This document shows, in pieces, positions 1-64,000 of a stretch of 64,000 bases of DNA. The notes beneath the pieces are model-generated. The model was not told the origin of the DNA, made no database searches, and was given only the letters and a program-made list of their open reading frames with translations. The position numbers and the translations under genes were made by a program. This DNA comes from Magnetospirillum sp. (GTDB taxonomy: Bacteria > Pseudomonadota > Alphaproteobacteria > Rhodospirillales > Magnetospirillaceae), in NCBI GenBank assembly GCA_024707145.1, contig JANQAI010000005.1, positions 496,001 to 560,000 of the forward strand, given 5' to 3'. Each line of letters starts with the position of its first letter. The first letter of the stretch is position 1.

Positions 1-1313
1 CGACCACGGCGAACCCCTTGCCCGCCTCGCCGGCGCGCGCCGCCTCGATGGTGGCGTTGAGCGCCAGCAGGTTGGTCTGGCTGGCGATGTCGGTGATCAG
101 CTTGACCACCGTGCCGATCTGGTTGGCCCGGTCCGACAGGCCGTCCACGATGGCGTTGGTGTCGGCTGCCCGTTCCGCCGCCTGACGGGCCTTGGCCGCG
201 CTCTCGCCGATACGGCTGCCGATCTCGCCGGCCGACGAGGCCAGTTCCTCGGCGGCGGCGGCCACCGTCTGCACGCTGGCTGCGGCCTGCTCCGACGCTC
301 CCGCCACCTCGGTGACCTGGCCTTCCGACCGCTGGGCGTTGTGGCTCAGGCTCTGGGCGGCGGAGCGCAGTTGGGCGGCCGAGGCCGACACGCCTTGAAC
401 CACGCCGGCGACCTGCTGCTCGAAGGCGCGGGCCAGGGCTTCCATCTCGGCCTGCTGGCGCTGGCGGGCCTGTTCCTCGGCCTGGGCCTGGGTGGTGCGG
501 AATTCCGCCGCCTCGATGGCGTTGGCCTTGAACACCGCCACCGCGCCGGTGATCTGGCCGATTTCGTCCCGGCTGGCCGAGGGCGGGATGGTCACCGACA
601 GGTCGCCATCGGCCAGCTTCAGCATGCCGTCGGTCAGGCGGCGCAGCGGACGCAGAGCGGCGGCGGTCCACAGGCCGAAACCCAGCCCGGCGGCCAGCGC
701 CACCGCGCACAGACTCATCATGAAGGCCTGGAACCCCTTGGCGGTGGCGCGCGCCTGGGCGGCTTCCGCGGTGTTCTTGCGCTCCTGCAGGTCGATGAAC
801 TGGTTGATGCGCGCCAGCCATTCCACGAAGGCCGGCCGGGCCTGCTCCATCAGTACGGCGCGGGCGTGCGCCTCGTCGCCGGCCCGGCGGGCGGCGATGA
901 CGGCGTCGATCATGGGCAGGGTGCGCGCCTCGGTTTGCTTGATGGAGGCGAGGATCTGCCGCTCCTCGGCCGAGATGTCGGTGCTTTCGGCGAACATGCG
1001 ATCCAGCGGCGCGGCGGATTCGGCGTAGAAGCCGCGCAGGCGGGCAATATCGCGCTCGACCGCGTCCAGTCTCGGCCGCACCGCCGACCAGCGTCACGTC
1101 GCGCAAGGCGATGGCGCGATCATGCACGCTGCCGCGGAAATTGATGGCATGGCGCTGCTTGACGCTGTTGGCTTCGTTCATGTGGGTCAGGGTGGCGTCG
1201 ATGGCCTTGACCTCATGGATGCCGATGGCGGTCAGGCCGCCCAGCAGGACCAGGACCGCACCGAACCCCAGCCCGAGCCGCAGCCGCAGGGACGCATTGA
1301 ATGTCGTGGTCAT
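1..1313 (-). CDS. Methyl-accepting chemotaxis protein, 3' end outside window, frameshifted
   Basis: A membrane chemoreceptor that would signal to CheA/CheW. The ATG at 1313 follows a GGAGGG ribosome site. The protein starts with a hydrophobic segment (about residues 11-32), then a periplasmic helical domain, a second membrane segment, a HAMP region (SRDEIGQ) and the start of the methyl-accepting signalling domain ([20 protein letters not shown]), where the window begins. The reading frame breaks once: an extra T at 1070 interrupts what should read ...GGAAELDAVERD... (about residue 81). Removing it restores one continuous chemoreceptor. The ligand cannot be told. Confidence 0.9.
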
Positions 1314-1553
1314 GGCACACCCTCCGTCAGCCGCCGGAAAGCCGCCCGGCCGGCTGTCCATGAACCTTATCGAAGGAGGTGTGTTGCGGCAAAATTGGTT
1401 ATTCCATATCGATAAATCGACTGAATCGATGAAATGGCCGTGGGAGGAGAGGCAGGCCGGCCTTTCCTCTTCGTGGTACGGCGGCTTAATATTCTCCGGG
1501 GCCGGGCGTTTGCGCGCGGCGGGCCGGTTTCGCGCCAGAGAGGAGAGCACGCC

Positions 1554-2579
1554 ATGACCACGGCACAGCAGGCTTTGCCCACCCGCCGCCTCGGCACCAC
1601 CGACATGGAGGTGACCCGCGTCGGCTTCGGCGCCTGGGCCATCGGCGGCCCGGACTGGGCGGTGGGCTGGGGCACCCAGGACGACGGCGAGTCCATCGCC
1701 GCCATCCGTCATGCGGTGGAGCGCGGGATCAACTGGATCGACACCGCCGCCATCTACGGCCTCGGCCATTCGGAGGAGGTGGTGCGCAAGGCCCTGGCCA
1801 CCATGGGGGCGGACAGCCGTCCCTATGTCTTCACCAAATGCGGCCTGGTGTGGGACGAGGCCAACCGCAAGGCGCTGCCCCTGCAGGTGGGCGCCGCCGC
1901 CAGCATCCGCCGCGAGGTGGAGGGCTCGCTGAAGCGCCTGGGGGTGGAACGCATCGACCTCTACCAGATGCACTGGCCCGCCACCGACGGCTCGCCGCTG
2001 GAGGAATACTGGCAGACCCTGCTGGACCTGAAGGCCGAAGGCAAGGTGCGCGCCGTCGGCCTGTCCAACCACAATGCCGCCCAGTTGGACGCGGCCGAGC
2101 GGCTGGGCCATGTGGACACGCTGCAGCCGCCCTTCTCGGCCATCCGCCCCGACGTGGCGGCGGCCGAGCTGCCGTGGTGCGCCCGCAACGGTACCGGGGT
2201 GATCGTCTACAGCCCCATGCAGTCGGGCCTGCTTACCGGCCGCTTCACCGCCGAGCGGGCGGCGGCGCTGCCCGCCGACGACTGGCGTTCGCGCAATGCC
2301 GAGTTCACCGGCGACAGGCTGGTCCGCAACCTGGCGCTGGCCGAGGCGCTGAAGCCGGTGGCCGAGCGCCACCGCACCAGCGTGGCGGCCGTGGCGGTGG
2401 CGTGGACGCTGGCCTGGCCCGGCGTCACCGCCGCCATCGTCGGCGCCCGCAATCCCGCCCAGGTGGACGGCTGGATGGACGCCGCCACGCTGGAACTGAC
2501 CAGCGTGGACGTGGCCGAGATCGCCGCCGCCATCCGCGCCGCCGGTGCGGGCTCCGGTCCAGTCACGCCCTGGGGCTGA
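1554..2579 (+). CDS. Aldo/keto reductase
   Basis: A 341-residue NAD(P)H-dependent aldo/keto reductase with the TIM-barrel family signatures. These are the catalytic Asp and Tyr in DTAAIYG (residues 63-69), the Lys in FTKCG, the His in YQMHW, and a C-terminal cofactor-binding stretch with IVGARNPAQ. The ATG at 1554 follows a GAGGAGAG ribosome site, so longer upstream reading is unlikely to be translated. It resembles the bacterial group often annotated as oxidoreductases acting on small aldehydes or sugars. The substrate is unknown. It stands alone between a divergent chemoreceptor gene and a separate EAL gene. Confidence 0.92.
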   Translation: MTTAQQALPTRRLGTTDMEVTRVGFGAWAIGGPDWAVGWGTQDDGESIAAIRHAVERGINWIDTAAIYGLGHSEEVVRKALATMGADSRPYVFTKCGLVWDEANRKALPLQVGAAASIRREVEGSLKRLGVERIDLYQMHWPATDGSPLEEYWQTLLDLKAEGKVRAVGLSNHNAAQLDAAERLGHVDTLQPPFSAIRPDVAAAELPWCARNGTGVIVYSPMQSGLLTGRFTAERAAALPADDWRSRNAEFTGDRLVRNLALAEALKPVAERHRTSVAAVAVAWTLAWPGVTAAIVGARNPAQVDGWMDAATLELTSVDVAEIAAAIRAAGAGSGPVTPWG

Positions 2580-2675
2580 GGCGGCGAAGGGCGCATGGCA
2601 GCGTGGCGGCCGCCGGGTTTGCCGCGCCGCCGTCATGGTGTAGGGTGGAAGCGTGTAAAGCCGAAGGGGAACAGG

Positions 2676-3830
2676 ATGCACGCGCCCGCCACCGCCGATT
2701 GTCTGCTGGTTGTCGATGTCCGCGCCGTGGCCCGTCTGGACGAGGTCATGGGGGCGCGGGTGATCGATGCCGCGCTGGGCGAACTGGCCGAGCGCCTGCC
2801 CGCCCTGTTGGGCGGCGTGCTGGCCCAGGCGCGCGACCACAGCCTGCTGGCGGCCAGCCGGCGCGGCCGCTGGTGCGTGCGTTTCCGGTGGGACCAGAAG
2901 CCCCTGGCGGAAAGCCTGGACGAGGCGCTGGGCGTGGTGGAAGCGGCGGCCCAACGGCTGGTGGGCGACTTGGCGGTCGAGGTGTTCGGCGGCGCCACCG
3001 GCCCATGGGCGCAGCTGGTCGCCCGCGCCCTGCTGCTGCCGCCGGATTGCTCCGACCTGGATGCCTGGGTGGACGGCCACATGGCCGAGGCGGGCAGCCG
3101 CCTGGACGAGCTGGCGGAATTGCGCCGCCGGCTCGAGGCCATCATCGCCCAGGGCGCCATCCGTACCATGCTCCAGCCCATCGTCGCCTTTTCCGATGGC
3201 GCCGTGCTGGGCTTCGAGGCGCTGTCGCGCGGCCCCGCCGGCACCGATCTGGAACGGGCCGACCACCTGTTCTCGGCCGCCGCCCGCACCGGCCTGTCGC
3301 TGGACCTGGAACGGGCCTGCGCCGTGCAGGCCGTCCAATGGGCCGACCGCCTGCCGCCCAACCTGTTCCTGTCCATCAACGCCAGCGTGCCGTTGCTGAT
3401 GGACGATCAGGTGCGCACCCGTCTGGCGCGGCCCCGCGTGGTGGCGGAGATCACCGAGCACCTGCCCATCGACGGCGCCTCCGGCCTGCTGCCCGCCCTG
3501 GCCGAATTGAAGGCGGGCGGTGCCGGCATCGCGCTGGACGACACCGGCTGCGGCTTCGCCGACGTGGCCGCCGCCGAAATCATCCGCCCCGATATCGTCA
3601 AGCTGTGCATCACCGTCATTCGCGGCGTCCGCCGCAATCCCTCGATCCTGCCCGGCCTGTGCCAGACGGTCGGACGCTTCCGCGCCCTCGGCGCCCAGGT
3701 GCTGGCGGAAGGGGTGGAAACCGACGAGGAGCGCCGGGTGCTGGCCTCGGCGGAGATCGACCTGGCCCAGGGCTGGCTGTTCGGCAGGCCGTTCCCGGCC
3801 GAAGAGTGGCAGCACCATGCCGCATTCTAG
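2676..3830 (+). CDS. EAL-domain protein (probable c-di-GMP phosphodiesterase)
   Basis: 384 residues. The C-terminal part (from about residue 150) is an EAL domain: LQPIV, FEALSRG (the EAL signature), a conserved Asn in SINAS, Glu in EITEH, LDDTGCG, VKL, EGVET, and a terminal GWLFGRPFP. Most metal and catalytic residues of an active c-di-GMP phosphodiesterase are recognisable. The N-terminal 140 residues are not a clear known domain and may be a degenerate GGDEF-like or sensory region. The ATG at 2676 is preferred over an upstream in-frame start because GAAGGGGA lies just before it. No transmembrane segment is visible, so it is probably cytoplasmic. Confidence 0.88.
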   Translation: MHAPATADCLLVVDVRAVARLDEVMGARVIDAALGELAERLPALLGGVLAQARDHSLLAASRRGRWCVRFRWDQKPLAESLDEALGVVEAAAQRLVGDLAVEVFGGATGPWAQLVARALLLPPDCSDLDAWVDGHMAEAGSRLDELAELRRRLEAIIAQGAIRTMLQPIVAFSDGAVLGFEALSRGPAGTDLERADHLFSAAARTGLSLDLERACAVQAVQWADRLPPNLFLSINASVPLLMDDQVRTRLARPRVVAEITEHLPIDGASGLLPALAELKAGGAGIALDDTGCGFADVAAAEIIRPDIVKLCITVIRGVRRNPSILPGLCQTVGRFRALGAQVLAEGVETDEERRVLASAEIDLAQGWLFGRPFPAEEWQHHAAF

Positions 3831-3933
3831 GGCATGTATGCGGGGTTGATTATTTACCGGGCATTCGGGCTTGCATCCTCCGCCGGCCTTCCCGATGATG
3901 GCGCCGTCACACGACCAGCATGGGGAAGCACGG

Positions 3934-4227
3934 ATGGCCGAGCAGCCGGCGGATTGGCGCTATTTCGTCACCTATAGCGGGGTCAAGCTGCCGCTCAAGC
4001 TGGTCGACCCGCTGCAGCCGGCCGAGCTGAACCACCGCAACACCTTCATCCGCGCCCGTTTCGACGCCGAGGATCGGCTGGTGGAATGCGAGAAGATGGT
4101 CTATGGCGAGATCCACCTGTCGCACCGCTACACCTATGGCGCCGACGGCACCCTGAAACGGGCCGAGATCGTCATGGACGACGAAACCACGGTGATGGAG
4201 TTCTCGGGTTCGTCCCGTTCGGATTGA
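3934..4227 (+). CDS. Small conserved protein, DUF6156-like
   Basis: 97 residues, soluble, rich in aromatic and charged residues (WRYFVTYSGVKLPLKLV near the start). It looks like the small DUF6156 family of alphaproteobacteria, but I assign this from memory of the N-terminal motif. No function is known to me. The ATG at 3934 is preferred because GGGGAAG precedes it at normal spacing. An in-frame upstream start at 3871 has no such site. A strong hairpin follows the stop codon. Confidence 0.7.
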   Translation: MAEQPADWRYFVTYSGVKLPLKLVDPLQPAELNHRNTFIRARFDAEDRLVECEKMVYGEIHLSHRYTYGADGTLKRAEIVMDDETTVMEFSGSSRSD

Positions 4228-4234
4228 ATCGCTT

Positions 4235-4271
4235 TACCGTCACCCTCGGGCTTGATCCGAGGGTGACGGTA
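4235..4271. terminator. Perfect 15-bp hairpin between converging genes (palindromic repeat family A)
   Basis: Positions 4235-4249 are the exact inverse complement of 4257-4271, with a 7-base loop containing CTTGA. It lies between the ends of two converging genes (4227 and 4305) and could stop transcription from either side, although it lacks a long T tract. The sequence belongs to the repeat family seen at 14525, 19390, 25926, 33901, 36384 and 38082. Confidence 0.7.
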
Positions 4272-4304
4272 AATGGGAGCGCTTCCATCTAAGGGAGACG
4301 GCTT

Positions 4305-5504
4305 CTAGCTCCGCCGTCCCACCCACAGATAGGCCGCCAGGGCCCCCAGGCCGCAAATGGCGATGACCCCGGCCATGGGCAGGGCGGTGCCTTCGCCGGC
4401 CAGTCCCACCAACGGGGCGGCCAGGGCGCCCACCAGGAAGCGCAGTGTGCCCAGCAGGGCCGAAGCCGAGCCGGCGGTACGGCCGTGGTTGGTCAGCGCC
4501 AGGGCGGCGGAATTGGGGGCGATGAAGCCCTGCGACGCCACCACCAGGAACAGCCCGGTCAGCACCGCTTGCAGGCCCAGGTTCAGGGCGACCGCCACCT
4601 CCAGGAACACGGCGCCGACGGCCAGCGCGGCCAGTCCCCACCCCATCAGCCGCTTGGGCCCCAGGCGGTGGACCAGCCGTCCGTTGACCTGGGACATGCC
4701 GATCAAGCCCAGGGCATTGGCGCCGAACACCATGGCGAAGTCCTGGGCCGACAGCCCGTAGATCCTCTGCAGCACGAAGGGCGAGCCGGCGATGTAGGCG
4801 AACATGGCGGCGAAGGCGAGGCCGGCGATTCCCGAGTTGGTCAGGAAGACGCGGTCGCGCAGCACCCCGACGAAGGAATCCAGGGCCGCCCGCCAGCCGC
4901 CGCCGTGGCGGCGTTCCGGCGGCAGGGTTTCGGGCAGCAGCCTGGCGGTGGCGGCCAAGACCGCGATGCCGGCGCCGGTCAGGAATATGAAGATGCCGTG
5001 CCACGACACCACCCGCAGCACCTGGGCGCCCAGCACCGGCGCCAGGATGGGCGCCAGGCCCATGACCAGCATCAGCATGGAGAAGAAGCGCGCCGCCGCC
5101 GCGCCGTGATAGAGGTCGCGGGCCATGGCGGTGGCGATGACCAGGGCGGCCGAGCCGGCCAGGCCTTGGGCGAAACGCGCGGCCACCAGCAGCGGCGCGG
5201 TGGGGGCCAGGGCACACAGCACGCTCATCAGGGCATAGACGGCCAGGCCGATGAACAGCGGCCGCCGCCGCCCCACCGCGTCCGACACCGGCCCCACCAG
5301 CAGCTGCCCCAGGGCCAGGCCCAGGATGCAGGCCGACAGGCTGACCTGGATCACCGAGGGCGCGACGGCGAAATCCTCGGCGATGTGCGGCAGGGCCGGC
5401 AGGTACATGTCGATGGACAACGGCCCCAGGGCGGTGACGCTGCCCAGGCAGAGGACGAAACGAAGCCTGGGCCTTTCAGCTCTGCCATCTTGCTCTGTCG
5501 TCAC
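4305..5504 (-). CDS. MFS drug exporter, Bcr/CflA type
   Basis: 399 residues with about twelve hydrophobic segments. The beginning is diagnostic of the Bcr/CflA group: LGPLSIDMYLPALP in the first membrane helix region, then SVIQVSLSACILGLALGQLLVGP and SDAVGRRRPL (the MFS loop 2-3 motif). It probably exports drugs or small metabolites by proton antiport. The only suitable start is GTG at 5504. The first ATG in frame lies inside the first helix. The ribosome site before GTG is weak. It is transcribed leftwards and separated from gltB by about 200 bases of repeats. Confidence 0.9.
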   Translation of the reverse strand: MTTEQDGRAERPRLRFVLCLGSVTALGPLSIDMYLPALPHIAEDFAVAPSVIQVSLSACILGLALGQLLVGPVSDAVGRRRPLFIGLAVYALMSVLCALAPTAPLLVAARFAQGLAGSAALVIATAMARDLYHGAAAARFFSMLMLVMGLAPILAPVLGAQVLRVVSWHGIFIFLTGAGIAVLAATARLLPETLPPERRHGGGWRAALDSFVGVLRDRVFLTNSGIAGLAFAAMFAYIAGSPFVLQRIYGLSAQDFAMVFGANALGLIGMSQVNGRLVHRLGPKRLMGWGLAALAVGAVFLEVAVALNLGLQAVLTGLFLVVASQGFIAPNSAALALTNHGRTAGSASALLGTLRFLVGALAAPLVGLAGEGTALPMAGVIAICGLGALAAYLWVGRRS

Positions 5505-5519
5505 CTGGCTTCACCTTCA

Positions 5520-5629
5520 TTGTCATCCCGAGGAGCGTCGCGACGAGGGATCTTCGTCCAGCACATCGGTGCAGGAAACGATCCCCGCCTCGACAGGATG
5601 AGATCCCTCGCCTGGGCTCGGGATGACAA
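5520..5629. repeat. Inverted intergenic repeat, family C (copy 1)
   Basis: The element begins TGTCATCCCGAGG and ends CTCGGGATGACA, with internal GAGGGATCTT and AGATCCCTCG that also pair. A second copy with the same ends and the same internal pair lies at 58875-58974, and a remnant lies around 36330-36364. No coding potential is apparent. It fills the gap between the exporter gene and gltB. Confidence 0.85.
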
Positions 5630-5684
5630 TCCTTGGGGCGGAGATGACGCGCCATTGTGGCGCCTTTGTGGCGAGGCATCCAGG

Positions 5685-5710
5685 ACCCTCTCCCGCGAAC
5701 GGGAGAGGGT
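5685..5710. terminator. Hairpin just downstream of gltB (half copy of repeat family B)
   Basis: An 11-base stem (ACCCTCTCCCG / CGGGAGAGGGT) with a CGAA loop starts 11 bases after the gltB stop codon on the minus strand. It is one arm of the larger family B repeats at 10277 and 30980. It could serve as a transcript end or 3' stabiliser, though it has no T tract. Confidence 0.55.
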
Positions 5711-5720
5711 CAACAGAGCA

Positions 5721-8700
5721 TCACTCCGCCGCCACGGCGGCGGCCTTGCTTACCGGGTGCTCCAGGCGCGACAGCATCTCCTTGGGCACCACCTGGCGGA
5801 ACTTGGGCAGCTCGCGCGCCCAGTCGGCCAGGATGGATTCCGCCCACGAGCTCTGGGTTTCCTGCACGTGCTTCTGGATCAGGCCCTTCAGCACGCCCTC
5901 CCAGTGCTCGGTCTCCACCGCCTGCCAGATGACGCTGTCGGGGTTGACCTTGGACTCGAAGGTGCCGTCGCCGTCATAGACGAAGGCCATGCCGCCGGTC
6001 ATGCCGGCGGCGAAGTTGGCCCCCACCGGCCCCAGGATGGCGATGGTGCCGCCGGTCAGGTATTCGCAGCCGTTGGAGCCGCAGCCCTCGATCACCGCGT
6101 TGGCGCCCGAATTGCGCACGGCGAAGCGCTCGCCGGCCTGACCCGCCGCGAACAGCTCGCCCGCGGTGGCGCCGTACAGCACGGTGTTGCCGATGATGGT
6201 GTTCTCATTGGACTTGAGCTGGCTGGAGACCGGTGGCCGCACCACGATGGTGCCGCCCGACAGCCCCTTGCCCACGTAGTCGTTGGAATCGCCGAACACC
6301 TCGAGCTTCAGGCCCTGCACGGCGAAGGCGCCGAGCGACTGGCCGGCGGAACCGCGCAGGCGCACGGTGATGTGACCGGGCTGTAGCCCGGTCATGCCGT
6401 ACTTCTTGGTGATCTTGTGGCTCAGCTTGGTGCCGATGGCGCGCTGGACGTTGCGGACGTTGTAGGTCAGCTGCATCTTCTCGCCCTCTTCCAGCGCCGG
6501 GGCGGCGTCGCGGATGATCTGGGCGTCCAGGGTCTCGGGAACCTCGTTGCGCTCCGTCTGGGTGCAATAGCGGGCATGGCCGCCGGCATCGGCCTGGGCC
6601 AGCAGCGGGTTGAGGTCCAGGTCGTCCAGGTGGGCGCCGCCGCGGCTGACCTGCTTCAGCAGGTCGGTGCGGCCGATGATCTCGGTCAGGCTGCGCACGC
6701 CGAGGGACGCCAGGATCTCGCGCACCTCCTCGGCGATGAAGCTGAACAGGTTCACCACCTTGTAGGGGCTGCCGGTGAACTTGGCGCGCAGGGCCGGGTC
6801 CTGGGTGCAGACGCCGACGGGGCAGGTGTTGGAATGGCACTGGCGCACCATGATGCAGCCCAGCGCCACCAGGCTGGTGGTGCCGATGCCGAATTCCTCG
6901 GCGCCCAGCATGGCGGCGATGACGATGTCGCGCCCCGTCTTCAGGCCGCCGTCGGTGCGCAGCTTGACGCGGTGGCGCAGGCGGTTGAGCGTCAGCACCT
7001 GGTGCGCCTCGGACAGGCCCAGTTCCCACGGCAGGCCGGCGAACTTGATCGAGGTCTGCGGGGACGCGCCGGTGCCGCCCACATTGCCCGAGATCAGGAT
7101 GGTGTCGGCCTTGGCCTTGGCCACGCCGGCCGCCACCGTGCCGATGCCCGAGCGGCTGACCAGCTTCACCGTCACCTTGGCCTGCGGGTTGATCTGCTTC
7201 AGATCGTAGATCAGCTGGGCCAGGTCCTCGATGGAATAGATGTCGTGGTGGGGCGGCGGGCTGATCAGGGTCACGCCGGGGGTGGCATGGCGCAGCTTGG
7301 CGATCTCCACCGTCACCTTGAAGCCGGGCAGCTGGCCGCCCTCGCCGGGCTTGGCCCCCTGGGCCACCTTGATCTCGATCTCGCGGCACATGTTCAGATA
7401 TTCGGCGGTGACGCCGAAGCGGCCCGAGGCGATCTGCTTCACCGCCGAATTGGCGTTGTCGCCGTTGGGGCGCGGGCGATAGCGCTCGCGGTCCTCGCCG
7501 CCCTCGCCCGACACCGACTTGGCGCCGATGCGGTTCATGGCGATGTTGAGCGCGCCGTGGGCTTCCGGCGACAACGCGCCCAAGGACATGCCCGGGGTCA
7601 GGAAGCGCTTCCTGATCTCGGTGATGCTCTCCACCTCGTCCACGCTGACCGGAGCACCGGCCGGCTTGAAGTCCAGCAGGTCGCGGATGGTGATGGGCGG
7701 CAGCCGGCGCATGCCCTCCGAGTACTTCTTGTAGAGCGAATAGCTGTCGGTGTTGCAGGCGGTCTGCAGGGTATGGATCAGCGTGCCGTCGAAGCTGTGC
7801 GCCTCGGCGCCGCGGCGGAAGCGGTAGAAGCCGCCCACCGGCAGCACCGCGCTGTCCACGGCGAAGCCCTTGGCGTGCTGGGCGATGGTGGTCTTCTCGA
7901 CGCCGTTCAGGCCGATGCCGGAAATGCGGCTGGTCATGCCGGGGAAGAATTCCGCCACCAGCGAGCGCGACAGGCCGATGGCCTCGAAGTTGTAGCCGCC
8001 GCGGTACGAGCTGATGACCGAGATGCCCATCTTGGACATGATCTTCAGCAGGCCCTGGTCGATGGCCTTCTTGTAGTTGCGCACGCCCTCTTCCAGGGTG
8101 AGGCCGGGGAACAGGCCGCGGCGGGCGCGGTCGGCGATGGCCTCCTGGGCCAGATAGGCGTTGACGGTGGTGGCGCCGACGCCGATCAGCACGGCGAAGT
8201 AATGCACGTCCAGCGCCTCGCCGGTGCGGACGTTGAGGCTGGTCCAGGTGCGCAGGCGCTCGCGCACCAGATGCGAGTGCACGCCGCCGGTCGCCAGGAT
8301 CATGGGCAGGCCGACGCGGTTCTCGCCGATGGCCTTGTCCGACAGGATCAGGTGGGTGCAGCCGGCGCGCACCGCCTCTTCCGCCTCGCGCCGCACACGG
8401 GTCAGCGCGTCGCGCAGGGCGTGCTCGCCGTCCCTGGGATTGAAGGTGCAGTCGATCTCGGCCGCCGCCTCGCCCATGTAGCGGCGCATGGCCTCGAACT
8501 CGGCATTGGACAGCACCGGCGAATCAAGGGCCAGCACGTCGCACTGGGTCTCGTGCTCGTCCAGGATGTTGCCCAGGTTGCCCAGCCGGGTGCGCAGGCT
8601 CATCACCCGCGATCTCGCGCAGGGAATCGATGGGCGGATTGGTGACCTGGCTGAAGTTCTGGCGGAAGAAGTGGTGCAGGCCGCGATACTGCTCGCTCAG

Positions 8701-10251
8701 CACCGCCAGCGGCGCGTCGTCGCCCATGGAGCCCACCGCCTCCTTGGCCTCCTCGACCATGGGGTGCAGGATCAACTCCATGTCCTCCATGGTCAGGCCG
8801 TAGGCCAGTTGGCGGCGCTTCAGCTCCTCCGCCGACAGTTCCACCGGCTCGGGCGCGCCGGTCTTGACCAGGCTGTCCAGCTCGGTGATGCGGCCGGTCC
8901 ACTCGCCATAGGGCTTGCGCGCCGCCAGCATGTCCTTCAGCTCGGTGTCGCGGTAGAGGCGCCCGGCCTCCAGGTCGACGGCGATGGTCTGGCCCGGTCC
9001 GACGCGGCTCTTCTCCACCACGTTGGCCTCGGCCATCTTCACCATGCCGGTCTCGGAGCCGACGATCAGCAGGTTGTCCCTGGTGATGGTGACGCGCATG
9101 GGACGCAGGCCGTTGCGGTCCATGCCGGCCACCACCCAGCGGCCGTCGGTGGCGCAGATGGCGGCAGGGCCGTCCCACGGCTCGATCACCGCGTTGCAAT
9201 AACTGAAGAAGGCGCGGTGCGCCTCGGGCATCAGCGCGTTGGAGCCCAGGGATTCCGGCACCAACATCTGCTTGACCATGGGGGCCGGACGGCCGGCCCG
9301 CACCATGACCTCGAAGACGTTGTCCAGTGCCGCCGAGTCCGAGCCGCCCGACTGCACCACCGGCTTGACGTCCTCCATGTAGTCGCCGAACGCCTCGTGG
9401 CTCATGCGCGGCTCGTGCGCCTTCATCCAGTTGACGTTGCCGGTCAGCGTGTTGATTTCGCCGTTATGGGCGAGCATGCGGAACGGCTGGGCCAGGCGCC
9501 AGGTGGGGAAGGTGTTGGTGGAATAGCGCTGGTGGTAGATGGCGAAGCGCGAGACGAAGCGGTCGTCCAGCAGGTCGGGATAGAACGCCGTCAGCTGCTC
9601 GGCCAGGAACATGCCCTTGTAGATGATGGAGCGGCAGGACAGCGAGCAGATGTAGAAGTCCGAGATGTGCTCGGCCAGCACCCGCTTCTCGATGCGGCGG
9701 CGCAGGATGTAGAGGTCGGTCTCGAACTTCTCCTCCGGGCGGCCCAGCGTGTTGGCCACCATGATCTGCTCGATCTCGGGGCGGGTGGCGTTGGCCTTCT
9801 CGCCGATGATGGAGACGTCCACCGGCACCTGGCGCCAGCCGTAGATGGTGTAGCCGAAATTCAGGATCTCGGTCTCGACGATGCAGCGGCAGCGCTCCTG
9901 CGCGCCCAGATCGGTCTTGGGCAGGAAGATCATGCCGATGGCCAGGCGGCCGGGCACCGGCTCGTGGCCGATATGACGGATGTGGTCCTTGAAGAAGTCC
10001 TGTGGCAGCTCGACGTGGATGCCGGCGCCGTCGCCGGTCAGGCCGTCGGCATCCACCGCGCCGCGGTGGAACAGCACCTTCAGCGCCTCGATGCCGGCCA
10101 CCACCACGTCGCGGCGGGGCTTGCCGTCCAGCGCGGCGACCAAGCCGACGCCGCAGGCGTCGTGCGGCGCGGTATCGATGCCGGCGGCCTCCAGCGTGGC
10201 CTGGTTCTCCAGATACTCGGCAACGAACTGCTCGCCGTGGTTCTGGGACAT
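5721..10251 (-). CDS. gltB: Glutamate synthase (NADPH) large subunit, one frameshift
   Basis: Makes two glutamates from glutamine and 2-oxoglutarate together with GltD. Start ATG 10251 follows AAGGAGAG. A propeptide of about 32 residues precedes the catalytic Cys (HDACGVG), which should become the N-terminus after cleavage. The glutaminase domain, the FMN/2-oxoglutarate domain, the 3Fe-4S ligands (CIMVRQCHSNTCPVGVC) and the C-terminal beta-helix (GCGSNGCEYLTGGT) are all present. The frame breaks around 8606-8612, where one extra base interrupts the conserved ...SLRE-x-x-VMSL motif. With it removed the protein is 1509 residues, a normal alphaproteobacterial length. It lies downstream of gltD in the same operon. 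Confidence 0.96.
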
Positions 10252-10276
10252 GGTGCTCTCCTTCGTTTGCATTCTT

Positions 10277-10402
10277 TTTCCTTCTCCCGCAGGCGGGAGA
10301 AGGTGGCCCGCAGGGCCGGATGAGGGGGCCAAGAGGCACCTCGTTTCCGGCTCCCTCACCCGGCGCTTCGCGCCACCCTCTCCCGCTCGCGGGAGAGGGA
10401 CC
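10277..10402. repeat. Double-hairpin repeat, family B (copy 2), between gltD and gltB
   Basis: Two inverted repeats (TTCTCCCGC/GCGGGAGAA on one side, CTCTCCCGC/GCGGGAGAG on the other) flank a central block with GGTGGCCCGCAGGGCC and CTCGTTTCCGGCTCCCTCACC. The same order of blocks occurs at 30980-31108. Because it sits inside the gltD-gltB transcript it could alter the relative amounts of the two subunits. Confidence 0.85.
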
Positions 10403-10405
10403 TCG

Positions 10406-11840
10406 TCACTCCGCCGCCCGGGTGGCCTTGGCCTTCAGGTAAGCGTCGATGCCCGCCGCCGCGTCGCGGCCGTCGCGAATGGCCCACACCACCAGGCTGG
10501 CCCCGCGTACGATGTCGCCGGCGGCGAAGACGCCGTCCACGCTGGTCATGGCGGTGCGGTTGTCCACCTTGAGGGTGCCCCAGCGGGTGACCTCCAGGTC
10601 GGGCGCGCCGAACAGGGCCTGCTGGTCCTCGGGGTCGAAGCCCAGCGCCTTGATCACCATGTCGGCCGGGATGGCGAAATCCGAGCCCTCGATGGCCACC
10701 GGGGTCTGGCGGCCCGAGGGATCGGCCACGCCCAGGTGCATGCGCACGGCCTTGACCCCGTCCACCTTGGCGCCGCCCGCGATGGACAGCGGTGCCGCCA
10801 TCCATTCGAACTGCACGCCCTCTTCCTCGGCGTGGTGCACCTCGCGCTGCGAACCGGGCATGTTGGCGCGGTCGCGGCGATACAGGCACTTCACCGACTT
10901 GGCGCCTTGGCGGATGGCGGTGCGCACGCAGTCCATGGCGGTGTCGCCGCCGCCGATGACCACCACGTCCTTGCCGGCCGCGTTCAGGGTGCCGTCGTCG
11001 TAGGCCGGCACGCTGTCGCCCAGGCTCACCTTGTTCGAGGCGATCAGATAGTCCAGCGCCGCATGCACGCCGGGCAGGGTGTCGCCGGGCACGCCCAGGC
11101 CGCGCGCCTTGTAGACGCCGGTGGCGATCAGCACGGCGTCGTGCCTGGCGCGCAGTTCGGCCAGGGTGACGCCGCGGCCCACCTCGACGCCGGTCCGGAG
11201 CGTGACGCCGCCCTCGGCCAGCAGCCGCGTCCGGCGCTCCACCACGTCCTTGTCCAGCTTGAAGCCGGGGATGCCGTAGATCAGCAGGCCGCCCATGCGG
11301 TCGTGGCGGTCGTAGACGGTGACCTGATAGCCGAAGCGGCGCAGCATGTCGGCCGCTGCCAGACCGCCCGGTCCGCCGCCGACGATGCCCACCGACTGGA
11401 CCAGGCTCGTGGCGCGGCTTGGGCGGCTTGACCCAGCCGTTGATGAAGGCGGTCTCGGTGATGTGCTTCTCCACCGCGCCGATGGTCACGGCGCCGTGGG
11501 TGGACTGCTCCAGCACGCAATTGCCTTCGCACAGGCGGTCCTGCGGGCAGATGCGGCCGCAGATCTCGGGGAAGGTGTTGGTGGCGCTGGAGGCGGCGTA
11601 GGCCTCCTCCATGCGGCCCTGCGCCGTCAGCATCAGCCAGTCGGGGATGTTATTGGCCACCGGGCAGTGGATTTGACAGAACGGGATGCCGCACTGCTCG
11701 CAACGCGAGGCCTGGGCGCCGGCGCGCTCCTCGTCGAAGGGGCGGTAGATCTCGCCGAAATCCGAGGCGCGCTCGGCCGCCGCGCGCTTGTCGGGCGCCT
11801 GCGGATGGAGGCGGATGAACTGGAGCATCTTGCGGGTCAT
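10406..11840 (-). CDS. gltD: Glutamate synthase (NADPH) small subunit, one frameshift
   Basis: Passes electrons from NADPH through FAD and iron-sulfur clusters to GltB. The N-terminus holds the cysteine motifs for 4Fe-4S clusters (CEQCGIPFCQIHCP and CGRICPQDRLCEGNC). FAD binding follows at GIVGGGPGGLAAA and NAD(P) binding at VVIGGGDTAMDC. The C-terminus has the FAD motif VFAAGDIVRG. One extra G at 11404-11405 breaks the frame after ...KPRHE (residue 145). Removing it joins both halves into a 477-residue protein. ATG 11840 is taken as start. Transcribed ahead of gltB, with a repeat in the 154-base gap. Confidence 0.96.
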
Positions 11841-12096
11841 GAACGCGCTCTCTGCAACGAAGCCCACCGGGGGCATGAATACCGGACGCTTGTTGTACGC
11901 CAGGAAGGTTCGGGAAAACCAGCGAAAAACGCACAATAGGGCAAATATACTGCCGTAAATATCGGGAGGATGGCGGCAATCCATTCGCAACCAGGGTGAT
12001 GGTTGGGTAAAATAGGTCCGAAACGAGACTAATGCCGCCCTTCCCGGCCATCCCACGCCAATGGTATATAGGCCCAACGCTAGGGATGAGGCGGCC

Positions 12097-12894
12097 GTGA
12101 CCCTCCTTGATGTTGTGTTCGTCGCCCTGATTCAGGGCATTGCCGATGTGCTGCCGCTGGGCGCCTCCGGCCATCTGGCTCTTCTCGGCGATCTCGCCGC
12201 CAAGCCCGAGGCCCGCACCGCCGTGGTGGTGGCCGCCGATCTGGGCATCGTCGTCGCCCTCATGCTGTATTTCTGGCGCGACCTGTTCGCCATGGGCCGC
12301 TCGGTGGTCAAGCTGGCCAAGGGCCGCATGGATCCGGGCGGGCGCCTGCTGCTGCAGGTGCTGCTGGGGTCGCTGCCCGCCCTCCTGCTGTCCTGGGGTT
12401 TCGTGGAATTGGGCGGCGGCGGCGGCAGCCGCACCACCGCCGCCATTGCCCTGGTGGTGTTCGGCCTGTTCCTGCTGGTCGCCGACCGCCTGGGCGTGAC
12501 CGTCCGCCGGGTCGAGCATCTGGGCTGGCTGGGCGCCGTCGTCATCGGCGTCCTGCAGGCGGCCGCCGCCATTCCCGGCGTGTCGCGCACCGGCATCACC
12601 ATCACCGCCGCCCGCCTGATGGGGTTCGAACGCCAGGATGCCGTCCGCTTCTCGCTGTTGCTGGCCATCCCGTTCATCGCCGGCCACGCCGCCATCACCG
12701 TGTGGGCGCTGTCGCGCCAGGCCCAGTTGATCCTGTCCTCCGACCTGGTGCTGGCCGCCGGCCTGTCCGGCCTGCTCGCCCTGGTGGCGGCGGCGGCCAT
12801 GATGGCGTGGGTGGACCGCCACAGCTTCGCCCCCTTCGCCCTGTGGCGCATCATCCTGGGGCTGGGTGTGCTGGGTTTGGCCTTCATTCCTTAA
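12097..12894 (+). CDS. UppP-like membrane protein (divergent undecaprenyl-diphosphate phosphatase family)
   Basis: 265 residues, about eight membrane helices. The overall pattern is that of UppP/BacA, which recycles the undecaprenyl carrier for cell-wall synthesis. The motifs are altered. Where the family normally has EG-x-TEFLP-x-SS-x-GH, this protein reads QGIADVLPLGASGH, so the first Glu is Gln and the second is Asp. The second motif PGVSRTGITI keeps the Arg. It may be a second, changed paralogue or have another lipid-phosphate role. GTG 12097 is chosen because GGGATGAG precedes it. It is divergent from gltD. Confidence 0.75.
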   Translation: MTLLDVVFVALIQGIADVLPLGASGHLALLGDLAAKPEARTAVVVAADLGIVVALMLYFWRDLFAMGRSVVKLAKGRMDPGGRLLLQVLLGSLPALLLSWGFVELGGGGGSRTTAAIALVVFGLFLLVADRLGVTVRRVEHLGWLGAVVIGVLQAAAAIPGVSRTGITITAARLMGFERQDAVRFSLLLAIPFIAGHAAITVWALSRQAQLILSSDLVLAAGLSGLLALVAAAAMMAWVDRHSFAPFALWRIILGLGVLGLAFIP

Positions 12895-13009
12895 CCTTTT
12901 ACTCAGCAGACGCCGCCAAGCCGTTGCGACTCCTGTATTATTTTCGTGACTTTTAGGGGCCGGATTAGGTATCCCTTAAGTCGTAGGGGTTGCTTCCAAG
13001 GGTTTGGAC

Positions 13010-13690
13010 GTGTCGCTTCGTCGTCTGCTCGCCATGGCCGTGCTGCTGGGACTTGCCGCGTGCTCGAGCCCGCCGCCGCCACCCCAGCTGGCCGCGCCGG
13101 CCCCGGCCCCGGTGCTGCTCGATCCCGACGCCGCCTGCCTGCAGGACCTGGCCGCCCTGGGGGTGAGTTTCCAGCCGGTGCAGTCCTTCGGTGATTCCGA
13201 CCAGGGCTGCGGCGTCGGCAACGCGGTCAAGGTCTCGGCCGCCGGTGTGCCGTGGAACCGTCCCGGCGTGCTGACCTGCGCCATGGCCCGGACCCTGGCC
13301 CGCTACCAGGCCGAGGTGGTGCAGCCGCTGGCCCAGCAACGCTTCGGCCAGCCGGTGGCGCGCATCCATCATGCCGGCACCTATGATTGCCGTGTCCGGC
13401 GCAACAATACGACCGCGGCGGCGGCGGCCCTGGGCGGCAGCCGGGGCGGCCGGCTGTCCGAGCATTCCAAGGGCCAGGCCATCGACCTGATGGCGTTCGA
13501 GCTGGCCGACGGCACCATGGTGTCGGTGAAGAAGGACTGGCGCTCGGGTGGCGCCAAGGCCGCCTTCCTCAAGGATTTGGCCAAGGCCTCGTGCAGCAGC
13601 TTCAACGTGGTGCTGACGCCCAACCACGACCGTTTCCACCAGGACCATTTCCATCTGGACATCGGTCCGCATACCCTTTGTGGGTACTGA
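13010..13690 (+). CDS. Extensin-like C-terminal domain lipoprotein
   Basis: About 226 residues. It has a short positive N-terminus, a hydrophobic stretch and a lipobox (GLAAC), then a Pro-rich linker and an extensin-like C-terminal domain (DDUF-type fold related to D,D-peptidases of the VanY/DacB group). Paired His and Asp residues look like zinc ligands: HHAGTYDC, EHSKGQAIDLMAF and the terminal HQDHFHLDIG. It is probably anchored in a membrane and acts on peptidoglycan, but this is inferred. GTG 13010 is preferred for the AAGGG seven bases upstream. A TTG at 13004 is possible. Confidence 0.82.
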   Translation: MSLRRLLAMAVLLGLAACSSPPPPPQLAAPAPAPVLLDPDAACLQDLAALGVSFQPVQSFGDSDQGCGVGNAVKVSAAGVPWNRPGVLTCAMARTLARYQAEVVQPLAQQRFGQPVARIHHAGTYDCRVRRNNTTAAAAALGGSRGGRLSEHSKGQAIDLMAFELADGTMVSVKKDWRSGGAKAAFLKDLAKASCSSFNVVLTPNHDRFHQDHFHLDIGPHTLCGY

Positions 13691-13785
13691 CCCCCGGCGA
13701 ACCGCCTGGACTACCCCTCCTGAGAGGGCCTTTCGCGGCTTCCGGCTGATGGCGATCACCAAAAGCGATCGCCACAATCGGGGTC

Positions 13786-14493
13786 ATGGATGGACGACGC
13801 CCCCTCGCAATCCTCGCCTCTGCCGCCGTGACGGCCCTGATGGCCCTGCCCGGCGCCGCATGGGCGCCGCAGCCACCGGCCGGCGCTGGAGCCGGATGCG
13901 TGCAAGCCGGATCGCAAAGCGATCCGGCTTGCACGCTGAATCCCTCTCTTATCAATAAGGTAGAGGGCGATTCAGACAACAGCTTGGCGCGAGGTCGCGC
14001 CAAGCTGTTGTCATCGCGCTCTAGCCCGCCGCCCCTGCCGGCGGCGGCTCCAGCCCCGGCTCCCGAGCCGGCGAAGACGGTGCCGGCGGCCGAACTGCGC
14101 TGCCTCGCCCTCAACGTCTATTGGGAATCCCGCGGCCAGCCCCTGGCCGGCCAGGCGGCGGTCGCCCACGTCACCCTGAACCGCACCAGGTCGCCCAGCT
14201 TCCCCGCCACCATCTGCGGCGTGGTCCACCAGGGCTGCCAGTTCGGCTGGACCTGCGACAAGCGCTCCAACAAGCCGGCGGACGGGCCGGAATGGCAGCA
14301 GGCCATGGAGGTGGCGCGCGAGGCGGTGGCCGGCGGCGACGACCCCACCGGCGGCGCCCTGTATTTCCACCACGTGCAGGAGCGCCCGCAATGGGCGCGC
14401 GGCCGCTACGGCAACAAGGTGGTGATCGGCCAGCACGTCTTCTTCAACGTGGCCGGGGCGCAGGACCAGCAGGTGGCCGAGGCGGGACGCTGA
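13786..14493 (+). CDS. SleB-like cell wall hydrolase with internal repeat insertion
   Basis: 235 residues: signal peptide (to about residue 25), a linker, then a Hydrolase_2 (SleB) domain from about residue 105. That domain has the catalytic Glu in NVYWESRGQP and the later motifs CGVVHQGCQF, FSW-like FGWTCD and GALYFHH. It should cleave peptidoglycan in the periplasm. Bases 13886-14024, coding for about residues 34-80 of the linker, are a palindromic repeat element read through in frame. The two small Cys in that part therefore come from the element, not the enzyme family. The catalytic domain itself looks complete. Confidence 0.85.
   Translation: MDGRRPLAILASAAVTALMALPGAAWAPQPPAGAGAGCVQAGSQSDPACTLNPSLINKVEGDSDNSLARGRAKLLSSRSSPPPLPAAAPAPAPEPAKTVPAAELRCLALNVYWESRGQPLAGQAAVAHVTLNRTRSPSFPATICGVVHQGCQFGWTCDKRSNKPADGPEWQQAMEVAREAVAGGDDPTGGALYFHHVQERPQWARGRYGNKVVIGQHVFFNVAGAQDQQVAEAGR
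13886..14024. repeat. Composite palindromic element inside a coding sequence
   Basis: Three successive hairpins: 13901-13915 pairs perfectly with 13919-13933 (15 bp, 3-base loop); about 13939-13973 forms a weaker CCCTCT/AGAGGG hairpin; and 13975-13992 pairs perfectly with 13995-14012 (18 bp). The outer ends CTGGAGC and GCTCTAG are near inverse complements and match the ends of the short element at 47249-47285. The frame stays open through all of it. Confidence 0.88.
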
Positions 14494-14524
14494 GTTTGTC
14501 TGCTTTAGATGGAAGCATTCTCCC

Positions 14525-14630
14525 TTCACCGTCATGGCCAGGCCACCGGGTCTGGCAAAAAGCCAGCCCGGCGGTAAACTTCACGACCCGGCCATCCATG
14601 GACCCTCGGGTCAAGCCCGAGGGTGACGGC
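14525..14630. repeat. Intergenic palindromic repeat, family A, between converging genes
   Basis: Contains CCGTCATGGCC..., a central divergent block and a clean hairpin ACCCTCGGG/CCCGAGGGT (14602-14610 with 14616-14624, loop TCAAG). It separates the converging hydrolase and DUF2336 genes, so it may also end both transcripts. Confidence 0.8.
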
Positions 14631-14664
14631 AAGAAGAAAGCGATTCCGCCAGATCGGACAAACT

Positions 14665-15940
14665 CTAATCCCCCAGGAATTCCAGTTGCCAGGTCATTTC
14701 TTCCGCCGTCAGCGGGAAGGTGCCGTTGACGGCATGCAGCTGGCGGCTGGGCGCCAGGCGGAGCAGCTTGATCTGCAACTGCTCGCAGAAGGCCATGGAC
14801 AGGCCGGCCTTCCAGGTGACCGCGACGATGCCCTTGGCGCTCTGGGTCTGCACCGTCTTGCGGATGGTGTTCAGCGACAGGCCGGCCAGCACTGTCAGCG
14901 CCGCCATGACAAAGGCGTGGTCGTTGCCGGCCAGGGCGGCGTCCACCGTGCTCTCGTCCAGCCTGTTCTGGAATTTCAGCTGCTGGACCCGCATCAGCGC
15001 GGTGCTTTCGTCGGCGGCCTTGCGGGCATTGGCCTTTTCCGGGCCGGTGGCCTCCAGGCTCCTCCAGGCGCTTGCGCACCACGGCGGCCACCGCCACCGC
15101 CGCCTCGGGTTCCAGGTCCTGGCGGGCGGCCAGGCCCTGCAGCAGGTTGGCGGCGACGAAGCGGGCCAGCTTGCCGGCGGCCTTGGCCGACAAGTGCGGG
15201 CGTTCCGCCAGCGGGCGGTGCCACGCCTCGATATCGGTAGCGCGGTCCACCAGCCGGTCCAGGGTTTCCTCGCGGATCTGGGCCGAGGCGTTGCCCAGCA
15301 GGGTGGCGATGGCCTCCACGTCGTCGGTGGCGGCGATGGCGTCGGCCACCCGCGTATTGACGGTGCCGCGCTTGGAGATGGCCGACAGCGCCCCCGGAAC
15401 GGGTCCCGAGGCGATGATCTCCAGCAGGTCGTCGTCGGTCAGCAGGGGCGAGAATTGCAGCACCGGAGCCGACACCACGATCTCGGCGTCGCGGGCCAGC
15501 CGGCGGATCACCTCGGGCGGCGCGTCGGCCACGTCCTTCAGCGCGCCGGCGAGGATTTCGCGCACCCGCGTCACCTGGTCGCGGGCGAGGCGCTCCAGCG
15601 CCTCGTAGGTCAGGCGGCGCAGGCGGTCCTGCTCGTTGGCCGACAGGCCCGGCGCCAGCCGCACGATCTTGCCGGCCAGGTCGGTGCGCACCTGCTCGTC
15701 GCCGTCATCGGCCAGCAGCAGGTTGGCCTGGGGCGGCGCCTGCTCGTTGCGGGCGACCCGGCGGCGCACCTCGGCATTGGCGTCCTCGGCCAGGAAGTAC
15801 AGGATTTCCGGCTGCAGGTCGGTGCGCTCGGCCAATTCCGCGCGCACCTTGGGATCGGTGTCGGCGGCCAGCCCGCGGGCCTCCTCGTAGGTCACGCGGC
15901 GGGCCGGGCCCAGCAGCCGGCGCAGCAACCCGACCACCAT
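14665..15940 (-). CDS. DUF2336 family protein, one frameshift
   Basis: Made of repeated helical units in which LA-x-D-x-x-x-x-VR patterns recur (for example PKVRAELAERTDL, AEVRRRVARNEQ, EQVRTDLAGK), as in the HEAT-like DUF2336 family of alphaproteobacteria. Function is unknown. Members often accompany c-di-GMP or two-component genes, as here. One extra G at 15057-15058 breaks the frame after ...RKRLEE (residue 294). Without it the protein is 424 residues and ends ...WQLEFLGD. Its ATG lies only three bases after the stop of the diguanylate cyclase gene, so the two are translated from one message. Confidence 0.8.
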
Positions 15941-15943
15941 GGC

Positions 15944-17620
15944 CTAATGCTCCCGGACGAGCGGCGGCGGCGCCAGCCGCCAGTCGCCCTTGCCGTCGCG
16001 CTTGACCTCGTACATGGCCTTGTCGGCCCGCGCCACCAGGTCGTCCAGGTTCTCGGGGCTTTCGCCCTCGTGCACCGCCACGCCCAGCGACATGTGCAGG
16101 GGTCGCTCGCCGCTGCCCGAGAACGGCGCCAGGACGTCGGCGGCGGCCAGCAGATCCTGGCAGCGCTGCACCGCGATGCGTTCCTCGGCGCCCTCCAGCC
16201 AGATGGCGAACTCGTCGCCGCCCAGACGGGCGACGATGTCGATGGGCCGGGTATGCTGCAGCAGCAGGTCGCGCACCGCCAGCAGGGCCTGGTCGCCGGT
16301 ATGATGGCCGTGGGCGTCGTTGACCAGCTTGAAATTGTCCAGGTCCACATAGATCAGCGCCGCCGGCTTGTGCTCGCGGCTCAGGCGGTGGAAACGCCGG
16401 GCGATCTCCTCGAAGAAGGCACGGCGGTTGAACAGGCCGGTCAGCGAATCGGTGCGCGACAGCCGGACGATGCGCTCGTGGTTGGCGATCTGCTCGCTGG
16501 CCAGGCCCACCTGGTTGGCCACGTCGTCGATGAGCAGGCGGTCGTCGTCGCTCCACACGCCGCGCGCGCGGTCGCGCCACAGCAGGATGGCGCCGTTGAT
16601 GGACTGGCGGTAGCGGCTGACGGTGGACAGGCAGTGCCAGCCGTCCAGGTCCTCGTCGAAATGGTCGCTGGCGATGAAGCTGTCCAGCACCGGTTTCTCG
16701 TCGCCGCCGTCGCCGTACTGGGCGGCCAGGGCGAAGTCCGAGGCCTCGGGGATGATGCGGAAGATCTGGCAGCCGGTGGCGCCCAGGGCACGGGCGGTGG
16801 CCTCGGCGGCGGCGCGCAGCATGTCGGCCGGGTCCACCTCGTCGCGGATGGTGCGCACGATGTACGAGAGCAGCCGCTCGCGATTGTTGGCGCGGCTCAG
16901 CGCGGCGTCGCGCAGCCGCTCCTGGGTAACGTCGCGGCAGACGCCGCGGGCGCCCCGCCAGTCGCCCTGGTCGCCCAGGATGGGGGTCGAGGACAGCAGC
17001 ACGCAGGCCTCGGTGCCGTCGGCCTGCTTCATCCACACCTCGGCATCCTCCACCGCCAGGGCGGAGATGAAGGGCGACGTCTCGGGCGGCGCCTCGGTGG
17101 TGCCGATGAAATCGGCCGGGCTGCGGCCCACCAGTTCGTCGGCGGAGAAGCCCAGGGCGCCCTTGGGGCTGACGAAGACGAAACGGCCGTCGGCGCCCAC
17201 TTCCCAGGCGAAGTCCGAGCTGATCTCCACCAGATCCTTGTAGCGCTGGCGCGATTCCACCAGGGCCGAGCGCAGGTTGCGCTCCAGGGTGACGTCGCGG
17301 CCCAGCAGCAGCACGTGGCCGTCCTCGGTGGGCAGCGCCGCCAGTTCCAGCACCACGGTGCCGCCGCCGGCCGCCGGCAGGGTCTCCATCAGGGCGTGGC
17401 CGCCGGTCCCCTCCAGCAGCGCCGGCAGCTGGGTCAGACGTCCTTCGATGATGGCGGTGCTCAGCGCCTCGGCGCGCCCGTTGGTGGCGATCAGCGTGCC
17501 GTCCCGCGCCAGCAGGGCGGCCGCGCCGGGATAGGCGGACAGGGCGGCGGCGCCGAGGCTGAATTCCAGCCGGGGCGGTTCCACCCGGCGCCCGCGCTTG
17601 GCATCCGGCGACGCGCTCAT
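15944..17620 (-). CDS. PAS-GAF-GGDEF diguanylate cyclase
   Basis: 558 residues, no membrane segment. Order: a degenerate PAS-like region (about 20-125), a PAS domain (about 135-255, with FVFVSPKGALGFSADELVG), a GAF-like domain (about 275-400) and a GGDEF domain. The catalytic motif LGGDEF (about residue 465) is intact. An RxxD product-inhibition site (RPID) lies five residues before it, so c-di-GMP feedback is likely. ATG 17620 follows a good GGAGG. It heads an operon with the DUF2336 gene, which suggests that protein works in the same signalling route. Confidence 0.93.
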   Translation of the reverse strand: MSASPDAKRGRRVEPPRLEFSLGAAALSAYPGAAALLARDGTLIATNGRAEALSTAIIEGRLTQLPALLEGTGGHALMETLPAAGGGTVVLELAALPTEDGHVLLLGRDVTLERNLRSALVESRQRYKDLVEISSDFAWEVGADGRFVFVSPKGALGFSADELVGRSPADFIGTTEAPPETSPFISALAVEDAEVWMKQADGTEACVLLSSTPILGDQGDWRGARGVCRDVTQERLRDAALSRANNRERLLSYIVRTIRDEVDPADMLRAAAEATARALGATGCQIFRIIPEASDFALAAQYGDGGDEKPVLDSFIASDHFDEDLDGWHCLSTVSRYRQSINGAILLWRDRARGVWSDDDRLLIDDVANQVGLASEQIANHERIVRLSRTDSLTGLFNRRAFFEEIARRFHRLSREHKPAALIYVDLDNFKLVNDAHGHHTGDQALLAVRDLLLQHTRPIDIVARLGGDEFAIWLEGAEERIAVQRCQDLLAAADVLAPFSGSGERPLHMSLGVAVHEGESPENLDDLVARADKAMYEVKRDGKGDWRLAPPPLVREH

Positions 17621-17769
17621 GGTCCTCCGTCTCTCCTTGGCGGAACGGGCGGCCCGTGCCCACTCCCCAGCTTTAACACAGACGGCCGGGGTGCACGATG
17701 GCGAATGTGCCGATACGCACAGGGCTGGATATGCTTGCCTTCCACGCCCGCGACGGCTACCAGTGAGGC

Positions 17770-18480
17770 ATGAACCAGACGCCGCCGACCGACCCCCGCC
17801 GCCTGGGACTGGGCCATGTCCGGTCGTGGGTGTTCGACCTGGACAACACGCTCTATCCGGCCTCGTCCAGCCTGTTCCCGCAGATCGACGTGCGCATGCG
17901 CCAGTTCATCGCCGAGCGCCTGAACCTGCCGCTGGACGAGGCCTACAGGCTTCAAAAGCATTATTACCGCGAGTTCGGCACCACCTTGCGCGGCCTGATG
18001 GTGGTGCATGGGCTGGAGCCCGACGCCTTCCTGGACTACGTTCACGACATCGACCATTCGGTGCTGGACGTGGCGCCCGCGCTGGACGCCGCCCTGGGCC
18101 GGCTGGACGGGCGCAAGTACATCTTCACCAACGGTTCCGCGCGCCACGCCGAGAACGTGCTCGACCGGCTGGGCATCGCGCGCCATTTCGACGCCATCTT
18201 CGACATCGCCGCCGCCTGCTTCATTCCCAAGCCGCAGCCCGAATGCTACCAGGCCATGGTGAAACGTTTCGGCATCGAGGCCCGCCGTTCGGCCATGGTC
18301 GAGGACATCCAGCGCAACCTGGTTCCGGCGGCGGCCATCGGCATGACCACGGTGTGGGTGCGGGCCGACGGCCACCCCGATTTCCCGGTGCTCCACCAGG
18401 CCGGTGAGGACTTGTCCCATGTCCACTACGTCACCGACGACCTGGTGGCATGGCTGGAGCAAATCCCCGGCGCGCGTTGA
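17770..18480 (+). CDS. HAD-superfamily pyrimidine 5'-nucleotidase
   Basis: 236 residues. HAD motif I VFDLDNTLYP (nucleophile and acid/base Asp), motif II IFTNGSA, motif III Lys in PKPQPE and motif IV VEDIQRN are all visible. The DLDNTLYP signature and length fit the pyrimidine 5'-nucleotidase (SSM1/Phm8-like) branch, which dephosphorylates nucleoside monophosphates. The exact substrate is not certain. It precedes dapD by 58 bases on the same strand and is divergent from the diguanylate cyclase gene. Confidence 0.88.
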   Translation: MNQTPPTDPRRLGLGHVRSWVFDLDNTLYPASSSLFPQIDVRMRQFIAERLNLPLDEAYRLQKHYYREFGTTLRGLMVVHGLEPDAFLDYVHDIDHSVLDVAPALDAALGRLDGRKYIFTNGSARHAENVLDRLGIARHFDAIFDIAAACFIPKPQPECYQAMVKRFGIEARRSAMVEDIQRNLVPAAAIGMTTVWVRADGHPDFPVLHQAGEDLSHVHYVTDDLVAWLEQIPGAR

Positions 18481-18538
18481 CTCCCTTTTCCAACGCGCTA
18501 TGTTCCCCCTCAACTTCATCACCCTCAAGGGATAGACC

Positions 18539-19381
18539 ATGAGCTTCGCCGATCTGCAAAAGGACGTCGAAAGCGCCTGGGAGGCGCGCGACACCATCAA
18601 TTTCGAGACCGGCGGCAAGATCCGCGACGCCGTCGACACCGCGCTCGGCATGCTCGACACCGGGCATCTGCGCGTGGCCGAGAAGATCGACGGCGAGTGG
18701 GTCGTCAATCAGTGGCTGAAGAAGGCGGTGCTGCTGTCCTTCCGCCTCAACGACATGGCCCCCATCCCCGGCGGCCCCGGCGGCGCCCCCTGGTTCGACA
18801 AAGTGCCGTCCAAGTTCCTGGACTGGGACGACGGCAAGTTCCGCGCCCACGGCTTCCGTGCCGTGCCCGGCGCCATCGTGCGCCGCTCGGCCTTCATCGC
18901 CCCGGGCGTGGTGTTGATGCCCAGCTTCGTCAACGTGGGCGCCTACGTGGACACCGGCACCATGGTGGACACCTGGGCTACCGTCGGTTCCTGCGCCCAG
19001 ATCGGCACCAACGTGCACATCTCGGGCGGCGCCGGCATCGGCGGCGTGCTCGAACCGCTGCAGGCCGGCCCGGTGATCATCGAGGACAACTGCTTCATCG
19101 GCGCCCGCGCCGAGGTGGCCGAGGGCGTGGTGGTCGGCGAGGGATCGGTGCTGTCCATGGGCGTGTACCTGGGCGCCTCGACCAAGATCATCGACCGCGC
19201 CACCGGCGAGGTGTTCGTGGGCCGCGTGCCGCCCTATTCGGTGGTGGTGTCCGGCTCGCTGCCCGGCAAGCCGCTGCCCGACGGCACCCCCGGCCCCAGC
19301 CTGTACTGCGCCGTGATCGTCAAGCGCGTGGACGAGAAGACCCGCGCCAAGACCTCCATCAACGAGCTGCTGCGCGACTGA
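18539..19381 (+). CDS. dapD: 2,3,4,5-tetrahydropyridine-2,6-dicarboxylate N-succinyltransferase
   Basis: 280 residues, normal for DapD. It catalyses the succinyl-CoA-dependent step of lysine and meso-diaminopimelate synthesis. The left-handed beta-helix hexapeptide repeats are clear in the middle ([20 protein letters not shown], then [11 protein letters not shown] and [12 protein letters not shown]). ATG 18539 follows AAGGGA. The next enzyme but one of the pathway, dapE, lies 109 bases downstream, so the two probably share a transcript despite a repeat between them. Confidence 0.97.
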
Positions 19382-19389
19382 TGCTGTCG

Positions 19390-19467
19390 TGGATGCCCGG
19401 CTCACCTCCGGGCATGACGAATGAAAGCAGGGACCGTCATGGCCGGGCTTGCCCCGGCCATCCACGT
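19390..19467. repeat. Palindromic repeat, family A, between dapD and dapE
   Basis: Two hairpins head to head: ATGCCCGG/CCGGGCAT and ATGGCCGGG/CCCGGCCAT, separated by an A-rich spacer, with the family ends GGATG...CATGACG and GTCATGG...CATCCACG. Confidence 0.8.
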
Positions 19468-19490
19468 ATTTCCGCGAAAGGACGGCCGTC

Positions 19491-20627
19491 ATGGCGTTGG
19501 ACCCGGTAACGCTCGCCCAGGACCTGATCCGCTGCCCCAGCGTCACGCCCGAGGATGCCGGGGCCATCGGCGTGCTGACCCGCGCCCTGGAAGGGCTGGG
19601 CTTCACCTGCCATCCGGTGGATTCGGCCACCCGCGGTCCGCTGATCAGGAACCTCTATGCCCGGCTGGGTACGGCCGCGCCCAATTTCTGCTTCGCCGGC
19701 CATACCGACGTGGTGCCGGTGGGTGGGCAATGGAGCGTGGACCCGTTCGGCGGCCACGTGCTCAACGGCCGCCTGTACGGGCGCGGCGCCGCCGACATGA
19801 AGGGCGGCATCGCCTGCTTCGTGGCGGCGGTGTCCCGGTTCCTGGAGAACGGGCCGCCCAAGGGGTCCATCAGCCTGCTCATCACCGGCGACGAGGAAGG
19901 CCCGGCGGTGGACGGCACCGTCAAGGTGCTGGACTGGCTGGCGGCGCGCGGCGAGACGCTGGATTTGTGCCTGGTGGGCGAGCCCACCAATCCCAGGCGC
20001 CTGGGCGAGATGATGAAGATCGGCCGCCGCGGTTCGCTCAACTGCCGGATCAGGGTGTTCGGCACCCAGGGCCATTCCGCCTATCCCCATCTGGCCGACA
20101 ATCCCATCCCGCGCCTGCTGGAGATGCTGCGCCGGCTGACCGAAACGCCGCTGGACCAGGGCAGCGAGCATTTCCAGGCCAGCACCCTGGCGCTGACCAC
20201 GGTGGACGTGGGGAATCCGGCCACCAACGTGATCCCGGCCGAGGCCCGCGCCGGCTTCAACATCCGCTTCAACGACCTGCATTCCGGCGCCTCGCTGGAG
20301 ACGTGGATCCGCGAGACCGTGGCCGGCGTCGGCGGCGAGTACGAGTGCGCCGTCGAGGTCTCGGGCGAGAGCTTCCTGACCCAGCCGGGCCCCCTGAGCG
20401 ACGCGGTGGCCGAAGCGGCCCGGGCGGTCACCGGGCTGACTCCCGAGCTGTCCACCACCGGCGGCACCTCGGACGCCCGCTTCATCAAGAACTTCTGTCC
20501 GGTGCTGGAATTCGGCCTGACCGCCCAGACCATGCACAAGGTCGACGAGCACGTGTCGGTGGCCGACCTGGAAGGGCTCACCGACATCTATGCCCGCGTG
20601 CTGGAGCGCCTGGTGGGGCATCCATGA
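19491..20627 (+). CDS. dapE: Succinyl-diaminopimelate desuccinylase
   Basis: 378 residues, M20 metallopeptidase family. It removes succinate from N-succinyl-LL-diaminopimelate. Metal ligands and catalytic residues are in place: His and Asp in [11 protein letters not shown], Asp in [10 protein letters not shown], the Glu pair in TGDEEGP, Glu in GEPT, and the late His in MHKVDEHV. The dimerisation-domain motif RRGSLNC is also present. ATG 19491 follows AAAGGA; longer upstream reading would run through the repeat. The stop overlaps the next start (ATGA). Confidence 0.97.
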
Positions 20628-21184
20628 TCACCCTGGCCGAGATCGCCATGGGCGTGGCCGGCGCCTTCCGGCTGGCGCGCCGCGATCCCGGCGGCGCCGC
20701 TTATTTCGACGACAGCCCGCACGGCTTCTGGCGCTCGTTCTGGGCGGCGGCGGTGGTGGCACCGGCCTTCCTGATCCTGGATCTGCTGTCGGGCGGCTTC
20801 GGCGAGACCGCCGGCGCCCGCCAGATCGCCATCCAGTTGATCGGCTACGTCATCGACTGGACGGCCTTTCCGGTGCTGATGATCACCGTGGCCGATTCCC
20901 TGGGCAAATGGCCCAATTACATGCGCTACATCGTCGCCTACAACTGGTCGGCCGTGGTGCAGATGGCGGTGTTGCTGCCGGTGGCGGTGCTGGCCCTGCT
21001 GGCGCCCAGCCATGCCACCATGCTGCTGGCCCAGTTCGTCACCGTGGTCCTGCTGGTCTACCGCGCCTACGTGGCCCACGTGATGCTGCAGGTGGGGGTG
21101 GGTACCGCCGCCGGCGTGGTGCTGCTGGACGTGCTGTTGGCTGGCCTGCTCAAGGCGGTGAGCGACCGCCTGATGGCGCTGTGA
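20624..21184 (+). CDS. Unrecognised multi-pass membrane protein
   Basis: 186 residues with about five hydrophobic segments and a short cytoplasmic-type N-terminus ([28 protein letters not shown]). I do not recognise a family with certainty; it recalls small Yip1-like proteins of alphaproteobacteria. Its ATG overlaps the dapE stop by four bases, and its own stop overlaps the following acetyltransferase start, so the three are probably translationally coupled. Whether it helps in cell-wall precursor metabolism is only a guess from position. Confidence 0.7.
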
Positions 21185-21695
21185 TGGCGCTTTGGCGCCC
21201 CATGCGGGCGGAGGACCTGTCCGCCGTGGCGGACATCGCCGGCGTGGTCCACGTCAACTATCCCGAGGACCCTGCCGTCTTCGCCAACCGGCTGGCCCTG
21301 TTCCCCGCCGGCTGCCTGATGGCGGAGGACGAAGGGGCGCGCCGCTGGGCTATTGCATCAGCCATCCCGGCACGGTCGGCCAGCCACCGCCGCTGGATAC
21401 CGTGCTGGACGGGCTGCCCGCCGTTCCCGACTGCCTGTACCTGCACGACGTGGCCCTGCTGCCCCGGGCGCGCGGCCGTCACCTTGGGGTTGCGTTGACC
21501 CGCCTGCTGGAGGAGGTGGCGCTGGCCCATGGCTTCGACCGCATGGCGCTGACCGCGGTGAACAATTCCGACGGTTTCTGGCAAGGCCTGGGTTACCACA
21601 CCCGACCCTGCGCCAAGCTGGACAGCTACGGCGACGCCACCTACCGGGTCAAATCCCTGGCCGGGTCAAATCCCTGGCCTGACGCCCAGTTCTAG
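21184..21695 (+). CDS. GNAT acetyltransferase, one frameshift
   Basis: A GNAT N-acetyltransferase of about 170 residues. It begins [12 protein letters not shown] and has the acetyl-CoA region near LYLHDVALLPRARGRHLGVAL, followed by NNSDGFWQGLGY. The frame breaks at about 21340-21350: one base is missing (or two are extra) between ...EDEGAR and LGYCISHPG, about residue 53. The 3' end carries a perfect 17-base tandem duplication that changes the last residues. The acetyl acceptor is unknown. The start overlaps the preceding stop (TGATG). Confidence 0.8.
21644..21677. repeat. 17-bp perfect tandem duplication at a gene end
   Basis: 21644-21660 and 21661-21677 are identical (CCGGGTCAAATCCCTGG). 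With one copy the acetyltransferase would end ...YRVKSLA-stop. The second copy moves translation into another frame, giving ...SLAGSNPWPDAQF. Confidence 0.9.
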
Positions 21696-21897
21696 AGATT
21701 TTCCAAATCTTCCGGCGCGGCCTCATAAGGCGTAGGCCATATCCCCCTTGTCCTATGACCAGTATCCGCGCCATGGCGGCAAATTACCTAAAATTGTGAT
21801 TAACCATAGGTGGATTTCGCCCGAAGGTCGTATCCATTGCCAAATCGGCCTGCCCGTGTCTTCCTTGAAAGGGAAGAATTTCCCGGGGGAGGTCAGT

Positions 21898-22365
21898 ATG
21901 CGCGCGATCACCAGCGTATTTCGCCTTTTCGTTGCCGTCGTCCTGTTCGCCGGCCTATCCGTCGGGGCGGCCCAGGCCGTCGAGTACGGCAGCCGCGACG
22001 AGGCCAAGGCCATGGCCGAGAAGGCTGCCAAGTTCTTCACCGCCAACGGCAAGGACAAGGCCTTCACCGCCATCAACGAAGGGACCGACGGTTTTAAGGA
22101 CCGCGACCTTTACGTGTTCGTCTACGACGATGCCGGCGTGTGCGTCGCCCATGGCGCCAATAAGGCGCTGATCGGCAAGAACCTGCTGGATATCCGCGAC
22201 ACCGACGGCAAGCCGCTGATCCGCGAGATCGTCGCCGTGAAGGATGCCGCCTGGGTGGACTTCAAATGGCAGAATCCGCAGACCAAGGCCATCGAGCAGA
22301 AGCACGCCTATGTGGTGCGCGCCGGCGCCTACACCTTCGGCGTGGGTGCCTACGAGAAGCGTTGA
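21898..22365 (+). CDS. Periplasmic single Cache domain protein
   Basis: 155 residues: signal peptide (cleavage after about residue 26, ...GAAQA), then a single Cache domain with the characteristic [26 protein letters not shown] and a late [16 protein letters not shown]. Cache domains bind small ligands such as carboxylates or amino acids outside the cell. It has no membrane anchor beyond the signal peptide, so it should be a free periplasmic sensor or binding protein. ATG 21898 follows a strong GGGGGAGG. The next gene, 22 bases downstream, is a chemoreceptor. Confidence 0.85.
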
Positions 22366-22387
22366 TACCGGTACGGGGACGGCGGCC

Positions 22388-24067
22388 ATGGGCGTTTTGC
22401 GGGATGTCTCGGTTTCGACCCGGACGCTGATCGCGCCCGTCATCGGCACGCTCAGCACCCTGGTGGTGGGCGTGGTCCTGGCGATCACCGTGACCGCCAG
22501 CGACCGTGCCGCCGACAGCGTGGCCGCCGCCACCCAGATCAGCGCCGGCATCGGCGACCTGCAGCTCGACCTGGCCAAGGGCAATGCCGCCCTCTACCAG
22601 GCGGTCAGCTGGCAGAGCGCCATGATCGAGGCCGCCAAGGTGGCCGAGATCAAGAAGGCCTACGCCGATTTCTCGGCCCAGGCCGAGCGGCGGCTGGATT
22701 CGCTGCCCGACGGGGCCAAGGGCGAGGCGCTGGACCGCACCCGCGCCGCCTTGACCGAGTACCGCAAGGCGGCCACCCAGGTCCTCGACCTGATGGACGT
22801 GGACATGTCGCTGGCCAATATGAGCCTGTCCGAGGTGGGCACCCGCTACGCCCGGCTGGAGAAGGCCGCCGACGAGGTGGCGCGGGTGGCCCACGCCCAC
22901 AAATCCGCGGTGGATGCGGCGGCTTCGGCCAGCGCCCATCGCATGCTGGTCACCGGCCTGGCCACCGTGGCGGTGGCCGCCCTGGTGGTCATCGGACTGG
23001 GAGTGAAGTTCGGCCGCGACCTCGCCCATCCCATCCGGGCGCTGACCGCGGTGATGAGCCGGCTGGCCGAGGGCGACCACGGCGTCGCCGTGCCGCTGGC
23101 CGGTCGCGGCGACGAGATCGGCTCCATGGCCCGCGCCGTCGAGGTGTTCAAGGACAACGCCATCCGCGCCGAATCCCTGGCGGCGGCGCAAGAGGCCGAG
23201 CGCAAGGCGCGCGAGGAGCATGCCCGCGCCATCGAGGCGTTGACCCATGAATTCGACCAGGCGGTGGCCGGCGTGGTGGAACAGGTCAACACCGCCTCGG
23301 CAGAAATGGAGGCCACCGCCCAGGCGCTGTCGGGCAATGCCCAGCGCACCCGCGATCAGGTGGCCGAGGTGGCCAACGCCAACCAGCAGGCCTCCACCAA
23401 CGTGCAGACCGCCGCCACCGCCGCCGAGCAATTGTCGGCCTCGATCCAGGAAATCGGCCGCCAGGTGGAGCAATCCACCCGTGTCGCCCAGGCGGCGTCG
23501 GACGAGGCGGCGCGCAGCAACCAGACGGTGGCCAGCCTGGCGGAAAGCTCGGCCCGTATCGGCGAGGTGGTGGGCCTGATCACCGCCATCGCCGCCCAGA
23601 CCAACCTGCTGGCGCTCAACGCCACCATCGAGGCGGCGCGCGCCGGCGACGCCGGCAAGGGGTTCGCCGTGGTGGCGGGCGAGGTGAAGAACCTGGCCAG
23701 CCAGACCGCCAAGGCCACCGAGGAGATCGGCGCCCAGGTGGGCGCCGTGCAGGGCGCCACCCAGCAGGCGGTCAACGCCATCGGCGCCATCGTCCGCCAG
23801 ATCGAGGACATCAGCCGCATCGCCGACGCCATCGCCGCTGCCGTCGAGGAACAGTCGGCCGCCACCGCCGAGATCGCCCGCAGCGTCCAGCAGGCGGCGG
23901 TGGAAACCCGCCAGGCCTCGTCCAGCATCGGCGCCGTCACCGCGGCGGCCGGCGAAACCGGCGACGCCGCCGGCCGGGTGCTGTCCTCTGCCCAGGTGCT
24001 GGCCCAGGACGCCAGCCGTCTCAAGGGGCTGGTGTGGGGCTTCCTCAAGGGCGTGCGCGAGGCGTAA
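22388..24067 (+). CDS. Methyl-accepting chemotaxis protein
   Basis: 559 residues. First membrane helix about 15-37, a helical periplasmic domain (about 40-185), second helix about 187-207, HAMP domain ([20 protein letters not shown]), then a full methyl-accepting signalling domain whose hairpin tip reads [20 protein letters not shown]. There is no C-terminal CheR/CheB docking pentapeptide; it ends GFLKGVREA. It follows the Cache protein gene closely, which suggests the Cache protein reports a ligand to this receptor. ATG 22388. Confidence 0.95.
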
Positions 24068-24091
24068 GGGGGCTCTTCGACACCTCTTGGT

Positions 24092-24112
24092 ACGCCGTTG
24101 TCGGCGTTTTTT
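24092..24112 (+). terminator. Rho-independent terminator after the chemoreceptor gene
   Basis: ACGCCG and CGGCGT form a stem with a TTGT loop, followed directly by a run of six T. It starts 25 bases after the stop codon. Confidence 0.75.
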
Positions 24113-24173
24113 ACCACCAAGGGCACCAAGGCGCCCCCATCCGTGGCGCTACACTCGGGACGACCCGTTTCCG

Positions 24174-24911
24174 TCAGTATTTCACCCCGGTCAGGTACAG
24201 CCCGTCGGGCGGGCAGGTGGGGCCGCCGGCGCTGCGGTTCCGGGCCTCCAGGGCGCGGCGGACGTCTTCCGGCATCCATTTGCCTTCGCCCACCAGCTTC
24301 AGCGTGCCCACCATGTTGCGCACCTGGTGGTGCAGGAACGAACGCGCCGCCGTGGCGATGCGGATTTCCTCGCCCACCCGCCTCACCGTCAGTTCGTCCA
24401 GCGTCTTCACCGGGCTCTTGGCCTGGCACTCGCTGGCGCGGAAGGTGGTGAAGTCGTGGTTGCCCAGCAGGTGGTTGGCGCCCGCCTGCATGGCCTCGGC
24501 GTCCAGCGCCATGGGCACCCACCACACCCGCCCGGCCTCCAGCGCGGCCGGCGCGCGGCGGTTGACGATCCGGTAGAGGTACGAGCGGCCGGTGGCGGAG
24601 AAGCGGGCGTGGAAGTCGTCGTCCACCGCTTCCGCGCCCAGCACCGCGATGGGGTGGGGGCGCAGGTGGAAGTTCAGGCCGTCGCGCACCCGGTCGGTGC
24701 GGTATTCGCGCGGGGCGTCGAAATGGGCCACCTGGCCGGTGGCGTGCACCCCGGCATCGGTACGCCCGGCACACTGCACCAGGGTCTCGCTCTGGCAGAA
24801 ACGGAACACCGCCTCCTCCAGCGCCTGCTGCACCGACGGCCCGGTGTCCTGGCGCTGCCAGCCCACATAGGGCGAGCCGTCATATTCGATGGTGAGCTTG
24901 TAGCGGGGCAT
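24174..24911 (-). CDS. truA: tRNA pseudouridine(38-40) synthase
   Basis: 245 residues, normal length. It makes pseudouridine at positions 38-40 of the tRNA anticodon arm. The catalytic Asp lies in [17 protein letters not shown], and the N-terminus [18 protein letters not shown] is typical. ATG 24911 is the family start; a longer reading would run through a repetitive stretch. It is the third gene of a leftward def-fmt-truA group. Confidence 0.97.
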
Positions 24912-24986
24912 GGGCGGAGTATCTGACACGGATGGACGCGGATGAACACGGATTTTCACCATCCGCGCCACGCAGCGCCCATGTAC

Positions 24987-25896
24987 TCAGGACAACACGC
25001 TGCCCTTGGGAATGGCGAAGCCGCGCAGCAATTCCTCGGCCGACATGGGCGCCTTGCCGGCGCGCTGCACGCGGGCGAGCCTCAGCGCGCCGTCGCCGCA
25101 GGCCACCGTCAGGGCCTCGTCCAGTACCGTGCCGGGGGCGCCGCTGCCGGCGGCCGGCTGGGCGGCCAGCACCTTCAGGCGCTCGCCCGCCACCTCGCAC
25201 CACACCCCCGGCCACGGGGTGAGGCCGCGTACCTGCCGCTCCAGGCTCCGCCGCCGGGCGGCTCCAGTCCAACCGGCCCTCGTCCTTGGCCAGCTTGGCG
25301 GCGTAGGTGACGCCGTCCTCGGGCTGCCGGACGTGCTCCAGTTCGGGATAGTGCGCCACCGCGTCCACGATCATGCGGGCGCCCAGGGCGGCCAACTGGT
25401 CGTGCAGGGTCGCGGCGGTGGTCTCGGCGGTGATGGGCAGCGCCTGCTTCAGCAGCATGTCGCCGGTGTCCAGACCCACATCCATCTGCATGATGGTCAC
25501 GCCGGTTTCGGCGTCGCCGGCCAGGATGGCGCGCTGGATGGGGGCGGCGCCGCGCCAGCGCGGCAGCAGCGAGGCATGCACGTTGAGGCAGCCCAGGCGG
25601 GGCGCCTCCAGCACGGCCTTGGGCAGGATCAGGCCGTAGGCGGCCACCACCGCCATGTCCAGGCCGAGGTCGCGGAAGGCCTGCTGCTCCTCGGGCGATT
25701 TCAGGCTCTTGGGGGTGCGCACCGCGATGCCTTTGGCGGCGGCGAAGGCGTGCACCGGGGTCGGCTGTTCCTTGTGGCCGCGCCCGGCCGGCCGGGGCGG
25801 CTGGGAATAGACGCAGGCGACGTCGTGGCCGGCCTCCATCAGGGCGGCGAGGATGGGGACCGAGAAATCGGGGGTCCCCATGAAGCAGAGTCTCAT
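24987..25896 (-). CDS. fmt: Methionyl-tRNA formyltransferase, one frameshift
   Basis: Formylates initiator Met-tRNA using 10-formyltetrahydrofolate. Motifs: [14 protein letters not shown] at the start, catalytic Asn and His in [17 protein letters not shown], and Asp in [11 protein letters not shown]. The C-terminal OB-like domain follows (LTPWPGVWC). One extra G at 25244-25245 breaks the frame after ...RPAAE (residue 217); removing it gives a normal 302-residue enzyme ending IPKGSVLS. Operon partner of def, whose product removes the same formyl group later. Confidence 0.96.
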
Positions 25897-25925
25897 ATCG
25901 GCGAACCTCTTGAAACGCTTCCCCG

Positions 25926-26015
25926 CATCGTCATCGCCGGGCTTGACCCGGCGATCCAGGGCGGCGGAGCCGCCTTCGGCAGCATGGATGCCCGGGTCGA
26001 GCCCGGGCATGACGG
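25926..26015. repeat. Palindromic repeat, family A, between def and fmt
   Basis: Two hairpins, CGCCGGG/CCCGGCG with loop CTTGA and ATGCCCGGG/CCCGGGCAT with loop TCGAG, on either side of a GC-rich spacer with its own GGCGGC/GCCGCC pairing. Confidence 0.85.
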
Positions 26016-26031
26016 GAGGGGAGAATGGACC

Positions 26032-26553
26032 CTAACGCACCGCCACCGCTTCCTTCTTGGACTTGAGCAGCTTGCGCAGGATCATGTTGCGCTTCAGCGA
26101 CGACAGGTGGTCGATGAACAGGATGCCCTCCAGGTGGTCCATTTCATGCTGCAACACGGTGGCCAACAGGCCGTCGGCCTCCATCTCGCGGATCTCGTTC
26201 TGCTCGTCCAGATAGCGCACGCGGATGGCGCGCGGGCGCACCACCTCGGCATAGTGCTCGGGCACCGACAGGCAGCCCTCCTCGTAGGTGTTGTCGTCCT
26301 CCGACACCCAGACGATCTCGGGATTGGCCATGCGGATGGGCTGGCGGTCCTCTTCGCTCTTGCCGATGTCGACGACGATGATGCGGCGCTGCACGCCCAC
26401 CTGCGGCGCCGCCAGGCCGATGCCGGGGGCCTGGTACATGGTCTCCAGCATGTCTTCCATCAGCAGGCGGACCGAATCGTCCACCGCCTCCACGCGGGCG
26501 GCCTTCTGTTTCAGCCGGGGGTCGGGGGCGGTGAGGATGGGGAGCAGGGCCAT
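26032..26553 (-). CDS. def: Peptide deformylase
   Basis: 173 residues. The three motifs of the metal-dependent enzyme are intact: GIGLAAPQVG, EEGCLSVP (Cys ligand) and QHEMDHLEG (two His ligands and catalytic Glu). It removes the formyl group from new proteins. First gene of the leftward def-fmt-truA group; a repeat lies between it and fmt. Confidence 0.97.
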   Translation of the reverse strand: MALLPILTAPDPRLKQKAARVEAVDDSVRLLMEDMLETMYQAPGIGLAAPQVGVQRRIIVVDIGKSEEDRQPIRMANPEIVWVSEDDNTYEEGCLSVPEHYAEVVRPRAIRVRYLDEQNEIREMEADGLLATVLQHEMDHLEGILFIDHLSSLKRNMILRKLLKSKKEAVAVR

Positions 26554-26625
26554 GGACGCTTCGCCTTTCGCATATTCCCTCCCGGAAATATGGAACCTTC
26601 ACGGAAGCGTCAAGCGGAACCGGCT

Positions 26626-28020
26626 CTACCCCTTCACCCGCGCGCGGTAGGTCAGCACCGTCTCGCCCTTGGCCGGCACGGTCACCGTCCAAGCGGCGGT
26701 GAAGGCGTTCTCCTTGGCGTGCCGGGCGCTTTCCTGCAACACCAGCCACTCGCCGCCGAAGCTCTCGCGCACGGTGACCTTGGCCGGGGCGTCGCCGGCA
26801 TTGCCGAGGCGCACTTCCCAGGCCGCCTCGGTGATCTCGGCCGAGACGCGGGTGAAGTCGGTCTGGCTGCGCCGGGCGCTCACGTCGAAGGCGCGGCCCA
26901 GGCCGATGCGGGCGGTGGCCCCTGCCGGGGTGGCGGCCAGCCGGTCCTCGCCCAGGAAGGTGGCGCCACCATCATGCGCGCGCTGGAACACCCGGATGGT
27001 GCCGGCAGGCAGCGGCTCGGCGCCGCCGTTCTTCAGCGTCAGCACCGCCACGGGGTGCTGGGCGGGCTGTTCCGTCCAACGGTCGCGCCAGGCCTGGACG
27101 GGCATGGGCTCCAGGCTCAGGGTGCGCTCGGTGGCCAGTTGCTGCGGCGCCATCAGCGCCACCTGCTTGCGCTCGCCGTCCTTCAGCGACACCGCCTGGG
27201 GCAGGGTGTAGAGGTGATAGCCGCCCAGCGCCTCGCGCGCCGGCACCATGGCGGCCTTGGCCATCAGCATCCGCTCGGCCCGCATGGGGCGGGGCGGCGC
27301 CGGGCCGTCGGCGACCACGTTCACGTCGCCCGCCATCACCTGGACCCGCGCATTGGGGAAATCGGCGCCGGAATTGTTGGACAGCGTCGCCCAGGCCGAC
27401 AGCGACAGGCGATCCTCCGCCGGGTTCAACTCGGCCACGTAATCGGCCTGCCAGGTCAGGCCGCCGGTCAGATAGGCCAGCTCCACCTCGCGCCTCCCGG
27501 CGTTCACCGTATCCAGGACGGCGCGATAGGCGGGCAGGGGGCGGATGTCGGGCGGCAGGGAATCGTAGAGAACGCGTACCGGGGTGCCGGCCACCAGCTT
27601 GCCGTCGGTCTGGAACACCGGCTGCGGCCCGGCGGCCACCACCTTGGCGCGCTCCTGCCGTTCCGCCCCGGCGCCGTCGCGCCAGACCACGGTGACCTCC
27701 TGCCCGACCGAGGCGGCCAGCAGGGTCTCGGCGTCGATGCCGGCCAGTTGGAAGCCCTGCTCCAGCACGGCCAGCCCGTTGCCCGACAGCCAGGCGGTGC
27801 CGTCGCGCGCCTGCCGGGCGACGCCTTCCACCACCAACAGAAGGTTGCCCTTGTCCAGATTGGCCGAACGGCAGTCGCGCACCAGGGCGGCGTCCTCCTG
27901 GGTAATGGTCAGGCTCAGCCCGGTGCGCTCGGCCGGGGCCAGCACGGTATCGGCCAGTCCGGCGGCGGCCAGCAGGGGCATCAGGGCGGCGGCGGTGGCA
28001 AGGACGAGGCGCCGTTTCAT
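26626..28020 (-). CDS. DUF4139 domain secreted protein
   Basis: 464 residues. Signal peptide (MKRRLVLATAAALMPLLAAAGLA), then a long beta-rich protein with the DUF4139 region in the middle (RREVELAYLTGGLTWQADYVAEL and LSLSAWATLSNNSGADFPNARVQVMAGDVN). Such proteins are exported and of unknown role, perhaps in the outer envelope. The ATG at 28020 gives a clean signal peptide; an ATG at 28047 in frame is also possible. Divergent from rmuC. Confidence 0.82.
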   Translation of the reverse strand: MKRRLVLATAAALMPLLAAAGLADTVLAPAERTGLSLTITQEDAALVRDCRSANLDKGNLLLVVEGVARQARDGTAWLSGNGLAVLEQGFQLAGIDAETLLAASVGQEVTVVWRDGAGAERQERAKVVAAGPQPVFQTDGKLVAGTPVRVLYDSLPPDIRPLPAYRAVLDTVNAGRREVELAYLTGGLTWQADYVAELNPAEDRLSLSAWATLSNNSGADFPNARVQVMAGDVNVVADGPAPPRPMRAERMLMAKAAMVPAREALGGYHLYTLPQAVSLKDGERKQVALMAPQQLATERTLSLEPMPVQAWRDRWTEQPAQHPVAVLTLKNGGAEPLPAGTIRVFQRAHDGGATFLGEDRLAATPAGATARIGLGRAFDVSARRSQTDFTRVSAEITEAAWEVRLGNAGDAPAKVTVRESFGGEWLVLQESARHAKENAFTAAWTVTVPAKGETVLTYRARVKG

Positions 28021-28102
28021 GGACGGGGGTCTCCGCGACATCTTCATGGGTGCGGTTCTATGCTATGAAAACGGCGGGACCATGGCATCGGAGGGGTAAG
28101 AG

Positions 28103-29246
28103 TTGGACGCGACGGTGGTGATCGTGGGGGGCATCGCCCTGGTGGCGGTCGGCGTGCTGGTGGCCCTGGTGCTGCGCCGGCCGGGCGGCGGTGTGCGCGA
28201 GGAGGCCATGGCCCGCGCGGTGGAAAGCGTGGCCCAGTCCCAGTCCGCCCTGACCGGCCGCCTGTCCCAACTGGCCGAGAGCCAGGCCGCCGCCCAGGCC
28301 CAGTTGGCCGAGCGGCTGCAGGCGCAGGAGCGCGCCCTGTCCCGCGCGGTGGAGGAGCGCCTGTCCGCCCTGGCCAAGCGGGTGGACGACGGCCTGCAGC
28401 AAAGCGCGCAGCGCCAGTCCACCAGCCTGCACGAACTGCGCGAACGACTGGCGGTCATCGACGCGGCCCAGAAGAACATCACCGAGCTGTCGGCCCAGGT
28501 GGTGTCGCTGCAGGACATCCTGTCCAACAAGCAGGCGCGCGGCGCCTTCGGCGAAATCCAGTTGAACGACATCGTCAGTTCCATGCTGCCGCCCAGCGCC
28601 TACAAGTTCCAGGCTCCGCTGGGCGACGGCCGCCGGGTGGACTGCCTGCTGGACCTGCCCAACCCGCCCGGCGCCATCGCCATCGACGCCAAGTTCCCGC
28701 TGGAAAGCTTCCACGCCCTGCGCAACGCCCGCGACGACGCCGAGCGCACCGCCGCCGGCCGCGCCTTCGCCACCGCCATCCTCAAGCATGTGCGCGACAT
28801 CGCCGAGAAGTACATCGTGCCCGGCGAGACCGCCGAATCGGCGCTGATGTTCCTGCCCTCGGAAGCCATCTACGCCGAGTTGCACGCCAACTTCCCCGAC
28901 GTGGTGGAGAAATCGTTCCGGGCCAAGGTATGGATCGTTTCGCCCACCACCTTGATGGCGACGCTCAATACGGTGCGCGCGGTGCTCAAGGACGCCCGCA
29001 TGCGCGAGCAGGCCGGGCTGATCCAGAAGGAGGTGCGCACCCTGCTGGACGACATCGGCCGGCTCGATGATCGCGTGGCGGCTCTGGACAAGCATTTCGG
29101 CCAGGCCGCCGAGGATATCCGCCAGATCCGCATCTCCACCGACAAGGTGGTCAAGCGCGCCGACCGCATCGAGGCGGTGCAGGCTGGGCGACGACACCCC
29201 CGCCACCGAGGTGGCCCCGCCCCAGGCCAAGCTGCCGGTGGGGTGA
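28103..29246 (+). CDS. rmuC: DNA recombination protein RmuC, frameshift near the 3' end
   Basis: N-terminal membrane helix (VVIVGGIALVAVGVLVALVL), a coiled coil (about residues 35-140), then the RmuC domain of nuclease-like fold (KQARGAFGEIQL, YKFQAPLGDGRRVDCLL and IAIDAKFPLE). RmuC limits inversion at short inverted repeats in E. coli, notable in a region rich in palindromes. Start TTG 28103 follows GGAGGGG. One extra G at 29182-29183 shifts the last 20 residues; corrected, it is 380 residues and ends ...KLPVG at 29246. Confidence 0.93.
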
Positions 29247-29357
29247 CCTCCATATGACAACCTGATGATGCATGGACCTCCCCCCGGTGGGGGATGGCCG
29301 AGGCTGTGGGGCGGTGCTAGAGTTTGCCGCCAAAGCAAGAAACGGGGGAGGACGGCC

Positions 29358-30977
29358 ATGGCACATCCGACGCAATTGCCCGCCTGGCGGGCGCTCGAAG
29401 CCCATGCCGGGGGGATCGCCCCCGAAACCATGCGCGACATGTTCGACCGCGACCCCGGCCGCTTCCAGGCGTTCTCGCTGCGCCTCGGCGACCTGCTGCT
29501 GGACTATTCCAAGAACCGGATCGCCCACGAAACCATGGCGCTGCTCTGCGACCTCGCCCGCCAGTCCGGGCTGGAGGAATGGCGCGAGCGCATGTTCAGC
29601 GGTGCCGCCATCAATTCCACTGAGCACCGCGCCGTGCTGCACGTGGCGCTGCGCAATCGCTCCAACCGGCCCATCCTGGTGGACGGGGCCGACGTCATGC
29701 CCGCCGTCAACGCCGTGCTGGCGAAGATGAAGGATTTTTCGGCACGGGTGCGCTCGGGCGAGTGGAAGGGCGCCACCGGCAAGCCCATGGCCACCGTGGT
29801 GAACATCGGCATCGGCGGCTCCGACCTGGGGCCGGTGATGGTGACCGAGGCGCTGAAGCCCTATCAGCAGGCGGGGCTGGCGGTTCGTTTCGTCTCCAAC
29901 GTGGACGGCACCCACATGGCCGAGACGTTGAGGCTGTGCGACCCGGAAACCACGCTGTTCATCATCGCGTCCAAGACCTTCACCACCCAGGAGACCATCG
30001 CCAACGCCACCACCGCCAAGGATTGGCTGGTCGCTGCGCTGGGCGCCGGCGCGGTGCCGAAACATTTCGTCGCCCTGTCCACCAACGAGGCGGCGGTGCG
30101 CGCCTTCGGCATCGACCCCGCCAACATGTTCGAGTTCTGGGACTGGGTGGGCGGCCGCTATTCCCTGTGGTCGGCCATCGGCCTGTCCATCGCCGTCGCC
30201 ATCGGCTTCGAGCGGTTCGAGGAGTTGCTGGCCGGCGCCCACGCCATGGACGAGCATTTCCGCACCGCGCCGCTCGGCCGCAACATGCCGGCGGTGCTGG
30301 CGCTGCTGGGGCTGTGGTACAACAATTTCCTGGGCGCCCAGGCCACTGCGGTGCTGCCCTACGACCAGTACCTGCACCGGCTGCCCGCCTACCTGCAGCA
30401 GCTGGACATGGAATCCAACGGCAAGGGCACGGCGCGCGACGGCTCGAAGGTCGAGTGGCAGACCGGCCCCATCGTCTTCGGCGAGCCCGGCACCAACGGC
30501 CAGCACGCCTTCTACCAACTGATCCACCAGGGCACCAAGCTGATCCCCTGCGACTTCCTGGCGTCGGCCACCACCCACAACCCGGTGGGCGAGCATCACC
30601 TGATGCTGCTGGCCAATTTCCTCGCGCAGCCGGAAGCGCTGATGCGCGGCAAGACGCTGGACGAGGTGGAGGCCGAGAATCCCACGCTGACCGATGCGGA
30701 AGCGGCGCACCGGGTGTTCGGCGGCAACCGGCCGACCAACACCCTGCTGTACAAGACGCTGGACCCCAGGACGTTGGGCATGATCGTCGCGCTGTACGAG
30801 CACAAGGTGTTCGTCCAGGGCGTGCTGTGGGACGTGAATTCCTTCGACCAGTGGGGCGTCGAGCTGGGCAAGCAGCTGGCCAAGAAGATCCTGCCGGAAC
30901 TGACCGGCACTGCGGCACCCGCCCACGATTCCTCCACCAACGGCCTGATCGCGGCGATCAAGGGCTGGCGAGAGTGA
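29358..30977 (+). CDS. pgi: Glucose-6-phosphate isomerase
   Basis: 539 residues. Interconverts glucose-6-phosphate and fructose-6-phosphate. Family signatures: [11 protein letters not shown], the FVSNVDGTH stretch, SKTFTTQET, the catalytic Glu region ESNGKG and the C-terminal [15 protein letters not shown] 29358 follows GGGGGAGGA. Complete and in one frame. Confidence 0.97.
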
Positions 30978-30979
30978 TT

Positions 30980-31108
30980 GCCCCTCTCCCGCGAGCGGGA
31001 GAGGGTGGCCGAAGGCCGGGTGAGGGAGCCATGGAGCACCTCGTTTCCGGCTCCCTCACCCTCCCGCTGCGCGGGCCCCTCCCTCTCCCATGGGATGGGA
31101 GAGGGGAA
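30980..31108. repeat. Double-hairpin repeat, family B (copy 3), between pgi and dnaX
   Basis: CCTCTCCCGC/GCGGGAGAGG at the left, a central GGTGGCCGAAGGCCGGGTGA plus CTCGTTTCCGGCTCCCTCACC, and CCTCTCCCAT/ATGGGAGAGG at the right. Same block order as the copy between gltD and gltB. Confidence 0.85.
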
Positions 31109-31161
31109 CTGGGACAGGCGACGCTTTCCACCACCGGCCGGCCGATATATTGTCTGTGCCC

Positions 31162-32955
31162 ATGACCGACAGCCCCGCTCCCGCTCCGTACCGCGTCCTC
31201 GCCCGCAAGTACCGGCCGACCGATTTCGCCACGCTGATCGGGCAGGAGGCGATGGTTCGCACGCTGACCAACGCCATCCAGTCGGGGCGTCTGGCCCATG
31301 CCTTCGTGCTGACTGGCGTGCGCGGCGTCGGCAAGACCACCACCGCCCGCATCATCGCCCGCGCGCTCAACTGCGTCGGGCCCGACGGCCAGGGCGGGCC
31401 GACCATCGATCCCTGCGGTGTGTGCGAGCACTGTCGCGCCATCGCCGAGGACCGCCACGTCGACATCCTGGAGATGGACGCGGCCTCGCGCACCGGCGTC
31501 AACGACATCCGCGAGATCATCGAGGGCGTGCGCTACCGCCCCACCTCGGCGCGCTTCAAGGTCTATATCATCGACGAGGTCCACATGCTGTCGACGGCGG
31601 CGTTCAACGCGCTGCTGAAGACGCTGGAGGAGCCGCCCGAGCATGTGAAGTTCATCTTCGCCACCACCGAGATCCGCAAGATCCCGGTCACCGTGCTGTC
31701 GCGCTGCCAGCGCTTCGACCTGCGCCGGGTGGAGATGGATGTGCTGGCGAAACATTTCGCCGGCATCGCCGAGAAGGAAGCGGCGCAGATCGAGGACGGC
31801 GCGCTGAAGCTGATCGCGCGCGCCGCCGACGGTTCGGTGCGCGACGGCCTGTCGCTGCTGGACCAGGCCATCAGCCACGGCGCCGGGCTGGTCACCGAGG
31901 CCCAGGTGCGCGACATGCTGGGCCTGGCCGACCGGGCGCGGGTGTTCGACCTGTTCGAGCAGGTGATGAAAGGCCAGGTGGCCGAGGCGCTGGACATGAT
32001 GGGCGAGCAATACGCCCTGGGCGCCGACCCGGCAGTGGTGCTGCAGGACATGCTGGAGCTGGCCCACTGGCTGACCCGGCTGAAGATCACCCCCGACGCC
32101 GCCGAGTCCGGCACCGCCTCCGAGACCGAGCGGGTCAAGGGCAAGGCCATGGCGGAAGGGCTGTCCATGGCCCAGTTGACGCGGGCCTGGCAGATGCTGC
32201 TGAAGGGGCTGCAGGAAACCCGTTCCGCCCCCAACCCGCTGCAGGCCGCCGAGATGGCCATCGTCCGGCTGGCCTATGCCGCCGATCTGCCCACCCCGGC
32301 CGAGCTGATCGAACAGCTGCGCGCCAATCCGCCGGCCCCCCGTGGTCCCGGCGGCGGTGGCATGCCTGCGGGCGCGCCGGGCGGCATGGTCCCGGCCATG
32401 GCCGGCGGTTTTGCCAGCGATCCGGGGGGCGGCCCCGATGGTGGCGGCCCCTCCATGCATGCGGGCGCTGCCGGCGCCACCGCGCTCAAGCTGGCGCCGG
32501 CGCCCGATCCGGTGCCGCTGCCGCCCATGCCGGCCAGTTTCGCCGAGGTGGCCAAGCTGTTCTCGGACAAGCGCGAAGGCATCCTGGCGGTGGCTTTGCG
32601 CAACCAGGTCAGCCTGGTCCGTTTCGAGGCCGGAAGAATCGAGTTCCGCCCCCATGCCAGTGCTCCCCACGACCTGGCGCAAAAGCTGGGGCGCCTGTTG
32701 GGTGAATGGACCGGGCGGCGGTGGACGGTTACGGTCAATACCACCGACCCGGCCGAGCCCACCCTGGCCGAGCAGGACATCATCGCCGAGAACAAGCGGC
32801 GCCAGGACGCGGCCAACCATCCGCTGGTGCAGGCGGTGATGGCCGCCTTCCCCGACGCCTCCATCGAGGTGGTGCGCGACGTCGCCCCCGAGGAGCCCGA
32901 GGAAGGCGAGCTGGCCTTCGATGCGGATATGACTCCAGGAGAAGAGGAAGCATGA
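31162..32955 (+). CDS. dnaX: DNA polymerase III subunits gamma/tau
   Basis: 597 residues. Clamp-loader ATPase: Walker A GVRGVGKTTT, zinc cysteines in NCVG...CGVCEHC, Walker B IIDEVHMLS, sensor motif ATTEIRKIP and the SRC motif LSRCQRFDL. After the ATPase and collar domains comes a Gly/Pro-rich linker (about residues 395-450) and a tau-type C-terminal domain. No slippery A-rich sequence for a gamma-producing frameshift is visible. Its stop overlaps the ybaB start (ATGA). Confidence 0.97.
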   Translation: MTDSPAPAPYRVLARKYRPTDFATLIGQEAMVRTLTNAIQSGRLAHAFVLTGVRGVGKTTTARIIARALNCVGPDGQGGPTIDPCGVCEHCRAIAEDRHVDILEMDAASRTGVNDIREIIEGVRYRPTSARFKVYIIDEVHMLSTAAFNALLKTLEEPPEHVKFIFATTEIRKIPVTVLSRCQRFDLRRVEMDVLAKHFAGIAEKEAAQIEDGALKLIARAADGSVRDGLSLLDQAISHGAGLVTEAQVRDMLGLADRARVFDLFEQVMKGQVAEALDMMGEQYALGADPAVVLQDMLELAHWLTRLKITPDAAESGTASETERVKGKAMAEGLSMAQLTRAWQMLLKGLQETRSAPNPLQAAEMAIVRLAYAADLPTPAELIEQLRANPPAPRGPGGGGMPAGAPGGMVPAMAGGFASDPGGGPDGGGPSMHAGAAGATALKLAPAPDPVPLPPMPASFAEVAKLFSDKREGILAVALRNQVSLVRFEAGRIEFRPHASAPHDLAQKLGRLLGEWTGRRWTVTVNTTDPAEPTLAEQDIIAENKRRQDAANHPLVQAVMAAFPDASIEVVRDVAPEEPEEGELAFDADMTPGEEEA

Positions 32956-33275
32956 AGAACCTTGGCAACCTGATGAAGCAGGCCCAGCAGATGCAGGCCA
33001 AGATGGCCGAGATGCAGGCCAAGCTGGGCGACCTGGAGGTTTCCGGCGCCTCGGGCGGCGGCATGCTGCAGGTGCGGCTGAACGGCAAGTTCGAGCTCAA
33101 GGGCATCAAGATCGACCCGTCCCTGGTCAATGCCGACGACGTGGAAGTGCTGGAAGACCTGATCGTCGCCGCCTTCAACGACGCCAAGGCCAAGGCCGAG
33201 GCGGCCATGCAGGACGAGATGGCCAAGGTCACCGGCGGGCTGAACCTGCCGCCGGGCATGAAGCTGCCGTTCTGA
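32952..33275 (+). CDS. YbaB/EbfC nucleoid-associated protein
   Basis: 107 residues. Typical beginning ([20 protein letters not shown]), then [23 protein letters not shown] small dimeric DNA-binding protein usually encoded between dnaX and recR, as here. Starts within the dnaX stop. Confidence 0.95.
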
Positions 33276-33291
33276 GGCCGGAATTTCCACA

Positions 33292-33885
33292 ATGGTCGGA
33301 CCCGAGATCGAGCGGCTGATTCAACTTCTTTCGCGGTTGCCGGGTCTGGGTCCGCGCTCGGCGCGCCGCGCGGCCCTGCATTTGGTGGAAAAACGCGAGG
33401 TCCTCCTACAACCACTTGCGCAGGCCATGGCCGATGCCGCCGAGAAGGTGAAGACCTGCTCGGTCTGCGGCAATTTCGACAGCCTCGATCCCTGCGCCAT
33501 CTGCCGGGACGAACGGCGCGACGGCTCGGTGCTGTGCGTGGTCGAGGACGTGGGCGCCCTGTGGGCCATGGAACGCACCGGCGCCTTCCGCGGCCGCTAC
33601 CACGTGCTGGGCGGGCTGCTGAGCGCGCTGGACGGCGTCGGCCCCGAGGAGCTGGGCGTCGCCCGGCTGGTGGAGCGGGCCCAGGGGGTGGAGGTGACCG
33701 AAATCATCCTCGCCACCCCGGCCACGGTGGAGGGCCAGACCACCGCCCATTACATCGCCGACCGCCTGGGCAGTGCCGGCGTCACCGTCTCGGGCCTTGC
33801 CCATGGCGTGCCGGTGGGCGGCGAGCTGGACTACCTGGACGACGGCACCATCTCCGCCGCGCTCAGGGCACGACGGGCGTTCTAA
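33292..33885 (+). CDS. recR: Recombination protein RecR
   Basis: 197 residues. Helix-hairpin-helix ([12 protein letters not shown]), a four-Cys zinc finger ([16 protein letters not shown]) and a Toprim domain ([17 protein letters not shown]). Works with RecO and RecF in gap repair. Third gene of dnaX-ybaB-recR. Confidence 0.97.
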
Positions 33886-33900
33886 AGAGCCCGCCCCTGC

Positions 33901-33999
33901 CCGTCATGCTCGGGCTTGACCCGAGCATCCACGTGGCGCCGTCTGGCACTTTGCCTGCGACCGACGCGTGGATGGCCGGATCAAGTCCGGCCATGACGC
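33901..33999. repeat. Full-length family A repeat after recR
   Basis: Left hairpin ATGCTCGGG/CCCGAGCAT (loop CTTGA), spacer starting CATCCACGTGG and ending GCGTGGATG (also inverse complementary), right hairpin ATGGCCGGA/TCCGGCCAT (33972-33980 with 33986-33994, loop TCAAG). It lies between converging recR and an MFS gene and may act as a two-way terminator. Confidence 0.85.
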
Positions 34000-34020
34000 C
34001 GAGGTGCATGGGGCCGGCGG

Positions 34021-35232
34021 CTACGCCGCCGCGCGCACGCTGGTGTCGCGGATGGGCAGGTGGACCAGGGTGGCGAAGATTCCGGCCACCACCGTGCTCA
34101 TCCACATGACGTCGTAGGACAGGGTGGCGTCGTAGATGATGCCGCCCAGCCAGGCGCCCAGGAAGCTGCCGATCTGGTGCGAGAAGAACACCACGCCGAA
34201 CAGCATGCCGATGTAGCGCGGCCCGAACAGGCCGGCGATCAGGCCGGTGGTGGGCGGCACGGTGGACAGCCACAAAAGGCCCATGGCGGCGGCGTAGGCC
34301 AGCAGCGTAGCCTCGTTCTTCGGCCCCATGACGAAGGCGAAGGTGACCGCGGCGCGGGCCAGGTAGATGGCCGACAGCAGGTATTTGGGCCGCAGCCTCA
34401 GCCGTCCGGCCACATAGGTGCCGATGACGTTGAAGCCGCCGATGACCAGCAGCGCGGTGGCGCCGGCACCCTTGGTCATGCCGCACAGGGCCAGATAGCC
34501 GGGCAGGTGCACGCCGATGAAGGCCAACTGGAAGCCGCAGACGAAGAAGCCGGCGGTCAGCAGGCGGTAGCCGCTGTGGCCCCAGGCCTCGCGCAGGGCC
34601 TCGCCGATGGATTGCTGGTGGTGCACCACCGCGGCCGCCGCGGCATGGGCCGCCACCTCGCCCTTGTGCAGCAGCAGGGCCAGCGGGATGGTGGCCAGCG
34701 AGAAGGCGGCCAGCACCCACACCGCCCGGCTGGCGCCCAATCCGCCGATCAGGCCCTGGGTCACCGGGATCAGCGCCATCATGCCCAGCGAGCCCAGCGC
34801 CGAGCCGGTACCCATGGCGGTGACGCGGTATTGCGGCTGCACGGCGCGGCCCACCGGGCCCAGCACCACCGAATACGAGGTGGCGGCCAGGCCGAAGCCG
34901 GAAACCAGGCCCAGGCCGATGACGGTGGCGGCCTCGCCGCCGCTGGCCACCAGAATCATGCCGATACCGAAGGCCAGGGCGCCCACCGCCGCCACCCGGG
35001 CGGCGCCCCAGCGGTCGGCGGCGGCGCCGGTGAAGGGCTGGAACGCCCCCCAGAAAAGATTGTGCAGCGCCACGGCCAGCGAGAAGGTGGCCAGCGGCCA
35101 GCCGCGCTCCAGCGACAGCGGCCCGATCAGCAGACCTTGCGCCTGGCGCGAACCCATGGAGACGCTCATCATGACGCAGCCGGCCAGGAAGATGGTGAGA
35201 ACGGCAGGAGACAGCCAGGCGGGGCGACCCAT
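34021..35232 (-). CDS. MFS transporter
   Basis: About 403 residues from the ATG at 35232, twelve predicted membrane helices, with an MFS loop motif (AADRWGAARV) and a charged middle loop (HKGEVAAHAAAAAVVHHQQS). The start of the protein (SRQAQGLLIGPLSLERGW) resembles MFS carriers of the oxalate/monocarboxylate type; the substrate is unknown. An upstream ATG at 35289 is in frame, but 35232 has a GAGG at good spacing and leaves a normal first helix. Confidence 0.88.
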   Translation of the reverse strand: MGRPAWLSPAVLTIFLAGCVMMSVSMGSRQAQGLLIGPLSLERGWPLATFSLAVALHNLFWGAFQPFTGAAADRWGAARVAAVGALAFGIGMILVASGGEAATVIGLGLVSGFGLAATSYSVVLGPVGRAVQPQYRVTAMGTGSALGSLGMMALIPVTQGLIGGLGASRAVWVLAAFSLATIPLALLLHKGEVAAHAAAAAVVHHQQSIGEALREAWGHSGYRLLTAGFFVCGFQLAFIGVHLPGYLALCGMTKGAGATALLVIGGFNVIGTYVAGRLRLRPKYLLSAIYLARAAVTFAFVMGPKNEATLLAYAAAMGLLWLSTVPPTTGLIAGLFGPRYIGMLFGVVFFSHQIGSFLGAWLGGIIYDATLSYDVMWMSTVVAGIFATLVHLPIRDTSVRAAA

Positions 35233-35395
35233 GGAAACCTCGACAAAGACGATAAGCCAGATCAACAGCCTAGGCGTCATCCTGTCCATGGGGCAAACCA
35301 GTTATGGTGATCGTCAGCATAAGATTTTCTAACCCTGACAGGGGGCCGTGCCCGCGCTATCCTGTCAAAAAAGAATGATCAGCCGAGGTCACGCC

Positions 35396-35750
35396 ATGGC
35401 CGCCACGCTACGCCTGATGCCCCATCACGATCCCCACTGGCGCGACAAGGTGGCGGAGCCTGCAACAGCGCCACTCCCGGCTGCTGGCCCGCGACGGGCT
35501 GCTGACCGTCGAGGAACAGCGCGAGCTGATGCAACTGCGCGAGGCCATGGACCGGGCGCTCAATTCCCGCTTCCGCACCACCGCGGAATACCGCGATTTC
35601 TATTTCGCCCGCGCTCGCCAGTTGCTGGAGGACGAGGGCATCGAGATGGACCTGCCCGACGTGGCCGGCGACGCCACGGTGGAAGAGATCGACCGGGTGC
35701 TGGGCCTGGTCTGGGCGGCGGTGGAAGTCACCAACTCCGAGACGTTCTGA
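35396..35750 (+). CDS. Small conserved-looking soluble protein, one frameshift
   Basis: 117 residues after correction. Mostly helical and charged (EEQRELMQLREAMDRALNSR, then YRDFYFARARQLLEDEG), no signal peptide or known domain that I recognise. One extra C at 35459-35460 breaks the frame after DKVAE (residue 21), at the same GAG/CTG position seen in other genes. The restored frame continues ...LQQRHSRLLARDG. Codon use matches the neighbours, which supports a real gene. Confidence 0.65.
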
Positions 35751-35856
35751 GGTTGCCCCGGAGGGGATGCGGAAAATCCTTGCGAAGATGGCTTCGCGCC
35801 AGTAGTCTATTATCTACTAGATTTTAGTAAACTATGCCCGCCGCAAGGAGAACGTG

Positions 35857-36186
35857 ATGACCGACGCTCCCATCGATCTGGCCGGCCGCCGCATCCTGTT
35901 CGTCGGCGGCCGCGACCGCAACGCCGCCTATCTGCGCCAGCGGGTGGAAGACTGCAACGGCAGCTTCCTCTACCACGACGGCGGCCTGCAGGAGAGCATG
36001 AGCCGCCTGGGCAACCTGCTGAAGCGGGCGGACGCCGTGCTGTTCCCGGTGGAATGCATCAGCCATTCGGCCCTGCACAAGGTCAAGCAGCTCTGCCGCC
36101 GCTGGGATATCCCCTACGTGCCGCTGCGTCATTCCGGCGGCGATGCGGTGTCGCTGGCCCTGCATTCGCTGGCGCGGGCGAATTAG
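35857..36186 (+). CDS. DUF2325 protein
   Basis: 109 residues. The fold begins with a Rossmann-like strand and Gly-rich loop (RRILFVGGRDRNAAYLRQRVE), then YHDGGLQESMSRL and ADAVLFPVECISHSALHKVKQ. This matches the small DUF2325 family, of unknown function. ATG 35857 follows AAGGAG. The 60 bases before it are unusually AT-rich for this genome and include an AGTAG/CTACT inverted repeat (35801-35818), so it probably has its own regulated promoter. Confidence 0.8.
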   Translation: MTDAPIDLAGRRILFVGGRDRNAAYLRQRVEDCNGSFLYHDGGLQESMSRLGNLLKRADAVLFPVECISHSALHKVKQLCRRWDIPYVPLRHSGGDAVSLALHSLARAN

Positions 36187-36619
36187 GGGGCGATCGCGCT
36201 TTCGCGGAGAGTGCCCGCGTTCTGAAGCCGTGCCCAAGCAACGCGGAATGCACGGACGGGCATCGACCTGAACCGAGGGTTATCGTCCTGGCCTGTCATT
36301 GCCGGTTCTGACGCGGCGTGCTAGGCGGAGACCCCTCAGTCGCATGGCTCGTTCGGGATGACAGTCTTTGGCGCCACCCTTCCTCGTCATGGCCGGGCCC
36401 GACCCGGCCATCCACGTGGGACCGTTTGGCATCGTGCCGGGCGGACGCGCGTGGATGCCCGCGTCAAGCGCGGGCATGACGAAAAAAGGGGACGGCAAAA
36501 TATGGCCGCACCCCGACCCTGTCCATTCGTGCCGTCCGTGGCTCGCGCCAGCGGGCATCCGTGTTATCCGTGTTGCTTGCGCACGGCTTCGGGGCGCGGG
36601 CACGTTCCGCGAAGGCTCC
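36187..36619. other. Non-coding stretch filled with repeats
   Basis: I see no gene here on either strand. It holds a remnant of repeat C (about 36330-36364), a complete family A repeat (36384-36482) and a stretch (about 36517-36580) with GGGCATCCGTGTTATCCGTG, which echoes the sequence at 24926-24958 next to truA. Confidence 0.6.
36384..36482. repeat. Full-length family A repeat
   Basis: Same architecture as 33901-33999: hairpin ATGGCCGGG/CCCGGCCAT, spacer CATCCACGTGG...GCGTGGATG, then hairpin ATGCCCGCG/CGCGGGCAT (36455-36463 with 36469-36477, loop TCAAG). The spacers of the two copies are similar but not identical. Confidence 0.88.
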
Positions 36620-37162
36620 CTACTTCTCCGCCAGCGCCCTGACCAGCGCGTAGACCGGGTGGCGGCGGTTGTCGGGGATGGTGGCGTAGGCGCGCAGCAT
36701 GTCCAGGGTCTCGCGCCAGGGCGGGGAGCCGGCGGCGGCGGGCAGGGGGATGTGGTCGGGCAGGTCGTCGAAGAAGAAGCCAAGGGGGACATCGAGCACG
36801 CGGGTCAGGCGGTAGAGCATGGCCGCCGACAGGCGGTTGGTGCCGCGCTCGTATTTCTGCACCTGCTGGAAGGTGACGCCGAGGGCGCGGCCCAGTTCGG
36901 TTTGGGACAGGCCCATCAAGGTGCGACGCAGGCGGATGCGGGCGCCCAAATGGGCGTCGATGGGATCGGCCGAGCGGCGGCGGCGACCGCGTAGCGGCGC
37001 GGGGAAGAACGGACACGGCGACGGCTCCTTGGCTGCGGGCAGGCGCGCCCCGCTGCCGGGGCGGCATCGCGGAAGGGGAGGGGGAACGGCCGGGGGCCGG
37101 GACGGGCGCGGACGAACGGGCCGGGCCGAAGCGGCCGGCAGGCGGGGCCTGGGGCCGGACAA
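36620..37162 (-). CDS. XRE-family transcriptional regulator, start unresolved
   Basis: A helix-turn-helix domain of the Cro/CI type is clear: LGARIRLRRTLMGLSQTELG, then LGVTFQQVQKYERG and LYRLTRVLDVPLGFFF. This form is common in Rhodospirillales. The conserved part begins near SADPIDAHLG (about 36970). No ATG or GTG in this frame lies close before it; the only open start is a TTG at 37162, which would add a Pro/Arg-rich N-terminus of doubtful reality. A sequence error or an odd start codon is likely. It lies downstream of, and in the same direction as, the hyf-like operon. Confidence 0.75.
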   Translation of the reverse strand: MSGPRPRLPAASARPVRPRPSRPPAVPPPLPRCRPGSGARLPAAKEPSPCPFFPAPLRGRRRRSADPIDAHLGARIRLRRTLMGLSQTELGRALGVTFQQVQKYERGTNRLSAAMLYRLTRVLDVPLGFFFDDLPDHIPLPAAAGSPPWRETLDMLRAYATIPDNRRHPVYALVRALAEK

Positions 37163-37502
37163 CCCGACCCGCCGTCGGCCAGGCCGGCATCCCGCAGGAT
37201 GTCGGCGCAGCCGATGCGCCCGCCCTCAGCCCCCGGCCGCGATCACGCCGCCACCGCCGCGCGAAGACGGCGGTGTGGGAAATCCGGACGATGGGGTATA
37301 GTCACGGTCAGCCATTGCCTTGTAGCCTCACTACAGGGTTGTGGTCAGGGGCGGGCCGGTGTTCCACCACCGGCTCGTCCCGCTCTGCCCGTCACGCGGG
37401 CGGACACGGGGCCATCATAGCGCGACCGGGGCGATTGCATCCACCGGAAAGCGAGCAATGATGCGCATTTCCACTATCCGGTGGAGGCGGCGCCGGCGCC
37501 GT
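37163..37502. other. Non-coding stretch between the XRE gene and the hyf-like operon
   Basis: No convincing gene. An inverted repeat TGTAG-CCTCA-CTACA sits at 37321-37335 and could be an operator for the XRE-type regulator. A GGTGTTCCACCACCGG hairpin follows near 37360. Confidence 0.4.
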
Positions 37503-38036
37503 CTATTTCCCCGAGACGTGCTGCAAGAGCGCCAGCAGGCCGGCCAGGATGTCCTTGGGCGGCGGCGGGCAGCCCTTGATGTGCAGGTCCACCGGCAGCA
37601 CCGCCGACACCCCGCCGGCCACCGCGTAGGAACCGGCGAAGCAGCCGCCGTCGGCGGCGCAGTCGCCCAGGGCCACTACCCATTTGGGCGCCGGCGTCGC
37701 CTCCCAGGTGCGCTTCAGCGCCTCGACCATGTTCAGGGTCACCGGGCCGGTGACCAGCAGGACGTCGGCATGGCGCGGGCTGGCGACGAACTTGATGCCG
37801 AAACGCTCCAGGTCGTAGACCGGGCCGTTGGCGGCGTGCAGTTCCAGTTCGCAGCCGTTGCAGCTGCCGGCATCCACCTCGCGGATGGCGAGGCTGCGGC
37901 CCAGCCGGCCGCGGGCGGCGGTGGCGAACTCGTCGGCCAGCTCGGCCAGGCCGTCCTGGGACGGCGCCGGGCCGCGCTGGGTGTGGGGGCCCTTGAGCAG
38001 GTGGCGGGCCAGCAGGTGCGAGATGGGCGGGATCAT
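37503..38036 (-). CDS. hyfI: Hydrogenase-4-like small subunit (NuoB/HyfI family)
   Basis: 177 residues. Homologous to NuoB of complex I and to the small subunits HycG/HyfI. The four Cys that would hold the proximal 4Fe-4S cluster are present: two in GSCNGCELEL, one in ALGDCAADGG and one in IKGCPPPP. So this subunit can still pass electrons. Membrane-peripheral, paired with the large subunit 163 bases upstream. ATG 38036. Last gene of the leftward six-gene operon. The gap before it holds a family A repeat, which could reduce its expression. Confidence 0.92.
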   Translation of the reverse strand: MIPPISHLLARHLLKGPHTQRGPAPSQDGLAELADEFATAARGRLGRSLAIREVDAGSCNGCELELHAANGPVYDLERFGIKFVASPRHADVLLVTGPVTLNMVEALKRTWEATPAPKWVVALGDCAADGGCFAGSYAVAGGVSAVLPVDLHIKGCPPPPKDILAGLLALLQHVSGK

Positions 38037-38081
38037 GGGCGTCCCTCCGCCGGGTCAGGGGCGGCAGCGCCTTTCCGCTCG

Positions 38082-38170
38082 CCACCCCCGGACTTGATCC
38101 GGGGGGCCATGGCGCCGCCTGTGCCAGCGGCGACCGCATGGATGGCCGGGTCAGGCCCGGCCATGACGGT
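38082..38170. repeat. Palindromic repeat, family A, inside the hyf-like operon
   Basis: CCCCCGG/CCGGGGG with loop ACTTGAT on one side, and ATGGCCGGG/CCCGGCCAT with loop TCAGG on the other, separated by a GGCGCC-rich spacer. Confidence 0.8.
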
Positions 38171-38199
38171 GGTGGGGAAGGCTTTCGGCAGCCGCGTCA

Positions 38200-39718
38200 T
38201 CACAGGTCGTGCCCCGAATAGGAACAGTTGAAGGACTTGTTGATCAGCGGGAAGTCGGCGACGATGTTGCCCTCGATGGCCGCTTCCAGCAGCGGCCACT
38301 GGAACCAGGACGGGTCGTGGGGGTGGCAGCGCACCACCTTGCCGGCCTCGGAAAGGCGCACCCACACCACGATCTCGCCGCGGAAGCCCTCGACGATGCC
38401 CAGGCCCTCGCCGGCCCGGGTGGGCAGCGGCACGCTCAGCGGCCCCTGGGGCATGCGCATCAGGATCTGCTCGATCAGCGACAGGCTTTGCCCCACCTCC
38501 TCGGCGCGGACCAGGATGCGGGAATGGACGTCGCCCTCGGCCCGCACCGGGATGTCGAAGTCCAGGTCGTCATAGGGCTGATAGCCGGGAATCTTGCGGG
38601 CATCGTGGCCGCGCGACGAGGCGCGGCCGACGAAGCCGCCGGCACCGTAGCGGTGGACCAGCGAGCCCGAGACGATACCGGTGCCGGTGGTGCGGTCCAG
38701 CAGCGAGGGCGATTCCTCGTACAGGTGGATGGCCCGCTTGAAGTCCTTGCGCACCAGATGAAGCAGCTTGCGCAGGGTCTCGCGGTGGGCGTCGTCCAGG
38801 TCGGCGGCGACGCCGCCGGGGACGATGCGGTCCATCAGCAGGCGGTGGCCGAAACAGGCGGCGTTGGCCTGCAGCACCCGCTCGCGCAGCACGCCCAGAT
38901 GGCTCAGCATCAGGGCGAAGGCGGCGTCGTTGCAGATGGCGCCGATGTCGCCCAGGTGGTTGGCGACGCGCTCCAGGCTCGGCCATCAACGCGCGCAGGT
39001 ACTGGGCGCGCGGCGGCACCTCGACGCCCAAAGCCGCCTCGGCCGCGCGGGCGAAGGCGAGGCCGTAGGCCACGGTGGAATCGCCCGAGGCGCGGGCCAC
39101 CAGGCGGGCGGCGTCGGCCAGCGGCTTGCCCTGCGTCAGCCCCTCCAAGCCCTTGTGGACGTAGCCCAGGCGCTCTTCCAGCCGCACCACCGTCTCGCCC
39201 TGGGCGTGGAAGCGGAAATGGCCGGGCTCGATGATGCCGGCATGCACCGGCCCCACCGGGATCTGGTGCAGGCCCTCGCCTTCGGCGGGACGGAACTTGT
39301 AGGGCAGCGGGCCACCCTCGTAGGCGCGCGGGCTGCCCAGCGGGTGCTTGACCGCCCAGCGGCCATGGTCCAGCCACGGGCGCTGGTCGTTCAGGCCCTG
39401 GGGCGCCAGGCCGTAGAGGTCGAAGATGGCGCGCTCCAGCCGGATGGCGCCGGGGCGGTGCTTGGCCAGCCCGACGAAGCGGTGGTTGAGGCAGGGATGC
39501 GACACCACGGCGATGTCGCCCGCCTGCTCGTCGCGGAAGACGGCGTGCACCTCGGTGGGCTCGGCCCATTCCGCCAGCAGCACCCAGTCGGCCGCCGCCA
39601 GCCGGTCCTCGAAGCCGCGCCAGCCCGGCGCGTCCAGCTGGAAGCGCGGCCACGGCCGGTGGCCCGGCACCTCGCGGCCGATGGACAGGAAATCGAGCAG
39701 GGTGACGTTGCCCAGCAT
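38200..39718 (-). CDS. hyfG: Hydrogenase-4-like large subunit without NiFe ligands, one frameshift
   Basis: 505 residues after correction. The N-terminal 150 residues resemble the NuoC-like domain of HycE/HyfG; the rest is the NuoD/hydrogenase large-subunit fold (YVHKGLEGL, LERVANHLGDIGAICND, FGHRLLMDRIVPGG). In true hydrogenases an RxCGxC motif follows HKG; here it reads RASGDS. The C-terminal DPCxxC is replaced by SFNCSYSGHDL. The NiFe site is therefore lost and hydrogen chemistry is unlikely. One extra G at 38976-38977 breaks the frame after ALMAE (residue 247). ATG 39718 starts five bases after hyfF ends. Confidence 0.92.
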
Positions 39719-39722
39719 GGCC

Positions 39723-41201
39723 TTACCCCAATAGTCCGGCGACGGTCTGGAACCATGCCGTCAGCGCCGGCGGCAGGTACAGGCCGGCCACCAGCACCAG
39801 CAGCAGATGGGCCCACAGCGGGGTATAGGCCAGCAGGGTGGACAGGCCGGTGGCGCGGCCATGGGCGGGGTGGGGATGGGCCGGCGGCGGCCCGAAGGCC
39901 ATGCCCTGCAGGCGCATCAGCAGGGCGGCGAAGGACAGCAGCAGGCCGATGATCAGCGGCACCGCCAGCAGCGGCTGGCGGGCGAAGGTGGAGCTGACCA
40001 CCAGGAACTCGCTCATGAACACGCCCATGGGCGGCATGCCGGCGATGGCCAGCACGGCGATCAGGAAGGCCCATCCCAGCACCGGCCAGGTTTCGGTCAG
40101 GCCGGAGATCTCGTTGATGCGCTTGGTGCCGGCGTTCTGGGTGATGATGCCCACGGCGAAGAACACCGCCGACTTGGTCAGCGAGTGCATGGTCATGTGC
40201 ATCAGCCCGGCGAAATTGGCCACCGGCCCGCCCATGCCGAAGGCGAAGGTGATGACGCCCATGTGCTCGATGGAGGAATAGGCGAACAGCCGCTTGATGT
40301 CGCCGCGCTTGAACAGCATGAAGGCGGCGATGAACAGGGACGAGAAGCCCATCATGATCATCAGCGGCCCCGGCGCCAGGGTGTCGGGGTTGGCGGCGAT
40401 GATCATCTTAAAGCGCAGCAGGGCGTACAGCGCCACATTGAGCAGCAGGCCCGACAGCACCGCCGAGATGGGCGTCGGGCCCTCGGCATGGGCGTCGGGC
40501 AGCCAGGCGTGCAGCGGTGCCAGGCCCACCTTGGTGCCGTAGCCCACCAGCACGAAGACGAAACCCAGGTTCAGCAGGTCGGGCTGGAACGCCGCCGCCC
40601 GCTTGACCAGCAGGGTCCAGGCCATGGCGTCGGCGCCGTCGCCCATGACCGGCTGGGCGGCCAGATAGACCAGGGTGGTGCCGAACAGCGCCAGGCCGAT
40701 GCCCACCGAGCACAGGATGAAGTACTTCCAGGCCGCCTCGATGGCCTCGCGCGAGCGGTACAGGCTGACCATCAGCACGGTGGTCAGCGTCGCCGCCTCC
40801 ACCGACACCCACATGACGCCGGTGTTGTTGGCGGTCAGCGCCAGCAGCATGGTGAACAGGAAGGCCTGGTACATGGAATGGTAGAAGCGCAGATGGGTCG
40901 CGCTCAGCCGCTCGGCCTGGGTCTCGCGGGCGATGTAGGCGGCCGAGAACACCGCCGTGGTCATGCCGACGAAGGCGGTCAGCGCCACCAGGTAGACGTT
41001 GAAATCGTCGATGAACACCAGCCGCGTGGGCGGCGGCCGGTGGTGGAACAGGCTGGCCGAGGCGGCGAAGGTGGCGGCGGACACCAGCACGTTGATCCAC
41101 GAGGCCAGCCGCCAGTTGGGCAGCACCGCCAGCAGGCCGGCCGAGGCCAGCGGGATCGCCAGGATCCAGGTCAGCGGATTGTCGAAGCCGGGCACGGTCA
41201 T
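39723..41201 (-). CDS. hyfF: Hydrogenase-4-like antiporter subunit (HyfF/NuoN-NuoM type)
   Basis: 492 residues, about thirteen membrane helices. Proton-pumping antiporter fold: conserved Glu in MWVSVEAATL, Lys in GYGTKVGLAPLHAWLPDAHAEGPTPISAVLSG, and a second Lys in HSLTKSAVFF. It should be one of the ion channels of the complex. The ATG overlaps the hyfE stop (ATGA), so the genes are translated together. Confidence 0.93.
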   Translation of the reverse strand: MTVPGFDNPLTWILAIPLASAGLLAVLPNWRLASWINVLVSAATFAASASLFHHRPPPTRLVFIDDFNVYLVALTAFVGMTTAVFSAAYIARETQAERLSATHLRFYHSMYQAFLFTMLLALTANNTGVMWVSVEAATLTTVLMVSLYRSREAIEAAWKYFILCSVGIGLALFGTTLVYLAAQPVMGDGADAMAWTLLVKRAAAFQPDLLNLGFVFVLVGYGTKVGLAPLHAWLPDAHAEGPTPISAVLSGLLLNVALYALLRFKMIIAANPDTLAPGPLMIMMGFSSLFIAAFMLFKRGDIKRLFAYSSIEHMGVITFAFGMGGPVANFAGLMHMTMHSLTKSAVFFAVGIITQNAGTKRINEISGLTETWPVLGWAFLIAVLAIAGMPPMGVFMSEFLVVSSTFARQPLLAVPLIIGLLLSFAALLMRLQGMAFGPPPAHPHPAHGRATGLSTLLAYTPLWAHLLLVLVAGLYLPPALTAWFQTVAGLLG

Positions 41202-41863
41202 TGGCGGTCGCCCCGGAAGGTCTCGATGTAGTTCAGGTCCAGCGAATCGAAGCGCTCGCGGATGCGGAAGAAGAAGATGCCGAACAGGGTCATGGCCACC
41301 AGCACCGAGAACGCCACCGAGATCTCGACCACCAGCGGCATGCCCTTGGCCGAGACGGCGGCCAGGATCAATCCGTTCTCCAGCGCCATGAAGCCCACCA
41401 CCTGGGTCACCGCGTTGCGCCGGGTGATCATCATCAGCATGCCCAGCAGCACCACGCTCATGGCCAGGGCCAGGCTCTCGCGGGTCAGCGCGGCGGCCTT
41501 GGCGGTGACCGGCAGCACCAGCAGGATGGACAGCGCCACCAGCGCCACGCCGATGATCATGGTCCAGCCGATGGACAGCGCCGTCTCCACCGTGCGGTGG
41601 ATGCCCAGGCGCTCCACCAGCCAGTGCAGCGCGAAGGGCACGATCATCGCCTTGAACACCAGGGCGATGGCGGCGGTGACGTACAGGTGCGGGGCGTCCT
41701 GCACATGGGCCTGCCACGCCGCCGCCGCCGCCAGGGCCAGGGCCTGGAACGAGAAGGTGTTGAGCACGGCGAACAGGCGGCGCTGGTACAGCAGCCCGAA
41801 GCCGGCCATCAGCACGGTGGCGCCGATCAGGTGGGCGAGGTCGTAGGAAAGCGCGGCTAACAT
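41198..41863 (-). CDS. hyfE: Hydrogenase-4-like membrane subunit (HyfE)
   Basis: 221 residues, about six membrane helices, in the HyfE family (NuoK-like C-terminal part with VVGFMALENGLILAA, where the Glu in a helix is typical of NuoK/MrpC). Builds the membrane arm. Overlaps hyfF by four bases and starts 25 bases after hyfC ends. Confidence 0.9.
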   Translation of the reverse strand: MLAALSYDLAHLIGATVLMAGFGLLYQRRLFAVLNTFSFQALALAAAAAWQAHVQDAPHLYVTAAIALVFKAMIVPFALHWLVERLGIHRTVETALSIGWTMIIGVALVALSILLVLPVTAKAAALTRESLALAMSVVLLGMLMMITRRNAVTQVVGFMALENGLILAAVSAKGMPLVVEISVAFSVLVAMTLFGIFFFRIRERFDSLDLNYIETFRGDRQ

Positions 41864-41888
41864 GGCAGGACCGCCTTCGGCTGGGGCA

Positions 41889-42842
41889 TCACACCGCCTC
41901 CGATACGTAGAGGAAGATGGTGGCTAGCAGGCCCAGCAGCAGGGCGCCGCCCAGGAAGTCGGCGTAGCGGAACACCCGCATCTTGGCGATGGCGGTCTCG
42001 AACAGCGCCAGGGCGCTGGCCAGCACCAGCAGCTTGGCCAGGAAGCTGGCCATGCCCACCAGCAGGCCCTCGGCCCCGGCGCCCGGCTGGGCCATGCCCC
42101 ACGGCGCGAACAGACAGGCGATCAGCGCCATGTAGAGCGTCAGCTTGACCATGGCGGTGGCCTCAATCATGGCCAGGTGGCGGCCGGAATATTCCAGCAC
42201 CATGGCCTCGTGCACCATGGTCAGTTCCAGGTGGGTCGAGGGGTTGTCGATGGGGATACGGCCGTTCTCGGCGATGGCGACCATGACCATGGCGGCCATG
42301 GCCAGGCCGATGGACACCTCGATGCCCACGTTGCCGTTCAGCACGAAGGCGACGATCTGCGCCGGCTGGGTGGTGCCCGACACCAGCGACAGCGAGAAGG
42401 TGACCATCAGCATGGCCGGCTCGGCCAGGCTGGCGATCAGCATCTCGCGGCTGGCGCCCAGGCCGCCGAAGGCGGTGCCCACGTCCATGCCGGCCAGCGC
42501 CAGCCAGAAGCGCCCCACCGCCAGCAGCGCCACCAGGGCGATCAGGTCGGCGGCCGGAGCCAGGAAGATGTTGGTGGTGAAGGTGGGGATCAGGCAGGCG
42601 GCCAGCCACGCCGAGGCGAACACCACGTAGGGCGCGGCGCGGAACACCCACGAGGCGGAGTGGGCCACCACCGCCTCTTTCTGGACCAGGCGGTAGAGGT
42701 CGCGGTAGGGCTGCAGCGGCGAGGGCCCGCGCCGGCCGTTCAGCCGCGCCTTCAGCCAGCGCACGTAGCCGGTGACCAGCGGCGCGGTGGCTACCGCCAG
42801 CACGATCTGGACCATTTGCCACAGGACCGAATCGAGGATCAT
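41889..42842 (-). CDS. hyfC: Hydrogenase-4-like membrane anchor (HyfC/NuoH family)
   Basis: 317 residues, about eight membrane helices. NuoH-like signature RRGPSPLQPYRDLYRLVQKE, GRFWLALAGMDVGTAFGG, and the polar ENGRIPIDNPSTHLELTMVHEAM stretch that in NuoH lines the quinone and coupling region. It should connect the NuoB/NuoD-like module to the pumps. Its ATG overlaps the hyfB stop. Confidence 0.94.
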   Translation of the reverse strand: MILDSVLWQMVQIVLAVATAPLVTGYVRWLKARLNGRRGPSPLQPYRDLYRLVQKEAVVAHSASWVFRAAPYVVFASAWLAACLIPTFTTNIFLAPAADLIALVALLAVGRFWLALAGMDVGTAFGGLGASREMLIASLAEPAMLMVTFSLSLVSGTTQPAQIVAFVLNGNVGIEVSIGLAMAAMVMVAIAENGRIPIDNPSTHLELTMVHEAMVLEYSGRHLAMIEATAMVKLTLYMALIACLFAPWGMAQPGAGAEGLLVGMASFLAKLLVLASALALFETAIAKMRVFRYADFLGGALLLGLLATIFLYVSEAV

Positions 42843-44845
42843 TGCTGCTGCCTCACCGCCACCACCAGAAGCAGGAACACCAGGGTGCAGAACATCATCA
42901 GCAGGTAGCGGCGCACCGTCAGGTACTGCATGCGGTTGACCTGCTCGGCCACGGCGTCCACCAGCCGGGCCAGCCGCAGGTAGAGGCCGTTCCAGATGGG
43001 GTCGGTCATGCTGACGCGGTGGCGCGCCGGGGTCTCCTCGCCCGGCTGGGGCATCACCACGGTCTCGCGGGCGCGGAACACGGTGGCGCCGAACGAGCGG
43101 CGCAGCGGCTGGGCGAAGGACTGGCCGGTGTACTGGGTGGACGGATCGTCGTCGGGGGTGCCGCAGTCCCAGGCGTCGGCGGCGCGGATGGCGCGGCTGC
43201 CCAGGCGGTGGACCAGCAGGATGGCGATGCCGAACAGGGCCAGCCCGATCATCACCAGCACGGTGCCGGAATAGGAACCGCGGGTGTTGGACACCGGCGA
43301 CAGGAACGGCCAGCCCAGGTCCGAAGAGACGGCGAAGCTGGTGCCGATCAGCGGAGTGACCACCGCCGACAGGGAATCGGTGACGGTGACCGGGATGGCG
43401 CCCAGGATGACGCACAGCGCCGCCAGCGCCGCCAGCGACCAGCGCATGCCGAAGCTTACGTCCACGGCCTCGGCGGCGTCCTCGGAACGCGGCCGGCCCA
43501 GGAAGGCGATGCCGAAGGCGCGCACGAAGCAGGTGGCGGCCAGGGCGGCGGCCAGGGCCAGCAGGGCGCCCACCACCGGAACGCCGAACTTCATGGCCCA
43601 ATGGGGCACGGCCGGGCCCTTGAACAGGGATTGCAGCACCAGCCATTCCGACACGAAGCCGTTCAGCGGCGGCAGCGCCGAGATGGCGGCGGCGCCCATC
43701 AGGAAGGCGGCCCCGGTCCACGGCATGCGCTTGAGCAGCCCGCCCAGCCGGCCCAGCGAGCGCTCGCCGGTGGCGGTGATGACGGCGCCCGCGCCCAGGA
43801 ACAGCAGGCTCTTGATGACGGCGTGGTTGCCCATGTGGTAGAGGCCGGCCACCAGGGCCACGGCGGCCAGGTTCTTCTCGCCGTCGTCCTTGAAGGCGAT
43901 GGCGAGGCCCAGGCCGATGACCACGATGCCCACGTTCTCGACGGTGGAATAGGCCAGCAGCTTCTTCAGGTCGTCCTGCATCACCGCGTACAGCACGCCC
44001 ATCACCGCGGTGATGCCGCCCACCACCATGATGGCGGCGCCCCATTGCCAGCCCACATGGCCGTGCAGGTCGAACAGGATGCGGATCAGGCCATACAGCG
44101 CCACCTTGGTCATGACGCCGCTCATCAGCGCCGAGACGTGGCTGGGCGCCGCCGGGTGGGCCAGCGGCAGCCAGGCGTGCAGGGGCACCAGGCCGGCCTT
44201 GGAGCCGGCGCCCAGCAGCGCCAGCAGCACCACCAGGGCGCCGGCCAGCGGGCCCAGCGAGTGCAGCCGCATGGAGGCGAAGGTGTAGTCGCCGCCGCCG
44301 CCCGCCAGCAGGCCGAAGCAGGGCAGCAGGCAGAAGGTGCCGAACACCGCCATGGTCAGGTAGACCATGGCCGCCTGGCGGTTCTCGGCCCGGCGGTGGT
44401 CGGCCAGCACCATCAGCCAGGACGACAGCGACATGAATTCCCACGACACCAGGAAGACGAAGGCGTCGTCGGCCACCAGCACGGCATTCATGCCGAACAG
44501 GAACAGGGGATAGAACGGCGTCACCCGCCGACGCTCGCGCAGGTGGGCGGAATAGCCCACGGCGAAGGCCGAGGCGGCGGCGGCCGGGACGTTGACGATC
44601 AGCAGGAACAGGGCCGACAGGTTGTCGACGCGGAAATGGGCCTTCAGCCAGGGCAGGCCGAAGGGCAGCACCAGGGTGGGCGGGCCCCAATGGTTGCCCA
44701 GGTGCTCCAGCCCGGCGGAAACCAAGGCCAGGGCGCTCAGGAAGGCGCCGGCGTAGACGATCGAGTGGGTTCCGTCCTTGCGGCCGGCCACGATGGCGAA
44801 CAGAGACAGCAACGGCAGCGCCAGCAAGGCGGCGGCGATCAGCAT
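42839..44845 (-). CDS. hyfB: Hydrogenase-4-like antiporter subunit (HyfB/NuoL type)
   Basis: 668 residues, about sixteen membrane helices. Antiporter signature with Glu in LVSWEFMSLSSWLM, Lys in GAGSKAGLVPLHAWLPLAHPAAPSHVSALMSG and Lys in HAVIKSLLFL. The C-terminal DCGTPDDDPSTQYTGQSFAQPLRR motif is typical of HyfB/HycC proteins. First gene of the six-gene operon. The promoter should lie in the 200 bases before ATG 44845, where I see no strong motif. Confidence 0.94.
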   Translation of the reverse strand: MLIAAALLALPLLSLFAIVAGRKDGTHSIVYAGAFLSALALVSAGLEHLGNHWGPPTLVLPFGLPWLKAHFRVDNLSALFLLIVNVPAAAASAFAVGYSAHLRERRRVTPFYPLFLFGMNAVLVADDAFVFLVSWEFMSLSSWLMVLADHRRAENRQAAMVYLTMAVFGTFCLLPCFGLLAGGGGDYTFASMRLHSLGPLAGALVVLLALLGAGSKAGLVPLHAWLPLAHPAAPSHVSALMSGVMTKVALYGLIRILFDLHGHVGWQWGAAIMVVGGITAVMGVLYAVMQDDLKKLLAYSTVENVGIVVIGLGLAIAFKDDGEKNLAAVALVAGLYHMGNHAVIKSLLFLGAGAVITATGERSLGRLGGLLKRMPWTGAAFLMGAAAISALPPLNGFVSEWLVLQSLFKGPAVPHWAMKFGVPVVGALLALAAALAATCFVRAFGIAFLGRPRSEDAAEAVDVSFGMRWSLAALAALCVILGAIPVTVTDSLSAVVTPLIGTSFAVSSDLGWPFLSPVSNTRGSYSGTVLVMIGLALFGIAILLVHRLGSRAIRAADAWDCGTPDDDPSTQYTGQSFAQPLRRSFGATVFRARETVVMPQPGEETPARHRVSMTDPIWNGLYLRLARLVDAVAEQVNRMQYLTVRRYLLMMFCTLVFLLLVVAVRQQQ

Positions 44846-45046
44846 GGGCGCCTGTTCCCCCTCCGGCGCCCACCGGAAACGATGGACCGCAACGGATTCC
44901 TCCGCCCGGGCACGGGCATCTTGTACGCCGGCCCCTTGCGGCGAATTGTTGGATGGGGCGGCGGAATTCTAGCACGCGGTCCCCAAACGGCAACAATCCC
45001 GCATACCGGCGGGGGTAGCGCTAAAGGATAGGCCGGGGAGCCGGCG

Positions 45047-46102
45047 CTAGACGGCGTACTGCTTCTCTGTATTGCGGATCAGTTCGATGCCCTGGATCAT
45101 CTCCGACGCCATGAAGTCGGCGCGCTTCACCGGGCCGCCCGAGACCGGGCGGGGGAAGTTGCGGGCGAACGAGTTCATCTTCACCGTCAGGCCGCACAGG
45201 GCGGCGCCGATGGTGACGTGGTAGCGTTCGATCAGCGCCTTGACCTGCCGGAATTCCTCCTGGTTCAGGTTGTTCCACATCTCGCGGGTGCGCTTCTCGA
45301 ACACCTCCAGCCGGCCGGTGATGGAGGCAGAGATGTTGTTGATGGTGTCCTCGATGGTGTCGCAGGTCTTCATCAACCCCTGGTCCTGGCGCAGCTGGAA
45401 GTGCGAGCGGATGGGCTTCAGGCTGTCCACGCAGGCGGTGAAATAGGGTTCCAGCCGGTCGAGGCAGTGGCGGAAATAGGACAGCGACAGGAAGGTGTCG
45501 CCGTAATCCTCGAGGAAGCGCGGCACGTCCCAGATCTCGATGTTCAGGCTCTGCGCCATCTGCTCCAGACGCTGGCGCGCCTTCTTGACGTCGGGATCGC
45601 GGAACAGCTTCAGCAGGTCGTCGTAGGTCTGCACGTTCACCGCCTCGTCCGCATAGATCATCTTCATCAGCGGACGGGTGAACATGATCATGTACTTGGT
45701 CAGCTCGGTGGCCTTTTCCGGCGAGAGCTTCAGCGCCGAGTAGTCGTTCACCGGAATGCCGTGCTCGCGCAAGCTGATGCGCAGGGAATAGACGTCGTAG
45801 CTGGGCAGCAGGGCCAGCCGGCGCAGGATGGCGTGGTCCGGGTGCAGCATGTTGTCGGGCCACTCGAACATGCGCGGCAGGCTTTCGATGGCCACCTGGC
45901 CCGAACCGGTCTGCACGTCGGCGAAGATCTCCACCACGCTTTGCAGGCGGACGTTCTTGATCAACTTGGCGCTTTGCAGCGCCGGCGTTTCCAGCGGGAT
46001 GATCGACAGCGGCAGCACGAACATGGAATCCATGTCACTGTCTGCAATCGGTTTAAGCTCGTCTTCCATCGAGATCCCAACCAGCTGGTTAGCGCCGGAC
46101 AT
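45047..46102 (-). CDS. Unrecognised 351-residue protein upstream of the hyf-like operon
   Basis: Soluble, no signal peptide, no cofactor motif I can name. Rather high in Met, Tyr, Phe and Leu and mostly helical (YDVYSLRISLREHGIPVND, LTKYMIMFTRPLMKMIYADEAVNVQTYDD, DTIEDTINNISASITGRLEV). Codon use and length are those of a normal gene. It has the same direction as hyfB and ends 202 bases before it, so it could be regulated with it, but a separate unit is equally possible. The regular helical pattern suggests a scaffold or a signalling-type protein. ATG 46102; an alternative ATG lies 11 codons in. Confidence 0.75.
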   Translation of the reverse strand: MSGANQLVGISMEDELKPIADSDMDSMFVLPLSIIPLETPALQSAKLIKNVRLQSVVEIFADVQTGSGQVAIESLPRMFEWPDNMLHPDHAILRRLALLPSYDVYSLRISLREHGIPVNDYSALKLSPEKATELTKYMIMFTRPLMKMIYADEAVNVQTYDDLLKLFRDPDVKKARQRLEQMAQSLNIEIWDVPRFLEDYGDTFLSLSYFRHCLDRLEPYFTACVDSLKPIRSHFQLRQDQGLMKTCDTIEDTINNISASITGRLEVFEKRTREMWNNLNQEEFRQVKALIERYHVTIGAALCGLTVKMNSFARNFPRPVSGGPVKRADFMASEMIQGIELIRNTEKQYAV

Positions 46103-46247
46103 ATTGCCTGGATTTTACCAAACGGGAAACCGCCAATATGTGATTGCTGTCCGTCGATAGTGCGATGTCTTTCCGTTGTCCGGGGTTATACTGCCTCCGA
46201 CCGCGACGGATTTTGTTCCCGCCCCGTCGTCCCGAGGAGATGTCCCG

Positions 46248-47252
46248 TTGTCCAGTCCCGGACGCCTCGCCGTCGTCCTGGCCGTCCTCCTGCTGGCGGC
46301 ATGGCCCGCCGGCGGGCAGGAATTGCGTTTCTTCCAGCTGGGCACCGGCCCTACCGGCGAGACCCGCTTCCCCATCGGCGGCCTGATCGCCAACGCCCTG
46401 TCCAATCCTCCCGGCTCGCGCGAGTGCGAGCGCGGCGGCTCGTGCGGGGTGCCGGGGCTGGTGGCGGTGGCCAAGTCCACCGGCGGTTCCGCCGCCAACG
46501 TCGAGGCGTTGCGCACGCGCCGTCTGGATGCCGCCCTGGTCCATGCCGACATCGCCTTCTGGGCCAATCACGGCGTCGGTCCCTACAAGGGCAAGGCGGT
46601 GCCCAACCTGCGCGGCATCGCCATGATCTATCCCGAGACGCTGCATCTGGTGGTGCGCCGGGATTCGGGCATCCGCGAGGTGGGCGACCTCAAGGGCAAG
46701 CGGGTGTCCCTGGGCGAGGCGGACACGCCGCTGGCCAGCCACGGACGGCTGATCCTGGGGGCGTGGGGCCTGGGCGAGAAGCAGGTGCGGCTGGTGCCGC
46801 TCAAGACCGCCGCCGCCACCGAGGCGCTGGCCGCCGGCCAGATCGACGCCTTCCTGGCGCTGGACGGCCCGCCGCTGCCCGTGCTGAGCGAACTGGCCCG
46901 CACCACGCCCCTGACCCTGCTGCCGCTGGACGGCGGCCCGGCCGAGCGGCTGCGGGCGCAAAACCCCTTCCTGACTCCTGGCACCATCCCCGCCGGCAGC
47001 TATGAGGGCCAGGACCAGGCGGTGCCCACCCTGGCGGTGGGCGTCATGCTGCTGGCCCCGGCCGAAGCGGACGAGGAACTGATCTACGGCGTGACGCGGG
47101 CGCTGTGGCATCCCTCCACCCAGCGCCTGCTGCTGCAGGGCAGCCCGCGTGGCCGGCTGGTCCAACTGGACGCCGCCGCCCTGCCGCGCATGGGCATTCC
47201 GCTGCACCCCGGCGCGGCCACCTATTACGCCGACCTGCGCATCCCGTTCTAG
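46248..47252 (+). CDS. TAXI-family TRAP transporter solute receptor
   Basis: 334 residues. Signal peptide (...LLLAAWPAGGQE), then the TAXI (TRAP-associated extracytoplasmic immunogenic) receptor pattern: FFQLGTGPTGETRFPIGGLIANAL, STGGSAANVEALRTRRLDAALVHADIAFWA, and LRGIAMIYPETLHLVVRRDSG. It should bind an acidic solute in the periplasm. No TRAP membrane subunit is encoded nearby. Start TTG 46248 follows GAGGAGA at 7 bases. Its stop codon is contributed by a short palindromic element. Confidence 0.88.
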   Translation: MSSPGRLAVVLAVLLLAAWPAGGQELRFFQLGTGPTGETRFPIGGLIANALSNPPGSRECERGGSCGVPGLVAVAKSTGGSAANVEALRTRRLDAALVHADIAFWANHGVGPYKGKAVPNLRGIAMIYPETLHLVVRRDSGIREVGDLKGKRVSLGEADTPLASHGRLILGAWGLGEKQVRLVPLKTAAATEALAAGQIDAFLALDGPPLPVLSELARTTPLTLLPLDGGPAERLRAQNPFLTPGTIPAGSYEGQDQAVPTLAVGVMLLAPAEADEELIYGVTRALWHPSTQRLLLQGSPRGRLVQLDAAALPRMGIPLHPGAATYYADLRIPF

Positions 47253-47285
47253 AGCCGGATGCTTGCCGGTCGAATCGCGCTCTAG
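47249..47285. repeat. Short palindromic element with CTAGAGC/GCTCTAG ends
   Basis: A 37-bp unit whose ends are exact inverse complements (47249-47255 and 47279-47285). It shares CCGGATGC near the left end and ATCGCGCTCTAG at the right end with the larger element inside the SleB-like gene. Its first bases include the TAG stop of the TAXI gene; the GST stop lies just beyond the other end. Confidence 0.7.
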
Positions 47286-47287
47286 CG

Positions 47288-47923
47288 TCAGGCGCCCGCA
47301 CAGGCAGCGCGCTTCCAGTCCTGCATGGGCGGCAGCGACCACACGGCGTCGCAATAGGCTTGGGCCTCGGGCCGAAGCGGGATGGCGAAGGTGGTGAAGC
47401 GGCTCACCACCGGGGCGAACATGGCGTCGGCCACCGAGAAACGACCGAACAGGAACGGCCCGCCCGCGCCCTTGGCGGCGAAGCGGGTGCGGCAATCGGC
47501 CCACAGGGCCTGGATGCGCTCGATCTCGGCGGCCACCTCGGGCGGGGTCTCGGCCAGCGGCGTCACCTCGCACATGTCCATGGAGCAGACGTTGCGCAGG
47601 TTGGGGAAGCCGGCATGCATCTCGGCCGACACCGCGCGGGCGACGGCGCGGGCCTCGCGCCCCTCGGGCCACAGGGTGGGATGCAGTTCGGCCAGGTATT
47701 CGCAGATGGCCAGCGAGTCCCATATGGTAAGGGCGCCGTGGATCAGGCAGGGCACCTTGCCCGAGGGCGAGTGTTTCAGGATCTCGGCCTTGGTTTCGGG
47801 TTGGCGCAGGGTGATCGGCACTTCGTCGAAATCGATGCCGGCCATCCTGGCGGCCAGCCAGGGGCGCAGCGACCACGAGGAAAAGCGCTTGGTGCCGATG
47901 ACCAGGGTCATGGAAGCGGGCAT
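47288..47923 (-). CDS. Glutathione S-transferase family protein
   Basis: 211 residues. N-terminal thioredoxin-like domain with KRFSSWSLRPWLAARMAGIDF, the cis-Pro and glutathione-binding motif SGKVPCL and DSLAICEYLAE; C-terminal helical domain from about residue 90. Several bacterial GSTs have this beginning. The substrate is not known. ATG 47923 has an AGAGG upstream. Confidence 0.88.
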   Translation of the reverse strand: MPASMTLVIGTKRFSSWSLRPWLAARMAGIDFDEVPITLRQPETKAEILKHSPSGKVPCLIHGALTIWDSLAICEYLAELHPTLWPEGREARAVARAVSAEMHAGFPNLRNVCSMDMCEVTPLAETPPEVAAEIERIQALWADCRTRFAAKGAGGPFLFGRFSVADAMFAPVVSRFTTFAIPLRPEAQAYCDAVWSLPPMQDWKRAACAGA

Positions 47924-48071
47924 GGGGAACCTCTGCCGGGAAGAAATGCCGGCCGGCATGATCGCCTCGACCGTTCCAGGCCGCAAGGCGGTCTTTCCAA
48001 GCCGGGCGGAGTGGGCCATTCTGCCCGGGAACCAGACAGGGCCCGGGAACCAAACAGGGAGTGCGTGAGCG

Positions 48072-49460
<1,389 letters not shown>

Positions 49461-49564
49461 TTTTTCTCTTGGCCCTGTGCGTTGTTTTTCCTAATTTGCC
49501 GGCGTGGATCGCTTGCGTTGTTGCCGGAACGCTTTCGACAGGCTAGAAAGATTTCGTCCACGGA

Positions 49565-49945
49565 ATGACTGGGCCGGGGGAAATGGGTTTTCAGATCAAG
49601 GCTGTTCAGGCGCTGGATCTCTGGCGCGGCGCCATCGTCGAAAGCGTGCGTCGTGACGGACCCGATTTGTCGGCCCGCCAGATGGCGCTGCTGCTGACCG
49701 TCTATCTGACCCCGCCGCCGCACACCGTGCGTGGCTTGGCGGCCACCCTCAACGTATCCAAGCCGGCCATCACCCGGGCGCTGGACCGGCTGGCCGAACT
49801 GGGCCTGGTCAAGCGCAAGACCGACGACGCCGACCGCCGTTCGGTTCTGGTGCAGCGCACGGTCAAGGGTTCGGTCTTCCTGCGCGAATTCGGCGACCTG
49901 ATCGTTGCCGCCGCCGCCACCGCCGGCGACGAAACCGCGTCCTGA
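49565..49945 (+). CDS. MarR-type winged-helix regulator
   Basis: About 126 residues. Winged-helix pattern: LSARQMALLLTVYLTPPPHTVRGLAATLNVSKPAITRALDRLAELGLVKRKTDDADRRSV is typical of MarR family DNA-binding domains (cut here as separate motifs QMALLLTV, NVSKPAITRALDRL and DDADRRSV). Shorter than most MarR proteins, lacking the long dimerisation helices at the ends. Start either 49565 or 49583. The ligand is unknown. It converges with the DUF4136 gene, leaving three bases between the ends. Confidence 0.85.
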   Translation: MTGPGEMGFQIKAVQALDLWRGAIVESVRRDGPDLSARQMALLLTVYLTPPPHTVRGLAATLNVSKPAITRALDRLAELGLVKRKTDDADRRSVLVQRTVKGSVFLREFGDLIVAAAATAGDETAS

Positions 49946-49948
49946 CGC

Positions 49949-50548
49949 CTACTGCCCCAACGGCACCTCGATCCGCACCGTACTGCCGCTGTTGCCGGGG
50001 AAACCGGTGAACAGGGCCTGGATCAAGGCCGGCATGACGGGGGCGATCTCGCGCCGGGTGCCTTCGGCCACCGCGCGGCCCTCGAACAGCACGTGGCGGC
50101 CGCCGGCCCTGGCATCCACCATTTCCACCGCCACCCAGCGCGGGTAATAGGTGGCCGTGCGGGTTTCCCAATAGGGGAAGGGGTCGTACCAGCCGCCGAC
50201 GCCGGCCCAGGAGGAACGCGGTCCCCAGCCCATCCCGGTATAGACCGAACTGGGGCTCTGCCAGCTCACCACGCTGGGGGCGCCCACGCCCCAATGCAGG
50301 CTGACGCGTGCATCGGCCGTGCCGGTGCCCGGCGCCACCGGCCGCCAGCCCTTGGCCGCCAGGGCGTCGGCCAGCCGGCTGGCATAATCCTGGAATTCCA
50401 GGCTGCCCACCTGATCGGCGTCGGGGACGATGGTGAAGGTGCGCGGCGCCGGGTTGGCGTCGAACGCATTGAAGCGGGTGACGTCGGCCTGCAGCACCGG
50501 CGTGCAGGCGCCCAGCAGAAGCACCAAGGCGAGGATCAGGCGTTGCAT
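49949..50548 (-). CDS. DUF4136 lipoprotein
   Basis: 199 residues. Lipobox LLLGAC (Cys at residue 15), then a DUF4136 domain (TFTIVPDADQVGSLEFQDYASRLADAL, GWRPV and a terminal VMPALIQALFTGFPGNSG). Probably an outer-membrane lipoprotein of unknown role. It diverges from the YeiH-like transporter gene across an AT-rich 200-base gap. Confidence 0.88.
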   Translation of the reverse strand: MQRLILALVLLLGACTPVLQADVTRFNAFDANPAPRTFTIVPDADQVGSLEFQDYASRLADALAAKGWRPVAPGTGTADARVSLHWGVGAPSVVSWQSPSSVYTGMGWGPRSSWAGVGGWYDPFPYWETRTATYYPRWVAVEMVDARAGGRHVLFEGRAVAEGTRREIAPVMPALIQALFTGFPGNSGSTVRIEVPLGQ

Positions 50549-50658
50549 GGCCGACCTCCTGCTTTGGACCGGTGGGCGTCACGCCCTTTGGTTCATCTGT
50601 TCAAGATAGGTGCCCGATGGGGCAATGCCAGGGCGCGGAGGGAGAGGGCTGAATCATT

Positions 50659-50676
50659 ATTTTATCTGATCAAAAT
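50659..50676. promoter_or_regulatory. Possible operator: ATTTT-N8-AAAAT inverted repeat
   Basis: A small inverted repeat (ATTTT...AAAAT, 8-base spacer ATCTGATC) in an AT-rich 60-base island between divergent DUF4136 and YeiH genes. LysR-type proteins bind AT-rich T-N11-A dyads, and a LysR gene lies two genes along. Confidence 0.35.
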
Positions 50677-50751
50677 CACTAAAACGTTCAATTTGATTGA
50701 TTTATTCCCGTGCGGTCCAATGGCGGGGTCGTTCCAGCCAGGGTCCGTTCC

Positions 50752-51804
50752 ATGCCATTCGCCAGCCTGCTCGCCCCTTTCGATCGTCGATTGGCCGGCG
50801 GCGTCACCTTCGTGGTGCTGTTCGCCTGCGCCGCCCAGCAGCTGGCCCAGCTGTCGCCGGTCAGCCGGCTGGGCATCAGCCCGCTGATCGTCGGCATCGT
50901 CATCGGCATCTTCTACGGCAATACCCTGCGCCACCACCTGCCCAGCCAATGGCTGCCCGGCATCCTGTTCTCGTCCAAGACCCTGCTGCGGCTGGCGGTG
51001 GTGTTCTACGGCTTCCGCATCACCTTCCAGGACATCGCCCTGGTGGGGGCCGAGGGTTTCGCCGCCGGCGCCATCATGCTGGCCACCACCTTCCTGCTGG
51101 GGGCGGGTCTGGGCATCAAGGCCTTCCGGCTGCCGCCCCGCCTGGCGCTGATGATCGCCGCCGGCTCGGCGGTGTGCGGCGCGGCGGCGGTGCTGGCCAC
51201 CGAGCCGGTGGTGCGCGGCCGTCCCCATGAAAGCAGCATCGCCGTGGGCACGGTGGTGATCTTCGGTACCCTGGCCATGTTTCTCTATCCGGCGGTCTTC
51301 GCCAGCGGCGTGCTGGGTTTCGACGACGCCACCTACGGGCTGTTCGCCGGGGCCAGTCTGCACGAGGTCGCCCATGTGGTGGCCGCCGGCCGGGCGGTCT
51401 CGACCGAGGCGGCCAACAATGCGGTGATCGTCAAGATGCTGCGGGTGATGATGCTGGCCCCCCTGCTGGCGGTCCTCGCCCTGGCGCTGGTGCGGCGCTC
51501 TAAGGGTGATGCCGCCGGTGCCCCGGCCAAGGGAAGCTTCCCCTGGTTCGCCGTCGGCTTCATCCTCTGTGCCGGCATCAACTCGCTGCAGGTGGTGCCG
51601 GCGCCGGTGGTGGTGGCGATCAATGAGCTCGACCTGTTCGCCCTGACCATGGCCATGTGCGCGCTGGGCATGGAAACCAGCCTGGACAAGGTGCGCAAGG
51701 TGGGCGCGCGACCCTTCGTCCTGGCCGGCTGTCTTGCCCTCTGGCTGGCCTTCGGGGGATATTGGGTCACCGCGCTGGTGCATGGCCTGCTGGGCGCGGC
51801 CTGA
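50752..51804 (+). CDS. YeiH-type (UPF0324) putative transporter
   Basis: 350 residues, about ten membrane helices. Family motifs: ISPLIVGIVIGIFYGN, LLRLAVVFYGFRIT, MIAAGSAVCGAAAVLATEPV, VVIFGTLAMFLYP, ASLHEVAHVVAA and MCALGMETSL. YeiH relatives are linked with sulfite or sulfonate-related export in several bacteria; the direct substrate is not proven. ATG 50752. The LysR gene begins 25 bases after its stop. Confidence 0.9.
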   Translation: MPFASLLAPFDRRLAGGVTFVVLFACAAQQLAQLSPVSRLGISPLIVGIVIGIFYGNTLRHHLPSQWLPGILFSSKTLLRLAVVFYGFRITFQDIALVGAEGFAAGAIMLATTFLLGAGLGIKAFRLPPRLALMIAAGSAVCGAAAVLATEPVVRGRPHESSIAVGTVVIFGTLAMFLYPAVFASGVLGFDDATYGLFAGASLHEVAHVVAAGRAVSTEAANNAVIVKMLRVMMLAPLLAVLALALVRRSKGDAAGAPAKGSFPWFAVGFILCAGINSLQVVPAPVVVAINELDLFALTMAMCALGMETSLDKVRKVGARPFVLAGCLALWLAFGGYWVTALVHGLLGAA

Positions 51805-51829
51805 ACACCTCAGCCGTGAGACCTCGCCG

Positions 51830-52711
51830 GTGACCCTGGACCAGCTTCGTGTTTTCGTCACCGTCGCCCGGCTGGGTCACGTCACCCGCGCCGGTGAGGC
51901 GCTGAACCTGACCCAGTCGGCGGTCAGCGCCGCCATCGCCGCCCTGGAGAGCCGCCACGGCACCCGGCTGTTCCACCGGGTCGGCCGCGGCATCCAGCTC
52001 ACCGCCGAGGGCGCGCTGTTCCTGGCCGAGGCCGAGGCGGTGCTGGCCCGCGCCGCCGCCGCCGAGCGGGCGCTGACCGAGCTGTCGGGGCTGAAGCGCG
52101 GCGCCCTGCGCCTGTTCGCCAGCCAGACCATCGCCGCCTATTGGCTGCCGCCGCTGCTGCACCGCTTCCACCTGCGCCATCCCGGCATCGCCCTGGACCT
52201 GCGCCAGGGCAACACCGCCGAGGTGGCGGCGGCGGTGGCGGCCTGCGAGGCCGACATCGGCTTTGTCGAGGGAACGGTGGACAATCCCGCCTTGGTGGCC
52301 GAACAGGTGGCCGAGGACGCCATGGTGCTGGTGGTGGGGGCGCACCACCCCTGGGCCGGCAACGGTCGGCCCGACCTGCGGACCCTGGCCGAGTTCGACT
52401 GGGTGCTGCGCGAGCCGGGCTCGGGCACCCGGCAGGTGATGGAGGCGGCGCTTGCCGCCCTCGGCCTCGCCCCTGGCGCCTTGCGCGTGGGCTTGGAACT
52501 GCCGTCCAACGAGGCGGTGTGCTCGGCGGTGGCGGTGGGGGCCGGCGCTACCGTCATCTCGCATCTGGTGGCGGCGCCCCGGGTGGCGCTGGGTGAATTG
52601 GCGATCCTGGGGCCTGCGCTGTCGAGGCGTTCGTTCTGTGCGCTGCGCCCTGGTTCGCGCCGACGGGGCCGCGCCGAGGAAGCGCTGCTGGCGGTCATCC
52701 GCGAGGGGTGA
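51830..52711 (+). CDS. LysR-family regulator, YeiE/CysB-like arrangement
   Basis: 293 residues. N-terminal helix-turn-helix (LDQLRVFVTVARLGHVTRAGEALNLTQSAVSAAI) followed by a LysR substrate-binding domain. The gene next to yeiH in E. coli is yeiE, a LysR regulator for sulfite response, so a similar link is reasonable but inferred. Start GTG 51830. The last 25 residues are Arg-rich (SRRRGRAEEALLAVI), otherwise normal. Confidence 0.88.
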   Translation: MTLDQLRVFVTVARLGHVTRAGEALNLTQSAVSAAIAALESRHGTRLFHRVGRGIQLTAEGALFLAEAEAVLARAAAAERALTELSGLKRGALRLFASQTIAAYWLPPLLHRFHLRHPGIALDLRQGNTAEVAAAVAACEADIGFVEGTVDNPALVAEQVAEDAMVLVVGAHHPWAGNGRPDLRTLAEFDWVLREPGSGTRQVMEAALAALGLAPGALRVGLELPSNEAVCSAVAVGAGATVISHLVAAPRVALGELAILGPALSRRSFCALRPGSRRRGRAEEALLAVIREG

Positions 52712-52866
52712 GCGCGCCGCCGCCCGTTTGCCGGCCTGCTTCCGGCTGTCCCCGCCCTCCCATTCGGCCTGGCCCCTGGCCGATGGTCCCAGGTCGGCCG
52801 CGCCCGTGTCCGCCGGCCGCTTGCCTGCTAGCCTGATGCCTGCGTTGCATTGGCGGAGGGATGTCC

Positions 52867-53499
52867 ATGAAAATGCCGTCGTCCATCGTCGGCGCCGTGT
52901 TGCTGTCAGGGGCTGCCATGGCCGCCGAGCCGCCGGCGCCGCCCGCCTATGCCGTTCCCGCCGAACCCGAGCACGGCTTCCCCGCCTCGCTGGCTCCGGC
53001 CTACATCACCGATCTGCAGCAACAGCTCGTCGCCCGCGGCTATTACGCCGGGCCGGTGGACGGCCGGATGAGCGGCGCGCTGCGCGCCGCCGTCTCGGTC
53101 TACCAAAGCGACGTCGGCCTCAGGGTGACCGGCGTGCCGGATTTGGCGGTGGTCAACATGTTGCGCTTCGGCCCCGACGTGCATGCCACCATCCAGCCGC
53201 TCGGTGCTCCCGCCAAACCGGTGGCGGCCGCTCCGCCTGCCGCTGCCCCGCCCGTCGGCGTTCCACCCTACGAGAAGGTCGAGCCCTATCGCTATCCCAG
53301 CCAGGCGGCTGCCGTCGAGGCGTCCACCGAGGAAGCCCAGCCGGCCGACGGCGTCCGCAACGATGGAGCAGTCAACGTCTTGGTGCCGCCGCAGCCACAG
53401 GTCGAGCCCCGTACCGGTCGCGCCGAGGAGCCGCCGCTTCCCAAGCCGGCGCCGCAGCCCAAGGTCGTGTCCCAGTCGTTGAAGCCCGCCGGCCGATAA
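52867..53499 (+). CDS. Secreted peptidoglycan-binding-domain protein
   Basis: 210 residues. Signal peptide (cleaved after ...GAAMA), then one PG_binding_1 unit (ITDLQQQLVARGYYAGPVDGRMSGALRAAVSVYQ) and a Pro/Ala-rich tail that ends QSLKPAGR. Probably attached to the cell wall in the periplasm. ATG 52867 is chosen because GGAGGG lies six bases upstream; 52861 touches that site. Confidence 0.85.
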   Translation: MKMPSSIVGAVLLSGAAMAAEPPAPPAYAVPAEPEHGFPASLAPAYITDLQQQLVARGYYAGPVDGRMSGALRAAVSVYQSDVGLRVTGVPDLAVVNMLRFGPDVHATIQPLGAPAKPVAAAPPAAAPPVGVPPYEKVEPYRYPSQAAAVEASTEEAQPADGVRNDGAVNVLVPPQPQVEPRTGRAEEPPLPKPAPQPKVVSQSLKPAGR

Positions 53500-53525
53500 T
53501 TCGCGATTCCCGGACGGAAGCTGTT

Positions 53526-54076
53526 CTATGGATTGTGCACGAGGAACACCACCCGCGCCGCGCCGTAGGCGCGTTCATCCACCAGGGTGAAGCCCTCGGG
53601 CGGGACGAGGCTCTCCCGCGCCGCCACCTCCGCCACCGCCAGCGCGCCGGGCGCCAGCCAGCCGCGCGCCGCCAGGGCGGACAGGCAGGGGGCGGTCAGG
53701 CCCTTGTCGTAGGGGGCGTCCAGCAGCGCCAGGGTGCAGGGCTTGGGCGGCGGCGGCGGCCTGGTGGCGTCGGCGCGCAGGATGGTGGCGCGCTCGCCCT
53801 CGCGCAGTTCGTCCACATTGGCCTTCAGCGCCGCCAGGGCGGCGTGGTGGTTTTCCAGGAACCAGGCATGGGCGGCGCCGCGCGACAGCGCCTCCAGCCC
53901 CAGGGCGCCCGAACCGGCGAAGGCGTCCACCACCAGGGCGTCCTCCAGCTCCACCAGGGGGAGTGGGCCAGGATGTTGAACAGGGCCTCGCGGGCGCGGT
54001 CGGCGGTGGGGCGGGTGTCGCGCCCGGCCGGTGCCGCCAGCCGCCGGCCCTTATGGCTTCCGCCGACGATCCGCAT
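53526..54076 (-). CDS. rsmD: 16S rRNA (guanine966-N2)-methyltransferase, one frameshift
   Basis: 183 residues after correction. MRIVGGSHKGRRL at the N-terminus, the SAM-binding DAFAGSGALGLEALSRG, and a catalytic motif LLDAPYDKG (DPPY variant). Methylates 16S rRNA in 30S subunits. A base is missing in a run of G (53957-53961 on the plus strand), about residue 39. Adding one restores ...LAHSPLVELEDALVVDA. Its start lies inside the end of rluB, an overlap of 26 bases. Confidence 0.93.
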
Positions 54077-55010
54077 GGGGCTTCTTCTTGTCGTCGCCGA
54101 ACGCGCGGCCCTTGCCGCCCTTGTCGTCACTAAACGGGTGGCTCTTGCCGCCCTCGGGGCGGGTACGGCCGCCCTTGCGGGCGCCCGGCGCGTGCGGCAG
54201 CTGCGGGTGTTCGTCGGGCGCGGCCTTGGCCCATTTGGACTCTTCCAGGCCCAGCTGTTCCTTGAACACCTTGGCCGGCACCTCCTCCACCGCGCCTTCC
54301 TCCAGGCTGCCCAGCTGGAACGGGCCGTAGGCCACGCGGATCAGCCGCAGCACCGGCCAGCCCAGATGCTCGAAGACGCGGCGCACCTCGCGGTTCTTGC
54401 CCTCGCGGATGGACACGGTGACCCAGGCGTTGGCGCCCTTCTGGCGGTCGAGGATGGCCTTGATGGAGCCGTAACGCACGCCCTCGATGGTGATGCCCTT
54501 TTCCAGCGGCACCAGCCGCTCGGGGTCCACCTCGCCATGGACGCGCACGCGGTAGCGGCGGATCCACGAATTGGAGGGCAGCTCCAGCTTGCGCGCCAGC
54601 TCGCCGTCGTTGGTCAGCAGCAGCAGGCCCTCGGAGGCATAGTCCAGCCGGCCCACCGAAATGACGCGGGGCATGTCCTCGGGCAGGCGCTCGAACACGG
54701 TGGGGCGGCCCTCCGGGTCCTTGTGGGTGGTCATCAGCCCGGCCGGCTTGTGGTAGCGCCACACCCGGGTACGTTCCGGCTCGGGCAGCGGCTTGCCGTC
54801 CACCACCACCAGATCGCCCGGCGACACCAGGAAGGCGGGGGTGTCCAGCGTGCGGCCGTTGACCGCCACGCGGCCCTCGGCGATCCAGCGTTCGGCGTCG
54901 CGGCGCGAGCAGATGCCGGCGCGGGCCAGCCGCTTGGCGATGCGTTCTCCTTTTTCCGGAGCCCCCTTTTCCGGGGCGGCCTTGTCGGTCTTGGTCTTCT
55001 CTTCGCTCAT
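54051..55010 (-). CDS. rluB: Ribosomal large subunit pseudouridine synthase B
   Basis: 319 residues. S4-like N-terminal domain (ERIAKRLARAGICSRRDAERWI), then the pseudouridine synthase domain with the catalytic Asp in SVGRLDYASEGLLLLTNDG. A basic tail of about 60 residues rich in Lys, Arg and Gly (GGKSHPF, KKKPHADRRRKP) is typical for the alphaproteobacterial form. It modifies 23S rRNA near position 2605. Its ATG overlaps the stop of the upstream C26 peptidase gene by four bases. Confidence 0.93.
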   Translation of the reverse strand: MSEEKTKTDKAAPEKGAPEKGERIAKRLARAGICSRRDAERWIAEGRVAVNGRTLDTPAFLVSPGDLVVVDGKPLPEPERTRVWRYHKPAGLMTTHKDPEGRPTVFERLPEDMPRVISVGRLDYASEGLLLLTNDGELARKLELPSNSWIRRYRVRVHGEVDPERLVPLEKGITIEGVRYGSIKAILDRQKGANAWVTVSIREGKNREVRRVFEHLGWPVLRLIRVAYGPFQLGSLEEGAVEEVPAKVFKEQLGLEESKWAKAAPDEHPQLPHAPGARKGGRTRPEGGKSHPFSDDKGGKGRAFGDDKKKPHADRRRKP

Positions 55011-55723
55011 GTGCGGCAGGCCTCGATGAAAGCGGAAAACAGCGCGGCGTCGGCGGCGCTGATGGTGAATTCCGGGTGCCACTGCACGCCCATGCAGAAG
55101 GCGCGGCGGGGGTCCTCGATGCCCTCGATCACCCCGTCGGGGGCGACGGCGTTGACCACGCAGCCGGGCGCCACCGCCGCCACCGCCTGGTGGTGGCTGC
55201 TGTTGACGCCCAGGCGCGGGGTCCCGGCGATGGCCGCCAGCCGGGTGCCGGCCACCAGCGCCACCTCGTGCCCCGCCTGGTCGCGCGGGTTGGTCTGCTC
55301 GTGAGCCAGACAACCGGGCACGGCGTCGGGGATGTGCTGGATCAGCGTGCCGCCCAGCGCCACGTTCAGCAATTGCTGGCCGCCGCAGATGCCCAGGACG
55401 GGCAGGTCGCGCTCCAGCGCGCCCTGCAGGACGGCCAGTTCGAAGCGGGTACGCCGGTCCTTCAGCCTGACGGTGGCATGGCGCTCGGCGGCGCCGAACA
55501 GCGCCGGGTCCACGTCGAAGGCGCCGCCGGTGATGATCAGCCCGTCCAGCCGGTCCAGATAGGCGGCGGCCAGCTCGGGCTCGTGCGGCAGTGCCACCGG
55601 CAGGCCGCCGGCGGCGGCCACGGCGCCGCAATAGTTCTGGCGCAGGGCGTACCAGGGAAAGGTGGAATAGCCGCCGGGCTCCTCGGAATCGAGGGTGATG
55701 CCGATGACGGGGGTGGCGCTCAT
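55007..55723 (-). CDS. Class I glutamine amidotransferase-like peptidase C26
   Basis: 238 residues. Nucleophile Cys in LGICGGQQLLN, His in VQWHPEF, and the family motif DGLIITGGAFDVDPALFG. It resembles PuuD/gamma-glutamyl-gamma-aminobutyrate hydrolases, which split gamma-glutamyl amides. The partner pathway is not encoded here. Overlaps rluB (ATGA), an unusual pairing for this family. Confidence 0.88.
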   Translation of the reverse strand: MSATPVIGITLDSEEPGGYSTFPWYALRQNYCGAVAAAGGLPVALPHEPELAAAYLDRLDGLIITGGAFDVDPALFGAAERHATVRLKDRRTRFELAVLQGALERDLPVLGICGGQQLLNVALGGTLIQHIPDAVPGCLAHEQTNPRDQAGHEVALVAGTRLAAIAGTPRLGVNSSHHQAVAAVAPGCVVNAVAPDGVIEGIEDPRRAFCMGVQWHPEFTISAADAALFSAFIEACRT

Positions 55724-55852
55724 GGATGATCCGTGCGGTGGCGTCGCTGGCCCCCGGTATAGAGCCCCGGGCATGGCTTGGGCAACGATCCTGAGCGCCC
55801 ATGAGGGTGCAAAGGGGTTTTCCTGGGCGCGGACTGGGGCATGCTGCCGGCC

Positions 55853-56293
55853 ATGACACGATTCATGGCGATGGCTTTGGAGCAGGCTCGCGCCGCCGCC
55901 CTGCGCGGCGAGGTGCCGGTGGGCGCCGTGGTGGTGAGCGAGGGCCGGGTGCTCGCCGCCGAGGGCAACCGGGTGGAGGAGCTGTCCGACCCTACCGCCC
56001 ATGCCGAGGTCCTGGCGATCCGCGCCGCCGCCGCCGCCGCCGGCTCGCCCCGGCTGGAGGGGTGCGACCTTTACGTCACCCTGGAGCCCTGCGCCATGTG
56101 CGCCGCCGCCATTTCGTTCGCCCGCATCCGCCGCCTGTATTTCGGCGCCTACGACCCCAAGGGCGGCGGCGTCGAGCACGGTCCGCGCGTCTATCAGCAG
56201 AGCACCTGCCACCACCGTCCCGAGGTGGTGGGCGGCATGGCCGAGGGCGAGGCGGCGGCCCTGTTGCGCGAGTTCTTTCGCGAGCGGCGATAA
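55853..56293 (+). CDS. tadA: tRNA-specific adenosine deaminase
   Basis: 146 residues. Zinc cytidine/deoxycytidylate deaminase fold: His and Glu in TAHAEVLAIR, and Cys pair in EPCAMC. It converts A34 of tRNA-Arg to inosine. Start ATG 55853 gives the usual family beginning; 55841 in frame is possible. Divergent from the C26 gene. Confidence 0.94.
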   Translation: MTRFMAMALEQARAAALRGEVPVGAVVVSEGRVLAAEGNRVEELSDPTAHAEVLAIRAAAAAAGSPRLEGCDLYVTLEPCAMCAAAISFARIRRLYFGAYDPKGGGVEHGPRVYQQSTCHHRPEVVGGMAEGEAAALLREFFRERR

Positions 56294-56392
56294 CATGGCG
56301 GTGCGTGCGGATTAAGCCGTCCTTGGCGGCGATCCATTCCCGATTGAAACCGTTCCAGACAGCATCGCGCCATAGGCCACGAGGAACGGTCC

Positions 56393-57784
56393 ATGCACCG
56401 CATGCTCAAACGCGTCCCGCCCCTTGCCCTCGCCCTGGTGGGGTTGTCGGCCCAGGCCGATCCCCTGCCGCCCGACACCACCTACCGGCCGCTGCCCACC
56501 CAGCCGTTCAGCGCCGTCCAGGCCAGTGACGAAGCGGCCAAGCCGCAGGTGATGCGGCGCCAGCAGGACCTTTTCGCCCAGCGCTACGACATGGCCGACC
56601 GCCCCATCCCCAACATGATGATGTCGGGTGGGCGCAAGGCGGTGCAGGGCGGCGTGCGGGTCAAGCTGCCCCAGGGGGTGACCTGGGACCAGCTAGCCGG
56701 CATGCGGCCCGAGGAAATCCGCCAGAAGAACCTGTTGCCCCAGGGTTTCCTGCCGCTGCCCCATGTCAAGCACGCCACCGGCGGCCAGGTCTTCCCCAAC
56801 CGCCAGATCGACGAGGTGCGCAATCAGGAAAGCCGCAACCTGCGCCGCTTCGACGTGGATTTCGACCTGCCCGACCATCTGACACCGGAATTCCCGCCGC
56901 CCATCTTCCTGACCACCCACCCCGAACTGGGCGACGTGTCGCGCGGCCGGGTGCTGACCATCAAGAACTACTACGAGATCATGCTGGGCCTGGTCACCCC
57001 GGTGCAGATGGAGGGGCTGCGCCTGCTGCTCACGCCCTTCCCACAGGAGGAGTTCAACCAGACCGAGGACCGCAAGAGCGCCGACCAGAGCCTGGGCGTC
57101 ACCTGTCTGGACTGCCACGTCAACTTCCACACCAACGCGGCCTTCCACCTGAACCCCGACACCCGGCCGCAGGCGGCCCGCTTCCGGCTGGACACCACGT
57201 CCTTGCGCGGCATGTTCAACCAGCAGATCCACGGGTCGAAGCGGTCCTTGCGTTCGGTGGAGGACTTCACCGAGTTCGAGCAGCGCACCGCCTATTTCAA
57301 CGGCGACCAGGTCAGCGCCCAGCGCAAGGGCGTCAACCTGCCGGTGCGCCACGACCAGACCGCCATGATGGCGCAGATGCAGAACATGATCGACTTCCCT
57401 CCGGCCCCCAAGCTGACCCCGCTGGGCCGCCTGGATCCCACCAAGGCCACCGAGCAGGAGCTGCTGGGCGAGAAGGTGTTCAACGGCAAGGGCCAGTGCG
57501 CGTCGTGCCACGTGCCGCAGACCGCGTTCATGGACAACAACATGCACGACCTGCGCCTGGAACGCTTCTACCAGATCGGCGCCACCGTCAGCGACCAGGT
57601 CATGCTGCCCGACGGGCCCATCAAGACCTTTACCCTGCGCGGCATCAAGGACTCGCCGCCCTACATGCATGACGGCCGGCTGATGACCCTGGCCGACACG
57701 GTGGAGTTCTTCAACCTGGTGCTGGGGCTGAAGCTGACCCAGCAGGAGAAGGACGCGCTGGTCGCCTACATGCTGGCGCTGTGA
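56393..57784 (+). CDS. Di-heme cytochrome c (cytochrome c peroxidase/MauG-like family)
   Basis: 463 residues. Signal peptide, then two CxxCH haem sites: TCLDCHVNFH (about residue 238) and GQCASCHVP (about residue 369). The second is followed by a typical GIKDSPPYMHDGRL motif where the Met/His may be an axial ligand. The layout is that of the periplasmic di-heme peroxidase or oxidase family. Its electron partner is not in the window. The next gene begins 12 bases after its stop, suggesting a transcript shared with the DUF4142 protein. Confidence 0.88.
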   Translation: MHRMLKRVPPLALALVGLSAQADPLPPDTTYRPLPTQPFSAVQASDEAAKPQVMRRQQDLFAQRYDMADRPIPNMMMSGGRKAVQGGVRVKLPQGVTWDQLAGMRPEEIRQKNLLPQGFLPLPHVKHATGGQVFPNRQIDEVRNQESRNLRRFDVDFDLPDHLTPEFPPPIFLTTHPELGDVSRGRVLTIKNYYEIMLGLVTPVQMEGLRLLLTPFPQEEFNQTEDRKSADQSLGVTCLDCHVNFHTNAAFHLNPDTRPQAARFRLDTTSLRGMFNQQIHGSKRSLRSVEDFTEFEQRTAYFNGDQVSAQRKGVNLPVRHDQTAMMAQMQNMIDFPPAPKLTPLGRLDPTKATEQELLGEKVFNGKGQCASCHVPQTAFMDNNMHDLRLERFYQIGATVSDQVMLPDGPIKTFTLRGIKDSPPYMHDGRLMTLADTVEFFNLVLGLKLTQQEKDALVAYMLAL

Positions 57785-57795
57785 GGAGGTTGGAC

Positions 57796-58479
57796 ATGAA
57801 AGCCTATTTCGCCCTCCCGCTGGCCGGGGCCTTGGCCGCCCTCGCGTTGCCGGCCGCGGCCCAGACCGGCAATCCCGCCGGCGTGGCCCCCGATACCCGC
57901 ATGTCCGCCCCGGGCAAGCCGGCGCCCAGCCAGCCCAACTACCAGGACCAGGTGTTCCTGCATCAGATGCACCAGGGCGGCAGCGCCGAGGTCGCGCTGG
58001 GCCGGCTGGCTGATTCCAAGGCCGATTCGGACCGGATCAGGGAGCTGGCGCGCCACCTGGTGCAGGACCATGACAAGGTCAACAACCGGGTAGCCGACCT
58101 GGCCGGCAAGATGAAAACCGACCTGCCCAAGGAACTGGACCGCGAGCGCCAGGCCGTGGCCGACCGGCTGGACAGGCTGTCCGGCGCCGATTTCGACCGT
58201 GCCTGGCTGGAGGCCCAGACCCAGGAGCACCAGAAGGCCGCCCAGTTGCTGGTGTGGGAGATCGGCTCGGGCCAGGATGCCGACCTGCAGGCCTTCGCCC
58301 GCGAAACCTTGCCGATCATCTACCAGCACCTGGAGATGATCGCCCAGGTGGCGGGGCAGGCGACCGGGCAGGTGGCCGAACTGCGCGAGGAGCGGCAGGA
58401 GCCGCCGCCTTCGCCACCCCCCGCCAGCGCCGCAGCAGCAATAGCGCCTTGCCGGCCGGGCGGCGGGCCATTAAATTAG
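57796..58479 (+). CDS. DUF4142 periplasmic protein
   Basis: 227 residues. Signal peptide (...LALPAAAQ), then a DUF4142 helical domain with DQVFLHQMHQGGSAEVALGRLA, ELARHLVQDHDKVNNRV and a conserved His in QTQEHQKAAQLL. Similar domains are ferritin-like bundles; function is unknown. ATG 57796 follows a strong GAGGAGG. The Pro-rich end (PPPSPPPASAAAAIA) may be unstructured. It follows the cytochrome gene directly. Confidence 0.87.
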   Translation: MKAYFALPLAGALAALALPAAAQTGNPAGVAPDTRMSAPGKPAPSQPNYQDQVFLHQMHQGGSAEVALGRLADSKADSDRIRELARHLVQDHDKVNNRVADLAGKMKTDLPKELDRERQAVADRLDRLSGADFDRAWLEAQTQEHQKAAQLLVWEIGSGQDADLQAFARETLPIIYQHLEMIAQVAGQATGQVAELREERQEPPPSPPPASAAAAIAPCRPGGGPLN

Positions 58480-58506
58480 ATACATCTCATATATGGAGGT
58501 GTCTCG

Positions 58507-58866
58507 ATGTCTCATGATTGGCCGGCGCTGACGAAGGAACTCTCGGGCCAGTTGGCTCAGCTGCGCGGCGGCATTCCCGAGGTGATGAAGGGCTTCTCGG
58601 CCCTGGCCAAGGCCGCCGGCAGCGCCGGGGCGCTGGACGCCAAGACCAAGGAACTGGTGGCCATGGGCATCGCCATCGCGGCGCGCTGCGACGGCTGCAT
58701 CGCCTTCCACAGCAAGACCGCCCTGGAACTGGGCACCACGCGCGAGGAACTGATGGAAGTGGCCGGCATGGCGGTCTACATGGGCGGCGGCCCGTCGCTG
58801 ATGTACGCGGCGCTGGCGCTGCAGGCCTACGACCAGCACGCCGCCGCCATGCAGCCGGCGGAGTAG
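58507..58866 (+). CDS. AhpD-like (carboxymuconolactone decarboxylase family) protein
   Basis: 119 residues. CMD-family pattern with the redox CxxC and following His in RCDGCIAFHSKTA, preceded by LDAKTKELVAMGIAIA. Such small proteins act as alkylhydroperoxidase-like thiol peroxidases. The AT-rich stretch before it (TTAAATTAGATACATC...ATATGGAGGT) probably contains its own promoter, with a strong ribosome site. Confidence 0.9.
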   Translation: MSHDWPALTKELSGQLAQLRGGIPEVMKGFSALAKAAGSAGALDAKTKELVAMGIAIAARCDGCIAFHSKTALELGTTREELMEVAGMAVYMGGGPSLMYAALALQAYDQHAAAMQPAE

Positions 58867-58874
58867 CGGCAAGT

Positions 58875-58974
58875 TTGTCATCCCGAGGCTTGCCGAGGGA
58901 TCTTCGCCTGGCACACCACGTCAGTACTGGCGAAGAATACCAGGATGGGATCCCTCGCCGCGGCTCGGGATGAC
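58875..58974. repeat. Inverted intergenic repeat, family C (copy 2)
   Basis: Same ends (TGTCATCCCGAGG / CTCGGGATGACG) and internal GAGGGATCTTCG / GGATCCCTCG pairing as the copy at 5520-5629. On the minus strand its right half is translated as the last residues of the ABC exporter. Confidence 0.85.
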
Positions 58975-60840
58975 GCCGCCTTCCTTTACTCCGCCCCCTC
59001 CAGTTCCGTCGCCAGCCGCTCCTGCAGCCTGGGCGGCCTCCTGCTGCTTGGACCACATCTCGGCATAGCGCCCGCCCAGGGCCAGCAGCTCGCCGTGGCG
59101 GCCGCGTTCGGCGATGCGGCCCTGTTCCAGCACGATGATCTCGTCGCAATCCACCACGGTGGACAGCCGGTGGGCGATCACCAGGGTGGTGCGGTTCCTC
59201 GACACCTCGCGCAGGGACGCCTGGATTTCCTTTTCGGTATGGGTGTCCAGCGCGCTGGTGGCTTCGTCGAACAGCAGGATGGCGGGCGCTTTCAGGATGG
59301 TCCGGGCGATGGCGACGCGCTGCTTCTCGCCGCCCGACAGCTTCAGGCCGCGCTCGCCCACCCGGGTGTCGTAGCCTTCGGGCAGCGCGGTGACGAAGTC
59401 GTGGATGCGGGCCAGCCGTGCCGCCTGCTCGATCTCGTCCTGGCTGGCGCCGGGGCGGCCATAGGCGATGTTGTAGCGGATAGTGTCGTTGAACAGCACG
59501 GTGTCCTGCGGAACGATGCCGATGGCATGGCGCAGGGATCGCTGGGTCACCTGGCGGACGTCCTGGCCGTCGATGCGGATGGTGCCCGAGGTGGCGTCGT
59601 AGAAGCGGAACAGCAGGCGCGAGATGGTGCTCTTGCCCGCCCCCGAGGGGCCGACGATGGCGACCCGGTGGCCGGCCGGCACGGTGAAGTCCACCCCCTT
59701 CAAGATGGCGCGGTCGGGATTGTAGGCGAAGTTGACCTGCTCGAACCGCACCTCGCCGCCGCTGATGGCCAGCGGTTGGGCGCCGGGGGTGTCGGTGATC
59801 TCGGCATTGACCTCCAGCAGGCGGAACATGGCCTCCATGTCGGTCAGCGACTGCTTGATCTCGCGGTAAACGAAGCCGAGGAAGTTCAGCGGCAGGTACA
59901 GCTGGACCAGATAGGAATTCACCAGCACGAAATCGCCCACCGTCATGGTGCCGTCGGCTACGCCCGCCGCCGCCATGATCATGACGATGGTCAGGCCCAC
60001 GGCGATGATGGTGCCCTGGCCGATGTTGAGCAGCGACAGCGTCACCTTGCTTTTCACCGCCGCCTGCTCGTAGCGCGCCAGGGCCTTGTCGTAGCGCCCG
60101 GCCTCGTGTTCCTCGTTGCCGAAATACTTGACCGTCTCGAAGTTCAGCAGCGAGTCGATGGCCCGCGTGCTGGCCTCGGAATCGGTCTCGTTCATGGTGC
60201 GGCGGAACTGGGTCCGCCACTCGGTGACGATCAGCGTATAGGCGATGTAGAGCGCGATGGTGGCGAAGGTGACCAGGGCGAAGCCGGGGCTGTACAGCTT
60301 CCACAGCACCACGGTGACCAGACCGATCTCCAGCAGGGTGGGCAGGATGTTGAACAGCATGAAGTTCAGCAGGAACTCGATGCCTTTGGTGCCGCGCTCG
60401 ATGGCCCTGGAGACGCCGCCGGTCTGCCGGTCCAGGTGGAAGCGCAGCGCCAGTCCGTGCAGGTGGCGGAACACCTGCAGCCCGACGGCGCGGATGGCGC
60501 GCTGGCCGACGCGGGCGAAGGCGATGTCGCGCAGTTCGGCGAACGCTCCGGCCAGGGTGCGGGCCACGCCGTAAGCCAGCAGCAGCATCAGCGGCACCGC
60601 CACCAGCGTCATGCCGGGTTTCAGCGTCAGCGCGTCCACCGCCTGCTTGTACAAGAGCGGCACGCCCACGTTGATGCCCTTGGCGGCGGCCAGCAAGGCC
60701 ATGGCGGTCACCACGCGGGCGCGCAGGCCCGGCTCGCCCGGCGGCCACAGATAGGGCATCAGGGTGCGGATGGTTTTCCAGTCGCTGCGCGGGCCGACCT
60801 GCGGCGTGCGGATATTCTGGGAGGGGTCACGGCGTCGCAT
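58921..60840 (-). CDS. Atm1/HMT1-type ABC exporter
   Basis: 639 residues, six membrane helices fused to an ATPase domain: Walker [10 protein letters not shown], signature [13 protein letters not shown], Walker [13 protein letters not shown] and the His switch IAHRLSTV. The N-terminal sequence and [19 protein letters not shown] fit the Atm1 subgroup, which exports glutathione-linked sulfur or metal compounds. The last residues (...[17 protein letters not shown]) come from a family C repeat, so the original end was probably about 20 residues shorter. ATG 60840. Confidence 0.93.
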
Positions 60841-60920
60841 CAGCCTAAGATGAGGGTGCGCCGGGACAAGTCAACCGAGATCGGCGCCGGCCCCGTTGCA
60901 GCGCACAGGCGCCCTTGCCT

Positions 60921-62384
60921 ATGCTGCCGCTCATGCGTCATCCCACCCAGTTGCATTCCGGTGGCATCGACTGGCCCAGGATCAGGATCCTGGTGTTCAG
61001 CCAGGACGATGCCTTCCGCTTCCTCACCCGCCAGACCTTCCGCAAGCTGAACGTGCGCGAGGTGCTGTCCACCAGCGTGCCGGCCGACGCCACTCCCATG
61101 ATGGGGCAGGGGCCCGACATCGCCTTGGTGGACGTGGACGGCGACGTGCAGGCGGCGCTGGCCTTCCTGCAGCGGGTGCGTGCCGCCGATGCCGCGATGC
61201 CGGTGCTGATGGTGGCCAAGGCCGACGACCGTGCCCTGATCGCCGGGGCGCTGCCGCTGGGCATCGAGGGCTTCGTGCCCAAGCCGGTCTCCGGCCATGA
61301 ATTGTCGCACCGGGTGGGCGACAGCCTGGCGCAGCCCCGGCGGATCGCCGCGCCCAAGCCGGTAGCCAAACCGGCGGCGCCGGCCGCCGCTTCGCCCGCG
61401 CCGGCTCCGGTCCCGGCTTCGGCGGCGATGGCCGATGGCGGTGCCCTCAGGGCCGAACTGGCCGAGCTGACCGCCCGCCTGGGCAACAGCATCGATGGTC
61501 ATGGCAAGGATGGGCATGGCGGCCATGGCCCGCTTCGGCGCTCGCCCGGCGGCGGCACCTACGGTTCCGCCGCGGATGGCACCGCCGTCGCGCCGGCGGC
61601 GGATGCGGGCGCCTGGCTGGGCGACGACGATCTGGTGCCGGCCAAGCCCAGGACGGGTGGCGGCACGCTGGATGCGGCCGACGCGGCTCCGGCTGCGCCC
61701 GCCGCCACCGGCAAGCTGGAAGCCCTGATGGCGGCGCTGCCCGACAAGCTGAAGCCCAGGCGCAAGCGCAAGGATTCGGCCGAGCAGGCCGAGGAGGAGG
61801 CCGAGCGCGCCCGTTGGCAGGCGGAACTGGCCGAGGCCGGCCACCGGCAGCGCCAAGGTGAGGACGTGGCCGGGCTGGACGTGGACGCCATCGTCGCCGG
61901 CCACCTGGCGTGGCTGACCACCCAGGGCGCCGAGGGCAAGCGGGCCGAGTTCCGCAAGATGGACCTGGCCGGCGCCGACTTGGCCGGCACGGTGCTCGCC
62001 AATGCCGGCTTCCGCGATGCCGACCTGTCCGACGCCCGCCTGGCCGAGGCCCGCCTGGACGGCGCCGATTTCCGCCACGCCTGCCTGGGTGCCGCCGACC
62101 TCGGCGGTGCCAATCTGGGGGTGGCGCAGTTGCGCCACTGCGACCTGCGCCTCGCCAACCTCCAGGGCGCCTCCCTGCGCGGCGCCGACCTGTCGGGCGC
62201 CCGGCTCGGCGGCGCCAAGATGGCCGGTGCCGACCTCAAGGGCGCCACCCTGGTGGGCAGCGATCTTGCCGGCGCCGACCTCTCCCGGGTCGACGGCCTG
62301 ACCCAGGGACAGGTGGACAAGGCCGTATGCAACCCCAAGACCAAGCTGCCGCCCGGCGTGTTCCGCCCGCGCAAGCAGGAATAG
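60921..62384 (+). CDS. Receiver-like domain fused to pentapeptide repeats
   Basis: About 487 residues. Residues 18-130 look like a response-regulator receiver fold (RILVFSQDDAFRFLTRQTF, DIALVDVDGD as the phosphorylation strand, GFVPKPVSGHEL at the end). Next comes a long low-complexity Ala/Pro/Gly-rich linker (about 140-250), then a charged helix (KRKDSAEQAEEEAERARWQAEL), and a C-terminal pentapeptide-repeat domain (about 345-465, repeated A(D/N)LxG: DLAGADLAGTVLA, LDGADFRHACLG). The domain pairing is unusual. It might be a phospho-responsive scaffold; no output is known. It is divergent from the ABC exporter. Start 60921 or 60933. Confidence 0.8.
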   Translation: MLPLMRHPTQLHSGGIDWPRIRILVFSQDDAFRFLTRQTFRKLNVREVLSTSVPADATPMMGQGPDIALVDVDGDVQAALAFLQRVRAADAAMPVLMVAKADDRALIAGALPLGIEGFVPKPVSGHELSHRVGDSLAQPRRIAAPKPVAKPAAPAAASPAPAPVPASAAMADGGALRAELAELTARLGNSIDGHGKDGHGGHGPLRRSPGGGTYGSAADGTAVAPAADAGAWLGDDDLVPAKPRTGGGTLDAADAAPAAPAATGKLEALMAALPDKLKPRRKRKDSAEQAEEEAERARWQAELAEAGHRQRQGEDVAGLDVDAIVAGHLAWLTTQGAEGKRAEFRKMDLAGADLAGTVLANAGFRDADLSDARLAEARLDGADFRHACLGAADLGGANLGVAQLRHCDLRLANLQGASLRGADLSGARLGGAKMAGADLKGATLVGSDLAGADLSRVDGLTQGQVDKAVCNPKTKLPPGVFRPRKQE

Positions 62385-62494
62385 GGCAGGGCACTCCATC
62401 GAAAGCAGGATGGCGCCCTCGCCCTCCAAACCGATTGCGATGGTCGCGTTCGGACGTATTCTATTCCGGGGGAAACGTCGGAACGGGGACGGAA

Positions 62495-64000
62495 GTGGCT
62501 CCTGTGGATGCCCAGCGGCTGCGGCGCGCCGTCATCACCTATGCCATCGTCGCCATGGCCGCCATCAGCCTTGCCGTGGCCGCCACCGCCATCGTCCCGC
62601 TGGCGACGAAACTGCGCGACGGCGTGCATGCGGGCCTGCAGCACGAGCTGGCGCTCAAGGTGCTGGCCGGCGGTCAGGTGCTGGGCCGGGCGCGCAGCCT
62701 TGCCGAACAAGTGACCAGCCGTACCGTCATCCGCGAACGCCTGGAGATGTACAACCGCGGCGCCGTCGCCTTGGCGGCGCTGACCGAATTCACCCGCGAC
62801 AAGCTGGCCGACGCCCTGAGCCTGTCTCCCGAGCCTGGTGGGGGTCACCCGCTATGCCGCCTCGGGCGAGGCGGTGGTGGCCGTGGGCGCCTATGCCGAG
62901 GACGGTCCCATGCCCGTGCTGCCCGCCGGCAGCGGCAGCGCCGTGCTGGGCCTGCACCGCCAGAACGGGCGCCCCTTCCTGGTGGCGGCGGCGCCCATCC
63001 GCAGCCGCGACGGCAGCGTCGCCGGCATCGACGTGGCGGTGGTCGCCGCCACCGGCTTGCAGGCCATCGTCGACGATGCCGGTTCCATGGGCCGGACCGC
63101 CTGGGCGGCGCTGGTGGAAGTGGCCGGACAGCCGCGTCCGCTGATGGTGTCGGGCCCCGAATTCTCGCTGCGTCCCGGCGCTGACGCGGCCGCCGCCGAG
63201 GCGGCTGCCCGCGGGCATGTGGCGCGGCGCGAGGCGGCCGGGCTGATCCTGGCGGCCGCGCCGGTGCCCAATTCCAACTGGGTGCTGGTGCTGGCCCTGT
63301 CCGCCGACGAGGCCGCCCGCGACGTCAACCGGCTGCTTTACTGGGTGGTGGCGGGGGCCGTGCTGGCTTCCGCGCTCGGCGTCGGTGGGCTGGCGCTGGT
63401 GCTGCGGCCGCTGACCGGCGCCTTCATCGTCCAGACCGAGGACATGGCCCGCCAGATCGAGGATCTGGAGCAGGCCAAGGCCGAACTGGCGGCCAAGTCG
63501 CGCTCGCTCGCCTTGTCCAACGCCGATCTCAAGGAATACGCCTACGCCGCCTCGCACGATCTGCAGGAGCCGGTGCGCACCATCGTCGGCTTCGCTCAAC
63601 TGCTGAAGCGCCGCTACGGCAACCGGATGGGCCCCGAAGCGGACGAGTTCATCGCCTTCATCGTCGAAGGCGCCGAGCGCATGCGCCGCCAGATCAACGA
63701 CCTGCTGTCCTATGCCAGGTTGGATCACGGCGAATTCCGGCTGGAGCCGGTATCCATGGAGGCGGTGGTGGACGAGGCCCTGACCGGCCTCACCGGCGCC
63801 ATCGCCGAATCGGGGGCCGAAATCACCCGCCATCCGCTACCCGCCGTGCGCGGCAGCAGCGACGCGCTGGTGCGGCTGATGCACAATCTGGTCGCCAACG
63901 GCCTGAAATTCATCGCCAAGGGCGAGGCGCCGCGCATCGATATCAGCGGCACCGTGGTGGACGGCTGGGCCGACATCGTCGTGCGCGACCACGGCGTCGG
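62495..64000 (+). CDS. Sensor histidine kinase, 3' end outside window, frameshifted
   Basis: Start GTG 62495 after GGGGACGG. First membrane helix about residues 12-35, a periplasmic sensing region (about 40-275), second helix (LLYWVVAGAVLASALGVGG), a coiled coil, then a HisKA domain with the phospho-accepting His in ASHDLQEPVR and a HATPase N-box (HNLVANGLKF), ending in the first Gly loop at the window edge. One extra C at 62834-62835 breaks the frame after LSPE (residue 113); the restored reading is LVGVTRYAASGE. The stimulus is unknown. Confidence 0.9.

Follow-up and report, generated by a model that had tools for sequence, protein, structure and literature searches.

Eight genes in a 64,000-nucleotide stretch of Magnetospirillum sp. 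DNA (the window; contig C2, positions 496001-560000, of a genome of 5,144,195 bp in 15 contigs) change reading frame at a single extra base placed in the centre of AGCT, and the question is whether these breaks belong to the bacterium or to its deposited sequence. The genome record gives a completeness of 91.57% and a contamination of 6.31%, and Magnetospirillum spp. are among the closest named relatives of the gltD product, the small protein and the sensor kinase discussed below. An Rfam scan of the window returned no matches.

Both sides of each break were scanned separately against profiles or homologues. All eight AG+N+CT sites reported in an earlier note are present, with extra bases at 1070, 11405, 15058, 25245, 29183, 35459, 38977 and 62834 (window coordinates); seven breaks are backed by homology and one, in a chemoreceptor gene, by coding statistics and a Pfam match. 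The chemoreceptor gene lies in two frames on the minus strand (1..1299, start approximate, continuing beyond the window) and carries AG+A+CT at 1068..1072. Its break, recovered by the strict scan described below, has a log-odds of 48, and the piece downstream of it begins its match to 4HB_MCP_1 at position 99 of the profile; the call thus rests on coding statistics and a domain entered mid-profile rather than on a homologue alignment. Also on the minus strand, each in two frames with AG+C+CT and each recovered by the strict scan described below, are gltD, the DUF2336 protein gene, fmt and a hyfG/NuoD-like gene. For gltD (glutamate synthase small subunit; open frame searched 10409..12056, true start uncertain; break 11403..11407), NCBIfam TIGR01318 is matched from 2 to 130 and then from 143 to 466 in the other frame. 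The DUF2336 gene (14668..15940; break 15056..15060) matches Pfam PF10098 from 1 to 135 and then 139 to 231, fmt (methionyl-tRNA formyltransferase; open frame searched 24990..26010, true start uncertain; break 25243..25247) matches TIGR00460 from 1 to 219 and then 221 to 307, and the hyfG/NuoD-like gene (38203..39718; break 38975..38979) matches NCBIfam NF004739 from 3 to 97 and then 98 to 278. Three genes in two frames lie on the plus strand. In rmuC (28115..29243), AG+G+CT in a CAG context occurs near the 3' end at 29181..29185, where five same-genus relatives are unbroken. The small-protein gene (35396..35747, start set from homologues) carries AG+C+CT at 35457..35461, and three 117-amino-acid homologues are unbroken there. 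The sensor histidine kinase gene (62495..63998, continuing beyond the window) carries AG+C+CT at 62832..62836; this site was found by the strict scan, and the match to the homologue P0070 passes from one frame into the next at window position 62835.

All eight sites read GAG+N+CTG or CAG+N+CTG, and the breaks do not lie in or beside a single-base run. The window also contains at least two further frameshifts, at G runs that lack AGCT. One is in gltB on the minus strand (∼8603-8608), where NF008730 is matched from 12 to 526 in one frame and from 532 to 1469 in the next. The other is a deletion-type frame change in a plus-strand gene near 21334, read as acetyltransferase-like; a family scan of the pieces of this gene gave no match.

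A codon-usage frame tracker was run on 673,239 bp of the genome with a simple gene-boundary filter (next stop within 45 nt). Past this filter, 97 same-strand frame breaks were obtained, comprising 73 insertion-type and 24 deletion-type breaks. Of the insertion-type breaks, 39 had an AGNCT no more than 12 nt away, as did none of the deletion-type breaks and 2.1% of random nearby positions. The same tracker gave six breaks in 239,159 bp from four relatives, two of them insertion-type and none at AGNCT. The earlier note had named equally frequent insertions at unrelated words as a refutation of its error reading, and the outcome went in favour of that reading. A site-by-site raw scan of 1,869 AGNCT sites gave 45 insertion-like versus 6 deletion-like breaks, whereas the 11 other gapped palindromes were much nearer parity (largest difference, CGNCG with 128 versus 91; largest ratio, TCNGA with 8 versus 3). 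Note that raw tracker and site-by-site counts, including those of the looser scan cited below, still contain some aliases.

The 52 pieces of the genome analysed were sorted by composition into 31 main, 11 foreign, 5 tail and 5 mixed pieces; this grouping is our own. The mixed pieces (L013, L016, L018, L149 and L151) contained no AGNCT insertions and were excluded from the main and foreign counts, and the five tail pieces gave 0 insertions and 66 intact GAGCTG sites in the looser scan. A strict scan of 653,239 bp of main genome yielded 56 hits, of which 7 were removed by hand: an alias at window position 62819, an alias of the gltB G run at 8596, mirror-strand duplicates in L002 and L007, and three gene-boundary lookalikes (L002 8133, L014 8559 and L029 5169). 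The 49 curated events that remain were only partly checked by homology (L029 9720, for example, was not), and the rmuC and small-protein breaks stand outside them because the strict scan missed both. Two gene copies on the minus strand of L030, near 1160 and 3400, are 97.9% alike over 861 bp, and both carry a GAG+C+CTG break.

Tabulating AGCT sites and the fraction inserted, as the earlier note had suggested, gave a very uneven picture on these 653 kb. By coding-strand hexamer, curated insertions occur at 41 of 410 GAGCTG, 4 of 76 CAGCTC, 2 of 37 GAGCTC and 2 of 227 CAGCTG sites, at none of 509 AAGCTG sites and at no other AGCT hexamer. The GAGCTG and CAGCTC rates do not differ (p = 0.28); those of GAGCTG and AAGCTG do (p = 1e-15). 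Errors therefore concentrate on one short DNA motif (45/486 coding sites for GAGCTG and CAGCTC combined), which is narrower than the AGCT core first proposed: all 49 events sit at SAGCTS. Of the 41 GAGCTG events, 40 have an inserted C and one an inserted A; all four CAGCTC events have an inserted G, and a G inserted in CAGCTC is the GAGCTG+C event viewed from the opposite DNA strand. Only ∼9% of GAGCTG sites (45/505) are inserted, and the rate depends on the flanks, with 30 of 94 sites inserted in the favoured context [ACT][CG]GAGCTGG[AGT] and 5 of 309 outside [ACT][CG]GAGCTG[ACG][AGT]. As an untranslated control, two 23S genes, whose aligned parts hold three SAGCTS sites apiece, showed 0 AGNCT insertions against relatives, a comparison that has no power; no 16S gene was found.

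In a translational reading, real insertions at GAG-N-CTG would be decoded by a quadruplet-reading tRNA, as the earlier note had considered for CCUG, or by programmed +1 frameshifting. Decoding also predicts that most phase-0 GAGCCTG would change frame, and in the main genome ∼40 do so versus 6 that are read in frame as GAG CCT G. Between-codon placement holds for 47 of the 49 events, but 352 of the 369 intact coding GAGCTG sites share that phase, so the Glu/Gln-Leu rule is mostly a matter of codon usage. The rule itself, stated as invariable, fails genome-wide, as 2 of the 49 events split a codon. Both are CAGCTC (2 of the 4 events at that hexamer). One is in GAPDH, whose pieces align to the solved chain 4p8r_A up to residue 214 and from residue 216 onwards, leaving one residue between them; in the other, an MCP domain is followed across the break by a PilZ match that is weak and below cutoff. 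Events occur in both gene orientations with the inserted base mirrored, and coding-strand CAG-G-CTC, GAG-A-CTG and in-codon events depart from any single mRNA codon context in constant phase. What the insertions follow is thus a word in the DNA rather than a codon in the mRNA. Most coding GAGCTG sites are intact (369), and across 34 loci the eight tRNA genes listed are given ordinary anticodons. The mirroring of the base between strands and the two codon-splitting events lead us to reject quadruplet decoding and programmed frameshifting; what chance is left to them is very small.

Contig C2 itself supplied a control. Beyond ∼956 kb its composition shifts (L149, L150, L152-L159, L019 and L020), and this part holds second copies of SucC and PurH, which are 81% identical to the SucC on contig C9 and 72% identical to the PurH at C2:192625, respectively. 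Since such duplicates accompany a composition shift in one assembly, the contig is probably chimeric, with sequence from two bacteria. Within the foreign part, L160-L163 and L021 (C2 ∼1.26-1.40 Mb) form a stretch of lower GC (0.58-0.61). The strict scan of 220 kb of the apparently foreign segment found insertions at 0 of 365 coding GAGCTG/CAGCTC sites, versus 45 of 486 in the main genome (Fisher 9e-12), so that, with both parts in the same contig and under one pipeline, the insertions appear restricted to one organism. Counted on both strands, the segment has 376 GAGCTG sites and 0 insertions; the hottest context accounts for 87 of these sites. The idea of this control was prompted by L018-L021, and 9 of the 11 stretches in the foreign set were added only after that, with L019 and L020 counted alongside them; the nine later stretches hold 293 GAGCTG sites and gave 0 strict hits. 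Recovery of spiked insertions at GAGCTG was 118/146 in the foreign segment and 104/142 in the main genome; the zero is therefore not due to blindness of the scan. The looser scan gave one foreign hit (L155 16464), which lies beside a C-run break 14 nt away and was dropped by the strict scan. Foreign sites outside the favoured context (0/191) are not telling (Fisher 0.16).

The same comparison bears on a generic base-caller bias, in which the GAGCTGG k-mer would be miscalled whatever its chemistry. The dependence on flanking bases does resemble a k-mer context, and the assembly also carries run-length indels. However, under main-genome rates the foreign zero has a chance of 6e-16 (376 sites) or 3e-15 (87 hottest sites), and other errors are denser in the foreign segment, with 35 other frameshifts in 220 kb versus 51 in 653 kb of main genome. 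Runs of at least four bases lie within 8 nt of 19 of these 35 and 24 of these 51, against a background of 10%. The foreign part is noisier yet free of GAGCTG insertions; therefore, lower quality is not their source. A bias indifferent to chemistry is strongly disfavoured and, in our estimate, improbable, and the insertions most likely stem from something about the DNA of the main organism.

Two observations on codon pairs in these data stand apart. Extra G-to-A miscalls at GAGCTG were considered, as the GAG-CTG pair has an observed/expected ratio of 0.61 in the main and 1.10 in the foreign DNA, but the candidate was rejected: low ratios likewise occur in two of the four relatives sampled (G010, 0.42; G002, 0.55; compared with G001, 1.07, and G007, 0.91), so the rarity of the pair in the main genome needs no error. 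In foreign DNA (L019, L020 and others), the pairs GAG-CTC (0.04) and CAG-CTG (0.30) are avoided and CAG-CTC (3.04) is favoured, as if the palindromic GAGCTC and CAGCTG were shunned there.

The other biological option of the earlier note is a hypermutable site, at which the cell's DNA would recently have gained real insertions. The extra letters do stand in the deposited sequence, and the two near-copies described above (97.9%, 861 bp) share the same break. At 49 events in 653 kb, however, several hundred genes would be broken, with GAPDH, fmt and gltD among those seen; deletion-like breaks are few (6 versus 45 insertion-like in the raw scan); and five same-genus relatives are intact at rmuC. 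Given this load of broken core genes, we regard hypermutation as very unlikely.

The eight frameshifts are thus very likely sequencing errors, and in the living bacterium the eight genes are probably unbroken. If the frameshifts are errors, a modification specific to the organism is likely to be their cause, and we hold with good confidence to the combined account, in which a chemical mark carried by the bacterial DNA itself triggers a repeated sequencing error at GAGCTG. In this mechanism, a putative enzyme would mark a GAGCTG-type motif in the DNA of the main organism. The mark would mislead the sequencer, probably a nanopore instrument, into reading one extra base in the centre of AGCT, and the deposited consensus would keep that base, so that a gene appears broken while the cell's copy is whole. 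The simplest view of the earlier note, that base calling or assembly goes systematically wrong, perhaps at a motif that is modified, is the best supported here, and the foreign segment makes its modified-motif part likely. Several points count against this account: published modification errors are mostly mismatches, in contrast to the insertions seen here; an insertion is present at only ∼9% of the GAGCTG sites; the foreign segment may have had a different coverage in addition to a different modification; the sole untranslated check (23S) is powerless, and the looser scan had one foreign hit; and the methylases considered, a C5 methylase and a type III Mod among them, are candidates for an enzyme that would act on GAGCTG.

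If the rate of 49 events per 653 kb is extrapolated to the whole record, several hundred of its genes are probably wrongly truncated, and the searched protein collection already includes two truncated products (P0036 and P0080). Interpretations of this record as recoding, pseudogenes or gene loss would be misleading. If a modified motif is the cause, the scars locate that motif and mark the switch of organism along a contig from the assembly alone. Their value is small as biology and moderate as a sign of modification and chimerism that can be had without reads.

A literature search for GAGCTG insertions in nanopore data gave none among the matches listed. The closest published parallel is that of Listeria nanopore assemblies, for which the available text of PMC10687267 describes modification-mediated consensus errors at GCAGC and GCTGG, with 1533-5670 mismatches and 7-306 indels in five poor genomes. 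As here, errors recur at one short motif in one lineage, and a lineage-specific modification system is suspected. There, amplification removed most errors, which were mainly mismatches; here the errors are one-base insertions at GAGCTG, known from the assembly alone. In the benchmark of PMC6591954, as its available text reports, the Dcm motif CCWGG accounted for ∼70% of consensus errors for then-current ONT basecallers. That case is alike in that a methylated motif, apparently missing from training data, gave most consensus errors, and unlike in that its enzyme and motif are established, whereas those proposed here are inferred. Homopolymer-length indels of long-read assemblies also occur in this assembly (24 of the 51 other main-genome frameshifts), but the GAGCTG errors fall at a word that is no homopolymer, and they occur in only one part of the assembly. 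Finally, bin refinement by methylation motifs with NanoMotif, as used in the portion of PMC12342191 available, separates contigs by organism through motif signal. The present motif likewise tells organisms apart, but as an error scar that is legible from the assembly alone.
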